55,894 nucleotides of DNA from an uncultured Aquitalea sp. (lineage in GTDB: Bacteria > Pseudomonadota > Gammaproteobacteria > Burkholderiales > Chromobacteriaceae): assembly GCF_945957525.1 (NCBI RefSeq), contig NZ_CAMFLA010000024.1:1-55894 (forward strand). The letters run 5' to 3'. Positions 1-55,894 of this stretch are shown one piece after another. Made by a program: the position numbers and the translations under genes. Positions within the stretch are counted from its first letter, which is position 1; every line of letters starts with the position of its first letter. Below the pieces are notes generated by a model. It was not told the DNA's origin. It was given only the letters and a program-made list of their open reading frames with translations, and did not search any database.

Positions 1-55
1 GAGCGACGGACTGTTAATCCGCAGGTCGCAGGTTCGAGCCCTGCTCGGGGAGCCA
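1..55 (+). tRNA. tRNA-Asn(GTT), 5' truncated by window edge
   Basis: The sequence is identical to the 3' part of the complete tRNA-Asn copy just downstream. About 21 bases of the 5' end lie outside the window. The anticodon loop shows GTT, and the gene ends in an encoded CCA at 53-55. Together with the next copy it forms a tandem pair separated by 21 bp, probably one transcript. Confidence 0.93.
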
Positions 56-76
56 CCCCAGCAATGCATGATTTAT

Positions 77-152
77 TCCCTGATAGCTCAGTTGGTAGAG
101 CGACGGACTGTTAATCCGCAGGTCGCAGGTTCGAGCCCTGCTCGGGGAGCCA
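77..152 (+). tRNA. tRNA-Asn(GTT)
   Basis: This is a complete 76-nt tRNA with encoded CCA. The acceptor stem pairs TCCCTGA with TCGGGGA (one T-G pair), the D-arm carries the AGCTCAGTTGGTAGAGC block, the anticodon is GTT, and the T-arm contains GGTTCGAGCC. A rho-independent terminator follows immediately, so the pair ends a tRNA transcript. Confidence 0.97.
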
Positions 153-156
153 GACA

Positions 157-190
157 AAGCCCGCAGAATTTCTGCGGGCTTTTCTTTTTT
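157..190 (+). terminator. Rho-independent terminator after the tRNA-Asn pair
   Basis: An inverted repeat (AAGCCCGCAGAA / TTCTGCGGGCTT) is followed by a run rich in T up to about position 190. It sits 4 bp after the CCA end. Confidence 0.88.
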
Positions 191-314
191 TGCGCGTCTT
201 GCATGAATTTTGACAAGACGACACGCCGATTCCACAATCATTGCCGAATGAGGCAAGCCATCATGCTACAATTCATACCGTTAATTCATATTAAACAATA
301 TGTCAGGAGTTAAT

Positions 315-779
315 GTGTCCATTCTGAAAGAGTTCAAAGAATTCGCGGTAAAAGGCAACGTGATCGATCTGGCTGTTGGCGTGGTGATCGGCGGCGCATT
401 CGGCTCAATCGTAAAATCCTTGGTCGACGACATCATCATGCCGCCGGTTGGCATGCTGATTGGCAATGTGGACTTCGCCAATCTTTTTGTCGTACTCAAG
501 GAAGGCGCAAAGCAAGCCGGCCCTTACGCCTCTGTAGCCGCAGCGAAACAAGCTGGCGCCGTTACGCTTAATATTGGCCTGTTCATCAATTCGCTGGTCA
601 GCTTCACCATCGTCGCGTTCGCCATTTTCATGCTGGTCAAAGCCATCAACAAACTGAAACGCGAAGCCCCGTCCGAAGCAGCCGCACCCACCCCGGCCAC
701 TAAAGAGTGCCGTTACTGCCTCTCCAGCGTGCCGGAAAAAGCCACGCGCTGCCCCTGCTGCACCTCGCAACTGGACTGA
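315..779 (+). CDS. mscL: Large-conductance mechanosensitive channel MscL with C-terminal cysteine cluster
   Basis: MscL is a homopentameric inner-membrane channel that opens under membrane tension to release solutes during hypo-osmotic shock. The N-terminus (SILKEFKEF, then [17 protein letters not shown]) is the family's conserved amphipathic helix and TM1. TM2 lies near residues 80-105. I place the start at GTG 315 rather than ATG 300, because AGGAG at 305-309 lies 5 nt before it and the protein then begins like other MscL (154 aa). The cytoplasmic tail departs from the E. coli type: residues 132-149 carry C-x2-C-x10-C-x2-C (C132, C135, C146, C149, plus C148), which resembles a zinc ribbon. 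A terminator follows directly. Confidence 0.95.
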
Positions 780-794
780 GCAGCCGCCTCGACG

Positions 795-822
795 AAAAAA
801 GGGACCTACCGGTCCCTTTTCT
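795..822. terminator. Bidirectional terminator between mscL and the chemotaxis receptor
   Basis: The stem is GGGACC (801-806) with GGTCCC (811-816) and a 4-nt loop. It is flanked by an A-run on the left and a T-run on the right, so it can serve both converging genes. Confidence 0.85.
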
Positions 823-844
823 TATGTGATCCACACCATGACGC

Positions 845-2656
845 CTAACCGGGCTTCTTGATGCTTTCCAACAAACTCGTAGGATCAAAACCAACCCGCA
901 ATGCCCCCCAATGGCGGCCGTCCAACTCGATTGGCAACGCCACTTCGGACAACACCTCTCCAGTATCTCGCACATAGGTATGCAGCAAGAAAGGCTCTTT
1001 GTTGCGCGCCGATTTCAAACCGGCCTGATCATTGAAAATGCGCTTGTCGCGACTATTCACCAAGTCTTTCTGCATATCGCCGCTTAGCGGTTGGCTGTAC
1101 CAACTGTTGTGAGTAGGTGCGTAGCCGTTCACATCAACCAGCAGACAGAAGCGACCGCCAGCAATGTCTTTTGCCAGCCGATCATATGTAGGTTGCACCA
1201 GTTTCTCCAATGCCTGATCGTAAGCCGTGCGGTACTTTACCGGTTGCGTACCGGCAATGGCCTGATACCGCTGATCAAAGAGGTTTACCCCGGACTTAAG
1301 CATGCGTTGCAACTCGCCCTGCAACTCATCGCGGGTACGGCGCGACTGATTGATCAGGCGGTCAAACTCGCCCTCTCCGATAATGAAGCGGGATACCATC
1401 TCCTGCACCTGCTCCGCCACTCCCGACAACTCATCAGCCACATCCGCAGTGTGATTCAACCGCTCCGTCACCACCTTGCCCAGATCATGAATTTCCGAAA
1501 CATGCTGATTCACTTCGCGGTTGGTTTGCGCGAACTCGGCCATCGTGCCGGCAATCTGCGTCAGACTGGATGCTGTAGACTCGAAATCCCCCATCATGCG
1601 ACCAAAATGCTGAGAGGCACGCGAGACCACATCCCTCGCCCTGATCGTACCCTCGGTAATTTCTGCCGTTTCTACCTGTGTATGCGACACCAGACCCAGC
1701 ATGCTATCGATGTTGCCGGATATCTCGTCCGTGGCGGTTTTAACTTTTTCGGCCAACTTGCGCACCTCGTCCGCCACCACGGCAAACCCGCGACCCGACT
1801 CTCCCGCCCTGGCCGCTTCGATAGCGGCGTTGAGTGCCAGCAGATTGGTCTGATCAGAAATGTCCTTGATAAGATCGACGATGGTCTTGATGCTGGCGGA
1901 ACGCTGGCTGAGATCCTCTACCGTCTGATTGAAGTGACCCACCTTTTGGTTGATGTCATAGATGCGATCCGCCACGGTGCGCAATTCATCATTGGACTCC
2001 CGGGCCACATCCAGATTGGCCAAAGTGGTATCGGAAATTGCCTGAGTTTGAGTAGTAACCTGATTGATGCCCGTCGTGGTCTGGTCGCTGGCGTCGCGCA
2101 CCCGGGTGGCGGACTCATCCTGCTTGCGCGCACTGCCCAATGATTCGCCGATGTTCTTGCGGGTGCGGGCGGAGTCCATGGCAATGCGCACCGTCATCAA
2201 GCGCACGTTGCTGATGATTTCGCGCATTTTCATCTGGAACCGGTTGTACGAGAGCGAGACCTCACGGATTTCATCGTAGGTAACCGTGGGTATATCGCGG
2301 GACAGATCACCCTCCCCCGCGCCAATCTCATTAAAGATGCTGATGATCATGCGCAAGGGACGCACAATCAGATAACGCAGGTACCAAACCATGAAACCCG
2401 TCAGCAGCAGGCAGAACACCCACATGCCCATTGTCCAGAAAATAGCACTGGATATCTGGCTATCCATGGCGGCAAGCGAGGATGCGGACAGGTTCTGCCC
2501 ATGCAACTGCTTGCGGATATCCTCAAGCGTGAAATATATGTAAGCCGCTGCAAGCAGCTGGAAAAGACTCAGAAAAAAGAAGCTGCAAAGCTTTTTGGAC
2601 AGCGAGTTCCAGAATGTTTTCTCGACCAGCGTATACAGCCGCCAGAACCAATCCAT
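845..2656 (-). CDS. Methyl-accepting chemotaxis protein with C-terminal sensor-like region
   Basis: This is a chemoreceptor of 603 aa that would signal through CheA/CheW to bias flagellar rotation. Two hydrophobic segments (about residues 22-42 and 73-95) enclose only about 30 periplasmic residues, so there is no large periplasmic ligand domain. A HAMP region follows (about 95-150), then the signalling coiled coil whose hairpin tip [19 protein letters not shown] lies at 268-286. About 170 residues continue after the signalling domain (about 430-603). That tail contains patterns such as [14 protein letters not shown] and [10 protein letters not shown], which look like a Cache/PAS-type fold and would be cytoplasmic. 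Sensing is therefore probably intracellular or at the membrane. The start is preceded by AGGAG at good spacing. Confidence 0.92.
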
Positions 2657-2716
2657 GCTATCTCTCCTACCGCGCTGTTTTTGATTGTTTTGGTTTAAAA
2701 GCTGCTGTCCATTCTT

Positions 2717-2744
2717 ACTGTATTTTCCGAAACCAGCCAGTCAA
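2717..2744 (-). promoter_or_regulatory. Candidate sigma-70 promoter of the chemoreceptor gene
   Basis: On the minus strand TTGACT (2744-2739) is followed after 16 nt by TACAGT (2722-2717), about 60 bp upstream of the start codon. No sigma-28-type box was seen here. Confidence 0.4.
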
Positions 2745-2826
2745 AAATCATAAATGCGACACATTATTTTTCATTTGCCATGAAAGGCAAAAACTGTGTG
2801 ACCAAAAGCTAAAATATCAGAAAATT

Positions 2827-3414
2827 CTAATTTTTTAGCCGCCAGCGCATCCAGAACTCCTGCCCGGCAAAAACCTGTAAACCATTGCCAACTTGCTCTA
2901 CGGCTTCAAGCTTGAATAACGGTTCAAGCATAGCCTTCAAATCTTCCAGCGCAATGCCAAAGGGTGGGCCCTTGGGCGTAGGCATGCCAAAGAACACACC
3001 TGCCAGCAGGCCATCAGGCTTCAGCAGAGACGCCATCTTTTTTGCATAATCCGCCCAAAGTGCCGGCGGCAATGCGCAAAGAAAAGCACGCTCCAGTATC
3101 AGCGAATAGGCCCCATCTTCTGGCAGTGCAAAAAAATCCGCTTGCCACAATCTGACTGGCGAACCGCTCAACGCGACCTGAGCGCGCGCCACCGCCTCAG
3201 AGCTGAAGTCGATGGCATCCACCTGAAAGCCAATTGAAGACAAGGCCAGCGCATCGCCGGCGCTGCCGCACCCAGGCACCAGAGCGCGGCCGCCACGCGG
3301 CAACGCTTCAAAAAATGAACGCGCTACCAAAGGCAAGCTTGCGCCCTCCCAAGGAGTAACGCCATTCTGGTAACGCGTATTCCAGAAGTCTGGCAAGGAA
3401 CTGTCCTGAGCCAT
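2827..3414 (-). CDS. TPMT-family SAM-dependent methyltransferase
   Basis: The 195-aa protein matches the thiopurine S-methyltransferase-like family. FWNTRYQNGVTPWEG lies at the N-terminus and the SAM-binding motif I (LVPGCGSAGDALAL) is near residues 45-58, followed by the acidic VDAIDFS at the second strand. Bacterial members methylate sulfur, selenium or tellurium compounds, or small hydrophobic thiols. The substrate cannot be read from sequence. GGAG lies 8 nt before the ATG. The next gene upstream (DUF1289) is 25 bp away on the same strand, so the two may be co-transcribed. Confidence 0.85.
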   Translation of the reverse strand: MAQDSSLPDFWNTRYQNGVTPWEGASLPLVARSFFEALPRGGRALVPGCGSAGDALALSSIGFQVDAIDFSSEAVARAQVALSGSPVRLWQADFFALPEDGAYSLILERAFLCALPPALWADYAKKMASLLKPDGLLAGVFFGMPTPKGPPFGIALEDLKAMLEPLFKLEAVEQVGNGLQVFAGQEFWMRWRLKN

Positions 3415-3439
3415 TTTCAGTACTCCATGATGTGATGAT

Positions 3440-3856
3440 TTACTGCGCCAACCAGTGACGCAGTTGCTGCAGCATGGCCGCTGGCGTTTCGCAATGAGGA
3501 AAGCTTGATGCCGGGCCTGGCTTTACTCGCACCCGCACGCCCTCATACCTTGGACTCAGGCGCAATATCGCGCCATCCAGCGGCAATACCCCCCACTCGC
3601 CTTCATCATCCATCTCCATGTCCTGCAATAGCACGGAAGCCTCTTCGGCCAACAGCAGCAACCACTGCCTGGCAGGCAAACGACGCCATACCGTCTCGCG
3701 TTCGGATGCATCCATGAAACACCATTGGCTGATTTCACCAAAGGTGCGCCCACAACCGCGGCAAACATTATCCCCAACTGCCGTCGTACAGCGCGCGATG
3801 CATGGCGAGTCTGGTCGCGCCAACTGGCTGGCATCCACTTGCAATATAAATGTCAT
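3440..3856 (-). CDS. DUF1289 protein with C-terminal extension
   Basis: Residues about 15-50 match the DUF1289 signature: SPCIARC, then CRGCGRTFGEISQW, with four cysteines that could bind a metal or Fe-S cluster. Typical DUF1289 proteins are about 60-80 aa. This one has 138 aa, with a further ~75 residues of mixed composition after the motif that I do not recognise. Function is unknown. It is probably co-transcribed with the downstream methyltransferase. Confidence 0.75.
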   Translation of the reverse strand: MTFILQVDASQLARPDSPCIARCTTAVGDNVCRGCGRTFGEISQWCFMDASERETVWRRLPARQWLLLLAEEASVLLQDMEMDDEGEWGVLPLDGAILRLSPRYEGVRVRVKPGPASSFPHCETPAAMLQQLRHWLAQ

Positions 3857-3921
3857 ATAACTTGACTAGCGTCGCAAAAGTGTCAGATAAATGAAAGATC
3901 CATGCAATCAGATCAACACAA

Positions 3922-4173
3922 ATGTCCCGAGATGAATTGCTGGTCTTCCGTATTTTACGGGTACTCAAGACCAGACATGCACAGTATCTTGATGAAGCAC
4001 ACATCCGCAAAGCGCTGCGCCGCGAGACCGGCGTTGAATATCCTGCCGACGTGCTGGCTTTCCACCTGAGCAACATGCTGCGCAATGGCCTGCTCAAGCT
4101 GGTGACACTTAGTCACAACCTCAAAGCCTACAAGCTTGACTGGGCTGGCCACGACTATCTGGACGCCAGCTGA
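3922..4173 (+). CDS. Small hypothetical protein, possible winged helix
   Basis: I do not recognise this 83-aa family with certainty. The pattern is short helices, an RR-rich segment, then HLSNMLRNGLLKLVTLSHNLKAYKLDWAGHDYLD. This resembles the helix-turn-helix plus beta-wing of small winged-helix proteins. It is divergent from the DUF1289 gene (66 bp apart) and is followed by a terminator. No Shine-Dalgarno is obvious. Confidence 0.6.
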   Translation: MSRDELLVFRILRVLKTRHAQYLDEAHIRKALRRETGVEYPADVLAFHLSNMLRNGLLKLVTLSHNLKAYKLDWAGHDYLDAS

Positions 4174-4235
4174 CTTGCCGTCCTTCGGCCAATGTGTGTA
4201 ATCACGCCCCCCCACCATCGGCGCACTAAAACAAA

Positions 4236-4259
4236 AGCCCCGCAAACGGGGCTATCTTT
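4236..4259. terminator. Terminator between two convergent small genes
   Basis: The stem AGCCCCG (4236-4242) pairs with CGGGGCT (4247-4253) around a CAAA loop. A-rich sequence lies on the left, so it also works on the minus strand. A weak T-run lies on the right. Confidence 0.7.
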
Positions 4260-4292
4260 CTGGCGGACCCAGGCTCAGCAGCAAGCAGCGCA

Positions 4293-4670
4293 TCAACCGG
4301 TATAGAGGTGCCTCAAACGCTCCGCCACCAACTCGCCATGTTCGTAATAGGCCATGGGATAATCTTCCTTCATCCAGCGAAGCAACTGCGCCGACTGATT
4401 CAAAATCCGCTCTTTCTCCGACAAATCAGCCGCCAGATGCATATGCTTGACCGCCCGGGACAAGGCGGATTGATAATCCGCAATCGATACCGGACGATCA
4501 TACACATCCCCATGCGCAAGCGGGCTATTGCGCCCCTCCAGCTTCAACAGCACCCCACCGGCAATGCAACCTGCAGCACAGAGGGCAGCACCCATCACGA
4601 CCCCTGCCTCCTGCAGAGCAAAAGCCGCCAAGAACATCATTGTCATCGCAAGCGCAAGAAATAGACGCAC
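4293..4670 (-). CDS. Hypothetical inner-membrane protein
   Basis: About 125 aa and not recognised. I place the start at GTG 4670 because AGAGG lies 6 nt upstream and the product then begins MRLFLALAMTMMFLAAFA. An in-frame TTG at 4688 is the alternative. There are two hydrophobic segments in the first ~40 residues, then a soluble helical tail with charged and aromatic residues (RPVSIADYQSALSRAVKHM, LLRWMKEDYP). The tail would be cytoplasmic if both segments span the membrane. It stands alone between convergent and divergent neighbours. Confidence 0.6.
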   Translation of the reverse strand: MRLFLALAMTMMFLAAFALQEAGVVMGAALCAAGCIAGGVLLKLEGRNSPLAHGDVYDRPVSIADYQSALSRAVKHMHLAADLSEKERILNQSAQLLRWMKEDYPMAYYEHGELVAERLRHLYTG

Positions 4671-4980
<310 letters not shown>

Positions 4981-5508
4981 ATGAGAAATCTGATACTGGC
5001 CTTTGCCCTCATGCACGCCGGCAGCGCTCTAGCTGCCGAAACAGACAGCCTTACTGTCCCGATGCAGCTTGTCGATGAACATGGAGCCCGCTCCCCCGCC
5101 GGCGCCATTACCATCAGCGAATCGCCTTATGGCTTGATATTTACGCCAGCCATCCAGGATATGCCGCCCGGTGTGCATGGCTTTCATATTCATCAAAACG
5201 CGTCGTGCGAACCCATGATGAAAGAGGGCAAGCCGGTAGCGGCATTGGCGGCAGGCGGACACTGGGACCCGGCCGCCACTGGAAAACATGACGGCCCCTA
5301 TGGCAATGGCCACCTTGGAGACTTGCCTGCCCTATACGTCGCCAGCGACGGTACAGCAGCCTACCCGGTGCTGGCGCCACGCCTAAGCCACCTTGAAGAC
5401 ATCCGGGGGCACGCCTTGATGATTCACGCAGGCGGCGACAATCACTCAGACCATCCGTCGCCTCTTGGTGGTGGTGGCGCAAGACTGGCCTGTGGCGTGA
5501 TCAAGTGA
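4981..5508 (+). CDS. sodC: Periplasmic Cu,Zn superoxide dismutase
   Basis: SodC converts superoxide to peroxide and oxygen in the periplasm. The start is ATG 4981 with a strong AAGGAGGTGG 1-2 nt away. A cleavable signal peptide (about residues 1-19, ending ALAAE) follows. Metal ligands are visible in [16 protein letters not shown], a [12 protein letters not shown] block and [29 protein letters not shown]. The two cysteines (in NASC and LACG) form the family's conserved disulfide. At 175 aa it is of usual length. It is monocistronic. The long SD suggests efficient translation once transcribed. Confidence 0.96.
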
Positions 5509-5617
5509 TGTGACTCACATCGGTTGGAAATGGACTGTTGAACCCCCTCGGCCAAGCGCGCAGCGTGAGCGCGTTGTTGAGGCCATGAAGTATGAAGTGC
5601 GGCTGAATCTGCATATA

Positions 5618-5651
5618 GAAAAACAAAAAGGCCATCCGCGTGTGGATGGCC
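5618..5651 (-). terminator. Terminator after tRNA-Pro
   Basis: The stem GGCCATCC (5630-5637) pairs with GGATGGCC (5644-5651). On the minus strand it is followed by a T-rich stretch (A-rich at 5618-5629 on plus). It closes the long minus-strand transcript that ends with tRNA-Pro. Confidence 0.85.
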
Positions 5652-5679
5652 TAAATGTTTGATACTTCAGTGGTTCTTG

Positions 5680-5756
5680 TGGTCGGGGTGAGAAGATTCG
5701 AACTTCCGACCCCCTGCACCCCATGCAGGTGCGCTACCAGGCTGCGCTACACCCCG
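5680..5756 (-). tRNA. tRNA-Pro(GGG)
   Basis: This 77-nt tRNA has encoded CCA. On the minus strand the acceptor stem pairs CGGGGTG with CACCCCG, the discriminator is A, and the anticodon loop is ATGGGGT with anticodon GGG. The sequence is very close to E. coli proL. It lies 27 bp after the stop of the MerR-type gene, so it may be processed from the end of the pheST-ihfA transcript or have its own promoter. Confidence 0.96.
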
Positions 5757-5783
5757 ACTCAAGAGAAACGCATTGTAACTGTT

Positions 5784-6140
5784 TTATGCTTGTTTGCCAA
5801 TACCAGAATCCAGCCAATTCAGAATGGATTCCAGTTCCTGGCGCACTTCTTGGGCAGTAATCGGCTGCGGACCATCCTCACCCGTGCCAAGACGCTGGCG
5901 CGCACCCTGAATAGTAAAGCCATCATCGTAAAGCAGGCCGCGAATGCGACGCACCAACAACACTTCGTGATGCTGGTAATAGCGGCGGTTACCGCGACGC
6001 TTCACCTGACGAAGTTGGGAAAACTCCTGCTCCCAATAGCGCAGGACGTGAGGTTTGACCCCGGCAAGCTCGCTGACCTCACTGATGGTGAAGTAGCGCT
6101 TGGTCGGAATCGCAGGCAGATCAACCTTGCTTGTTGGCAT
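5784..6140 (-). CDS. MerR-family transcriptional regulator
   Basis: This is a 118-aa protein with the MerR N-terminal winged helix: [25 protein letters not shown], then [27 protein letters not shown]. The C-terminal part is a short dimerisation helix without effector-binding cysteines. This small MerR protein is the usual neighbour of ihfA in gamma- and betaproteobacteria, and its targets are generally unknown. Its start (ATG 6140) overlaps the last 20 nt of ihfA, which implies translational coupling. Confidence 0.9.
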
Positions 6141-6423
6141 GGAATTGCTCGACCATTCCTTTGAGTTTCTGGCTGGCGTGGAAAGTGACCACGCGGCGGG
6201 CGGTGATGGGAATTTCTTCCCCGGTCTTGGGGTTGCGTCCCGGACGCTGCGGCTTGTCGCGCAGCTGGAAGTTGCCGAAGCCCGACAGCTTTACCGAGTC
6301 CCCCGCTTCCAGCGCAGTACGGATTTCTTCGAAAAACGTTTCTACCATGTCCTTGGCTTCGCGCTTGTTCAGGCCTACCTGATCAAACAACAGATCGGCC
6401 AACTCGGCTTTGGTCAAAGTCAT
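6121..6423 (-). CDS. ihfA: Integration host factor alpha subunit
   Basis: IHF-alpha pairs with IHF-beta to bind and sharply bend specific DNA sites. The 100-aa sequence has the HU/IHF fold with the signature [26 protein letters not shown] at about residues 46-71, including the conserved proline that intercalates at the kink. It directly follows pheT, as in many proteobacteria, so it shares the pheST transcript. The stop overlaps the merR-type start. Confidence 0.98.
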
Positions 6424-6494
6424 GACTACCTCTCAAAACTACATCATTTAAGCAACATGGCCGCCCGCCCAGCAGGCGGCCTTTCTACGGAATA

Positions 6495-8867
6495 TCAAAG
6501 ACGCAGTTGCGCGCCATGCTCGGCGGCGACGGCATCCAGCAATGCCTTGATAGCCGGCTCGACATCTTCGTCCGTCAACGTGCGGGACTCATCTTGCAAC
6601 AAGACTCGGAAAGCCAAGCTCTTTTTGCCCTCGTCCACACCCTTGCCACGGTAAATGTCAAACAAAGCCACTTCGCGCACCAGCGGACCGGCTTGCCGGG
6701 TAAAAGTTGCCAGCATAGCAGCTACCGCCACCTGCTCGTCAACCACCAGCGCCAGATCACGACGAACAGGCTGCAATTTGCTCACCGGCGTGGCCTGTAC
6801 CGGCACGCGCGCGTCCACGGCTTTCAAGCTCAGCTCAAACAACACCGGCGGCGTGGGCAGGCCATACTCCTGCGCCCAGCGCGGGTGCAGTTCGCCAATA
6901 ACGCCCACCACCTCGCCATCCAGCAGGATATGCGCGCAGCGGCCGGGATGGAAGGCGGGATGGGTCGCCTTGACGTACTCGGCGCGAGCCGGATGCAGCA
7001 AAGCCTCCACATCAGCCTTCACATCGAAGAAATCGACGCGCTCGGACTTCTGACCCCACTGTTCGGCAAAGCGCGGGCCCCAAGCGAGGCCAGCCACCAT
7101 TTCCGGTTGGCTGGCGGCATCGACCTTGCCTTCGGCCGACTTGTGGAACACGCGCGCCACTTCAAACACACGTACGCGCGGCTGCTTGCGATTGAGGTTG
7201 CCGACCAGCACATCCACCAGACCGCCAATCAGGCTGGAGCGCATCACGCTCATCTGCGATGCAATCGGATTGATCAGGCGCACCGGATCGGCATTGCCGG
7301 CGAAGTCGCGCTCCCAGCGTTCTTCGACAAAGGCGTAGCTGACCACCTCCTGATAGTCGCGACCAGCCAGGAAGTGGCGGATGACTTCGCGCGGGCGCAC
7401 CACCTCCGGCAACGCCAGCATGCGCAGACGGGACGCCGGGGCTTCCGCCGGAATGGCATCGTAGCCATGAACGCGCGCCACTTCTTCGATCAGATCTTCT
7501 TCAATCTCGATATCGAAACGGAAAGACGGCGCATCTACTTCAAAACCACCATCAATCGAACGGAAAGTCAGGCCAAGGCGACTGAAAATGCCGGCGATCG
7601 CGTCGCAAGAGAGGTTGATGCCCAATACCTTGGCAACACGCTCGACACGTACCTTGACGGCGCTGCGCTTGGGCAGCTCACCCAGCGCCTCCGTCACCGG
7701 ACCGGCTTCGCCGCCGCAAATTTCCAGCACAAGGCCGGTAGCGCGCTCCATGGCGTCGCGCTGCAGTTCGAAATCCACCCCTCGCTCGTAACGGAAGGAT
7801 GAGTCGGAACCGAAACCCCATACTCGTGCCTTGCCGGCAATGGCTTCAGGCGCAAAGAAGGCGCTCTCCAGGAATATTTCCGTACTGGCCGTGGTGACGC
7901 CGCTTTCTTCGCCGCCCATGATGCCGCCAATAGCCAATGCCTTGCTGTTGTCGGCAATCACCAGATTGTCTTCGGCCAACTTGACAGTTTTCTCGTTCAG
8001 GCACAGCAACTCTTCGCCTTCGCGCGCCATGCGCACCACAATACCGCCATCAATGCGGGACAGGTCGAAGGCATGCATGGGCTGGCCTTGTTCGAGCAGC
8101 ACATAGTTGGTGATGTCGACAATGGCGGAGATGGAGCGGATGCCGGCGCGTTCGAGACGGCGCTTCATCCAGTCCGGCGTCGGCGCTGCGGCATTTACGC
8201 CGCGCACCACGCGCCCCAGATAACGGCCGCAAGCCTTGGGCGCGTCAATGCGGACAGGCAGCGCCTGGTCATGCTGAGGAGCCACGGCGGCGATAGCCAC
8301 CGGGCTGTTGACCGCACCGGTCAGCGCGGACACTTCGCGTGCGATACCCTTGATCGACAGGCAGTCGGCCCGATTCGGCGTGATTTTGAGTGTGAACAGC
8401 TGATCATCCAGGCAAAGATGGTCGCGAATGCTCTGCCCCACCGGCGCATCAGCCGCCAGCACCAGCAAACCGTCAGCATCGTCGGGTATGCCAAGCTCCT
8501 TGCCGGAACACAACATGCCGCCGGATTCCACACCACGCATCTTGGTGGGCTTGATGCGAAAATCACCCGGCAGCACCGCCCCCGGCAAGGCGCAAGGCAC
8601 TTTCAGGCCTACCGCCACATTGGGCGCGCCGCAGACAATCTGCACCAGTTCACCGTTGCCGACATCCACCTTGGTGACGCGCAGGCGGTCGGCATTTTCG
8701 TGCTTGACTACTTCTTTGACTTCCGCCACCACCACACCGGTAAATGCCGGAGCGGCCGCGACCACCTCTTCCACTTCCAGACCCGCCATCGTCAGCAGGT
8801 AGGACAACTCGTCAGAGGTCAACGACGGGTTGACCCAGCTTCTCAGCCACTGTTCGGAAAATTGCAT
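6495..8867 (-). CDS. pheT: Phenylalanine-tRNA ligase beta subunit
   Basis: PheT is the non-catalytic partner of PheS in the alpha2-beta2 synthetase, and it edits mischarged Tyr-tRNA(Phe). At 790 aa it is full length. An N-terminal EMAP/tRNA-binding fold (about 40-150) precedes the B3/B4 editing domain (about 210-370), the B5 DNA-binding-like domain (about 400-475), a catalytic-like core and a C-terminal FDX-ACB anticodon-binding domain (from about 695, with PVSKLQPVRRDLALVV). It starts 20 bp after the pheS stop. Confidence 0.98.
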   Translation of the reverse strand: MQFSEQWLRSWVNPSLTSDELSYLLTMAGLEVEEVVAAAPAFTGVVVAEVKEVVKHENADRLRVTKVDVGNGELVQIVCGAPNVAVGLKVPCALPGAVLPGDFRIKPTKMRGVESGGMLCSGKELGIPDDADGLLVLAADAPVGQSIRDHLCLDDQLFTLKITPNRADCLSIKGIAREVSALTGAVNSPVAIAAVAPQHDQALPVRIDAPKACGRYLGRVVRGVNAAAPTPDWMKRRLERAGIRSISAIVDITNYVLLEQGQPMHAFDLSRIDGGIVVRMAREGEELLCLNEKTVKLAEDNLVIADNSKALAIGGIMGGEESGVTTASTEIFLESAFFAPEAIAGKARVWGFGSDSSFRYERGVDFELQRDAMERATGLVLEICGGEAGPVTEALGELPKRSAVKVRVERVAKVLGINLSCDAIAGIFSRLGLTFRSIDGGFEVDAPSFRFDIEIEEDLIEEVARVHGYDAIPAEAPASRLRMLALPEVVRPREVIRHFLAGRDYQEVVSYAFVEERWERDFAGNADPVRLINPIASQMSVMRSSLIGGLVDVLVGNLNRKQPRVRVFEVARVFHKSAEGKVDAASQPEMVAGLAWGPRFAEQWGQKSERVDFFDVKADVEALLHPARAEYVKATHPAFHPGRCAHILLDGEVVGVIGELHPRWAQEYGLPTPPVLFELSLKAVDARVPVQATPVSKLQPVRRDLALVVDEQVAVAAMLATFTRQAGPLVREVALFDIYRGKGVDEGKKSLAFRVLLQDESRTLTDEDVEPAIKALLDAVAAEHGAQLRL

Positions 8868-8887
8868 TGTTTACCCCTTGCCCGCCG

Positions 8888-9877
<990 letters not shown>

Positions 9878-9915
9878 TCACACCGTATGCGTCTTATCCG
9901 GGATATGCGCCACCC

Positions 9916-9929
9916 AAGGTTGGCCGAAG
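9916..9929 (-). repeat. Dispersed word CTTCGGCCAACCTT (copy in pheS-rplT gap)
   Basis: The plus strand reads AAGGTTGGCCGAAG. It is one of about 15 near-identical copies in the window, and this one is intergenic. See the findings. Confidence 0.8.
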
Positions 9930-10024
9930 CCGCCCAGGCAACACAACGCCGGAACAAAAAGGCTGACCGCACTCTTGGCAGTCCGGTCAACGCTCTTGCG
10001 ACAACGCCGCTACTGGATCAAATG

Positions 10025-10052
10025 AAAAAAAAGGGAGGCATCAGCCTCCCTT
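10025..10052 (-). terminator. Terminator or attenuator between rplT and pheS
   Basis: A 9-bp stem (10031-10039 with 10044-10052, loop ATCA) is followed on the minus strand by eight T residues. It ends the infC-rpmI-rplT unit or controls read-through into pheST. Confidence 0.85.
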
Positions 10053-10067
10053 TTCACAGTCTTGCTA

Positions 10068-10424
10068 TCAAGCGAGGCAAGCTTTCGCCTTTTCAACGAT
10101 CTGGGCAAAAGCGGCCTTGTCGAACACGGCCAGATCGGCCAGAACCTTACGGTCGATTTCGATGGCGGCTTTCTTCAGACCGTTCATGAACTTGCTGTAC
10201 GGCAGACCGCATTCACGCGCAGCGGCGTTGATACGGGCAATCCACAGCTGACGGAACTGACGCTTTTTCTGACGACGGTCGCGGTAGGCATATTGACCCG
10301 CCTTCATCACCGCCTGTTTGGCGATGCGATAGACGTTCTTGCGACGGCCGCGATAGCCTTTCGCCAGGGCAAGGATTTTTTTGTGACGAGCACGTGCGGT
10401 TACACCGCGTTTTACGCGTGGCAT
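10068..10424 (-). CDS. rplT: 50S ribosomal protein L20
   Basis: The 118-aa L20 begins [26 protein letters not shown] and keeps the family's basic N-terminal extension and globular C-terminal domain. L20 is an early 50S assembly protein. In E. coli it also represses translation of rpmI-rplT by binding mRNA, and the same gene order makes that plausible here. It follows rpmI by 13 bp. Confidence 0.99.
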
Positions 10425-10437
10425 ATTTCAGGTCTCC

Positions 10438-10635
10438 TTAAGCGTAGGGCATCATGGCGCGAACAGAAGCCACGTTGGTAGCGTCCACCATGGAGGTGCC
10501 GCGCAACTGACGTTTGCTCTTGGTGGTCTTCTTGGTCAGGATGTGACGCTTGAAGGCGTGGGCACGCTTGAAACCACCGCCACCCAGTACTTTGAGACGC
10601 TTTTTCGCGCTCGACTTGGTCTTCATTTTCGGCAT
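10438..10635 (-). CDS. rpmI: 50S ribosomal protein L35
   Basis: This is a 65-aa basic protein, [20 protein letters not shown] and onward, with the conserved HILTKK and LRGT elements of L35. It is a structural component of the large subunit, lying between infC and rplT in the canonical order. Confidence 0.99.
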
Positions 10636-10740
10636 GGAAATGCTCCTGCTGAATTTTGTTTAGATTAGACGTACGGTGGCCCGAAGGCGCTTTGGACCGC
10701 AACGTCACGCTTTTAGAGGCTTTGAGGCCTACAAAATCAA

Positions 10741-10764
10741 CACGGCAGGAATGACCCTGCCGTG
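10741..10764 (-). promoter_or_regulatory. Hairpin in infC-rpmI leader, candidate L20 operator or attenuator
   Basis: A perfect 9-bp inverted repeat (CACGGCAGG / CCTGCCGTG, 6-nt loop) lies in the 151-nt gap between infC and rpmI. On the minus strand a TATAAT box (10781-10776) lies just upstream of it, but no good -35 was seen. L20-mediated control of rpmI in this gap is known in E. coli. Assigning this hairpin to it is inference. Confidence 0.45.
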
Positions 10765-10786
10765 CCAAGACGATGATTATACCCGA

Positions 10787-11305
10787 TTATTTCTTTTTCG
10801 GGGCAATCATCATTACCATCTGACGACCTTCCAAGCGCGGGAACTGTTCTACAGTACCCACCTCGACCAGATCAGCCTCCACGCGCTTGAGCAGCGCGAG
10901 ACCAATGTCCTGGTGAGCCATTTCACGACCGCGGAAACGCAGCGTGATCTTGGCCTTGTCGCCATCATTCAGAAAACGAATCAGGTTGCGAAGCTTGACG
11001 TTGTAATCGCCATCGTCCGTACCCGGACGAAACTTCACTTCCTTGATCTGGATCTGCTTCTGCTTTTGCTTGGCTTCGTGCCGCTTCTTGGACTGTTCGT
11101 ACTTGAACTTGCCGTAGTCCATCAGCTTGCACACCGGAGGCTGAGCAGTGGGGGAAATTTCCACCAGATCTACATCATTCTCTTCGGCGAGCGCCATTGC
11201 CTCGCGCAGACTGACAACGCCAATCTGCTCACCTTCCGTACCTACCAGACGAATCTCGCGAGCGGTAATCTCGCCGTTGATCCGTGCTTCGCGTTCCTGA
11301 GCTAT
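10787..11305 (-). CDS. infC: Translation initiation factor IF-3, apparent ATA start codon
   Basis: IF-3 binds the 30S subunit, prevents premature 50S joining and rejects non-canonical start codons. The N-domain ([19 protein letters not shown]), the linker rich in K and Q, and the C-domain ([22 protein letters not shown]) are all present, ending MMIAPKKK. No ATG or GTG fits. AGGAG at 11318-11314 lies 8 nt before an in-frame ATA at 11305, giving the usual N-terminus [13 protein letters not shown] 11311 is only 2 nt from that SD, and TTG 11323 lies upstream of it without its own SD. A rare start codon matches the known IF-3 autoregulation (AUU in E. coli). The product from ATA is about 172 aa. 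Confidence 0.95.
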
Positions 11306-11349
11306 AGCCAAATCTCCTATCAATCAATCAAATGCCAGCCGCTGCCGGA

Positions 11350-13251
11350 TCAGGCCTCAGGCATCTCAGCCTTGAGACGGGCCACGAAGGCATCCAGCGT
11401 GAGCTGCCCCAGGTCTTCGCCTCGGGCGCGCACGGCAACCAGTCCGCCTGCCTTTTCCTTGTCGCCCACGATGATCTGGTACGGCAGCTTTTGCAGGCTG
11501 TGCTCGCGGATTTTATAGCCGATCTTCTCGTTTCTCAAGTCAAGCTCGACTCGGAAGCCTTGTTTTTTCAGCGATTCGGCGATATCAGCCGCATAATCCG
11601 CCTGCGCTTCGGTGATATTCATCACCACCATCTGCACCGGAGCCAGCCACAAAGGGAAGGCACCGGCGTGGTTTTCAATCAGAATGCCGAGGAAACGCTC
11701 CAGCGAACCCAGCGCCGCGCGATGCAGCATTACCGGGCGTTTGCGGCTGTTGTCGTCTGCCACGTATTCGGCATCCAAACGCTCGGGCAACATGAAGTCC
11801 AGCTGCAGCGTGCCGCACTGCCAGGAGCGACCCAGCGCGTCCTTGATGTGGTATTCGATCTTCGGACCATAAAAAGCGCCCTCGCCCGGCAACTCTTCCC
11901 ACTGCACGCCACAGGCGCGCAGCGCTTCGCGCATACCCTCCTCCGCCTTGTCCCAGGTCTCCTCCGCGCCGATGCGCTTTTCCGGGCGCAGTGCCAGCTT
12001 GATGGAGACCTTGTCAAAACCGAAGCGGTCGTACACTTCCATCACCAGGCGATGGAAATCCTTGGCTTCTTGATTGATCTGGTCCTCAGTACAGAAGATG
12101 TGACCATCATCCTGTACAAAACCGCGCACGCGCATGATGCCGTGCAAGGCGCCGGACGGCTCGTTGCGGTGGCAGGAGCCAAATTCGGCATAACGCAGCG
12201 GCAGATCGCGATAGGAGCGCAGGCCACTGTTGAAAATCTGCACATGACCCGGGCAGTTCATCGGTTTCACCGCATAGTCGCGCTTTTCGGACTCGGTAAT
12301 GAACATGTTTTCGCGGTAGTTGGCGGCGTGACCGGAGCGCTCCCAGAGGGTAGCGTCCATCATCATCGGCGTGCGCACTTCCTGATAGCCTTCGCGGTTC
12401 AGCTTGCCGCGCATGTATTGCTCAACGTTTTGCCACAACTGCCAACCCTTGGGGTGCCAGAACACCATACCCGGCGCCTCATCCTGCAAATGGAACAGAT
12501 CCAGCTGCACGCCCAGTTTGCGGTGATCGCGCTTCTCCGCCTCTTCCAGCATGTAGAGGTAGGCGTCGAGATCTTCCTTTTTGGCCCAGGCAGTACCGTA
12601 TACGCGCTGCAGCATCTCGTTATTGCTGTCGCCACGCCAGTAAGCGCCGGCCACCTTCATCAGCTTGAACACTTTCAACTTGCCCGTGGACGGCACGTGC
12701 GGGCCGCGACAGAGGTCGGTGAACGCGCCTTCTCGATACAGGGACAGCACCTGATCTTGCGGAATGGACTCGATGATTTCGGCCTTGTACTTCTCGCCAA
12801 TGCTCTTGAAGTAGGCGATCGCCTCATCGCGAGACAGCTCGTAACGCTCCACCGGAATATCCTGCTTGGCTAGCTCGGCCATCTTTTTCTCGATAGCGAC
12901 CAGATCTTCCGGCGTAAACGGGCGCCTGTAGGAGAAGTCGTAGTAGAAGCCGTTCTCGATCTCCGGTCCAATGGTGACCTGCGCTTCGGGGAACAGCTCT
13001 TTCACTGCATACGCGAGCAAGTGGGCCGTGGAGTGGCGGATGATGGACAGGCCATCGGCATCCTTGTCGGTCACAATCGCCAGATCGGCATTGCGATCGA
13101 TGGCGTAGGACGTATCCACCAGCACGCCGTCCACGCGACCGGCCAAAGCGGCGCGAGCAAGACCGGCGCCGATGGACGCGGCCACTTCATGAACCGTTAC
13201 CGGCTTGTCAAACGAACGGATTGAACCGTCCGGCAGGCGAATGTCAGGCAT
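11350..13251 (-). CDS. thrS: Threonine-tRNA ligase
   Basis: ThrRS charges tRNA(Thr) and edits Ser-tRNA(Thr). The 633-aa protein has an N-terminal TGS domain (about 1-62), the zinc-dependent editing domain with the [11 protein letters not shown] motif (about 73-83), and the class II core with [10 protein letters not shown], the [18 protein letters not shown] motif 2 and the motif 3 region [12 protein letters not shown]. The C-terminal part is an anticodon-binding domain. It is the first protein gene of the minus-strand operon. Upstream lie tRNA-Val and a terminator-like hairpin that must be read through unless thrS has a promoter in the 40-nt gap. Confidence 0.98.
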
Positions 13252-13290
13252 GTCAACTCCAGCGAGGTCAAGGTAGCAAGCGAAAAAGTC

Positions 13291-13323
13291 AAAAAAAAAG
13301 AGCGGCTGAGCCGCTCTTTTTTT
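13291..13323 (-). terminator. Terminator between tRNA-Val and thrS
   Basis: The stem AGAGCGGCT / AGCCGCTCT (about 13300-13317) has T-runs on both strands, nine T on the minus strand. It could end the tRNA-Val transcript or act as an attenuator for thrS (see the adjacent upstream hairpin). Confidence 0.85.
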
Positions 13324-13330
13324 GCATGGT

Positions 13331-13371
13331 ACAACCCGCGAGGCTCAGCAAGCGTGAGAATAACGGGTTGT
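13331..13371 (-). promoter_or_regulatory. Candidate antiterminator hairpin in the thrS leader
   Basis: The repeat ACAACCCG (13331-13338) pairs with CGGGTTGT (13364-13371) around a 25-nt loop. In the minus-strand RNA this loop carries GCUGAGCC (13349-13342), which is perfectly complementary to GGCUCAGC inside the terminator stem (13312-13305). Pairing of the two would disrupt the terminator. The stem and the complementarity are visible. A regulatory role is inferred. Confidence 0.45.
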
Positions 13372-13418
13372 GGTAGTTCGCCAGTGTTTCACTGCGAAAT
13401 CTCCATGCGGATATGTTC

Positions 13419-13495
13419 TGGTAGGCACGATTGGATTCGAACCAACGACCCCCACCATGTCAAGGTGATGCTCTAACCAACTGAGCTACGTGCCT
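13419..13495 (-). tRNA. tRNA-Val(GAC)
   Basis: This 77-nt tRNA has encoded CCA on the minus strand. The acceptor stem pairs AGGCACG with CGTGCCT, the discriminator is A, and the anticodon loop TTGACAT gives anticodon GAC. It lies upstream of thrS in the same direction and divergent from tgt. Confidence 0.96.
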
Positions 13496-13588
13496 GTCGT
13501 CGAGGTGCACATATTACCCATGCGCCTTAACGAATGCAAGCACTTTTGATCGACCGCATGCCGCCCTCCCCGGCTTGAGGTATACTAG

Positions 13589-14734
<1,146 letters not shown>

Positions 14735-14790
14735 GCGTTATCGCCCGGCGCTCCCGTGCGGAACCCGGGCAGCGTCGCGACTGTCCGAGG

Positions 14791-14802
14791 CTTCGGCCAA
14801 CC
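14791..14802 (+). repeat. Dispersed word CTTCGGCCAACC (copy in tgt-yajC gap)
   Basis: Exact core match, intergenic. It is followed by CCGGCAAGGTTGG, so CCAACC and GGTTGG could form a small hairpin just upstream of the candidate yajC promoter. Confidence 0.8.
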
Positions 14803-14811
14803 CCGGCAAGG

Positions 14812-14840
14812 TTGGAAAAGACAGAGAGCGTGGCTACAAT
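14812..14840 (+). promoter_or_regulatory. Candidate sigma-70 promoter for yajC-secDF
   Basis: TTGGAA (14812-14817), a 17-nt spacer and TACAAT (14835-14840) lie about 40 bp before the yajC start. Confidence 0.5.
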
Positions 14841-14882
14841 GGCCCGTTTGTATCAACACTACTGATAACAAGGGAGCAAACA

Positions 14883-15209
14883 ATGCCCTTCATTGACAAG
14901 GCTTTTGCCGCAGGCAGCGCACCGACCGGCGGTTTCGACATCATGTCCTTCCTGCCCATGGTGGTCATTTTCGTTCTGTTCTGGTTCCTGATGGTTCGTC
15001 CGCAGCAGAAGAAAATGAAAGACCATCAGAAGATGCTGTCCGAGATTCAGAAGGGTGATGAAGTGGTTACTCAAGGCGGTCTGGTGGGTCGCGTCGTCAA
15101 GACCGGCGAACAATACCTGACCCTGGAAGTGGCCAACGGCGTTGAAATCAACGTTCAGCGCGGCGCCGTAGGCGGCAAGCTGGAAAAGGGCACCCTGAAG
15201 TCCCTGTAA
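14883..15209 (+). CDS. yajC: Sec translocon accessory protein YajC
   Basis: YajC is a small inner-membrane partner of SecDF-SecYEG. The 108-aa protein has one transmembrane helix (about residues 21-41, MSFLPMVVIFVLFWFLMVRP) followed by the conserved PQQKKMKDHQKML and GDEVVTQGGLVGRV blocks. AAGGGAG lies just before the ATG. It precedes secD by 66 bp, as usual. Confidence 0.97.
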   Translation: MPFIDKAFAAGSAPTGGFDIMSFLPMVVIFVLFWFLMVRPQQKKMKDHQKMLSEIQKGDEVVTQGGLVGRVVKTGEQYLTLEVANGVEINVQRGAVGGKLEKGTLKSL

Positions 15210-15275
15210 GGCCCAGGTCGGCCGCCGCGCTCCCCGCCCGGCGGCCGGTTTCGTTTTTCATTCCATAGAAACCCA

Positions 15276-17117
15276 ATGAACCGCTATCCTCTCTGGAAGT
15301 ACCTCGTCATTGCGGTAGCCCTGATCATCGCCACGATCTACACGCTGCCCAATTTCTACGGCGAGACGCCCGCGGTCCAGGTCTCCAGCACCCGCCAGTC
15401 CATTCCGGTGGACACCGCCCTGATGGGCAAGGTGGAAGAAGCCCTGAAAGCGCAGAACCTCCCCTACGACGGCCTGTTCCTTGACGGCAGCAGCCTGAAG
15501 ATCCGCTTCAAGGACGCCGACACCCAGATCAAGGCCCGCGACGCCATCCAGCACGCGCTAGGCGATAATTTCATCATCGCGCTGAACCTGCTGCCCGCTT
15601 CGCCCGACTGGCTGAGCCGCCTGCACGCCTACCCGATGTTCCTCGGCCTCGACCTGCGCGGCGGCGTGCACTTCCTGCTGGAAGTGGACATGCAGGCCGC
15701 CACCGACAAGAAGCTGGACAGCTACGCCGGCGACATCCGCCGCGAACTGAAGAACAAGCAAGTGCGTTACGGCGCCATCAAGCGCAACGGCACTTCGCTG
15801 GAAGTGCAATTGCGCGACGCCGACACCCTCAAGGCCGCACAGAACGCAGTGGCCCGCGCTCTTCCCACACTGGGCCTGAGCACCGACGACGCCAACTTCC
15901 GCCTGGTTGCAACGCTGAAGCCGGAAGAGATCAGCAAAATCCAGAGCGACGCCGTCAAACAGAACATCTCCACCCTGCACAACCGGGTGAACGAACTGGG
16001 CACTTCCGAGCCCATCATCCAGCAGGCCGGCCCCAACCGCATCGTGGTGCAGCTGCCCGGCATTCAGGACACCGCGCGCGCCAAGGACATCATCGGCCGC
16101 ACCGCCACGCTGGAAGTGCGCATGGTGGAAGACGATCCGGGCAAGATGAACGAAGCCATGGCGGGCAATGTGCCGGCCGGCTACGACTTGCTTGACGAAG
16201 CCTCCTCGCGCGGCTCCAGCAAGATTCTGGTGCGCAAGGACGTGGAGCTGACCGGCGACAACATCAACGACGCCCAGGCGGGCTTTGATGAAAACGGTGC
16301 CCCGGCCGTCCATATCAATCTGGACACCACCGGCGCCGGCATCTTCCGTCAGGTAACCGCTGAAAACATCGGCAAACGCATGGCCATGGTGCTGGTGGAA
16401 AAAGGCCGCGCCGAGGTGGTGACCGCGCCGGTGATCCGTAGCGAGATCGGCGGTGGCCGCGTGCAGATTTCCGGCAGCATGAATCCGGCCGAAGCCAACG
16501 ACACCGCCCTGCTGCTGCGCGCCGGCTCGCTGGCCGCGCCGATGAACATCGTGGAAGAACGCACGGTAGGCCCGAGCCTCGGCAAGGAAAACATCGAGAA
16601 GGGCTTCCATTCCACACTGTGGGGCTTTGCCGCCATCGCCGTGTTCATGGTGATTTACTACGGGGTGTTCGGCGTGTTCTCGGCGCTGTCGCTGGCCGTC
16701 AACGTGTTCCTGCTGCTGGCCATCCTGTCCATCCTGCAAGCCACGCTCACCCTGCCCGGCATCGCCGCCATCGCGCTGGCGCTGGGTATGGCCATTGACG
16801 CCAACGTGCTGATCAACGAGCGCATCCGCGAGGAGTTGCGCAACGGCGTGCCGCCGCATTCGGCCATCCAGGCCGGCTACAGCCACGCTTGGGCCACCAT
16901 CCTCGACTCCAACGTCACCACCCTGATCGCCGGCCTTGCGCTGCTGATCTTCGGCTCCGGCCCGGTGCGTGGTTTCGCCGTGGTGCACTGCATCGGCATT
17001 CTGACTTCGATGTTCTCCGCCGTGCTGGTTTCGCGCGGTCTGGTGAACCTGTGGTACGGCCGCCGCCGCAAACTGACCTCCCTGGCCATTGGCCAGGTGT
17101 GGAAACCTGAGAAATAA
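15276..17117 (+). CDS. secD: Protein-export membrane protein SecD
   Basis: SecD with SecF uses the proton gradient to pull proteins through SecYEG on the periplasmic side. The 613-aa protein has an N-terminal TM (about 7-27), the GLDLRGGVHFLLEVD motif at the start of the large periplasmic P1 domain, and five C-terminal TM helices (from about 447) containing the family motifs ALGMAIDANVLINERI and DSNVTTLIAGLALLIFG. Length is typical. secF follows after 11 bp. Confidence 0.98.
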   Translation: MNRYPLWKYLVIAVALIIATIYTLPNFYGETPAVQVSSTRQSIPVDTALMGKVEEALKAQNLPYDGLFLDGSSLKIRFKDADTQIKARDAIQHALGDNFIIALNLLPASPDWLSRLHAYPMFLGLDLRGGVHFLLEVDMQAATDKKLDSYAGDIRRELKNKQVRYGAIKRNGTSLEVQLRDADTLKAAQNAVARALPTLGLSTDDANFRLVATLKPEEISKIQSDAVKQNISTLHNRVNELGTSEPIIQQAGPNRIVVQLPGIQDTARAKDIIGRTATLEVRMVEDDPGKMNEAMAGNVPAGYDLLDEASSRGSSKILVRKDVELTGDNINDAQAGFDENGAPAVHINLDTTGAGIFRQVTAENIGKRMAMVLVEKGRAEVVTAPVIRSEIGGGRVQISGSMNPAEANDTALLLRAGSLAAPMNIVEERTVGPSLGKENIEKGFHSTLWGFAAIAVFMVIYYGVFGVFSALSLAVNVFLLLAILSILQATLTLPGIAAIALALGMAIDANVLINERIREELRNGVPPHSAIQAGYSHAWATILDSNVTTLIAGLALLIFGSGPVRGFAVVHCIGILTSMFSAVLVSRGLVNLWYGRRRKLTSLAIGQVWKPEK

Positions 17118-17128
17118 GGACGGGCATC

Positions 17129-18064
17129 ATGGAGCTTTTCCGTATCAAACGGGATATCCCGTTCATGAGCTACGGCCGGTTGACCACGGCGATTTCGCTG
17201 GTCACCTTCATCCTGGCCGTGTTCTTCCTCGCTACCCGTGGTCTCAACTACAGCGTTGAGTTCACCGGCGGCACCGTGCTGGAAGTGCAGTATCAGCAGT
17301 CGGCCGACCTCAATCTGATCCGCGACAGCGTGGACAGCCTGAAACTGGGCGAAGCCACGGTGCAGACGCTGGGCAGCAGCCGCGACGTCATGATCCGCCT
17401 GCCCAACAAGCCGGGCATCACGTCCGCCCAGCTGTCGGAAAAGGTGATGAGCCTGCTCAAGACCAAGGATGCTAGCGTGCAATTGCGCAAAGTGGACTTT
17501 GTCGGCCCGTCCGTGGGCGAGGAGCTGGTGAGTCACGGCCTGACCGCCGCGGTGCTGGTCTGCATCGGCATCATGCTCTACTTGGCCATCCGCTTCGAGT
17601 GGCGCTTTGCCGTGTCGGCCATCATCGCCAACATGCACGACGTGGTGATCATCCTTGGCTGCTTCGCCTTCTTCCGCTGGGAGTTCTCGCTGACCGTGCT
17701 GGCCGGCGTACTGGCGGTACTGGGCTACTCGGTGAACGAATCGGTGGTGGTGTTCGACCGTATCCGTGAAAACTTCCGCAAGCCGGGCATGCGCGGTCGC
17801 AACACGGCATCCATCATCGACAATGCCATCACCGCCACCATGAGCCGTACCATCATTACCCACTTCTCCACGGAAATGATGGTGGTGTCCATGCTGGTAT
17901 TCGGCGGCCCGGCGCTGCACGGCTTTGCCATGGCGCTGACCATCGGCATCGTGTTCGGCATTTACTCCTCGGTGCTGGTGGCCAGCCCGATCGCCCTGTG
18001 GCTGGGTGTGAGTCGCGAACACATGATCAAGCCGACGAAACCGAAAGAAGAAGCGGTGGTCTGA
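17129..18064 (+). CDS. secF: Protein-export membrane protein SecF
   Basis: SecF is the partner of SecD. The 311-aa protein has TM1 (about 17-36), a periplasmic domain opening with VEFTGGTVLEVQY, and five further TM helices with the signature GVLAVLGYSVNESVVVFDRI. ATAAGGA precedes the ATG. It ends the operon before a strong terminator. Confidence 0.98.
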   Translation: MELFRIKRDIPFMSYGRLTTAISLVTFILAVFFLATRGLNYSVEFTGGTVLEVQYQQSADLNLIRDSVDSLKLGEATVQTLGSSRDVMIRLPNKPGITSAQLSEKVMSLLKTKDASVQLRKVDFVGPSVGEELVSHGLTAAVLVCIGIMLYLAIRFEWRFAVSAIIANMHDVVIILGCFAFFRWEFSLTVLAGVLAVLGYSVNESVVVFDRIRENFRKPGMRGRNTASIIDNAITATMSRTIITHFSTEMMVVSMLVFGGPALHGFAMALTIGIVFGIYSSVLVASPIALWLGVSREHMIKPTKPKEEAVV

Positions 18065-18082
18065 TTCACCGCCCCAACGGAC

Positions 18083-18112
18083 AACTGGCCGGTCTTGACC
18101 GGCCAGTTTTTT
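18083..18112 (+). terminator. Terminator after secF
   Basis: A long GC-rich stem (AACTGGCCGGTC with GACCGGCCAGTT) is followed by six T residues. Confidence 0.92.
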
Positions 18113-18123
18113 ATGCGGCACCC

Positions 18124-18136
18124 TTTCGGCCAACCT
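18124..18136 (+). repeat. Dispersed word TTTCGGCCAACCT (copy in secF-dedA gap)
   Basis: Intergenic copy with a core match over TTCGGCCAACCT. Confidence 0.75.
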
Positions 18137-18158
18137 GCCTCACCTATCGGGACACTCC

Positions 18159-18797
18159 ATGGAAGTGCTGACTTTCCTTATCGACTTCATTCTCCACATC
18201 GACACACATCTGGCCCAGCTGGTGGTCGATTACGGCGTGTGGATCTACGCCATCCTGTTCCTCATCATCTTCTGCGAAACCGGCCTGGTGGTAACCCCTT
18301 TCCTGCCGGGCGACTCGCTGCTGTTTGTTGCCGGCGCGCTGGCAGCCATGGGCAAGATGGATGTGCATCTGCTGACCGGCTCGCTGATCCTGGCCGGCAT
18401 TCTGGGCAATACCGTCAACTACACCATCGGTCGCTATCTGGGCAATGCGCTGTTGCAGCGCTACCCGAAGCTGATCAAACCGGAATACCTGGCCAAGACC
18501 CACGCCTTTTACGACAAGCACGGCGGCAAGACCATCATCTTCACCCGCTTCGTGCCCATCATCCGCACCTTCGCGCCCTTTGTGGCCGGCATCGGCAGCA
18601 TGGGCTACCGCCAGTTCACCGTTTACAACGTGGCCGGCGCGGTGCTGTGGGTGGCTGGCTTCACCTACGCGGGCTATTTCTTCGGCAACCTGCCCTTCGT
18701 GCGCAAAAACCTCGAGCTACTGATCTTCGGCATCATTTTCGTTTCCTTCCTGCCCGCCATCATCGAGTTCTGGCGGCACAAGCGCGCGGCAAAATAA
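18159..18797 (+). CDS. DedA/SNARE-associated family membrane protein
   Basis: DedA proteins are inner-membrane proteins linked to lipid-carrier flipping, membrane potential and envelope stress. The 212-aa protein shows the family signature: an N-terminal re-entrant segment, [19 protein letters not shown] (about 42-60), a glycine-rich helix with the [13 protein letters not shown] motif, [25 protein letters not shown] (about 129-153) and two C-terminal TM helices. It lies alone between two terminators. Which DedA subgroup it belongs to cannot be decided here. Confidence 0.93.
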
Positions 18798-18897
18798 ATC
18801 CCGCCCCCTCGCTGAAACCGGCGGATTGGATACCGGTTTGGCCGCCGCAACGCTACGTCGCAGCGGCGGCCAAACCCAGCTCAAACATCGCAAACAA

Positions 18898-18927
18898 AGA
18901 GGCCGCCGCATGCGGCCTCTGCTTTTT
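18898..18927 (+). terminator. Terminator after the dedA gene
   Basis: The 9-bp stem AGAGGCCGC / GCGGCCTCT (loop CGCAT) is followed by GCTTTTTC. A second, imperfect hairpin without a T-run lies at about 18839-18872. Confidence 0.85.
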
Positions 18928-18966
18928 CTACCCTCCTGCGCCGGCTGGCACTATCATGTCGCTCTT

Positions 18967-20862
18967 ATGAAACGCATCCATAAGCTACCCGATCATCTCG
19001 TCAACCAGATCGCCGCCGGCGAGGTGGTGGAACGCCCAGCTTCCGCGCTGAAAGAAATGCTGGAAAACAGCCTGGACGCCGGTGCGGACAAGATCACCGT
19101 GGATCTGGCGCAAGGCGGCATCAAGCTGATCCGCGTCACCGACAACGGCATCGGCATCGACAAAGACGATTTGCCGCTGGCGCTGGACCGCCACGCCACC
19201 AGCAAAATCCAGTCGCTGGACGATCTGGAACAAGTAGGCACGCTGGGCTTTCGCGGCGAAGGTCTGGCCAGCGTCGGTTCTGTGTCGCGGCTCACCCTCA
19301 CCAGCCGCCCCGCCGACAGTCCGCACGCGCACCAGATCATCGCCATCGACGGCGCCTTGCACCCGGTAGAGCCAGCCGCGCATGCGCCGGGCACCAGCGT
19401 GGAAGTGGTGGATCTCTACTTCAATACGCCGGCGCGCCGCAAATTCCTCAAGAGCGAAAACACCGAGTACGCCCACTGCGAAGCCACCTTCGAGCGCATC
19501 GCACTGGCCCATCCGCAGGTGGAGTTTCTGCTGCGCCACAACGGCAAGGTAGTCTGGCGACTGCCGGCGCAAAGCCTGGTGGACCGTGTCACTGCTCTGC
19601 TGGGCAAAGATTTCACCGCGTCCTCTCTGGCCGTCGAAACCGCCGCCGGCAAGATGACGCTGAGCGGCTTCATCGGCTCGCCCACCTATTCCAAGTCCAG
19701 CCGCGACGCGCAGTTTTTTTACGTCAATGGCCGCTTCGTGCGCGACAAGACCGCCCAGCACGCACTGCGCCAGGCTTACCGCGATGTACTGCATCACGAG
19801 CGCCATCCGGTTTATGCGCTGTTCCTCACCATGGATCCGGCAGGCGTGGACGTGAATGTGCACCCCACCAAGATCGAGGTGCGCTTCCGGGAAAGTCAGG
19901 CCATACACCAGTTTTTGTTTCACAGCCTCAACAAAGCCCTGGCCGGCACCAGCGCCGGCCTGACCGGGCCATCCGCCGCCGGCGCGTCGCCCGCAGAGTC
20001 AGCGCCGACGCAAGCCGCGCCGGACAGCCCGTTCGCCACACGCCCGGGCGCGCCCGCCAGCGGCGGCGCGCCGGCCCGCCAATTCGCCTACCAGCAACAG
20101 AGCATCCCGCTGCAGGTAGTGCGCGAATCCATCGGCATTTACGACAAGCTGTTCTCCGGTTTGCGCGAAGAAGAGCGCGCCGCGCCTTCGGCCAACCTTG
20201 ATGCGGATCCTGCGCCGGCCCTGCCTTCCATGCTGCCGGCAGCCGACATTGCCGCGCTGCCGCCCGCCAGCGAGGGCATGCCGCCGCTGGGCTTCGCGCT
20301 GGCGCAACTCCACGGCGTCTACATTCTCAGTCAGTGCGAAGAGGGGCTGATCGTGGTGGACATGCACGCGGCGCACGAGCGCATTGTGTATGAAAGGCTG
20401 AAAGCCGCCATGGAAACCGACGCCATCCCCATGCAACCGCTGCTGCTGCCGGTATCCTTTGCCGCCGACCGCATGGAAGTGGCCACCGTGCACGAGCATG
20501 GCGAAGCAATGAAGGCCTTGGGCGTAGAGTTGGCCACGCTGTCTCCCACCCAGCTGGCGGTGCGCGGCGTGCCGGTCTGGCTGAAGGACGGCAACCCGGT
20601 GGATCTGGCGCGGGCCGTGCTGAAAGACGTGCGCGAATTCGGCCTCAGCCGGGTGCTCACCGAGCGCCGCAACGAGCTGCTGGCCACCATGGCCTGCCAC
20701 GGCGCAGTGCGCGCAAACCGGCAATTGACACTGGCGGAGATGAACGCACTGTTGCGCGACATGGAGGCCACCGAGCGCTCCAACCAGTGCAATCACGGAC
20801 GCCCCACCTGGGCGCGGCTCACCATGAAAGACCTGGACAATCTCTTCATGCGCGGCCGTTGA
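18967..20862 (+). CDS. mutL: DNA mismatch repair protein MutL
   Basis: MutL couples MutS mismatch recognition to strand incision. The 631-aa protein has the GHKL ATPase domain with LVNQIAAGEVVERPASALKEMLENSLDAG (conserved Glu and Asn), DNGIGI and TLGFRGEGLASV, the transducer domain to about residue 325, a low-complexity Ala/Pro/Ser linker (about 325-430) and a C-terminal dimerisation domain. The linker is poor in conserved residues, as usual. I saw no DQHA-x2-E-x4-E endonuclease motif: the region reads VVDMHAAHERIVYE, which keeps part of it, so intrinsic nuclease activity is uncertain. The start at ATG 18967 matches the family N-terminus (MKRIHKLPDHLVNQIAAG). Confidence 0.97.
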   Translation: MKRIHKLPDHLVNQIAAGEVVERPASALKEMLENSLDAGADKITVDLAQGGIKLIRVTDNGIGIDKDDLPLALDRHATSKIQSLDDLEQVGTLGFRGEGLASVGSVSRLTLTSRPADSPHAHQIIAIDGALHPVEPAAHAPGTSVEVVDLYFNTPARRKFLKSENTEYAHCEATFERIALAHPQVEFLLRHNGKVVWRLPAQSLVDRVTALLGKDFTASSLAVETAAGKMTLSGFIGSPTYSKSSRDAQFFYVNGRFVRDKTAQHALRQAYRDVLHHERHPVYALFLTMDPAGVDVNVHPTKIEVRFRESQAIHQFLFHSLNKALAGTSAGLTGPSAAGASPAESAPTQAAPDSPFATRPGAPASGGAPARQFAYQQQSIPLQVVRESIGIYDKLFSGLREEERAAPSANLDADPAPALPSMLPAADIAALPPASEGMPPLGFALAQLHGVYILSQCEEGLIVVDMHAAHERIVYERLKAAMETDAIPMQPLLLPVSFAADRMEVATVHEHGEAMKALGVELATLSPTQLAVRGVPVWLKDGNPVDLARAVLKDVREFGLSRVLTERRNELLATMACHGAVRANRQLTLAEMNALLRDMEATERSNQCNHGRPTWARLTMKDLDNLFMRGR

Positions 20863-20895
20863 GCCGCGCCACCCGAATCTGAAAGACCCGCCGAA

Positions 20896-21513
20896 ATGGC
20901 CAAACTGTTTTTCCGCTATGCCGCCATGAACAGTGGCAAGAGCACGCAATTGCTGCAAATCGCCAACAACTACGAAAGCATGGGCAAGGCCGTACTGCTT
21001 TACACCGCCGCCATCGACGACCGCTTCGGCGTGGGCAAGATCACCTCGCGGCTGAATATCCAGCGGGATGCGCTGACTTTTGACCCGGAGCTGGATTTTC
21101 TTCAGCGCGACTATGCGGATATCGCCTGCCTGCTGCTGGACGAGGCGCAATTTCTCACCCCGGACCAAGTGTGCCAATTGCACCAGCTGGCGCACACCCG
21201 CAATGTGCCAGTGATCTGCTTCGGCCTGCGCATCGATTTTCGCGGCCACCCCTTCCCCGGCTCCGCCTGGCTGTTGTCGCGAGCGGAAGACGTGGAAGAG
21301 ATCAAAACCATCTGTGAATGCGGCAAGAAAGCCACCATGCACATCCGCATCGATGCCGACGGCCGCAGGGTGCAAGACGGCCCGCAAGTGGAAATCGGCG
21401 GAGAAACCCGCTACCGCGCCGTCTGCGGCCGCTGCTTTCATGTAGGCGAGCCGGACAGCCCGGCCTTGGCCGCGGCGGCCGGGGATGCGACACTGCCGGC
21501 CTCAGCCCACTGA
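20896..21513 (+). CDS. tdk: Thymidine kinase (type II)
   Basis: Tdk phosphorylates thymidine in the salvage route to dTTP. The 205-aa protein begins with the P-loop region AAMNSGKST, has the Walker B-like CLLLDEAQFL (about 75-84) and the zinc-binding lid (CECGKKATM followed by CGRCF). It sits 33 bp after mutL and 8 bp before sbcB, so the four genes mutL-tdk-sbcB-miaA may be one transcript. Confidence 0.97.
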   Translation: MAKLFFRYAAMNSGKSTQLLQIANNYESMGKAVLLYTAAIDDRFGVGKITSRLNIQRDALTFDPELDFLQRDYADIACLLLDEAQFLTPDQVCQLHQLAHTRNVPVICFGLRIDFRGHPFPGSAWLLSRAEDVEEIKTICECGKKATMHIRIDADGRRVQDGPQVEIGGETRYRAVCGRCFHVGEPDSPALAAAAGDATLPASAH

Positions 21514-21521
21514 ACAGCACC

Positions 21522-22952
21522 ATGTCCCACACTTTCTTCTGGCACGATTACGAAACCTTCGGCGCCGTGCCGCGCCAGGACCGCCCTTCGCAATTTGCCG
21601 GTGTGCGCACCGACGCCGAGCTGAATGAAATCGGCGAACCGGTGATGCTCTACTGCAAACCCGCCCCGGATTACTTGCCGGCGCCGGAAGCCTGCCTGCT
21701 CACCGGCATCACGCCGCAGCACTGCCTGCGACACGGCGTGCCGGAGCACGAATTCGCCGGCGTGATCGAGCGCGAACTGGCCACCCCCGGCACCATTGGC
21801 GTGGGCTACAACTCGCTGCGCTTTGACGATGAAGTGACGCGCTTCCTGTTCTGGCGCAATCTGATCGACCCCTACGCCCGCGAGTGGCAAAACCAGTGCG
21901 GGCGCTGGGACCTGCTGGATCTGGTGCGCGCCACCTTCGCGCTGCGTCCGGAGGGCATCGAGTGGCCGCTTCATGAAGACGGCCGTCCCAGTTTCAAGCT
22001 GGAACACCTCAGCGCCGCCAACGGCCTGCTGCACGAAGCAGCTCATGACGCCCTGTCCGATGTGCGCGCCACCATCGCACTGGCGCGGCTGATCCGCCAG
22101 CGCCAGCCCAAGCTGTTCGACTACTACCTCGCCTTGCGCCGCAAGGACGCGGTCAAGCTGCAACTCAACCTGCACGCGCCCAAGCCCCTGCTGCACATTT
22201 CCGGCATGTATGGCCCGGAGCGCGGCAACATCGCCATCGTCTGGCCGCTGGCCCAACATCCCGGCAACAGCAATGAAGTGATTGTCTGGGATCTGGCGCA
22301 AGACCCGGACCAGCTGCGCGGCCTGGGACCGGAGGCTATCCGCCAGCGGCTTTACACCCGCAGCGAAGACCTGCCAGAAGGCCTCACCCGCCTGCCCATC
22401 AAGACTATCCACATCAACAAGTCCCCCTTCGTCGTGGCCAATCTCAAAGTGCTGAGCGACGAGCGGCGCGAGCACTGGGGCATCAATATGGCGGACATCC
22501 AGCGCCATGCCGAGCACGCCGCCGCCCTGCCCGACCTCACCCCGGTATGGCGCAGCGTCTACCAGCGCGAAGACAACGGCCCGCGCGACGTGGACGAAAA
22601 TCTCTACGGCGGCTTTGTTTCCAACAACGATCGCAAGGTGCTGGCCCGCTTGCGCCAGCAAAGCGCGGGTTTGCTGACCAACGAAATGCCCTTTTTTGAA
22701 GACGCTCAACTCAACGAACTGCTGTTTCGCTACCGCGCCCGCAATTTTCCGGACACCCTCTCCGCCAGCGAGCAAGCCCGCTGGCTGGACTGGCGAGGGC
22801 AAAAGCTGCGGGACGGCTGCATTCCGGGCCGCACGCTGGCGTCCTTCCGCGAAGAACTGGCCGCGCAAGCGCCTGGCGACGACCCGCGCCGCGCCGAGGT
22901 GTTGCAAGCGCTGGCCGACTATCCTGCTCTGATCCTGCCGCCAGCAGTCTGA
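21522..22952 (+). CDS. sbcB: Exodeoxyribonuclease I
   Basis: ExoI degrades single-stranded DNA 3' to 5' and acts in mismatch repair and recombination. I place the start at ATG 21522, giving 476 aa, the size of E. coli ExoI. The DEDDh exonuclease motif I (FWHDYETFG) is at residues 5-13, motif II near [15 protein letters not shown] and motif III at [18 protein letters not shown]3-like and helical C-terminal domains follow. Its placement downstream of mutL fits a role in mismatch excision. Confidence 0.96.
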
Positions 22953-22978
22953 AAAACGGCCTCGCCTTTCCAGGGACC

Positions 22979-22992
22979 AAGTTGGCCGAAGG
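22979..22992 (-). repeat. Dispersed word, one-base variant (sbcB-miaA gap)
   Basis: The plus strand reads AAGTTGGCCGAAGG, which is CCTTCGGCCAACTT on the minus strand, one base from consensus. Intergenic. Confidence 0.7.
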
Positions 22993-23076
22993 CCCGCTCG
23001 CCATCAGGACAAGCCGCTGCCATCCGGCGGCGGCTTGTGCGACAATCGCCCCCTGTCCGATTTTCCGTTTTCCGCC

Positions 23077-24054
23077 ATGACCGATACCCCGCGCGCCCTG
23101 CTGTTGATGGGCCCCACTGCCTCCGGCAAGACCGGCCTCGCGCTGGCGCTGGCCCAGCGCTTTCCCGTGGAGATTGTCAGCGTGGACTCGGCTCTGGTGT
23201 ACCAGGGCATGGACATCGGCACCGCCAAGCCCAGCGCGGAGGAAATGGCGGTCTGTCCGCATCACCTGATCGACATCATCGATCCGCTGCAAACCTACTC
23301 GGCCTCGCGCTTTCATGCCGACGCCAATCGTCTGATCGCCGACATCCACGCGCGCGGCAAACTGCCGGTGCTGGCCGGCGGCACCATGCTCTACTACAAG
23401 GCGCTGCTGGAAGGCTTATCCGACCTGCCGCAAGCGGATGCCGAGCTGCGCGCCCGGCTGGACGCGGAAGCGGCGGAGCTGGGCTGGCCGGGCATGCACC
23501 GCAAGCTGGCGGCGCTGGACCCGGACACCGCCGCCCGCCTCAATCCCAACGATTCGCAACGCATCCACCGCGCACTGGAAGTCTGTCTGATCAGCGGCCA
23601 GCCCATGTCCGCGCTGATTGCTCGCGGCAAAGAAGCCGCCGCCAGTTTCCGCTTCCTGCCGCTGGCGCTGGCGCCCGAACAGCGCGGCTGGCTGCACGAA
23701 CGCATCGCGCTGCGCTTCCGGCTGATGATGGAGCAGAATTTTCTGCAAGAAGTGCGCACGCTTCGGCAAACCTGGCCGGCGTTGACGCCGGACCTGCCCT
23801 CCATGCGCTGCGTGGGCTACCGTCAGGCCTGGGATTATCTGGACGGTGCCTGCAGCGAGGCGGAATTCATCGAACGCGGCATCGCCGCCACTCGCCAGCT
23901 GGCCAAGCGGCAGCTCACCTGGATGCGCAGCCTGGACGTGCTGCCGGTGAACGCGCAACGCCCGGATGTGGAAACCGCCGTGCTGGACGCTTGCGAACGT
24001 TTCCTCGCCGGCCGCGACATGGCGGACAATCTGGTGTATCGCGGCGCCTTCTGA
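23077..24054 (+). CDS. miaA: tRNA dimethylallyltransferase
   Basis: MiaA transfers the dimethylallyl group to A37 of tRNAs reading UNN codons. The start ATG 23077 gives 325 aa beginning [23 protein letters not shown] with the P-loop. [24 protein letters not shown]-like [13 protein letters not shown], the GGTMLYY motif and [13 protein letters not shown] are all family hallmarks. It ends a plus-strand repair and modification cluster. mutL-miaA linkage is common in proteobacteria, with tdk and sbcB lying between them here. Confidence 0.97.
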
Positions 24055-24116
24055 CGGCAAGCCCTGCGCCTTGGCCCTGGCGCTCTGCACAGTGTCATCA
24101 CCTGCGCCAAAGCAAG

Positions 24117-24146
24117 AAAAAAGCGGGCTGAGGCAGCCCGCTTTTT
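24117..24146. terminator. Bidirectional terminator between miaA and rlmF
   Basis: A 10-bp stem (24120-24129 with 24135-24144) is flanked by A-rich and T-rich runs. Confidence 0.9.
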
Positions 24147-24191
24147 CATTGCAACCCGCGCCTGCCTGCGTTCATGCGCAGGCAAGAACGG

Positions 24192-25151
24192 TCACACGCC
24201 CTGTTTGGCCGCCGCCACGCTCTGTTTCACCCACTCCAGGTGCGCCGCCTTGTCGAGGAAAGTCCAGGCCACAAAACGGCTGCGCTTCTGCCCCTGCCCC
24301 ATCGTCACCACCTTGCTGTGACGCGCCCCAGCATCCTTCACCGCGCGGCGAATGGCCGGCAGGTTGTCCTCGCGCGACACCAGACTGGTAAACCACAAGC
24401 ACTGGCGGGCATAGCGGCGACTCTCTTCCGCCATGCGGCCAATGAAGGCCACTTCGCCGCCTTGACACCACAGCTCATCCGCGCGACCGCCAAAGTTCAG
24501 CACCCCGCGACGCTCTTCCTTGCCCTTGCCCAGGTGACGCCACTTGCGCTCGGTGGCCTTGGCGGCTTCGTCGGCGGAAAGATGGAAAGGCGGATTGCAC
24601 ATGACCACTTCAAAGCGCTCGCCCTGACGCCATATGCCGTCGAACACCTGCTGGCTCTTGCGTTGCACGCGCAAGGCAATGCCTTCGGCCAAGCTCGGAT
24701 TGGCGCGCAGAATGGCGGCGGCGTTATCCAGCGCCGGCTTGTCGATGTCGCTGCCCACACAATCCCAGCCGTACTCGGCGCGACCAATCAGTACATAAAT
24801 GGCGCTGGCGCCGGTGCCCACGTCCAGCATGCGGGTGCGCGCCGGGGCCTGGCCGCCGCCGCTCTGACGCAGCAAATCCGCCACGCAATGCACATAATCG
24901 GCGCGCCCCGGGATGGGCGGGCAGAGATAGCCTTCGGGGATGTCCCAGTCACGCAGGCCGTACCACAAGCCCAGCAAGGCGCGGTTGAGGCACTTCACCG
25001 CCGCCGGGTCGGCAAAATCGATGCTGGTTTCGCCGGCGGGCGTGGTGACGAGATAGGCGGCAAGCTGCGGACACTCGGCTTGCAGCGCGACCAGATCGTA
25101 ACGGCCCTGATGGCGGTTGCGCGGATGCAGGCTGACGGAAGATGAACTCAT
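24192..25151 (-). CDS. rlmF: 23S rRNA (adenine1618-N6)-methyltransferase
   Basis: RlmF methylates A1618 of 23S rRNA. The 319-aa protein starts at ATG 25151 (MSSSSVSLHPRNRHQGRYDL). It contains the family's IDFADPAAVKCLNRALL block, WDIPEGYLCPPIPGRADYVH, SAM-binding MLDVGTGASAIYVLIG (about 105-120) and the catalytic NPPF motif in VMCNPPFHLSADEA. The C-terminal FGGRADELWCQGGE and SRFVAWTFL segments also match. It is monocistronic and convergent with miaA. Confidence 0.94.
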   Translation of the reverse strand: MSSSSVSLHPRNRHQGRYDLVALQAECPQLAAYLVTTPAGETSIDFADPAAVKCLNRALLGLWYGLRDWDIPEGYLCPPIPGRADYVHCVADLLRQSGGGQAPARTRMLDVGTGASAIYVLIGRAEYGWDCVGSDIDKPALDNAAAILRANPSLAEGIALRVQRKSQQVFDGIWRQGERFEVVMCNPPFHLSADEAAKATERKWRHLGKGKEERRGVLNFGGRADELWCQGGEVAFIGRMAEESRRYARQCLWFTSLVSREDNLPAIRRAVKDAGARHSKVVTMGQGQKRSRFVAWTFLDKAAHLEWVKQSVAAAKQGV

Positions 25152-25268
25152 GGCGGCAATGAAAACGTAAACAGGCGGGTGCGCAGTATCGCAGAAAACA
25201 GCGCGCTCCGTTTGAAAAGCCGCCGCGCTGTCTGTTGCGCTGGCGCGCAACAGATCGGTCCGGGCGTA

Positions 25269-26207
25269 CTACCCGGCCTCGCCGGTCAACGCCTCGGGGG
25301 CTGCCGGCGCCAGCTTCTGCAGCTCGGCGGATTGGGCCAGAATCAGCTGCCAGACCCTTTCCGCCACTGGCGACAAACCGTGGCGTTTACGACGAATCAG
25401 CATGATGGTGCGCTGGCGATAGGGCAGCAGCGGCAGCAGGCGCACCGGCGAGCCTTCCGGCACGGGCAGCGCCAGCCCCGGCGTCACCGTCACGCCCACG
25501 CCGGCCGCCACCAGCCGGAATACCGAGGTGGAGTGCCCCAGCTGCTGCGCCACCGGGCAGTGCGCACCGTATTCGCCCAGCAAGCGATCTATCAGACTGC
25601 GACTGCCGGACTGGTAATCCAGCAACACCAGCTTTTCACCGTGCAGTTGCCGCCACGCCACCGACGCCATGGCGGCGAAACGGTGGTCATTGCGACACAG
25701 TAGCCAGAAGCCGTCCGTCAGCAGCGGCCGGCAGTCGAGGTCGTCCAGATCATCCGCCTCCACCACGATGCCAAAATCTACCTCACCGGCGCGCACGCTA
25801 TCGATATTGAGTTTCTGCACCTGATCATGTACTTGCAGGTGCACCGAGGGCAGTTGCGCCCCGCAGGCGGCCAGAATGGCCGGCATCAGCCCACCGGACA
25901 GCGTGGGGCTGGTGGCCACGTGCACCGTGCCCTGCTCGCCTTCGGCCAACCTGCGGGTTTCCTCCAGCACCTGATCCAGTTGCTCCAGCTGCCGGCTCAG
26001 CGCCAGATAAAAACGTCGGCCGATATCGGTCAGCGCCACTTCGCGCGTGGTGCGGTCAAACAGCCGCACCGCCAGCTCGGCCTCCAACTCGCGAATGCTG
26101 CGGCTGACGGCCGATTGGGACAGGCCGATGGCGTCGCCGGCGCGACCGAAACCCTGCTGCCGCGCCACCGCCAGAAAGACTTCCAGTTGCCGCAAACGAA
26201 CATTCAT
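25269..26207 (-). CDS. LysR-family transcriptional regulator
   Basis: The 312-aa protein has the LysR N-terminal helix-turn-helix (RQLEVFLAVARQQGFGRAGDAIGLSQSAVSRSIRELEAEL, residues 6-45) and a C-terminal periplasmic-binding-like effector domain (about 90-295). It is transcribed away from a bile-acid:sodium-symporter-type gene, the arrangement in which LysR proteins usually control the divergent gene. Two copies of the palindrome ATCAATTGAT lie in the shared gap. The effector cannot be inferred. Confidence 0.93.
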   Translation of the reverse strand: MNVRLRQLEVFLAVARQQGFGRAGDAIGLSQSAVSRSIRELEAELAVRLFDRTTREVALTDIGRRFYLALSRQLEQLDQVLEETRRLAEGEQGTVHVATSPTLSGGLMPAILAACGAQLPSVHLQVHDQVQKLNIDSVRAGEVDFGIVVEADDLDDLDCRPLLTDGFWLLCRNDHRFAAMASVAWRQLHGEKLVLLDYQSGSRSLIDRLLGEYGAHCPVAQQLGHSTSVFRLVAAGVGVTVTPGLALPVPEGSPVRLLPLLPYRQRTIMLIRRKRHGLSPVAERVWQLILAQSAELQKLAPAAPEALTGEAG

Positions 26208-26218
26208 GCTGATTTCTC

Positions 26219-26258
26219 ATCAATTGATCCGATAAATCCATTTGTATGATCAATTGAT
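26219..26258. promoter_or_regulatory. Paired palindromes in the LysR/transporter gap
   Basis: The 10-bp perfect palindrome ATCAATTGAT occurs at 26219-26228 and again at 26249-26258, each followed by CC, exactly 30 bp (about three helical turns) apart. This suits cooperative binding of the divergently encoded LysR protein. Confidence 0.6.
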
Positions 26259-26304
26259 CCATTGTTCAATAGCGGCTCGTGTTTTCTCGATGACAGGTCA
26301 TGTC

Positions 26305-27294
26305 ATGTTCAAGATTCTGGATTCCTTCACCCTGGCGCTGATCGGCACTGTGACGCTGGCCAGCCTGCTGCCCGTGCACGGGCAATTCGCCGCGCTGATG
26401 GACGGCGTCACCACCTTTGCCGTCGCACTGCTGTTCTTCCTGCACGGCGCCAAACTGTCGCGCGAAGCGGTGATCGCCGGTGCCACCCACTGGCGTCTGC
26501 ATCTTCTGGTGATGGCCTGCACCTTTGCCCTCTTCCCCTTGCTGGGGCTGCTGCTCAAGCCGGTGCTGAGTCCACTGGTCACGCCCGACTTGTACCTGGG
26601 CATTCTTTATCTGTGCATGCTGCCTTCCACCGTGCAGTCTTCCATTGCCTTCACCTCGCTAGCCAAAGGCAATGTGCCTGCAGCCATTTGCAGCGCCACA
26701 GCGTCCAATCTGTTCGGCATCCTGCTCACCCCCCTGCTGGTGGGCATGCTGGTAGTGCATCGCGATGCCGGTAGCCAGGGCTGGCATTCGGTGCTGAATA
26801 TCGTCGAGCAGCTGCTGCTGCCCTTCATCGCCGGCCAGATCGCCCGCCGTCATATCGGCCGCTGGGTGGACAAGCACAAGGCCATGCTCAAATACGTGGA
26901 TCAGGGATCGATTCTGCTGGTGGTGTACACGGCTTTCAGCGCGGCAGTGTACAACGGGCTGTGGCAGCAGCTGCCCGCCAGCGCGCTGGCCGGGCTGGCG
27001 CTATGCTGCGTGGTATTGCTGGCCGTGCTGCTGCTGGCCACCACGCTGCTGAGCAAAAAACTGGGATTCAATGAAGAGGACCGCATCACCATCATGTTCT
27101 GCGGTTCTAAAAAAAGCCTGGCCAGCGGTGTGCCGATGGCCAAGGTATTGTTTGCCGGGCAAAGCTTTGGTGCGCTGATCCTGCCGCTGATGCTGTTTCA
27201 TCAGATCCAGCTGATGGTATGCGCCTTCCTCGCCCAGCGGTATCACCAGCGCTACGCGGAACGCGAAGCGGCCAACGCCGGCGCCGAGGCCTGA
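26305..27294 (+). CDS. Bile acid:sodium symporter (SBF/YfeH-type) family transporter
   Basis: This inner-membrane protein of about 329 aa has roughly ten hydrophobic segments. It carries family features such as FFLHGAKLSREAV (about 46-58), MLPSTVQSSIAFTSLAKGNVPAAICSA and ITIMFCGSKKSLASGVPMAKVLF. YfeH-type members transport unknown organic anions with sodium. I choose ATG 26305 (MFKILDSF), with an AGG about 8 nt upstream. ATG 26290 and an upstream ATG 26242 are in frame, but ATG 26242 would overlap the second palindrome. Control by the divergent LysR protein is likely. Confidence 0.88.
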   Translation: MFKILDSFTLALIGTVTLASLLPVHGQFAALMDGVTTFAVALLFFLHGAKLSREAVIAGATHWRLHLLVMACTFALFPLLGLLLKPVLSPLVTPDLYLGILYLCMLPSTVQSSIAFTSLAKGNVPAAICSATASNLFGILLTPLLVGMLVVHRDAGSQGWHSVLNIVEQLLLPFIAGQIARRHIGRWVDKHKAMLKYVDQGSILLVVYTAFSAAVYNGLWQQLPASALAGLALCCVVLLAVLLLATTLLSKKLGFNEEDRITIMFCGSKKSLASGVPMAKVLFAGQSFGALILPLMLFHQIQLMVCAFLAQRYHQRYAEREAANAGAEA

Positions 27295-27310
27295 TCAGGC
27301 CGGCAGGGGC

Positions 27311-27324
27311 AAGGTTGGCCGAAG
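27311..27324 (-). repeat. Dispersed word CTTCGGCCAACCTT (copy in transporter-uvrB gap)
   Basis: The plus strand reads AAGGTTGGCCGAAG. Perfect copy, 17 bp after the stop of the transporter gene. Confidence 0.8.
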
Positions 27325-27367
27325 CCAGCCGCCCCCGCACTGCGGAAGGTTACCGGCGCGCCGCAAC

Positions 27368-29380
<2,013 letters not shown>

Positions 29381-29618
29381 GGATATTTCTGAGCGGGTCT
29401 GAAGAATGGGAATTCTACGCCGATAAAAGGACGAACTCACCTGTTGTCGTTTCGTATCACTAATCGCGAATTTGCCCGCCGCAGAGGCGAAAGATTGTTT
29501 AAAATGCAGGCAACCCGATAACTATTCCGAGAGTCGGGATGACTGACCGGCAAGAATAAGCCGGCGGCATTCCGTGATGCCGTATCTCCAAATGACAAGA
29601 CACGGGAGTGTAAAAATC

Positions 29619-30488
29619 ATGCTGAGGAAATTCGCCGCCATTCTGGTGTCGGCCGCGCTGGCAATGCCGGCTGTCGCCGCGCCACCGCAAGGCGTCATGG
29701 TGGCCAGCCAGATGGCCGACCACGCGGTACCCCGTCTGAATTCCCATTCGGTGCTGGTGCTGAATGGCGTCACCGGCGAACCGCTTTACGAAAAGAACAT
29801 CCACCAGCGCATGCCCATCGCGTCCATCTCCAAACTGATGACCGCCATGGTGCTGCTGGATTCCGGCGTATCGCTGGATCAGGAAGTTTCCGTGTCCGAC
29901 GCGGAAATCGATCGCGTCAAGAACACCACCTCGCGCCTGGCCGTGGGCACCACGCTGACGCGCAAGGAAATGCTGCTACTGGCGCTGATGTCGTCGGAAA
30001 ACCGCGCCGCCGCCACTCTGGCGCGCACCGCGCTGCCCGGCGGCACGCAGGCCTTCGTGGAGCGCATGAACCACAAGGCGCGCAGCCTGGGCATGACCGA
30101 GACGGTTTTCTACGACCCCACCGGGCTTGATCTGCGCAACACGTCCACAGCGGCCGACCTCGCCCGCATGGTGAAAGCCGCCCACACCTATCCGCTGATC
30201 CGCGCTTTCACCACTACGCCTGAGCACCAGATCGTTTCCGTGCGCAACCGCCTGCTGCAATACCGCAACAGCAATGCGCTGGTGCGCGAAGGCACTTGGG
30301 ACATCAGCATCCAGAAAACCGGCTACATCCAAGAGGCCGGCCGCTGCATGGTGATGCAAGCCACGGTGGGTTCGCAGCCGCTGATCATCGTGCTGCTGGC
30401 CGCAGGCGGCAGCGCGGCGCGCTTCAACGACGCCCGCAACATCAAGACCTGGCTGGAAGCCCACCCGGCCAGCTGGCTGGCGGGTTAA
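29619..30488 (+). CDS. pbpG: D-alanyl-D-alanine endopeptidase (penicillin-binding protein 7 type)
   Basis: This is a low-molecular-weight PBP that cleaves D-Ala-meso-DAP cross-links in peptidoglycan. The 289-aa protein starts at ATG 29619 with GGGAG about 10 nt upstream and has a signal peptide (about residues 1-20, ending AVAAP). The three active-site motifs are present: SISK (S-x2-K), SEN (S-x-N) and KTG. The C-terminus lacks the membrane-anchoring helix of DacA-type carboxypeptidases, so it is probably periplasmic and loosely bound. A terminator follows. Confidence 0.93.
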   Translation: MLRKFAAILVSAALAMPAVAAPPQGVMVASQMADHAVPRLNSHSVLVLNGVTGEPLYEKNIHQRMPIASISKLMTAMVLLDSGVSLDQEVSVSDAEIDRVKNTTSRLAVGTTLTRKEMLLLALMSSENRAAATLARTALPGGTQAFVERMNHKARSLGMTETVFYDPTGLDLRNTSTAADLARMVKAAHTYPLIRAFTTTPEHQIVSVRNRLLQYRNSNALVREGTWDISIQKTGYIQEAGRCMVMQATVGSQPLIIVLLAAGGSAARFNDARNIKTWLEAHPASWLAG

Positions 30489-30501
30489 AAACCGCAGACG
30501 A

Positions 30502-30529
30502 AAAAGCCGGACACTGTCCGGCTTTTTTT
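30502..30529 (+). terminator. Terminator after pbpG
   Basis: The stem AAAGCCGGACA / TGTCCGGCTTT has almost no loop and is followed by a T7 run. Confidence 0.9.
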
Positions 30530-30630
30530 GCGTCCGATCACGCGCCGCTTACCTGCATGGCATCACGGGTTTCCTTTCCCAGCGCTTGCTGCTAGCGTTA
30601 GGGCTTTGCCCATGCAACCGGAGCGCAGCC

Positions 30631-31113
30631 TTGACCATTGAAATCCGTCCCGCCGAGCGCGGCGACGCCGCCCTCATCCTGCATTACATCCGCGAACTGG
30701 CCATCTATGAGAAGGCCGAACACGAAGTGGTGGCCAGCGTGACCGATATCGAAAGCTCGCTGTTCGACGCCAACTCTCCGGCCCGCGGACTGATTTGCCT
30801 GCAAGACGGGCATCCCGTCGGTTATGCGGTCTACTTTTTCAGTTACTCCACCTGGCTTGGCAAGTCGGGCCTCTATCTGGAAGACCTCTACATCACCCCC
30901 GCGGCGCGCGGCAGCGGCGCAGGCAAGTGCCTGCTGCGCCATTTGGCGAGGCTGGCGGTGCAACAAGGTTGCGGCCGTTTCGAATGGAGCGTGCTGGACT
31001 GGAATCAGCCCGCCATCGACTTTTACCAGTCCTTCGGTGCAGAACCACAGTCGGAATGGGTGCGCTACCGTCTGGCCGGCGATGCGCTGCAAAGGTTTGC
31101 CGAAGGGGCCTGA
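30631..31113 (+). CDS. GNAT-family N-acetyltransferase
   Basis: The 160-aa protein begins at TTG 30631 with GGAG 7 nt upstream, giving (M)TIEIRPAERGDAALILHYIREL. The acetyl-CoA-binding motif A is YLEDLYITPAARGSGAGKCLLRHLA (about 81-105), and the FEWSVLDWNQPAIDFYQSFGAEP block is typical of the diamine/polyamine acetyltransferase-like subgroup. Substrate is not predictable. A copy of the dispersed word lies in its last codons (31092-31106). Confidence 0.88.
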   Translation: MTIEIRPAERGDAALILHYIRELAIYEKAEHEVVASVTDIESSLFDANSPARGLICLQDGHPVGYAVYFFSYSTWLGKSGLYLEDLYITPAARGSGAGKCLLRHLARLAVQQGCGRFEWSVLDWNQPAIDFYQSFGAEPQSEWVRYRLAGDALQRFAEGA

Positions 31114-31130
31114 ACCGCGATCACGCCCAA

Positions 31131-31166
31131 GAAAAAGCCCGGATCTGCGCGGACCGGGCTTTTCTT
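31131..31166. terminator. Terminator between the GNAT gene and flgT
   Basis: AAAAGCCCGG and CCGGGCTTTT pair around an 11-nt loop, with A and T runs on each side, so it serves both convergent genes. Confidence 0.85.
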
Positions 31167-31223
31167 ATTCAAGCATTGCGCAAACCTTGCCCCGAGGCAT
31201 CCAGAGTCTGCGATTGACAGTAT

Positions 31224-32507
31224 CTACTTGCGGGTCATGAAGCGGACGTAATCACCCTCTTCCACCGGCAAACGGGCACTTTGCACCACCGCGATGGAAA
31301 AATTGGGCTGCACCTGAATCACCGACACGCTACCGGACAAGTCCTCCGGCACACCCAGCTCGCGCACGCCCCCACCGCTGCGCACCACCTCCGCCGATCG
31401 CGGTTTGTAGAGCAGCAACTGATCGCCCGTGGCAATGCCGTCCAGACCACCCACATTCAGGTATACGCGCTTGCCGCCATCCACTTTCACCACTTTGGCG
31501 GCCAAGGGAATGCAGGCCACCACGTCCGCCACTTCATTCGCCGCCTTGTCCAGCACGCCATTCACCATACGGCCATAATCGGTATCCCAGAAAGCCGCGG
31601 AGCCGAATGGCACCTTGATGGGAGACAGCACTTTGCCCTGCGCGACATTGCTGACGCGGCGGCTTGCCAGCACGGCGCCGGTCAGCGTGTCGTATACCCA
31701 GACCTCCATATCGAACTGGCGCGCAGTGGGACGGAATTTCACCGCCCCGCCCAGCAGATTAGCAAACGGGCCGTTGTAGTACATGCCTTGCTCGCTGACG
31801 TTGTTGGACTCATACAGACTGGCGCGCAGCGCCTTGTCCGTGACGGCGGTGGAGAGAATGCGACCGGCCACCACAAACTGGATGTCTTCCTTGCGACCGA
31901 TTTCATGCACGGTTTCCCAACCGGCGGCGGGCTCGCTGCTGTAGGAGTTGGACAGCACGGTCAGCCGGCCGGCATCGCGCACATCGAAACCACCCTTGGC
32001 CGACAGGCGACGCGCCAGATCGGTAGGCACCGAGGTGGCCAGCTCCTGCAAATCGTTGGCTTCCGCCGGGCGCACCACGTGGAAATAGGTAGTCAGCAAT
32101 TTGCGGCGCAATACGCGGCCTGCGGGCATGCCACAGGCGGCGCTTTGCGGCTTAGCCTGCGGCGTTGCCGCGCCGGCGGACGGGTCTATTCGCAGCTGGA
32201 CATGGTAAAGCCCATCCGCGCTGTACTCTTTCAACACCTTTACCTTGCCCTGCAAGGAAGGGGCGGACAGCGTGCTGGTTTCCGCCACATTGCCGGATTC
32301 CATCATTTGCAGGGATTTGAATTCGCCGCCCTGGCTGATGGCGGCTTGCTGCAGGGCATCGCGGATAGCCAGCTCGCGCGCGGCGGCCTGCCCGCCGTCC
32401 AGCGGCGCAATGCCCTCGGCGGTTACCGGCGCGGCTAACGCGAACGGTGAAAAAACAAATGCCGCCACAAGGGCGGCAACTGTGTAACGGAAAGTCCGTA
32501 TGGTCAT
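31224..32507 (-). CDS. flgT: Flagellar assembly protein FlgT
   Basis: In Vibrio, FlgT is a periplasmic component of the outer-membrane H-ring that stabilises the flagellar basal body. This protein of about 427 aa starts at ATG 32507 (MTIRTFRYTVAALVAAFVF) and has a signal peptide ending at AALA/APV. The N-terminal domain (AEGIAPLDGGQAAARELAIRDALQQAA) matches FlgT-N. A middle domain and a C-terminal domain with GGLDGIATGDQLLLYKPR follow. The start codon overlaps the flgP stop by one base (TGATG), so the two are translationally coupled. Confidence 0.85.
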   Translation of the reverse strand: MTIRTFRYTVAALVAAFVFSPFALAAPVTAEGIAPLDGGQAAARELAIRDALQQAAISQGGEFKSLQMMESGNVAETSTLSAPSLQGKVKVLKEYSADGLYHVQLRIDPSAGAATPQAKPQSAACGMPAGRVLRRKLLTTYFHVVRPAEANDLQELATSVPTDLARRLSAKGGFDVRDAGRLTVLSNSYSSEPAAGWETVHEIGRKEDIQFVVAGRILSTAVTDKALRASLYESNNVSEQGMYYNGPFANLLGGAVKFRPTARQFDMEVWVYDTLTGAVLASRRVSNVAQGKVLSPIKVPFGSAAFWDTDYGRMVNGVLDKAANEVADVVACIPLAAKVVKVDGGKRVYLNVGGLDGIATGDQLLLYKPRSAEVVRSGGGVRELGVPEDLSGSVSVIQVQPNFSIAVVQSARLPVEEGDYVRFMTRK

Positions 32508-33163
32508 CAGTGGGCTACGTAGAAGTTGCTTTCGTAACGCGAGGCGCCGCAATTGCCTTCGGCGCACTCCACTCCCACCGCAGCGTTTTCCTGCGCGGCT
32601 TTCATAACACTACCATTTTTTTCCAGCGCATTCTTGAACTGCTTGTAGAAGTCCTGATCCAGCACGATCTCCGCCACCGCCTCGCTGGTGCCGTCCGGCC
32701 GCATGGAAGTGGAGATCACACTTACGCCGCGCAGGTAGGCATCCACATAGGTGCGGAAGCTATCACTGGTGGACACCATATTGGCCACCGAGCTGTTGCC
32801 CACCAGCTTCATGCCTTGCACTTGCTCGGCGATGGAGCGGAAAGCGTCCAGCCGCGCCGCGCGCATGGCCAGCAACTTGCGCTGGGACGGCGTCAGGGCC
32901 GAGCTGTAAGGGGCCGCGCCGCTGCCGGTAACGCGAATCGTGACGGGCGCGTAAGGATTGACCTCCTTCACCACCACCCTGGGCGCTTCGGGCTCGATGC
33001 CCGGACCGGCGTAACCCACACCGGTCATCGCGCCGCCGGGGGCCGGCTCCCTGGCAACGACGGGGCGAACGCCGGCAACCGGTTCAGGCTGACTGGCGGA
33101 GGCGCAGGCCGTCAGGCCCAGCAGGATGGAAAGAGCGAGAACATGGCGAGTGCAGGTGTTCAT
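32507..33163 (-). CDS. flgP: LPP20-family outer-membrane lipoprotein, FlgP-like
   Basis: The 218-aa protein has a lipoprotein signal peptide with lipobox LTAC at about residues 17-20, a proline-rich segment, and an LPP20/FlgP domain (LLAMRAARLDAFRSIAEQVQGMKLV, then VDAYLRGVSVIST, about 110-185). FlgP proteins form outer-membrane flagellar structures and are linked to motility in Vibrio and Campylobacter. Coupling to flgT and a sigma-28 promoter just upstream support a flagellar role. The third Vibrio partner, flgO, is not next to it. Confidence 0.82.
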   Translation of the reverse strand: MNTCTRHVLALSILLGLTACASASQPEPVAGVRPVVAREPAPGGAMTGVGYAGPGIEPEAPRVVVKEVNPYAPVTIRVTGSGAAPYSSALTPSQRKLLAMRAARLDAFRSIAEQVQGMKLVGNSSVANMVSTSDSFRTYVDAYLRGVSVISTSMRPDGTSEAVAEIVLDQDFYKQFKNALEKNGSVMKAAQENAAVGVECAEGNCGASRYESNFYVAH

Positions 33164-33228
33164 GGCGATGACCGTTTCTACTTGTTTTGGAGGCGCGTCG
33201 CGACGGATCCCTCCACCACGACACTCCG

Positions 33229-33255
33229 TTATCGGCCATACCCGTGGAAACTTGA
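33229..33255 (-). promoter_or_regulatory. Sigma-28 (FliA) promoter of flgP-flgT
   Basis: The minus strand reads TCAAGTTT-N11-GCCGATAA (33255-33248 and 33236-33229). This is one base from the enterobacterial FliA consensus TAAAGTTT-N11-GCCGATAA. Transcription would begin near 33222, about 60 nt before the flgP ATG. The box starts 3 bp after the stop of the GlxA-type gene. Confidence 0.85.
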
Positions 33256-33258
33256 GGC

Positions 33259-34194
33259 TTATTTCACGCTATCGCACAGCGCCGGCGCGGCGGCGGCGCG
33301 ATTGAACTGGCGCGCGGAGGAAAATCCCGCCGCCAGCGCGGCCTTCTCCTTGGAGAAGCCTGCATGGCGCCATTGCATGGCCAACGCCAGCCTCAGCGCG
33401 GTCTGGTAGTCATGCACCGACACCCCGGCCTGCTCGCGAAATAGCCGCGACAAGTGCCGGGCGCTGACATGCACCGCTTCGGCCAACCTTTGCACCGGCC
33501 ATGACTCGTCCGGCGCGGCGGCAATCAGATCCTGCGCCCGGTGCACTGCGGGATGCAGGTGATTACGGTGCGCCAGCCACGGCGACAGCTGCGGATCGCC
33601 CGGCGAGCGACGAAAGTACACCACCATGTGCCGCGCGGCGTCGCGGGCAATGGCAGGCCCCGCCAGCTGGCTGACCATCTGCAACGCCATGTCTATGCCT
33701 GCGGTGATGCCGGCGCTGCTCCACACCGGGCCGTCCTGCACATACACGCGATTGTCCTGCACCCGGGCCGAAGGCGCGCTTTCGGCCAACCTTGCCAGCA
33801 GGGTGTGATGGGTGGTGCATTGCCTGTGCGCCAGCCAGCCGGCCTCGGCTGCCAGCAAAGCGGCCGAACATACCGTGGCGAGAATGTGGCGGGCGGGATC
33901 GAACACGCGGCGCAGCCAGGCAATCACTGTCCGCGCCTCCGGCTGGGCATAGGCATCGGCCGATCCGGCCGCGCCGGGGATCAGTATCACGGCGCCGTCG
34001 GGCAGCGTATCGGGCAAGGGTGCCAGCCCGCCCAGCGGGAGCCCAAGCGAGCTGGGCGTGGCTTCGTGCGGCGCGCAGTAATGCAAATGCAGCGCCGCGC
34101 CAAACTGATTGGCGATGCGAAAGGCCTCCGCCGGCCCGGCGAAGTCCAGCAACATGAAGCCGGGCGTCAACACAAAATACAGTTCACGCGCCAT
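33259..34194 (-). CDS. GlxA-type AraC regulator with DJ-1/PfpI-like N-terminal domain
   Basis: The 311-aa protein starts at ATG 34194 (MARELYFVLTPGFMLLDFAG). Residues about 1-190 form a DJ-1/PfpI-like sensor (VCSAALLAAEAGWL around the usual nucleophile elbow). The C-terminal part holds the AraC double helix-turn-helix (LAEAVHVSARHLSRLFREQAG and AALAAGFSSARQFNR). The second unit ends abruptly as RAAAAPALCDSVK where related proteins continue with an FG-x-SP-x2-YR helix, so the tail appears shortened. Its start overlaps the end of the DMT transporter gene by 11 nt. It may regulate that operon. Confidence 0.85.
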   Translation of the reverse strand: MARELYFVLTPGFMLLDFAGPAEAFRIANQFGAALHLHYCAPHEATPSSLGLPLGGLAPLPDTLPDGAVILIPGAAGSADAYAQPEARTVIAWLRRVFDPARHILATVCSAALLAAEAGWLAHRQCTTHHTLLARLAESAPSARVQDNRVYVQDGPVWSSAGITAGIDMALQMVSQLAGPAIARDAARHMVVYFRRSPGDPQLSPWLAHRNHLHPAVHRAQDLIAAAPDESWPVQRLAEAVHVSARHLSRLFREQAGVSVHDYQTALRLALAMQWRHAGFSKEKAALAAGFSSARQFNRAAAAPALCDSVK

Positions 34195-35092
34195 GCCGCA
34201 CCGGTCGTGTACGCAAGCGCTGCAGCCATTGCCCGCCAAACAGGTTGACGATCAGCCCGCCCAGCAGCAATACGCTGCCGGCGGCTTGCAGCACGCTGAG
34301 CCGCTCGCCCAGCAATAGGGAGGATGTCAGCACCCCCACCACCGGCACCAGCAAGGAAAACGGCGCCACCTTGTTGGCGGGATGCCGGCTCAGCAGCCGG
34401 CTCCACATGCCGTAACCCAGCAAGGTGGCCATGAAGGCGAGGTAGGCCACCGCCAGAAAGGACGACAAGGAAAAGCCGCTCAGCGCAGCTGTGACGCGCT
34501 CGCCGCCCTCGATCAGCAACGACAGCGCAAAGAACGGCAGCGGCAGCACGAGGCTGGACCACACCACCAGATTGAGCGGCTGAATGCGATAACCGGCCTT
34601 GCCGATCAACCGGATAATGATGTTGGAACCGGCCCAGCAGACCGCCGCCGCCAGCGTCAGGCCAAAGCCGATGGCAGTCATATTGCCGCCCTTGGCCATG
34701 CCGATCAGCGCCAGCCCGGCCGCCGCGCACAGCAAACCGCCCACCTGCGCCGCCTGCCAGCGCTCCTTCAGCACCAGCCCGGCCAGAATCAGCGTGAAGA
34801 AGGCTTGCGATTGCAACACCACCGACGCCAGCCCCGCCGGCATGCCCAACTTGATGGCGCTGAACAAGAAGGAAAACTGGCCCAGCCCCACGGTCAGACC
34901 ATAAGCCGCTACCCAAGGCCAGGGGATGGCTGGTCGGCGAATAAACAACAAGGCCGGAAACGACGCCAGCGCGAAGCGCAAGGCGCCCAGCAACAGGGGC
35001 GGCACATCCGCCACGCCCCACTTGATGACGACAAAGTTGATACCCCACACCACGACAATGGCGAGAGCTTGCAAAACATCCTGAAGGGGCAT
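34184..35092 (-). CDS. EamA/DMT-superfamily exporter
   Basis: This inner-membrane protein of about 302 aa has ten predicted helices in two EamA repeats (about 5-135 and 148-285), starting MPLQDVLQALAIVVVWGINFVVIKWG at ATG 35092 with GAAGGA 9 nt upstream. The GINFVVIKWGV and LLSRHPANKVAPFSLLVPVVG motifs match the EamA (O-acetylserine/cysteine or amino-acid exporter) group. It lies between the DUF1272 gene and the GlxA-type regulator on the same strand. Confidence 0.9.
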   Translation of the reverse strand: MPLQDVLQALAIVVVWGINFVVIKWGVADVPPLLLGALRFALASFPALLFIRRPAIPWPWVAAYGLTVGLGQFSFLFSAIKLGMPAGLASVVLQSQAFFTLILAGLVLKERWQAAQVGGLLCAAAGLALIGMAKGGNMTAIGFGLTLAAAVCWAGSNIIIRLIGKAGYRIQPLNLVVWSSLVLPLPFFALSLLIEGGERVTAALSGFSLSSFLAVAYLAFMATLLGYGMWSRLLSRHPANKVAPFSLLVPVVGVLTSSLLLGERLSVLQAAGSVLLLGGLIVNLFGGQWLQRLRTRPVRHGA

Positions 35093-35220
35093 GCCATTCA
35101 TTCCTTCTGTGCTGAAAGGCTGTTCAATATCTCGCGCGCAAGACCGGGACAAGGCGAAACAAGCGGCAGCGCGGCGCGCCAGCAAGCAGGGGCCCGCCGC
35201 CCCTGTCGCCCTGTCGACGT

Positions 35221-35493
35221 TCAGGCCGCGTCGCCTGAGGGATCTGCCGCCGGGCGCGGGCAGGGTTGCTCGCGCAACACCCTGTTGGCGCTGGCCGGGT
35301 GGCGCGCCAGCGCCGCAGGCGGCCGCCTCGGCCTTCTCACCAGCTCCCCTCCGCAATTGGGACAAACGCCGCCAAGGCGCTGTTCGGCGCATGGACGGCA
35401 AAACGTGCACTCAAACGTGCAGATCATGGCCTCGAGGCTATCAGGTGGGAGATCGACGTCGCAGCACTCGCAGTTGGGTCGCAATGTCAGCAT
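35221..35493 (-). CDS. DUF1272 zinc-ribbon-like protein
   Basis: The 90-aa protein starts at ATG 35493 (MLTLRPNCECCDVDLPPDS). Cysteines are in NCECCD, TFECTFCRPC and GVCPNCGGELVRRP, the DUF1272 signature, and could bind one or two zinc ions. A basic, proline-rich tail follows. Function is unknown. The start is 1 nt after the stop of the isochorismatase-like gene, so coupling is very likely. Confidence 0.85.
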   Translation of the reverse strand: MLTLRPNCECCDVDLPPDSLEAMICTFECTFCRPCAEQRLGGVCPNCGGELVRRPRRPPAALARHPASANRVLREQPCPRPAADPSGDAA

Positions 35494-35494
35494 G

Positions 35495-36052
35495 TCAGCG
35501 CTCCTTCGGCAAACCATCCAGAGCTTCCGCCACCGAAGCGATGCGGGCAAAGCGGCCGGCCAGCACCAGTTCGGTTTTCTCGCGAATCTCCGCCGGCGAG
35601 TAGCGCTTGCCGCTGAACGGGTGGGTCATAGCAAAGGTGAGCGTGGCCTCGCTGACAAAATCCACCTGATAGCCCAGATCGGAGGCCACGCGAGTGGTGG
35701 TTTCACAGCATTGCTCGGTACGAATGCCACACACCAGCAGTTTGCCGATGCCGCGCTCGGTCAGCCACTCATGCAGACCACTGCCGATCATGGCATTGTG
35801 CACATGTTTGATGAAAATGGCATCCGGCGCGTCCGGCAGCCAGGCTTGCGCCCGCACCAGCCCGGAGGCTTGGTCAAACGGATACTCGCCGTCCTCGTGC
35901 AAGACTTGCACCACCGGCACGCCGCGCTCGCGTGCGCCAGCTATCAGCGCCGACACCGCCTGCCGGAACGCGGGCAGCCCGCTTTCTTCCCAATAATCCC
36001 TGTGCAGGAAAGAGTCTTGCACATCGATCACCAACAATGCCGCCTTGCTCAT
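35495..36052 (-). CDS. Isochorismatase-like cysteine hydrolase
   Basis: The 185-aa protein starts at ATG 36052 with AGGAG 7 nt upstream (MSKAALLVIDVQDSFL). The family triad is visible: Asp in VIDVQ (about residue 10), Lys in IFIKHVHNAM and Cys in GIRTEQCCETT (about 118-125). Relatives hydrolyse amide or vinyl-ether bonds (nicotinamidase, N-carbamoylsarcosine amidase, isochorismatase). The precise substrate is unknown. It heads a minus-strand group with DUF1272, EamA and GlxA-type genes. Its last codons contain a copy of the dispersed word (35503-35515). Confidence 0.88.
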   Translation of the reverse strand: MSKAALLVIDVQDSFLHRDYWEESGLPAFRQAVSALIAGARERGVPVVQVLHEDGEYPFDQASGLVRAQAWLPDAPDAIFIKHVHNAMIGSGLHEWLTERGIGKLLVCGIRTEQCCETTTRVASDLGYQVDFVSEATLTFAMTHPFSGKRYSPAEIREKTELVLAGRFARIASVAEALDGLPKER

Positions 36053-36257
36053 TTTCAGTCTCCTTGCGATCGACATCGTCGACCGTTTGCCTTGAGTGGA
36101 CGGACACAGTCTAGATCACCCGGCAAGGCTGTTTCAGGCCATGCGCGGACAATACCCTGCCAAAAACGGACATCTCTTGAAAAGCGGTTTACCAAACTCC
36201 TGACGCTGCGTTGCGCCTCAGTCGTGATACCGATTTTTGTTAACCGCTTTAAGCGGC

Positions 36258-36872
36258 TTACACCAGCCCGGCATGCCGCAACTCATCCAGCAGCAGCCAC
36301 ATGGCGGTACCGCCCATCAATACGGCCATGCTGAGATTGAACACCATCAGGCCGCGCGCACCGGACAAACAGTGGCGCAGTTTTTCGCCCACCCAAGCCC
36401 ACAGGCTGATGCACGGCAGGTTGACGATGGCGAACACCACGGCCAACGTCAGCGCACCGCCGATGCGCAAGGCCGGGTCCGCAGGCATGAACAGGATTGC
36501 GGCATTGATCACCATCACCCAGGCCTTTGGGTTGACCCACTGGAACAGCGCCGCGCCAAGAAAGCTCATCGGCTGCGCCTCCTCCCTCGCCTCCGGCTTG
36601 CCGGAACCGGCAATGCGCCAGGACAGCCACAGCAAATAAACGCAGCCGGCCAGCGCCAGCGGCAAGCGAGCGGATTGAAGCCAGCCCAGCACCCAGGACA
36701 GCAGGCTGGCGGTAATGAATACCTGCGCCGCGCAGCCCAGGCTGATCCCCAGCATGTGCGGCAGCGTGCGACGGAAACCGAAATTGACGCCAGACGCCGC
36801 CAGCATCAGATTATTGGGGCCGGGCGTGATGGACATCACGCCCACATAGGACATCAGAGCGACTTCAAGCAT
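36258..36872 (-). CDS. LysE/RhtB-family amino-acid exporter
   Basis: The 204-aa inner-membrane protein has about six helices. The N-terminal MSYVGVMSITPGPNNLMLAASG is the LysE/RhtB signature, and FQWVNPKAWVMVINA lies near residues 110-125. I choose ATG 36872 (AAGG 9 nt upstream) over GTG 36881. It is divergent from a MocR regulator across a 358-bp gap full of repeated operators, so MocR probably controls it. Confidence 0.9.
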   Translation of the reverse strand: MLEVALMSYVGVMSITPGPNNLMLAASGVNFGFRRTLPHMLGISLGCAAQVFITASLLSWVLGWLQSARLPLALAGCVYLLWLSWRIAGSGKPEAREEAQPMSFLGAALFQWVNPKAWVMVINAAILFMPADPALRIGGALTLAVVFAIVNLPCISLWAWVGEKLRHCLSGARGLMVFNLSMAVLMGGTAMWLLLDELRHAGLV

Positions 36873-37230
36873 GACGGGCACCTTGGCGAAATGATCAGGA
36901 AATGGCTTGCCCCCAATGTCCCCTGCGCTGAAAAACCTCTGGCGCGAAAGCGTTGGCCGGCAGCCTGGCCGTCAGACTTTCCTGTTGTCGGACACCCTCG
37001 CCGTGACGGCGGAGGTCTTGAACAAGCAACGGGGTTTGCCTGACTGCCCTTACATTCTGAAAGCCGCGCCCGTTTGGTGACAGCCGCAAAGACCCGCCAT
37101 TGTCATGGTGACAGTCGTGTATTTGCCGGCACTGTCACCATTCTCTATGATGATTACTGTCACTGCCGCACTGCCGCATTCTCAGGCACTGTAACCATTA
37201 CTTGCATGCAGCGCTTACCCGGACCCCACC
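36873..37230. other. Regulatory gap between lysE-type and mocR-type genes
   Basis: This 358-bp gene-free region has its half nearest the MocR gene occupied by the operator array at 37076-37196. The half nearest the LysE-type gene shows no clear structure. Confidence 0.6.
37076..37196. promoter_or_regulatory. MocR operator array and mocR-type promoter
   Basis: GGTGACAG(T) occurs at 37076-37083 and 37107-37115. Its reverse complement ACTGTCACC occurs at 37131-37139, with near copies ACTGTCAC at 37156-37163 and ACTGTAACC at 37188-37196. The second and third form a perfect 9-bp inverted repeat with a 15-bp spacer. TTGCCG (37123-37128), a 17-nt spacer and TATGAT (37146-37151) make a promoter for the MocR gene with one operator inside the spacer. 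Confidence 0.75.
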
Positions 37231-38673
37231 ATGACCGATTCGGCCAACGCCACCCTTTACCAGCAATTGGCGGATGATCTGTCCCTCGCCATTTCGCGCG
37301 GCACGCTGCCGCCCGGTGCGCGCCTTCCCTCGGTCAGACGCACCTCGCAAAGCCGCAACCTCAGCCTCAATACCGTTGTGGCGGCATACAGAGTGCTGGA
37401 GGACCGGGGGCTGGTGGAAGCCAGACCGCAATCCGGCTACTACGTGCGCGCCAGACTGCCCTCGCCAGCCCGTGCACCTACCACCCGCAGCGGCCCGGCC
37501 AAGCCCACCGAAAACAAGGTGCTGGACCTGATCGGCACCGTATTGGCAGCTCAGCAAACTCCGGGCTTTATCGATCTGGCGCTGGCCTGCCCGCGCGGCG
37601 GCGACTTCTACCCCGGCAATAAACTGGCCCGCCTGATGGGGCAGATCCTGCGCCGGCAGCCCGGCATGATCAGCACTTACGCCCTGCCGCCCGGTTCCGA
37701 ACGCCTGCGGGTGCAGATTGCCCGGCGCGGGCTGGAGCTGGGCATGGCGCTGGAGCCGGACAACATCATCCTCACCAATGGCTGCATGGAGGCCTTGCAA
37801 CTGGCGCTGCGCGCCGTGACGCGGCCTGGAGACGCGGTGGGGCTGGAGTCGCCCACCTATTTCAATCTGCTGCCCTTGTTCGCCAGCCTGGGCCTGAAGG
37901 CGGTGGAAATTCCCACCGACCCGCAAACCGGACTGGCCATGGATGCGGTGGAGCTGCTGCTGTCCGAGCAGCGCATCACGGCGCTGGTGGCTATGCCCAA
38001 TGTGCACAACCCGCTTGGGTGCAGCATGCCGCTGGAAGCCAAGAAACGGCTGGCCCGACTGGTGAACCAGTACAAGGTGCCCTTGATCGAGGACGCGCTG
38101 TACGCCGAACTGCAGTTCAGCGACACGCTGTCGCCTGCGGTGAAGGCCTTTGACGACGACGGCTGGGTCATCGTCTGCTCCAGCTACAACAAGACGCTAG
38201 CGCCCGACTTCCGCGTCGGCTGGATGGAAGGCGGGCGCTTTGGCGACGCCCTGCGCAAGCTGAAATTCGCCTCCTCCGTAGCCCAGCCGCAAGTATTGTC
38301 GGAAACGCTGGGGGCGTTTCTGGAGTCCGGCGGCTACGATCACCATCTGCGCGCCCTCAAGCGCCGCTACGCCGCTCATGTGGAAAAGGTGCGCGGCCTG
38401 ATCGCCCGCCACTTTCCGGCCGGCACCCGCGCCACCGATCCGGCCGGCGGTTTTCTCATCTGGCTGGAACTGCCCGAGCAGGTAGACAGCGTGGCACTGT
38501 TTCACGCGGCCATCGCAGAAAACATCAGCATCATGCCCGGCCCGCTGTACTCGCCCGGGGGCCGCTATCGCAACGCCATGCGCCTGTCATGCTGCTACCC
38601 GATGGATGAACGTTATGTGGCGGCACTGACCCGCATCGGCATGCTCGCTCACCAGCAACTGGCTTCCGCCTGA
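37231..38673 (+). CDS. MocR/PdxR-family (GntR-aminotransferase) transcriptional regulator
   Basis: The 480-aa fusion has a GntR winged helix (about 8-75: LYQQLADDLSLAISRGTLPPGARLPSVR and LSLNTVVAAYRVLEDRGLVEARPQSGYYV). A linker leads to a class I aminotransferase-like domain (about 110-475) with the PLP lysine in CSSYNKTLAPDFRVGW. Such proteins use PLP, often with an amino compound, as effector rather than as a catalyst. It is divergent from the LysE-type exporter. Confidence 0.93.
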   Translation: MTDSANATLYQQLADDLSLAISRGTLPPGARLPSVRRTSQSRNLSLNTVVAAYRVLEDRGLVEARPQSGYYVRARLPSPARAPTTRSGPAKPTENKVLDLIGTVLAAQQTPGFIDLALACPRGGDFYPGNKLARLMGQILRRQPGMISTYALPPGSERLRVQIARRGLELGMALEPDNIILTNGCMEALQLALRAVTRPGDAVGLESPTYFNLLPLFASLGLKAVEIPTDPQTGLAMDAVELLLSEQRITALVAMPNVHNPLGCSMPLEAKKRLARLVNQYKVPLIEDALYAELQFSDTLSPAVKAFDDDGWVIVCSSYNKTLAPDFRVGWMEGGRFGDALRKLKFASSVAQPQVLSETLGAFLESGGYDHHLRALKRRYAAHVEKVRGLIARHFPAGTRATDPAGGFLIWLELPEQVDSVALFHAAIAENISIMPGPLYSPGGRYRNAMRLSCCYPMDERYVAALTRIGMLAHQQLASA

Positions 38674-39107
38674 ATTCGCACTGGTATTTTTGGCCGGGCA
38701 GCTGGCGAACCATCTGGCAACCCGACCACCGCAGACGATGCCAACTGCGCGGCAAAGCACTGCCTAGCAATGGCGGCTTTGCTTGCCCTCTTCCCCGCAT
38801 CCCCGGCAAGCATGGCCAACTCACCCGCGATGGAAACGTTGCCGCCGCGACGCGAATACCCAGAAACGTCTTAGAACCGGCTGCGGTTTTTCTTCCATTT
38901 TCATCGGTGAAGGCCTATCAATAAAAGCACGGACATGCCAGATGCATCGCCCGTCGCCAAGCCCGGCTCCGTTAGAATGAGCCCTTGCGCGCACCATAAG
39001 GACAAAAGCCGACATCGACCGCCCCTGCCGCGCACGACGCCAGGCGGCGCCCGGCGAGGAGGCGTAGCCCGTGACGCACAATCGTTCAATGATCAGGATT
39101 GCGCCAC
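38674..39107. other. Gene-free region upstream of the c-di-GMP enzyme
   Basis: I see no credible gene, RNA gene or terminator here. The open frames have no family resemblance. A TTAGAAT box near 38973 could be a -10 element, but no matching -35 was found. Confidence 0.5.
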
Positions 39108-42100
39108 ATGCCGATGCATGAATGGAATCTGCCACGAGAGTCGGAACTGGCGCGGCTGGACAAACTGCACCTACCCATCGCCGGGCTGCTGCGCCAGTGG
39201 GATGACGGCGGCGATCGCGATGCGGCACTGTGCGCGCGCCTGCGCGAGGCCTTCGGCCAACTGTTCCACCAAGAGGACGCGCTGATTCATCGTTGCGGGC
39301 TGGAAAGCGCAGCGGCAGACGGCCACCTTGCCGAACACCAACAACTGCTGGAAAAGATCGACACGGCGCTGAGCGAGCCCGGAGACGCCGCCCATGACGC
39401 GCTGCGCGGCGCGCTTCGGCACTGGCGGCGACGCCACCGCGACAGCCATGATCTCTTGTTGCGCTATGCCGCATCTTCGCTGGAACACGAACAGCAGCGC
39501 CAACGCGAAGCACATCAGCGCGAATGGCGCTGCGCGCACGCCATCAACCGCCTGCTCGCCGCCCCCGGCGAACTCTCAACCGCCCTGCAGCAAATAGCAG
39601 AGCTGCTGCCCGCCGGCCTCGGCTGGCCACCCGCCTGCGGCATCCACCTGCTGTTTCGCCAATGGCATGTCTGCAGCGAAGCCTACGATGCAGACCGCAC
39701 CCGCCTGCACATAGCCCTGCTGGTGGACGGACAAGTGGCCGGCGACCTCGAGCTGAGCCTGGCCGGCGATGAGACGGATTCCACCTTTCTGGCTACCGAA
39801 AGCGAACGCCTGTACCGCTTGGCGCAGTGCCTGGAGCAGGCGCTGGAACAGCGCGAACGCAGGCAACAGGCAGACCGGCAAAACGCGGAATTCCGCATCG
39901 CCATGGAAAACGCCGCCGACGCCACCATCGTCACCGACACTCGCGGCCGTCTGAGCTACGCCAACAACGCTGCCTGCAATCTGCTGGGCTATACGCGCGA
40001 GCACATGCTGCGCCTCAACCTCACCGACCTGAGCCCGCCGGAAGAAATGCCGCGCCATTTGCGCGAGTTTCAGGCGCTGCAGCACAACGGCTTTTTACGC
40101 GGAGAGTTCAGGTTGCGCCGGCAAGATGGACGCAGCCTGATCATGGAACTGAACGGCGTCCCCCTGCCCGAGCAGCGCTACCTTATCAGCGGCCGCGACA
40201 TCACTGCCAGCACCCTGGCGGAGAACGCGCTGCGCGAATCAGAAGACCGCTTTCGCACCATTGTCGAAGCCACTGGCGACGGCATTCTGGTGTCAGAGAA
40301 ATCCAGCGGCCGCTTTATTTTCGCCAATCAGGCCATGTGCCAGATGCTGGGCTACACCAGCGGCCAGCTGACTGGCCTCAGCATGCCGCACATCCACCCC
40401 GACAGCGAGTTGCCAGACATCCGTAAAACCATGCGCCAGATGAATGAGGGCCGGCTGGCCATCGCCTCGGAGATTCCGGTAAAGCGCCGCGACGGCAGCC
40501 TGTTCTACGCCGACGTCAAAAGCTCTCCCATCCGTTTTGGCCAGACACCCTGCCTGATGGCGGTTTTCCGTGACGTCAGCGAACGGCGCGAAGCCGAACT
40601 GCTGCTGAAGCGCCACCTGGACATCCAATCCCTGTTGGGCACGCTGTCCACCCAACTGGCCAACGACCCGATCGAAACCCTGTGGGACCGTCTGCCGGAC
40701 ATGCTGGGCCGAGTGGGCAGCATGCTGCATGCCGACCGGGGCTGCCTGATACGGCTTGACCGGCTCAAGCGCAGCAGCCTGTTGACGCACTTGTGGCAGA
40801 AAACGGGCGAAGACGGCCTGCCCTTGCCCAATGCCCTGAATATTCCCACCAGCGGCATGGATTGGCTGTGCGGCGAACTGGAGCGCCAGGGCTTCCTGAC
40901 AGTAGACGCCGACACCAGCCTGCCGGCGGAAGGCGGCACCCTCAAAGCGCTGATGCGCGTCAACGGCAGCCGCTCGCTGCTGATCGCACCCCTGCGTCAG
41001 CAGCAGGAGATCAGCCAACTGATCATCATGGATTGCCAGAGCGACCGACACTGGCTATGGATTGAAAGCCGCATGCTGCAGTCGGTGGCGGAAATGCTGG
41101 CTGGCTCGATCGAACAGTACTACCGCACGCTGGAGCTGACCGAAAGCCGTCGCCGTTTGCTGGAAGCCCAGCGCATTGCGCGCGTGGGCAGCTGGGAATG
41201 GGACATCCTGCACGACAGCATGCACTGGTCTGAAGAGGTGTACAGCATTGCCGGGCTGCATGCGGAGCAAATCGACAGCAGCTACGACAATTTCCTCGGA
41301 CTGATCCACCCGCAGGACAGCAAACTGGTGCGCCAGGCCATCAACCGCTCGCTGGAGAGACTGACGCCGCTAGAACTGGAGCATCGCATCATCCGTCCGG
41401 ACGGCAGCGAACGGGTGGTGTGCCAGCAGGCCATCGTGCGCGTGTCGGACAACGGGCGCGCCTTGCGCATGACCGGCACCTTGCAGGACATCACCGAAGC
41501 CAAGCAGAAGGAACTGCTGCTGCGCCAATCAGCCACGGTCTACGAAAATACGCTGGAAGGCGTGATGATCACCGACCGCGATCTCAGCATTCTCGACGTC
41601 AACCCGGCTTTCAGCCAGATTACCGGTTACAGCCGGCAGGAAATCATTGGCAAAAATCCGCGAGTGCTGCAGTCCGGCAAGCACGACCACCATTTCTACC
41701 AGCAAATTCACGAATCCATCCGCGTCACCGGCCACTGGCAGGGCGAAATCTGGAACCGGCGCAAAAACGGCGACATCTACCCGGAATGGCTGACCATCAG
41801 CGCGGTATACGACGATCAGCGCGTCGTCACCAATTATGTTGGCGTGTTTTCCGACATCAGCCAGATCAAGAAATCCGAGTCCGATCTGGAAAAGCTGGCG
41901 CACTTTGACTCGCTCACCGGCCTGCCCAATCGCCTGTTGTTCCTGTCCCGTCTCGATCACGCGATCGAAAACGCCAAGCGCAGCGGCGCAGGCGTCGCCA
42001 TCCTGTTTATCGATCTGGACAACTTCAAACAGGTCAACGACACCCTGGGCCACAGCACCGGCGACCGGCTACTGCTGGAAGTGGCCACCCGCCTGAAGAC

Positions 42101-43211
42101 CTGCGTGCGCAAGTCCGACACCGTGGCGCGCATCGGCGGCGACGAGTTTCTTGTGCTGCTGGAAAACCAGTCTTCGGACAACCCGGCGATAGACATCGCC
42201 GCCAAGCTGGTGGCCGCTTGCGGCAAGCCCTTCTTGCTGGACGGCCACGAAATGATGGTGACCGCCAGCATCGGCATCAGCCTGTTCCCGCGCGATGGCC
42301 TGGATGCGGAAACCCTGATGCGCAATGCCGATATCGCCATGTACCAGTCCAAGGCCGAGGGCAAATCCTGCTTCCACTTTTATACCGAAGAGCTCACCCG
42401 TCACGCCATGTTGCGGGTAAAGATGGAGCAGGAGCTGCGTACTGCCCTGCGGCGCAAACAACTGCACCTAGCCTTGCAACCCAAATACCGGCTGACCGAC
42501 GGCAAACTCAGCGGCGCCGAGGTGCTGCTGCGCTGGCACCACCCGGATTTGGGACGCGTGCCGCCGGATGTGTTCATCCCGCTGGCGGAAGAGACGGGGC
42601 TCATCATTCCCATTGGCGCATGGACCCTTCGGCAAACCTGCCTGCTGATACGCAAATGGCTGGACATGGGCCTGACACCGGGCATGATCAGCATCAACAT
42701 CGCCGGACCGCAGATCCGCCGCGCGCCCTTGCAGGAAACCCTGCAGCACGCGCTGAACGAATTCCGCCTGTCGCCGGAACAGCTGGATCTGGAAGTCACC
42801 GAATCCTTCGTCATGCACCGCCCGGATGAGAGCCTGAAAGTGCTGCGCAATTTGCGCGAGCTGGGCGTTAACCTCTCCATTGACGACTTCGGCACCGGCT
42901 ACTCCTCGCTCGCCTATCTCAAGCAACTGCCCATCCAGACCCTGAAAATCGACAAATCCTTCGTCCGCGGCCTGCCGCACAACGAAAACGATGTCGGCAT
43001 CTGCCGCGCCATCATCTCGCTGGCCCGCACCATGCACATGCAACTGGTGGCGGAGGGTATTGAGACCGAGGAGCAACTGCGTTTTCTGGTGGAGGAAGGT
43101 TGCGAGTTCGGCCAGGGCTACCACTTTGCCAAACCCATGTCGGTGGAAGACTTCGAGGCCTTGCTGCAATCCAGCCGCATCAGTGAGCGCCTGCAGAGCA
43201 TCAGCCGCTAA
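39108..43211 (+). CDS. Hemerythrin-like/GAF/PAS diguanylate cyclase-phosphodiesterase (GGDEF-EAL)
   Basis: This multidomain c-di-GMP signalling protein of about 1367 aa starts at ATG 39108 (CAGGA 9 nt upstream). Residues about 15-120 look like a bacteriohemerythrin fold: LDKLH (H21), E56, HLAEH (H73, H77) and HRDSHD (H110, D115). The first HF-x2-EE histidine is Leu52, with His54 close by. A GAF-like segment (about 140-250), two PAS (about 262-500), a GAF (about 505-680) and two more PAS (about 690-930) follow. GGDEF is intact (RIGGDEF, about 1010). The EAL domain reads EVL, but keeps the RW, ITES-like EVTES, DDFGTGYSSLAYL, KIDKSFV, EGIE and GQGY residues, so both activities are possible. No membrane segment is visible. 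Confidence 0.93.
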   Translation: MPMHEWNLPRESELARLDKLHLPIAGLLRQWDDGGDRDAALCARLREAFGQLFHQEDALIHRCGLESAAADGHLAEHQQLLEKIDTALSEPGDAAHDALRGALRHWRRRHRDSHDLLLRYAASSLEHEQQRQREAHQREWRCAHAINRLLAAPGELSTALQQIAELLPAGLGWPPACGIHLLFRQWHVCSEAYDADRTRLHIALLVDGQVAGDLELSLAGDETDSTFLATESERLYRLAQCLEQALEQRERRQQADRQNAEFRIAMENAADATIVTDTRGRLSYANNAACNLLGYTREHMLRLNLTDLSPPEEMPRHLREFQALQHNGFLRGEFRLRRQDGRSLIMELNGVPLPEQRYLISGRDITASTLAENALRESEDRFRTIVEATGDGILVSEKSSGRFIFANQAMCQMLGYTSGQLTGLSMPHIHPDSELPDIRKTMRQMNEGRLAIASEIPVKRRDGSLFYADVKSSPIRFGQTPCLMAVFRDVSERREAELLLKRHLDIQSLLGTLSTQLANDPIETLWDRLPDMLGRVGSMLHADRGCLIRLDRLKRSSLLTHLWQKTGEDGLPLPNALNIPTSGMDWLCGELERQGFLTVDADTSLPAEGGTLKALMRVNGSRSLLIAPLRQQQEISQLIIMDCQSDRHWLWIESRMLQSVAEMLAGSIEQYYRTLELTESRRRLLEAQRIARVGSWEWDILHDSMHWSEEVYSIAGLHAEQIDSSYDNFLGLIHPQDSKLVRQAINRSLERLTPLELEHRIIRPDGSERVVCQQAIVRVSDNGRALRMTGTLQDITEAKQKELLLRQSATVYENTLEGVMITDRDLSILDVNPAFSQITGYSRQEIIGKNPRVLQSGKHDHHFYQQIHESIRVTGHWQGEIWNRRKNGDIYPEWLTISAVYDDQRVVTNYVGVFSDISQIKKSESDLEKLAHFDSLTGLPNRLLFLSRLDHAIENAKRSGAGVAILFIDLDNFKQVNDTLGHSTGDRLLLEVATRLKTCVRKSDTVARIGGDEFLVLLENQSSDNPAIDIAAKLVAACGKPFLLDGHEMMVTASIGISLFPRDGLDAETLMRNADIAMYQSKAEGKSCFHFYTEELTRHAMLRVKMEQELRTALRRKQLHLALQPKYRLTDGKLSGAEVLLRWHHPDLGRVPPDVFIPLAEETGLIIPIGAWTLRQTCLLIRKWLDMGLTPGMISINIAGPQIRRAPLQETLQHALNEFRLSPEQLDLEVTESFVMHRPDESLKVLRNLRELGVNLSIDDFGTGYSSLAYLKQLPIQTLKIDKSFVRGLPHNENDVGICRAIISLARTMHMQLVAEGIETEEQLRFLVEEGCEFGQGYHFAKPMSVEDFEALLQSSRISERLQSISR

Positions 43212-43330
43212 GACATGCTCCCCCCCAGCCCCTTCGTTGCAACGCTTGCCTTGTTCCGTCAGGCCCGCCCCTGCCAACCCATCCCTTGCAAGCCGCGACC
43301 AGCACGTCAGCTTGCCAGCGCGCAGACATG

Positions 43331-43364
43331 AAAAAACCGGCCCCCAGGGGCCGGTTTCGTTTTA
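43331..43364. terminator. Terminator between the GGDEF-EAL gene and gdhB
   Basis: AACCGGCCCC pairs with GGGGCCGGTT almost without a loop, with A-rich and T-rich flanks. It serves both convergent genes. Confidence 0.88.
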
Positions 43365-43388
43365 CTGCAGAGGCTTGCGCCGGCTAAC

Positions 43389-46300
43389 TCAGGCCAGCAA
43401 GTGGTTGTTGAGCTCGCGCATGCCGGCTGACAGCATGGCCAGATCCAGCGAGCTGAAAGACTGCAGCTCGGCAAACATCTGGTAGCACACGTCCAGCTCG
43501 CCGCGTCGCTTGGTCAGCCAGACATCTGCGAAGGCCTTGTCGGCCGACGCCTCGCTCAGCGCCAGCTTGCTCAGCTTGCGATGCAGGCGATACAGATCAT
43601 CGCGCAGCGCGGAGCGGGCCAGCGACTGCCAGCGGTTGTCGCGCGGCAGGCCGGTAATGGCGTCGCGCAGCCAGTCCAGTTGCAGCGTGCGGCCAAGCTG
43701 GTAGTAGTTTTGCGCCACTTCATCCAGCGTCAGCTCGCCGCCTTCGGCGATTTCGATGATGTCCATCAGTGGTACGGCGAACTCCAGACGAGCCAGCACG
43801 CTGGCCAGATCCTTCGGCATGTTCGCCATGTCCAGACGGGCTTCCAGCTCGGCCACGGCCGGGTACTGGGCAGCGGACACCAGCGCCGGCAGCTTGGCCA
43901 GCAGCGCTTGCACCTTGTCGGCGTACTGGGCAATGACGGCGTTCACCGAGGTGAACGGACGCTTGTTGCGCAGCACCCAGCGGGTAACACGCTCGATCAG
44001 CGTGCGCACCAGCACCATCATCTGCATCTGTTGGTCGGCCGGGATCAGGTTGTCCAGCGCCTCGATGCGGCCCCACAGGCTTTCCGCGTTGAACACGCGG
44101 CTGGCGATCCACCATGCGCGGGCGATGTCGGCCGCGGAGAACGGCGATTCCTCCTGCAGGCGGAACACAAAGGTGGTGCCCATGCGGTTGATGATCTGGT
44201 TGGCCAGCTGGTTGGCGATGATCTCGCGCTTCAGCTGATGCTGTTCCATCTGTTTGCCGAAGCGCTCTTGCAGCGGTTTCGGGAAGTAGTTCACCAGCAC
44301 CGGCAGGAAGTCGGCGTCATCCGGCACATCCGTCGCCAGAATGGCCTGATCCAGCGAAATCTTGCTGTAGGCCAGCAACACGGCGATCTCCGGCACGGTC
44401 AGACCCTGGCGGGCCAGGCGACGCTCGTTGATCTGGGTGTCGGACGGCAGGTACTCGATCTCGCGATTGAGTTCACCGGTCTTTTCCATGTGCGTGATCA
44501 TGCGGGCGTGGGTGGACAGCATGGACGCCGCCTCCAGCCGCTTGATGGCCAGCACCTGGGTTTGCAGCACGTTGTTGCGCAGCACCAAATGCCCCACTTC
44601 GTCGGTCATTTCAGCCAGCAACTCATTCCGCTGTTTCAGCGTCATGTCGCCGGCCTGCATGACCGCGCCCAGCAGGATCTTGATGTTCACCTCGTGGTCG
44701 GAGCAATCCACGCCGGCGGAGTTGTCGATGGCGTCAGTGGCGATGCGGCCGCCAGCCAGCGCAAACTCGACGCGACCCAACTGGGTGCAGGTGAGGTTGC
44801 CGCCTTCCGCTACAACACGGGCTTGCAGCTCGTTGCCGTTGACGCGCACCGGATCATTGGCGCGGTCGCGGGCGTCGGCGTGGCTCTGGCTGGAGGCCTT
44901 GATGTAGGTGCCGATGCCGCCGTTGTACAACAAGTCGATCTTGGCCTTGAGGATCTCGTGGATCAGCTCGTTCGGCGCCATGTGATCCTTGTCAGTTTCC
45001 AGCCATGCCTTCACTTCCGGCGACAGCGGGATGGACTTGGCGGAGCGCTCGAAAATGCCGCCGCCCTTCGAGATCAGTTCGCGGTTGTAATCGGTCCAGC
45101 TGGAACGCGGCAGATTGAACAGACGCGCGCGCTCGGCGAAGCTCGCCTTGGCGTTGGGCGTCGGGTCCAGGAAGATGTGCAGGTGGTTGAACGCCGCCTT
45201 CAGGCAGATGTGCTCCGACAGCAACATGCCGTTGCCGAACACGTCGCCGGCCATGTCGCCGATGCCGATAACGGAGAAATCCTGCTCCTGGGTGTTGACG
45301 CCCAAGTGACGGAAGTGGCGTTTTACCGACTCCCAGGCGCCGCGCGCGGTAATGCCCATGCCCTTGTGGTCGTAACCGGCGGAACCGCCGGAAGCGAAGG
45401 CGTCGCCCAGCCAGAAGCCGTAGGCTTCGGAAATGCCGTTGGCGATGTCGGAGAAGGTGGCGGTGCCCTTGTCGGCCGCTACCACCAGATACGGATCATC
45501 CGGGTCCAGGCGACGCACGTCGACCGGCGGCACGATCTGACCGCTCACCAGATTGTCGGTCACGTCCAGCAACGCGGAAATGAAGATCTTGTAGCAAGCG
45601 ATGCCTTCGGCGAGGAAGGCTTCGCGATCGCTCGGCGCCGGCAATTGCTTGCCGACAAAACCACCCTTTGAACCCATCGGCACGATCACGGAGTTCTTCA
45701 CCATCTGCGCCTTCACCAGGCCCAGCACCTCGGTGCGGAAGTCCTCCATGCGGTCCGACCAGCGCAGACCGCCGCGCGCCACCTTGGAGCCGCGCAGATG
45801 CACGCCTTCAACACGCGGGCTGTACACCCAGATTTCGAACATCGGGCGCGGCTGCGGCAGGAAAGGCACTGCGCCGGATTCCAGCTTGAAGGACATATAG
45901 GACTTGAACTGGCCGTCCTTGTCCTTCTGCCAGAAGTTGGTGCGGCGGGTCGCCAGAATCACGGACAGGAAGCCGTTGAGGATGCGGTCTTCGTCCAGGT
46001 TGGCCACGTTGTCCAGCAGCGTCTTCACTTCGGCCAACAGGGCCTCGGCGCGGGCGTCGTCGGCCTTGACCGGGTCCAGACGGGCTTCGAACAGGCCCAC
46101 CAAGCGTCGGGTGATGTCTGGGTAATTGGCGACACACTGCTCGAGATAGCTCTGGCTGAAAGTCAGGCCGCCCTGGCGCAGGTACTTGGCCAACGCGCGC
46201 ACCAGCGAGATTTCGCGCCAGTCGAGCCCGGCAATCAGCGCCAGACGGTTGAAGCCGTCATTTTCGCAACGCTTGGCGAACACTTGCGCCAGCAGCTCCT

Positions 46301-48200
46301 GGAAGTCCTTCTGTACGCTTTCGTCCGACATCTGGTCGAAGAAAGCGCCTACGTCCAGACCGAAATCGCTGATCCAGACGCTGCTGCCGTCTTCACGGGT
46401 GACGCAGTACGGATGCTCATCGCGCACCTTCACGCCCATGTTTTCCAGAATCGGCAGGCTGGAAGACAGGCTCATGGCCTCGTTGAAGCGGAACAGCTTG
46501 AGATTGAAAGCCTGATTGTCGCGATGGAACGGGCGGTACAGTTTCATACCCAGCGGGCTGGCTTCGCTGACGGACTCCAGCAGCTGGATGTCCAGTACGG
46601 CGTTGCGTACCGCAAACTCTTCGCGATAGGCCACTGGGAAGGCGCTGCGATAGCGTTTGAACAGCAAATTGCCGGTTTCTTCGCCGTGGATTTCCACCAG
46701 TTGCTGATGCATTTCCTCCACCCAGCCGCGCACCAGGCGTGCGATTTCGGCTTCGATGTCGGCTTCGCGGAAGGCCGGCAGCTTGGAGGCGTTGGTGCGG
46801 ATGATGTAATGCACGCGAGCCAGCGAGCTGTCGCTGATCTGCACGCTGAATTCAGCGGCATTGCCGTTGAAAGCCGCCATCAGCACCTTTTCGATCTTCA
46901 GGCGCACTTCGGTGTTGAAGCTGTCGCGCGGCGCGTACACCAGGCAGCTGACATAACGGTGATAACGGTCGGTGCGCACAAACAGGCGCACGCGCGGACG
47001 TTCTTGCAGGCTGACGATGCCTTCGGCGATCGGGCCCAGCACTTCCGCCGGGATTTCAAACAGTTCGTCGCGCGGATAGGACTCCAGCACGAAACTGAGG
47101 GTCTTGGCCTTGTAGCTGTCGTCAACGTAGTCGCAACCGGCCACCACGCCCGCCACTTTCTTGCGGATGATGGGGATGTCTTTCGGCGACGCCTGGTAAG
47201 CACTGGCGGTGTACAGGCCCAGGAAGCGGCGCTCGCCGATCACTTCGCCCTTGTCGTTGAAACGCTTGATGCCGACAAAATCGACGTATGCAGGACGGTG
47301 GATCAGGGAGCGGGTCTGGGACTTGTTGAGGATGATCAGCTGCGGCAGGTGCGCCAGTTCGCGCAGTTGCTGCGGCAAGAGCTCAAAGCTGGCGGAGTAT
47401 TCCTTGTCACCCTGATCGCGCAGGATGCCGAGGCCGCTTTCCTTGACGATCTTCAGGCTGTCCTTGCCGTCGCGCTTGACCAGATCGTAGTCGCAGTAGC
47501 CCATGAACAGGAAGTGATTGCCGGCCATCCACTGCAGGTAGTCAACGGCTTCCTTGGCCTCATCGGCGCGCGGGCCTTTGAGCTTGCCCAGGTCTTTGGC
47601 GATGTTGCCCACCATGTCGCGCATCTTGGGCTCGTCGCTCACCACCAGACGGATGTCGGTGATGATGCGGGTCAACTCCGCTTCCAGCTTAGCGAGGGTG
47701 GCCGCGTCGCTGACGCGGTCGATCTGCACATGAATGAAGGATTCCAGCGGCAGGCTGCGGTCTTCTGTGCGGCGGATCTCGACAATGTTGCCGTTCTTGT
47801 CGCGACCGACCGACAGCACCGGGTGCACCAGCAAGTGCAGATTGATGTTGTAACGCGCCAGCAGCATGGTGACCGAGTCGATCAGGAACGGCATGTCGTC
47901 GTTCACGATCTCGATCACGGAGTGTGTGCTTTGCCAGCCGTCACGTTCGAAATCGGGGGTGTAAATGCGCACCTTCTGTACGCCCGGGGCGCGCTTCTGG
48001 GCAAATTCGTAATGCGCGAGCGCCGCGCCGAACAGGTCCAGCGACGAGAACTGCCGCAGGTCGGCGTGTTCGGTTTCCTCGAAGTAGATCGGGAAGAACG
48101 ACGCCAGTTTTTGTGTCTCCTTGGAAGAAAGCTTGCTCTCGGCAACAGCCTGGATATCAGCGATCAGGCTGGCCAGTTCGGTCTTGTTGGTAAGCGACAT
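43389..48200 (-). CDS. gdhB: NAD-specific glutamate dehydrogenase, 180-kDa type
   Basis: This is the large catabolic enzyme that oxidises glutamate to 2-oxoglutarate with NAD. At 1603 aa it matches the 180-kDa family. The long N-terminal regulatory region (from MSLTNKTELASL, with ACT-like segments) runs to about residue 700. The catalytic core has LRWSDRMEDFRTEVLGLVKAQ and the substrate-lysine motif GSKGGFVGKQLP (about 845-865), then the NAD-binding domain (GIGDMAGDVFGNGML) and a helical C-terminal part. Arginine and ornithine degradation feeds glutamate to it, which fits the divergent transporter-argR operon. In P. aeruginosa gdhB is an ArgR target. Confidence 0.96.
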   Translation of the reverse strand: MSLTNKTELASLIADIQAVAESKLSSKETQKLASFFPIYFEETEHADLRQFSSLDLFGAALAHYEFAQKRAPGVQKVRIYTPDFERDGWQSTHSVIEIVNDDMPFLIDSVTMLLARYNINLHLLVHPVLSVGRDKNGNIVEIRRTEDRSLPLESFIHVQIDRVSDAATLAKLEAELTRIITDIRLVVSDEPKMRDMVGNIAKDLGKLKGPRADEAKEAVDYLQWMAGNHFLFMGYCDYDLVKRDGKDSLKIVKESGLGILRDQGDKEYSASFELLPQQLRELAHLPQLIILNKSQTRSLIHRPAYVDFVGIKRFNDKGEVIGERRFLGLYTASAYQASPKDIPIIRKKVAGVVAGCDYVDDSYKAKTLSFVLESYPRDELFEIPAEVLGPIAEGIVSLQERPRVRLFVRTDRYHRYVSCLVYAPRDSFNTEVRLKIEKVLMAAFNGNAAEFSVQISDSSLARVHYIIRTNASKLPAFREADIEAEIARLVRGWVEEMHQQLVEIHGEETGNLLFKRYRSAFPVAYREEFAVRNAVLDIQLLESVSEASPLGMKLYRPFHRDNQAFNLKLFRFNEAMSLSSSLPILENMGVKVRDEHPYCVTREDGSSVWISDFGLDVGAFFDQMSDESVQKDFQELLAQVFAKRCENDGFNRLALIAGLDWREISLVRALAKYLRQGGLTFSQSYLEQCVANYPDITRRLVGLFEARLDPVKADDARAEALLAEVKTLLDNVANLDEDRILNGFLSVILATRRTNFWQKDKDGQFKSYMSFKLESGAVPFLPQPRPMFEIWVYSPRVEGVHLRGSKVARGGLRWSDRMEDFRTEVLGLVKAQMVKNSVIVPMGSKGGFVGKQLPAPSDREAFLAEGIACYKIFISALLDVTDNLVSGQIVPPVDVRRLDPDDPYLVVAADKGTATFSDIANGISEAYGFWLGDAFASGGSAGYDHKGMGITARGAWESVKRHFRHLGVNTQEQDFSVIGIGDMAGDVFGNGMLLSEHICLKAAFNHLHIFLDPTPNAKASFAERARLFNLPRSSWTDYNRELISKGGGIFERSAKSIPLSPEVKAWLETDKDHMAPNELIHEILKAKIDLLYNGGIGTYIKASSQSHADARDRANDPVRVNGNELQARVVAEGGNLTCTQLGRVEFALAGGRIATDAIDNSAGVDCSDHEVNIKILLGAVMQAGDMTLKQRNELLAEMTDEVGHLVLRNNVLQTQVLAIKRLEAASMLSTHARMITHMEKTGELNREIEYLPSDTQINERRLARQGLTVPEIAVLLAYSKISLDQAILATDVPDDADFLPVLVNYFPKPLQERFGKQMEQHQLKREIIANQLANQIINRMGTTFVFRLQEESPFSAADIARAWWIASRVFNAESLWGRIEALDNLIPADQQMQMMVLVRTLIERVTRWVLRNKRPFTSVNAVIAQYADKVQALLAKLPALVSAAQYPAVAELEARLDMANMPKDLASVLARLEFAVPLMDIIEIAEGGELTLDEVAQNYYQLGRTLQLDWLRDAITGLPRDNRWQSLARSALRDDLYRLHRKLSKLALSEASADKAFADVWLTKRRGELDVCYQMFAELQSFSSLDLAMLSAGMRELNNHLLA

Positions 48201-48725
48201 GGGGCTTCTCTTGTTGTATGCACGGAGTGTGTCGGGGGCATTGTAGTAACCCCGCTACCTGCGGGATTTCCATATTGCGACGCCGACGTACAGAAACATG
48301 GGATGCATTGCAGCATGAAAAACCGGCCGGGATGAGTAACCGGATTTTTCTCCCACACCAAGCCTTATAGCAATGCGACGATCAATTACAAAAAGGCTTT
48401 GGCGCCTTGCATTGTATACAATCCTGCTGTCCGCACATAACTCTTTGATTTTTTGTATGTTTCACATTGTATACAAATAAGGGTAGAATGCGCGCGGTAC
48501 CTTCCGTCCAGTTGTAGCCTGTTTCTGGCGGATTGTTGGACAAGGGTTTTCCATGCCAACATTTTGTCCAGCGCGCACCGCTTACCCGGTGCAAAGCAGA
48601 CATAACAATAACAGGCTCCGGTCCGTCTTGCCGCACAGAGTGGCGGGAATCCCCATCGGATCGGGTTTACATTGCCCGGGGCAGGCCGCCAACGGTCGTC
48701 CCTGCGAGAAAAAGAGACACATCAT
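48201..48725. other. Divergent control region between gdhB and aotJ
   Basis: This 525-bp gene-free region contains, from the gdhB side, a TACAAT box (48245-48240, minus) without a -35, and GTCGC-N8-AA words on the minus strand at about 48262-48282 and 48360-48380 (a third covers the gdhB start). Two TTGTATACAA palindromes and the aotJ promoter follow, then a leader of about 230 nt with a small GCACCG/CGGTGC hairpin near 48574-48591. Confidence 0.6.
48411..48489 (+). promoter_or_regulatory. aotJ promoter with two TTGTATACAA operators
   Basis: TTCACA (48461-48466), a 17-nt spacer and TAGAAT (48484-48489) form a good sigma-70 promoter. The palindrome TTGTATACAA fills the spacer (48467-48476). 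A longer perfect copy ATTGTATACAAT lies at 48411-48422, 55 bp (about five helical turns) upstream. The arrangement suggests repression, possibly with looping. This motif type is known for GntR/FCD-family regulators, and no such gene is in the window. Confidence 0.7.
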
Positions 48726-49490
48726 ATGAAGAAGGTTTTCCTTGCCGCCGCGCTGACCGCCAGCGTTTCCGCATTTGCCGCCCAGGCTGAAACCGTGCGT
48801 TTCGGCGTCGACCTCAACTACCCGCCCTTCTCCAAACAAGGCGCGGACGGCAAACCGCAAGGTTTTGACATCGACATGGCGAACGCCCTGTGCGCCTCGA
48901 TGAAAGTCACCTGCCAGATCGTCCCGCAAGACTGGGACGGCCTGATTCCGGCCCTCAACGCCAACAAGTTCGACGCCATCCTGTCTTCGATGCAAATCAC
49001 CGAAGAGCGCAAGAAAGCCGTCGACTTCACCAACAAGTACTACAACATCGCCAGCCGCATCATCGCCAAGGAAGGCACCCAGGTCAGCCAGACCTCCTTC
49101 AAGGGCAAAAAAATCGGCGTGCTGCGTGCCTCCACCCAGGAAAAATTCGCCAAGGACTTCTGGGGCAAAAACGGCGCTACCGTTGTGGCCTACACCAAAT
49201 CGCCCGAGTCTTTCCTGGATCTGAAAGCCGGCCGCGTTGACGCCGTTTTCGTTGACGGCGCAGTGGGCGACCAGGAATTCCTCAAGACCGACGGCGGCAA
49301 GGGCTATGCCTTTGTCGGCCCCAACTACGCCGATGTGAAGTACTTCGGCCTGGGCGCCGGCATTGCCGTGAAGAAGGGCAACAAGGCACTGGTGGACCGT
49401 CTGAACAAGGCCATCGTCGACATCCGCAAGGACGGCGCTTACAAGAAGATCCAGGACAAGTACTTCCGCTTCGACGTCTACGGCAACTAA
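48726..49490 (+). CDS. aotJ: Basic amino-acid ABC transporter, substrate-binding protein (AotJ/HisJ type)
   Basis: This periplasmic protein of 254 aa starts at ATG 48726 with a signal peptide ending AFAAQAE (about residue 20). VRFGVDLNYPPFSKQ, GFDIDMANALCASMKV, QDWDGLIPALNANKFDAILSSMQITEERKKAVDFTN and KKIGVLRASTQEKF are typical of lysine/arginine/ornithine/histidine-binding proteins. Linkage to an ArgR-type regulator and gdhB favours arginine or ornithine as substrate, by analogy with the P. aeruginosa aot operon. A long leader, a repeat element and a strong hairpin downstream suggest it is expressed above the permease genes. Confidence 0.92.
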   Translation: MKKVFLAAALTASVSAFAAQAETVRFGVDLNYPPFSKQGADGKPQGFDIDMANALCASMKVTCQIVPQDWDGLIPALNANKFDAILSSMQITEERKKAVDFTNKYYNIASRIIAKEGTQVSQTSFKGKKIGVLRASTQEKFAKDFWGKNGATVVAYTKSPESFLDLKAGRVDAVFVDGAVGDQEFLKTDGGKGYAFVGPNYADVKYFGLGAGIAVKKGNKALVDRLNKAIVDIRKDGAYKKIQDKYFRFDVYGN

Positions 49491-49595
49491 GACCCGCTGA
49501 CCCAAGCCCTGATCCTGCGCTCGCCTCCTTGTCGTACTTCGGGTACTGCCTGCGTCGCGCGCCTTGGCTCAGAGCCTCTACGAGGTTTTGTTAGC
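49491..49595 (-). repeat. Dispersed ~105-bp element, copy 1
   Basis: It begins directly after the aotJ stop codon. Its reverse complement is about three-quarters identical by eye to 55439-55545, sharing GCTAACA-AACC, CTGAGCCAAGGC, CGAAGTACGACAAGGA, GCAGGATC and GTCAGCG in the same order. It does not code for a recognisable protein. Confidence 0.75.
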
Positions 49596-49622
49596 GGTTC
49601 CAAGCCCAACGTCCCGCTGTCT

Positions 49623-49646
49623 CGCCGGCAACTGCCGTTGCCGGCG
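49623..49646 (+). promoter_or_regulatory. Strong intercistronic stem-loop between aotJ and aotQ
   Basis: A perfect 10-bp inverted repeat (CGCCGGCAAC / GTTGCCGGCG, loop TGCC) has no T-run after it. Such hairpins after binding-protein genes often protect the upstream mRNA. That role is inferred here. The whole 49491-49801 gap has no gene: it holds the repeat element, this hairpin and one dispersed word. Confidence 0.65.
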
Positions 49647-49704
49647 TCCTCCCGTTGCAGACCACGCTCATGCCGCTCACCCGGCAGGGGCGTTGCCGTC
49701 CCCT

Positions 49705-49716
49705 CTTCGGCCAACC
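49705..49716 (+). repeat. Dispersed word CTTCGGCCAACC (copy in aotJ-aotQ gap)
   Basis: Exact core match in non-coding DNA about 85 bp before the aotQ start. Confidence 0.8.
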
Positions 49717-49801
49717 CGGCTGCAGCGCGGGCGCAATGCAACGGCAGGCGCACAGCAATGCGATGTCCTCCTCTTCCAACGTATTCCCGGGGAGCTTCCC
49801 A

Positions 49802-50491
49802 ATGTTCTTGCAAGGTTACCTACCCAGCATCCTCGAAGGAGCGGTGCTGACCTTGAAGCTGGCTGGCGCCGCGCTGGCGGTGTCGGTGGCGCTGGGCCTG
49901 ATTGGCGCCATGTTCAAAATGGCCCCGTCCAGACCACTTCGCCTGCTGGCCGAACTCTATTCCACCGTAGTGCGCGGCGTACCGGACCTAGTGTGGATGT
50001 TTTTGCTGTTCTTCGGCGTGCAGATGTTGCTCAACGACCTGTGCGCCGCGATGGCTTGGCCCGCGCCCGACATCGACCCCTTTGTTGCCGGCGTGCTGAC
50101 GCTGGGCTTCATCTTCGGCGCCTATATGACCGAAACCTTCCGTGGCGCCATCATGGCGGTGCCCAAAGGCCAGATGGAGGCCGGCTACGCTTACGGCATG
50201 GGACCGTTGCGGGTGTTTTTCCGCATTACCTTCCCCCAGATGGTGCGTTTCGCCCTGCCCAGCTTTTCCAACAACTGGCTGGTACTGGTGAAGTCCACCG
50301 CACTGGTGTCGGTGATTGGCCTCAATGATGTGATGTATCGCGCCGATGCGGCCAAATCCACCACGCAGGAACCCTTCAATGTCTACATGGTGGTTGCCGG
50401 GCTGTTCCTGGCCATCACCACCGTATCCAACCTGCTGCTGCGCGCGCTGGAAAAGCACTACGCGACCGGACTGAAGGAGAGTGAACTGTGA
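49802..50491 (+). CDS. aotQ: Basic amino-acid ABC transporter permease (AotQ/HisQ type)
   Basis: This inner-membrane permease of 229 aa starts at ATG 49802 with GGGGAG 7 nt upstream. It has about five TM helices and the permease EAA loop (EAGYAYGMGPLRVFFRITFPQ, about 122-142) that contacts the ATPase. STVVRGVPDLVWMFLLFFG is the conserved polar amino-acid permease motif. It overlaps aotM by 4 nt (GTGA), so the two are coupled and form the heterodimeric channel. Confidence 0.94.
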   Translation: MFLQGYLPSILEGAVLTLKLAGAALAVSVALGLIGAMFKMAPSRPLRLLAELYSTVVRGVPDLVWMFLLFFGVQMLLNDLCAAMAWPAPDIDPFVAGVLTLGFIFGAYMTETFRGAIMAVPKGQMEAGYAYGMGPLRVFFRITFPQMVRFALPSFSNNWLVLVKSTALVSVIGLNDVMYRADAAKSTTQEPFNVYMVVAGLFLAITTVSNLLLRALEKHYATGLKESEL

Positions 50492-51219
50492 TCGATCTGC
50501 ATTTGATCGCCGACAAGCTGCCCGCCTTCTTCGGCGCCAGCGACGGCCAGCCGGTGATGAGCACCAGCGACGGCCTGCTGATGACGCTGCAGCTGCTGGC
50601 GCTGGCGCTGCTGTTCGGCTTGGCGCTGTCCATCCCACTGGCGCTGGGCCGGGTATCAAAAAACCGGCTTGTGGCCGGGCCGGTCTGGTTGTTTACCTAT
50701 GTGTTCCGCGGCACGCCGCTGCTGGTGCAGCTGTTCATCATTTACTACGGCCTGTCCCAGTTTGACGCCGTCCGCGCCAGTTGGGCCTGGCAGTATTTGC
50801 AGCAGGCTTACTTCTGCGCCGTGCTGGCCTTCACGCTCAATACCGCGGCTTACACCACCGAAATCATCGCTGGGCAGATTCGCGCCACACACTGGGGCGA
50901 AATCGAGGCCGCGCGCGCCATGGGCATGAACAAGTGGCTGATGATGCGCCGCATCGTCATCCCTTCAGCCCTGCGCCGCGCGCTGCCTGCCTACAGCAAC
51001 GAGGTGATCATGATGATGCAGAGCACGGCCGTGGCCGGTCTGGTCACACTGGCGGACATCACCGGCGTGGCGCGCCGCATCTACAGCGACACCTATATGG
51101 CTTTCGAGCCTTTCCTGATTGCCGGCGCCCTGTATCTGGCGCTTACCTTCCTGTTCGTCGCCCTGTTCAGATCGGCCGAGAAACGCTGGCTGTCCTACCT
51201 GGCGCCGCGCAAGAGCTGA
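50488..51219 (+). CDS. aotM: Basic amino-acid ABC transporter permease (AotM/HisM type)
   Basis: This is the second permease, 243 aa, starting at GTG 50488 inside the aotQ stop, with AAGGAGAG upstream. [24 protein letters not shown] is the HisM-type signature, and the EAA loop is [30 protein letters not shown] (about 137-166). There are five hydrophobic helices. It pairs with AotQ. The ATPase gene follows after 22 nt. Confidence 0.94.
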
Positions 51220-51241
51220 TACCCCACCCGAGGAAAACTTC

Positions 51242-52030
51242 ATGACTGCAAATGCTTCGGCCAACATCAAGCTGCAGGTGACCGATCTGCACAAAAGCTA
51301 CGGCGACCACGAGGTACTCAAGGGCGTGTCGCTTACCGCCCACGCCGGCGACGTCATCAGCATCATCGGCTCTTCCGGCTCCGGCAAGAGCACCTTCCTG
51401 CGCTGCATCAACCTGCTGGAACATCCCAACAGCGGCACCATCCAGGTAACCGGCGAAGAGCTGAAACTGGCCGCCGACAAGAAAACCGGCTATCTGAAAG
51501 CCGCCAGCCACAAACAACTGGAGCAAGTGCGCACCAAACTGGCGATGGTGTTCCAGCACTTCAATCTGTGGGGGCACATGACGGTGCTGGAAAACATCAT
51601 CGAAGCCCCCATTCACGTGCTGGGCCTGTCGCGCGACGATGCCATCGTCCGCGCGCGCAAGTATCTGGACAAGGTGGGCCTGAAGGATGCCGAGCACAAA
51701 TACCCGGCTCACATGTCCGGTGGGCAGCAGCAACGCGTGGCCATTGCCCGCGCGTTGGCGATGGAGCCTGAAGTGATGCTGTTTGACGAGCCCACTTCGG
51801 CGCTGGACCCGGAACTGGTGGGCGAAGTGCTGCGCGTGATGCAGGACCTGGCGCGCGAGGGCCGCACCATGGTGGTAGTGACACATGAAATGGGTTTTGC
51901 CCGCGAGGTGTCCAACCACGTGATTTTCCTGCACAAGGGCAAGATCGAAGAGCAAGGCAATCCGAAGGAAGTGCTGGTCAATCCCAAGAGCGAGCGGCTT
52001 GCACAATTCATCTCCGGCAGTCTTAAATAA
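51242..52030 (+). CDS. aotP: Basic amino-acid ABC transporter ATP-binding protein (AotP/HisP type)
   Basis: This ATPase of 262 aa starts at ATG 51242 (GAGGAAAAC upstream). Walker [10 protein letters not shown] is near residues 41-49, the Q-loop in [10 protein letters not shown], the ABC signature [15 protein letters not shown] near 158-172, Walker [13 protein letters not shown], and the H-loop VVVTHEMGF. The [16 protein letters not shown] region is typical of HisP. It powers import of the amino acid delivered by AotJ. The aotO gene found between aotM and aotP in Pseudomonas is absent. Confidence 0.95.
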
Positions 52031-52051
52031 ATCGTACAATAGCGCCACCGC

Positions 52052-52087
52052 AGCACCGCCATGCCCTCCGGCATGGGGTGCTTTTTT
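52052..52087 (+). terminator. Terminator or partial terminator between aotP and argR
   Basis: A long stem (AGCACC-GCCATGCC with GGCATGG-GGTGCT) is followed by TTTTTT. It lies between aotP and argR, so argR may need read-through or its own promoter. Confidence 0.85.
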
Positions 52088-52115
52088 GGTATAGTGCTCA
52101 CTTTTTTCGGACATC

Positions 52116-53096
52116 ATGGGTCATCAGCCGCACGCTGCCAAACCGCTACGTTACGGTTTTCTCCTGCTCCCGCACGCCTCCATGGCGGACTTCGCCATTG
52201 CCAGCGAGGTGCTGACCCGTGCCAACCAGTTGGCCGAAAAGCGCCTGTACGAATTCCTGCCCCTGTCGCTGGACGGCCAGCCAGTGGTCATGTCCAACGG
52301 CATGAAACTGGCAGTGGATCTTCCGCTCAACTACGCCCCAAAGCTGGATGCATTGTTTGTACTGGCCGACGACCTCGGCGCGGACATCAATCAGGATGAA
52401 CTGAGCAAGGGCCTGAGCAGCCTGCACCCGGACAAGCTGCCCATCTCCGCCATCGGTTGCGGCAGTTACTGGCTGGCCCGCGCCGGCTTGCTCAACGGCT
52501 ACCGCGCCACCATCCACTGGCAGGAAATCAATCGCTTCACCGAAGAATTCCAGGATGTGATCGTCACGTCCAATCTCTACGAAGCCGACCGCAACCGATC
52601 CAGTTGCGCCGGTGGTGCGGCAACGCTGGATTTCCTGCTGTCCACCGTGGGCTCGCAACACGGCCACGAATTCGCCTCCCGCTTGTCCGAGCTGTTCAGC
52701 ACCGAACGCATTCGCCCCGGCAGCGACAGGCAGCGCATCCCGCTTGCCACCCGCATCGGCGGCAGCCAACCCAAGCTGACGGAAGCGGTCAGCCTGATGG
52801 AAGCCAATATCGAAGAGCCGCTCACCACTGACGACATCGCCTATTACGTGGGCGTATCGCGCCGTCAGCTGGAGCGCCTGTTCAAGCAGTATCTCAACAC
52901 CGTACCCTCCAAATACTATCTGGAGCTGCGCCTGCGCAGGGCGCGGCAATTGCTGCAGCAAACCAGCAAGTCCATCGTGCAAATCGGTCTGGCCTGCGGC
53001 TTTTCCAGCGGTCCGCACTTCTCCAGCACCTACCGCAATCACTTCGGCATCACGCCGCGCGAAGAGCGTGCCCAGCGCACGCAACAGGCTGGCTGA
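52116..53096 (+). CDS. argR: ArgR-type AraC-family regulator of arginine catabolism
   Basis: The 326-aa protein is GlxA-like: a DJ-1/PfpI-type N-terminal domain (about 12-190) and an AraC DNA-binding domain (about 215-318). The stretch from LTEAVSLMEANIEEPLTTDD through VSRRQLERLFKQYLN and YYLELRLRRARQLLQQ closely resembles, from memory, P. aeruginosa ArgR, which is encoded at the end of the aot operon and activates arginine catabolism and gdhB. Here it has the same position after aotP and faces gdhB across the operon. It is unrelated to the hexameric E. coli ArgR. The DNA-recognition part is better conserved than the sensor part. Confidence 0.88.
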   Translation: MGHQPHAAKPLRYGFLLLPHASMADFAIASEVLTRANQLAEKRLYEFLPLSLDGQPVVMSNGMKLAVDLPLNYAPKLDALFVLADDLGADINQDELSKGLSSLHPDKLPISAIGCGSYWLARAGLLNGYRATIHWQEINRFTEEFQDVIVTSNLYEADRNRSSCAGGAATLDFLLSTVGSQHGHEFASRLSELFSTERIRPGSDRQRIPLATRIGGSQPKLTEAVSLMEANIEEPLTTDDIAYYVGVSRRQLERLFKQYLNTVPSKYYLELRLRRARQLLQQTSKSIVQIGLACGFSSGPHFSSTYRNHFGITPREERAQRTQQAG

Positions 53097-53120
53097 TGCA
53101 CGCTGTTCAGCTCCAAAAGC

Positions 53121-53158
53121 AAACGCCGGCGGCACAATGTGCCACCGGCGTTGTTTAT
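53121..53158. terminator. Terminator between argR and the histidine kinase gene
   Basis: AACGCCGG and CCGGCGTT, extended by GGCACA/TGTGCC, form a long hairpin followed by TTGTTTATTT. It also has A-rich sequence on the left. Confidence 0.85.
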
Positions 53159-53183
53159 TTCAGGCTTGGCAGGACTGCCAATA

Positions 53184-55433
53184 TCAGGCCTTGTCCAACC
53201 TGGCTGCAGGTTGCTGGCTTTGCTGCAATATCGTGGGCGACAAGGGCAGCTCAATGCAGAAGCACGCCCCGCTGGCGGGAATATTCACCGCACTGATCAG
53301 CCCGCCATACTGCTCGACGATGGTCTGGCAGATCGACAAGCCCAGCCCCATGCCGTTGGGCTTGGTCGAGAAGAACGGGTGGAACAACACTTCCAGCGAC
53401 TCCGGCGAGATGCCGCGCCCGGTGTCGCGCACTTCCAGAATCGCCTTGCTGCCTTCGCGCCGGGTGTGAATGATGATATGGCGCTTCATCATTGGTTCAT
53501 CCTTCAACGCATCCATGGCATTGGACAGCAGATTAAGCACCACCTGCTCCATCTGAATGCTGTCCGCCATCACTACCATCGGATACACCGACAGCAACTG
53601 CACCATTTCGATACCGCGCTCCTTGAGATCGTACTCCGCCAGGAACATGCAGTTGCCCACCACCTGGTTCAGATCGATCAGCCGGGTCTCCACCGCCCGC
53701 TTGCTCACCAGCGCGCGCAAGCGCTTGATGATTTCGCCCGCCCGATCGGCCTGTGCCACGGCAAGACGCAAAGCGGATTCGATCTGCGGCCGCGTCTCCT
53801 CAACGCTATCCAGCAACTGCAAGGACGCCTGGCAATAATTGGAAATGGCGGTCAGCGGCTGATTCACCTCATGCGCAATACCCGAAGCCATCTCGCCCAT
53901 GGTGTGCAAGCGCGCCACATGCGACAACTTCTCCAGGTGCTCTTTCACCCGCAACTCGCTGGCTTCCAGCGCTTCTGCCGCGCGCATGCGCACCGGTCCC
54001 ATATCGCGCAAGGCGCAGACCACGCCATTCAGCGCGCCACTGCGAGAGAATAGCGGCGCTACCGCGCCTTCCACCAGACGGACATGGCCCTTCGCCGTTG
54101 TCAGCTGCATGCGATCAGGCAACTCCACCGGTTTGGCTTCGCGGTAACACTGCGACACTGGGTCTTCGGCCAACTCTGCAGACAACTCGCCAATCAAGCG
54201 AAACACCTTGTGAAAGGGCTGCCCCACCACCTCAGCAGGCTCCATCCCCAACAAGGTCAGCGCCATGGGATTGGCCATCTCTATCACCTGCTCCTGATTG
54301 AGCGTGATCACGCCGTCATGTACGGCATTGAGCGTCACAGCGGCCCGTTCGCTCTGCAGATACAAAGCTTCGTCGGCCTGCGTCTGCACCTTGAGCATGG
54401 CGATTCGCTGCGAGTAGACCAGCCAGAACGACAGCACCAGCAGCAGTATCAGCGCCTCGCGCACCAGTAAGCCGCCGAGCCTGATATCGCTGAAATACAG
54501 ATCACGCGATACCTTGAGCGAAAACGGCTGCGTATCGCTGCTCAACGGCAGCGTTACCTCAAAATGACGCAGCGCCGGCAACCACTCCCTGGCCCCGCGC
54601 TTACTCTCAGAACCAAACAAGCGCTCCCCGCGCGCATCGCGAGACTGAATCGCCAGATCCAGATCCTGCGGCACACTGTCCGTCAGCGAGCCGGACAGCA
54701 GCTTATCGCAATAGACCAGCAAGGCCACCATGCCCATCAAGCGGCCATTGCGCGCATCCGCGCTCAACTCATGCCCAGGTCCGAGATAAACCGGCTTCAT
54801 CAGCAAATACACCTTGCCGCCCTCATACAGATCAAAGGGCTTGGAGGCCACCTTCTGCCCTGTCACGATCGCTCTGCGCACCTCGGGTGCAAAGTAGGGA
54901 TCATGCAATACGTCATAACCGTATACCGAACTTGCCGCAGGAATATCTGGTTCGATCATGGTGACCACCAGATGCTGGTCTCTGACTGGCGAAGGAGACC
55001 AAGCGCGCTTGCCGCGGATATCGAAATCCCGGATGAAGAAGGTATCGCCGAAGCGCTCCTCCATCTGCTCGACAAATTGCGTACGCTCATCCCGATTCAC
55101 ATTCTGCAAGAACTCCACGGTATACAACTGCGGATAGTGACTAAGAATGTGATGGGAAAAGGTTTTCAGCACCGGCATATCAAACTTTTGCCGTGACATC
55201 AGCAATGCGTCCAGCGCTGCCAACACTGATTCGTTCTGATCAAGCTTGCGGGCAACGGCGCTCTGCGCCAAGCGCGCTCCCCTGTCGAACTCCTCCTGCA
55301 CGCGCTGGTACTCAGACACCATCCACTGGATGCCTATCAGCAGCGAAGCCCCCATCCAGAGCAGGATGAAAAAGTGGTAACGGCGGCGCAGAATCCTTCT
55401 CCCCGGTTTGGTAAGTGTGGCAAAGCATAGCAA
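53184..55433 (-). CDS. CHASE-PAS sensor histidine kinase (FixL-like transmitter)
   Basis: This membrane kinase has about 749 codons. TM1 is at about residues 20-40, a periplasmic CHASE-type domain follows (about 50-310, with YPQLYTVEFLQNVNRDER and FFIRDFD), TM2 is at about 325-345, and a PAS domain is at about 365-485. HisKA carries the phospho-acceptor in GEMASGIAHEVNQPLTAISNY, and HATPase_c has N (LNLLSNAMDAL), G1 (DTGRG) and G2 (GMGLGLSI) boxes. No response regulator lies next to it in the window. The start is uncertain: the only upstream in-frame option is TTG 55433 without an SD, while GGGGAGAAGG precedes in-frame ATT/CTG codons near 55394-55391. Confidence 0.9.
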   Translation of the reverse strand: MLCFATLTKPGRRILRRRYHFFILLWMGASLLIGIQWMVSEYQRVQEEFDRGARLAQSAVARKLDQNESVLAALDALLMSRQKFDMPVLKTFSHHILSHYPQLYTVEFLQNVNRDERTQFVEQMEERFGDTFFIRDFDIRGKRAWSPSPVRDQHLVVTMIEPDIPAASSVYGYDVLHDPYFAPEVRRAIVTGQKVASKPFDLYEGGKVYLLMKPVYLGPGHELSADARNGRLMGMVALLVYCDKLLSGSLTDSVPQDLDLAIQSRDARGERLFGSESKRGAREWLPALRHFEVTLPLSSDTQPFSLKVSRDLYFSDIRLGGLLVREALILLLVLSFWLVYSQRIAMLKVQTQADEALYLQSERAAVTLNAVHDGVITLNQEQVIEMANPMALTLLGMEPAEVVGQPFHKVFRLIGELSAELAEDPVSQCYREAKPVELPDRMQLTTAKGHVRLVEGAVAPLFSRSGALNGVVCALRDMGPVRMRAAEALEASELRVKEHLEKLSHVARLHTMGEMASGIAHEVNQPLTAISNYCQASLQLLDSVEETRPQIESALRLAVAQADRAGEIIKRLRALVSKRAVETRLIDLNQVVGNCMFLAEYDLKERGIEMVQLLSVYPMVVMADSIQMEQVVLNLLSNAMDALKDEPMMKRHIIIHTRREGSKAILEVRDTGRGISPESLEVLFHPFFSTKPNGMGLGLSICQTIVEQYGGLISAVNIPASGACFCIELPLSPTILQQSQQPAARLDKA

Positions 55434-55438
55434 GAGCA

Positions 55439-55545
55439 GCTAACACAACCTTGTCGAGGTCCTGAGCCAAGGCACGCAACCACAATCAGTACACGAAGTA
55501 CGACAAGGAAACGCAACGCAGGATCTGGGGTTTTGTCAGCGAGCC
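55439..55545 (+). repeat. Dispersed ~105-bp element, copy 2
   Basis: It is in inverted orientation relative to the copy at 49491-49595 and starts 6 bp upstream of the most distal possible start of the histidine kinase. The shared blocks keep their order, with a few small indels. Confidence 0.75.
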
Positions 55546-55801
55546 TAAGCCGGCGCATAAGCAAGGAAGACATTGTATAACGCTCCGACCATCATCGATA
55601 TCGTATGTCTGCGTATGTCTTTTTACTTGCCATTGGAACGGGGCATCCCCTCCTCCAGACAGCCTGAGAGCTCGCTAATTTTTATGAAATATACATGCTG
55701 TTTGCCGAAGAGGCTGGCAAGGAGGCCAAAGACCCGATAGGGAGGCGGCGCAGAAGCCGTGCGTTGGCCAGGGTCTGTACGGGTAGCGACGACAGGTCGG
55801 G

Positions 55802-55816
55802 AAGGTTTGCCGAAGG
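55802..55816 (-). repeat. Dispersed word CCTTCGGCAAACCTT (copy near window end)
   Basis: The plus strand reads AAGGTTTGCCGAAGG, the A-variant of the word. Intergenic. Confidence 0.8.
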
Positions 55817-55850
55817 CAGGCGCGTGGCTACCCGGCAAGCACAATGCACA

Positions 55851-55876
55851 AAGCCCAGCTCGTCTGAGCTGGGCTT
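55851..55876. terminator. Terminator-like hairpin at the window end
   Basis: The 10-bp stem AAGCCCAGCT / AGCTGGGCTT has a 6-nt loop. The T-runs are poor on both strands, so termination is uncertain. The gene it might serve lies outside the window. Confidence 0.5.
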
Positions 55877-55894
55877 CGTCAAGGGGAGTCTGGC

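Follow-up and report, generated by a model that had tools for sequence, protein, structure and literature searches.

Uptake sequences are described in PMC12616744 for two families, the Neisseriaceae and the Pasteurellaceae, and the receptor of the Pasteurellaceae USS is given there as a prediction, ComN. In the Neisseriaceae, the DNA uptake sequence (DUS) is known in eight dialects, over which positions +6 to +8 (CTG) and +10 (A) are reported as invariant (PMC3630211; PMC7371117). Among Neisseria DUS mutants, positions +6 to +8 were reported to be intolerant of change, while +9 and +10 were less important (PMC3630211). Five genomes, Pseudogulbenkiania and Chromobacterium included, appear in Frye et al. 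2013 as having no obvious DUS.

In this study, a repeated word was analyzed in a window of 55,894 nucleotides from a contig of an uncultured Aquitalea sp., and in its genome and relatives. Judged from sequence comparison, AG-GTT(G/T)GCCGAA-G is very probably a DNA uptake sequence, belonging to a DUS system with new dialects. This reading had been proposed from the window alone. It is supported by a genome-wide excess, intergenic enrichment and the lack of intergenic strand bias, and is also backed by lineage dialects, a ComP ortholog and a covarying ComP loop. In such a system, the minor pilin ComP on type IV pili would bind word-bearing double-stranded DNA better than other DNA. The pilus would draw the bound DNA in, ComEC would deliver a single strand into the cytoplasm, where it would be installed by homologous recombination. 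Preferential import of word-bearing fragments may thus let recombination spread and repair copies, which would explain why they accumulate, at roughly one per 2 kb, wherever the sequence tolerates them.

The word shares several properties with the Neisseriaceae AG-DUS. It is a 10-mer with AG favored at -2/-1, and G+1, G+4, C+6, G+8, A+9 and A+10 are in common. As with the Neisseriaceae DUS, the copies number roughly a thousand or more in most bearing genomes and lie on both strands, in genic and intergenic DNA; lineage dialects occur and an orthologous ComP is encoded. The GCA ending found in some Chromobacteriaceae parallels the A-to-C change at +9 of king3DUS. Positions +6 to +8 are intolerant of change here, as in the Neisseria mutants: no single-base variant of the G form at +6 to +10 departs from expectation by more than 2.6-fold, and the variants raised at least 4-fold are C at +1, C at +3, T at +4 and C/T at +5. 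However, the core (+6 to +8) reads CCG in the Chromobacteriaceae and CTG in all eight known dialects, and one Chromobacteriaceae genus has G at +10. The sequence-only reading had called the word unrelated to the Neisseria DUS. This is doubtful, since the other-strand word AGGTTGGCCGAA matches AG-mucDUS AGGTCGTCTGAA at 9/12 positions in register, which is modest evidence, being equaled by 1.3% of 20,000 letter shuffles. Known dialects agree with the T and GAG forms at 8/12 positions (7.7% and 6.6% of letter shuffles as good). The resemblance to the Pasteurellaceae USS would be functional, that of a short, dispersed self-word biasing uptake; the sequence and the lineage are different.

The repeat unit and its copies in the window

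The dispersed repeat noticed in the window was confirmed, but its unit is not the 12-13 bp first given. It is the 10-mer GTTKGCCGAA, the reverse complement of TTCGGCMAAC, with 26 copies in the window. The 11-mer TTCGGCMAACC occurs at 14 exact sites, all 14 where they had been placed (mean 0.13, maximum 2, in 100 dinucleotide shuffles), and 30 sites match it with at most one mismatch (2.8 expected). The trailing CC(T) of the original word is conserved in part only: at 403 sites outside the window, A at -2 reaches 51%, G at -1 45% and G at +11 77%, giving AG-GTT(G/T)GCCGAA-G as the full unit on the other strand. Near 22980, the one-base variant was confirmed, on the minus strand. Independent simple gene calls returned the same figure of 7 intergenic sites among 15; one of the seven, at 55805, is so near the end of the window that a gene extending past it would have escaped calling. 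Coding copies are indeed read in several frames (for example LAE, FAE, SANL, LRQT and GLPK). The 26 sites of the core word are as follows.

1748..1757, plus: core word TTCGGCCAAC, inside gene 845-2656 (minus), chemotaxis-type protein; reading KLAEK
3644..3653, plus: core word, inside called gene 3440-3661 (minus)
7971..7980, plus: core word, inside pheT (minus); reading KLAED
9919..9928, minus: core word + CC, intergenic, pheS upstream side; exact 11-mer
14792..14801, plus: core word + CC, intergenic, tgt downstream side; exact 11-mer
18125..18134, plus: core word + CC, intergenic, secF downstream side; exact 11-mer
20187..20196, plus: core word + CC, inside mutL; reading PSANL; exact 11-mer
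22981..22990, minus: core word, one-base variant of the 11-mer, intergenic between the exonuclease I and IPP transferase genes
23762..23771, plus: core word, A form, inside the IPP transferase gene; reading LRQTW; exact 11-mer
25941..25950, plus: core word, inside a LysR-type gene (minus); reading RLAEG; exact 11-mer
27314..27323, minus: core word, intergenic between an SBF-like transporter gene and the uvrB 3' end; exact 11-mer
31095..31104, minus: core word, A form, inside a GNAT acetyltransferase gene; reading RFAEG; exact 11-mer
33478..33487, plus: core word, inside an AraC/DJ-1 type regulator gene (minus); reading RLAEA; exact 11-mer
33781..33790, plus: core word, inside the same regulator gene as the 33478 site; reading RLAES; exact 11-mer
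35505..35514, plus: core word, A form, inside an isochorismatase-domain gene (minus); reading GLPKE; exact 11-mer
37239..37248, plus: core word, inside called gene 37231-38673 (plus)
39252..39261, plus: core word, inside PAS-GGDEF-EAL gene 39099-43211 (plus)
42628..42637, plus: core word, A form, inside PAS-GGDEF-EAL gene 39099-43211 (plus); reading LRQTC; exact 11-mer
44252..44261, minus: core word, A form, inside called gene 43389-48200 (minus), 1603 aa
46029..46038, plus: core word, inside called gene 43389-48200 (minus), 1603 aa; reading LLAEV
49706..49715, plus: core word + CC, intergenic, ahead of an ABC permease gene; exact 11-mer
51256..51265, plus: core word, inside called gene 51242-52030 (plus)
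52229..52238, minus: core word, inside called gene 52116-53096 (plus); reading QLAEK
54165..54174, plus: core word, inside called gene 53184-55355 (minus); reading ELAED
55700..55709, minus: core word, A form, no called gene, close to the window end
55805..55814, minus: core word, A form, + CC, no called gene, close to the window end; exact 11-mer

Window copies lie inside mutL and adjoin uvrB and the exonuclease I gene.

Genome-wide copies, dialects and ComP

The 4.05 Mb genome contains the 11-mer 914 times and its reversed control 6 times; GTTKGCCGAR is counted 2021 times, against 61. In an 844 kb sample, GTTGGCCGAA ranks first among over-represented 10-mers (294 copies, 3.3 expected), and the T form, with T at +4, reaches 135 (3.3 expected). 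Intergenic DNA makes up 12% of the sample and holds 21% of its 429 core sites.

The same word, or dialects ending in GAG or GCA, was found in six other Chromobacteriaceae genera and was absent from all 386 genomes sampled outside the family. Nine other Aquitalea genomes carry only background numbers (3-16 copies). Among the bearing genera sampled, A at -2 is common to all and G at -1 to most, the endings are GAA, GAG or GCA, and +10 is A save for G in one genus (g4); the own genome has G or T at +4. A reading of Vogesella as word-less was refuted: patterns miss its GCA dialect, which unbiased k-mers revealed and further counts confirmed. This dialect is known from sampled loci rather than from genome-wide GTTGGCCGCA counts. 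The 17 copies of G013 may include double counts, one short locus being nested in another, and the pooled count is free of overlap. Individual sites are seldom shared, which counts against the uptake reading, at 7/62 aligned sites in GAR-dialect genomes and 4/90 in other genomes (11 of the 90 from Vogesella). The PheT tree leaves out G018, whose PheT is broken in the draft.

A ComP ortholog is encoded at G000:C9:75210-75596. Its best PDB matches are 2m3k, 5hz7 and 2nba (E 2.0-2.7e-10), while the next pilin reaches 3.6e-05, and the gene closes a fimT-pilV-pilW-pilX-like cluster downstream of polA (gene names by eye). ComP orthologs and ComEC were also found in word-less genomes; ComEC, present in 59/61 genomes, is hence not discriminating, and the Pfam ComP_DUS family proved useless alone as a marker, 38/41 genomes scoring above the cut-off. 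The ComP loop, however, covaries with the word. S[TN]x[WM], a motif picked post hoc in the alpha1-beta1 loop, is found in all ten GAR-dialect genomes and in 1/30 genomes from genera with no detected dialect; the 43 ComPs first classed as lacking a dialect were divided into 13 Vogesella and 30 others after the GCA dialect was found. In the Neisseriaceae, 35/50 ComPs examined have the motif, and each of the 15 genomes without it has at most 792 DUS-like words. Exceptions there are G473 (792 DUS-like words, no motif) and G503 (motif, 585 words). Chromobacterium G095 has the motif and no word in the 8 kb sampled, and Vogesella has another loop together with its GCA dialect, which means that the loop cannot serve as a general marker.

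In Neisseria ComP, two disulfides (4 Cys) hold the DD region together, whereas the ComPs of GAR-dialect Chromobacteriaceae are without the second disulfide. None has a Cys at the beta1 position; the own ComP has 3 Cys and the other nine have 2. The beta1 Cys is also missing in three word-rich Neisseriaceae genomes. For R78, K94 and K108, named as residues of Nm ComP (PMC12061091), the own ComP has a basic counterpart (R) only at K94, according to an alignment with numbering counted from C76.

Chances are about even that the Chromobacteriaceae share a family-wide uptake language with the core CCG, likely of common ancestry with the Neisseria DUS, in which dialects and several losses track changes of the ComP alpha1-beta1 loop. 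Natural ComP-word pairs would then expose the word-reading residues, in a ComP that does without the second disulfide, a bond reported to be crucial in Neisseria. If the uptake reading is true, the Chromobacteriaceae are a third family with uptake sequences; they would have three dialects or more, and sister lineages at background level. The CTG core, so far regarded as conserved, would then be open to change, and how ComP reads its word would become testable outside the Neisseria pathogens. Pseudogulbenkiania and Vogesella are predicted to take up DNA with the right word better.

A site for some other DNA-binding protein (a nucleoid organizer, methylase or regulator), with ComP incidental, is improbable. 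It would fit the occurrence of ComP without the word in many relatives, and also the even spacing of copies (variance/mean 0.55 over 83 windows of 10 kb), which suits the uptake reading as well. Of the two gaps of more than 14 kb, however, one lies in ribosomal-protein operons and the other among usher-fimbria genes with a Mutator-family transposase. That several dialects exist among lineages and keep one register, with the A at -2 seen in the AG-DUS, likewise argues against this alternative, as does the covariation of the loop with word presence.

Strand, flanks and coding bias

Chi and KOPS are also short, dispersed oligomers, and a replication- or recombination-linked site of this kind, read by RecBCD or FtsK, would suit a mostly genic word. 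With GC skew on draft contigs as the replichore proxy, 199 copies lie on the plus and 138 on the minus strand where the skew is negative, which would favor such a site, and the split is 46:46 in positive-skew stretches. Intergenic copies, however, show no clear polarity (43:34 and 7:7). Coding copies run opposite to the gene at 220 sites and with it at 116; LAE/FAE readings predominate among them, and the strand bias in genes goes with this reading. Genome totals of the 11-mer are 457/457, contig orientation being arbitrary. An all-plus run in JH1-16 is a probable listing artifact, as other capped lists show one-strand runs too and the G011 stretches are mixed in strand. Chi and KOPS are usually common to close relatives, whereas the sister Aquitalea genomes are at background. 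A site of this type is thus quite unlikely.

Still less likely is that the copies are left over from a mobile repeat (REP/RAYT or IS ends) or act as paired terminators. Intergenic enrichment would agree with either, but conservation is slight past about three flanking bases, and coding copies stand in several frames. Close inverted pairs, reported as terminators for the Neisseriaceae DUS, are rare among the 429 sites (5 with gaps of at most 8 bp, 6 within 60 bp).

That codon usage, LAE/FAE amino-acid motifs or oligonucleotide bias produced the excess as a side effect is hardly credible, although these readings dominate the coding copies, since the 336 coding copies compare with 23.6 +/- 5.5 (maximum 37) in 60 synonymous-codon shuffles, the 91 intergenic copies with 0.9 (maximum 4) in 20 Markov-1 simulations, and two sampled Aquitalea genomes with similar GC stay at background level. 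Against Markov and codon models, the excess in the genome holds; codon and oligonucleotide bias do not suffice for it, and intergenic copies are present genome-wide.

The word in the Aquitalea genome and its genic context

The dispersed word of this uncultured Aquitalea sp. appears, from its abundance, distribution and partner gene, to work like a Neisseriaceae DNA uptake sequence (DUS), in line with the sequence-only reading, which had proposed an uptake-sequence-like repeat. All 14 exact sites of the 11-mer TTCGGCMAACC that it had listed are present in the window, where 0.13 are expected by chance, and the genome (G000) holds 914 copies vs six of the reversed pattern. GTT(G/T)GCCGAA, on the opposite strand, is the better description of the unit, whose preferred flanking bases are A (-2), G (-1) and G (+11); this core 10-mer occurs 26 times in the window, and its R-ended form GTTKGCCGAR 2021 times in the genome.

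Codon bias does not account for these counts. An 844-kb sample (the window and a further 788 kb), in which a simple hexamer model predicted 761 genes, contained 429 core sites, and the 336 coding copies compare with a mean of 23.6 after within-gene synonymous-codon shuffling. The word is also present between genes beyond the window: 91 copies (21%) were intergenic in a sample that is 12% intergenic, vs 0.9 in Markov-1 intergenic DNA. Coding copies favour the LAE/FAE reading (220 on the opposite strand vs 116 on the same strand), and between genes the copies were not clearly biased to either strand relative to GC skew (43:34 and 7:7). Spacing was more regular than random (variance/mean 0.55, 83 windows). 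Only two gaps exceeded 14 kb; one holds ribosomal-protein, rpoA, secY and EF-Tu genes, and the other a chaperone-usher cluster and a Mutator-family transposase. Two regions were noted individually:

L148:7510-13651 (G000:C2), probably acquired DNA, of lower GC and free of the word, with a Mutator-family transposase beside chaperone-usher fimbria genes
window 43389-48200 (-), 1603-aa open frame, no NCBIfam match at E 0.001

Distribution and dialects

The source family is Chromobacteriaceae. The closest named relatives by PheT are Aquitalea magnusonii (80%) and Chromobacterium (79%), in a comparison from which the genome's own or near-identical records are possibly absent. Among 61 family genomes counted, GTTKGCCGAR occurs 285-2271 times in ten and 66-207 times in the remaining 51.

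Genomes rich in GTTKGCCGAR
This genome
Pseudogulbenkiania, 3 of 3
JH1-16 genus, 2 of 2
Genus g4, 2 of 2
Genus g6, 1 of 1
Genus g10, 1 of 1

Nine other Aquitalea genomes carry only 3-16 copies of the 11-mer; in two PheT trees, this genome is sister to the four sampled Aquitalea (support 100/99 and 99/99). Word state requires three changes on the PheT tree, two of them forced by well-supported branches, and an old system with repeated loss would fit as well as repeated gain. In an order-wide sample of 399 genomes (13 Chromobacteriaceae and 386 from other families), the largest GGTTGGCCGAR count found outside the family was 26. Three g8 genomes (G024, G033, G101) have slightly raised GTTKGCCGAR counts (207, 189 and 181 vs 44, 57 and 76 reversed), which are perhaps remnants.

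Unbiased k-mer counts recovered a g4 dialect, GTTGGCCGAG (49 in 80 kb of G021), and a Vogesella dialect, GTTGGCCGCA (26 in 40 kb of G109); in pooled samples of seven of the 13 Vogesella genomes (123 kb), the latter totalled 77 vs 0.9 expected, with some in each of the seven. No such word was found in 45-114-kb samples of two Aquitalea, two Chromobacterium, one Craterilacuibacter and two g8 genomes; the remaining genomes of these genera were counted for GAR words (ending GAA or GAG) and the 11-mer only. The identical method recovered ATGCCTGTCTGAA-type words from two Neisseriaceae genomes, in agreement with the described wadDUS, an AT-DUS with T after +3 (Frye et al., PMC3630211), and thus provides a positive control. 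A second dispersed word dissimilar to the uptake word, the palindrome TGCTTAAGCA, was observed in G018 stretches L185-L188 (18 vs 0.15 with both strands counted, that is, nine sites in 80 kb).

ComP and its loop motif

A profile of ComP, the minor pilin that is the Neisseria DUS receptor, matches every family genome at E 1e-8.

G000:C9:75210-75596, ComP of this genome; best PDB matches are Neisseria ComP chains

The gene is the last of a minor-pilin-like cluster after polA (gene names by eye), and its product shares 37-48% identity with the ComPs of six relatives. One residue, K (S in other Aquitalea), is the same K as in both Neisseria structures. The protein lacks the beta1 cysteine and with it the second disulfide, which is reported to be characteristic of ComP (PMC4906244) and which gel shifts found crucial to binding (PMC12061091); this cysteine is also absent from the ComPs of word-rich Neisseriaceae G249, G523 and G525. 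Best profile E values were 8e-16 to 1e-17 in four Craterilacuibacter genomes and 3e-24 or better in all others; since the matches are far weaker there, ComP is probably missing from Craterilacuibacter. These genomes (G017, G025, G030, G034) have background GAR counts and no clear ComP ortholog, and complete loss is possible.

The family alignment comprised 53 ComPs, with none from the four Craterilacuibacter, G036, G086, G100 or G101. The motif S[TN]x[WM]P occurs in 10/10 GAR-dialect ComPs, 0/13 from Vogesella (GCA dialect) and 1/30 of the rest (G095, with no GTTGGCCG in an 8-kb sample); it was picked post hoc from the alignment, relatives are not independent, and other columns separate word-bearers equally or nearly as well. 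G026 (Pseudogulbenkiania genus, 84% complete) has only 285 GTTKGCCGAR copies, yet its ComP retains the S[TN]xWP loop; the low count possibly stems from decay of the system or from the draft state of the assembly.

The Neisseriaceae test set comprised 50 ComPs of 83 genomes, namely the 30 best matches and 20 picked to cover low-count genomes. S[TN]x[WM] occurs in 35/50 (28/30 and 7/20, respectively); three of the 28 were read by eye, since the automated pattern required a trailing P. Genomes with the motif have at least 585 DUS-like words and the 15 without it at most 792; the ranges overlap by two genomes, G503 (585, motif) and G473 (792, no motif). wadDUS escapes the pattern used for counting, a possible explanation for G503. 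Nine genomes of genus g171 (G528-G533, G535, G536, G539) have few DUS-like words and loops such as KNKNSWP and KNGNSWP; G537, under the same label, has 2103 copies and the loop NSTTW. Residues counted by us along the Neisseria sequence put the motif within the alpha1-beta1 loop, which docking places in the DNA grooves (PMC4906244; PMC12061091); NMR shifts mainly indicate the disulfide-held DD region and the beta1-beta2 loop (PMC4906244).

Relation to the Neisseria DUS

Aligned in register with AG-mucDUS (letters derived from its description in PMC3630211), AGGTTGGCCGAA is identical at 9/12 positions, a score that 1.3% of shuffles reach. CTG and A+10 are invariant in the eight dialects described by Frye et al. 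(PMC3630211). The CTG core and the double-disulfide ComP described for the Neisseriaceae DUS were both looked for here and not found; the word is therefore set apart from those dialects. Among the matches listed, titles and abstract openings in the open literature (subscription papers, bioRxiv and supplements aside) report neither the word nor a Chromobacteriaceae uptake sequence. Frye et al., whose Table S1D gives over-represented 10-mers, saw no obvious DUS in five genomes: Laribacter hongkongensis, Lutiella nitroferrum 2002, Pseudogulbenkiania NH8B and two Chromobacterium (PMC3630211). In our data, by comparison, the word is absent from the Chromobacterium samples but present in three Pseudogulbenkiania genomes.
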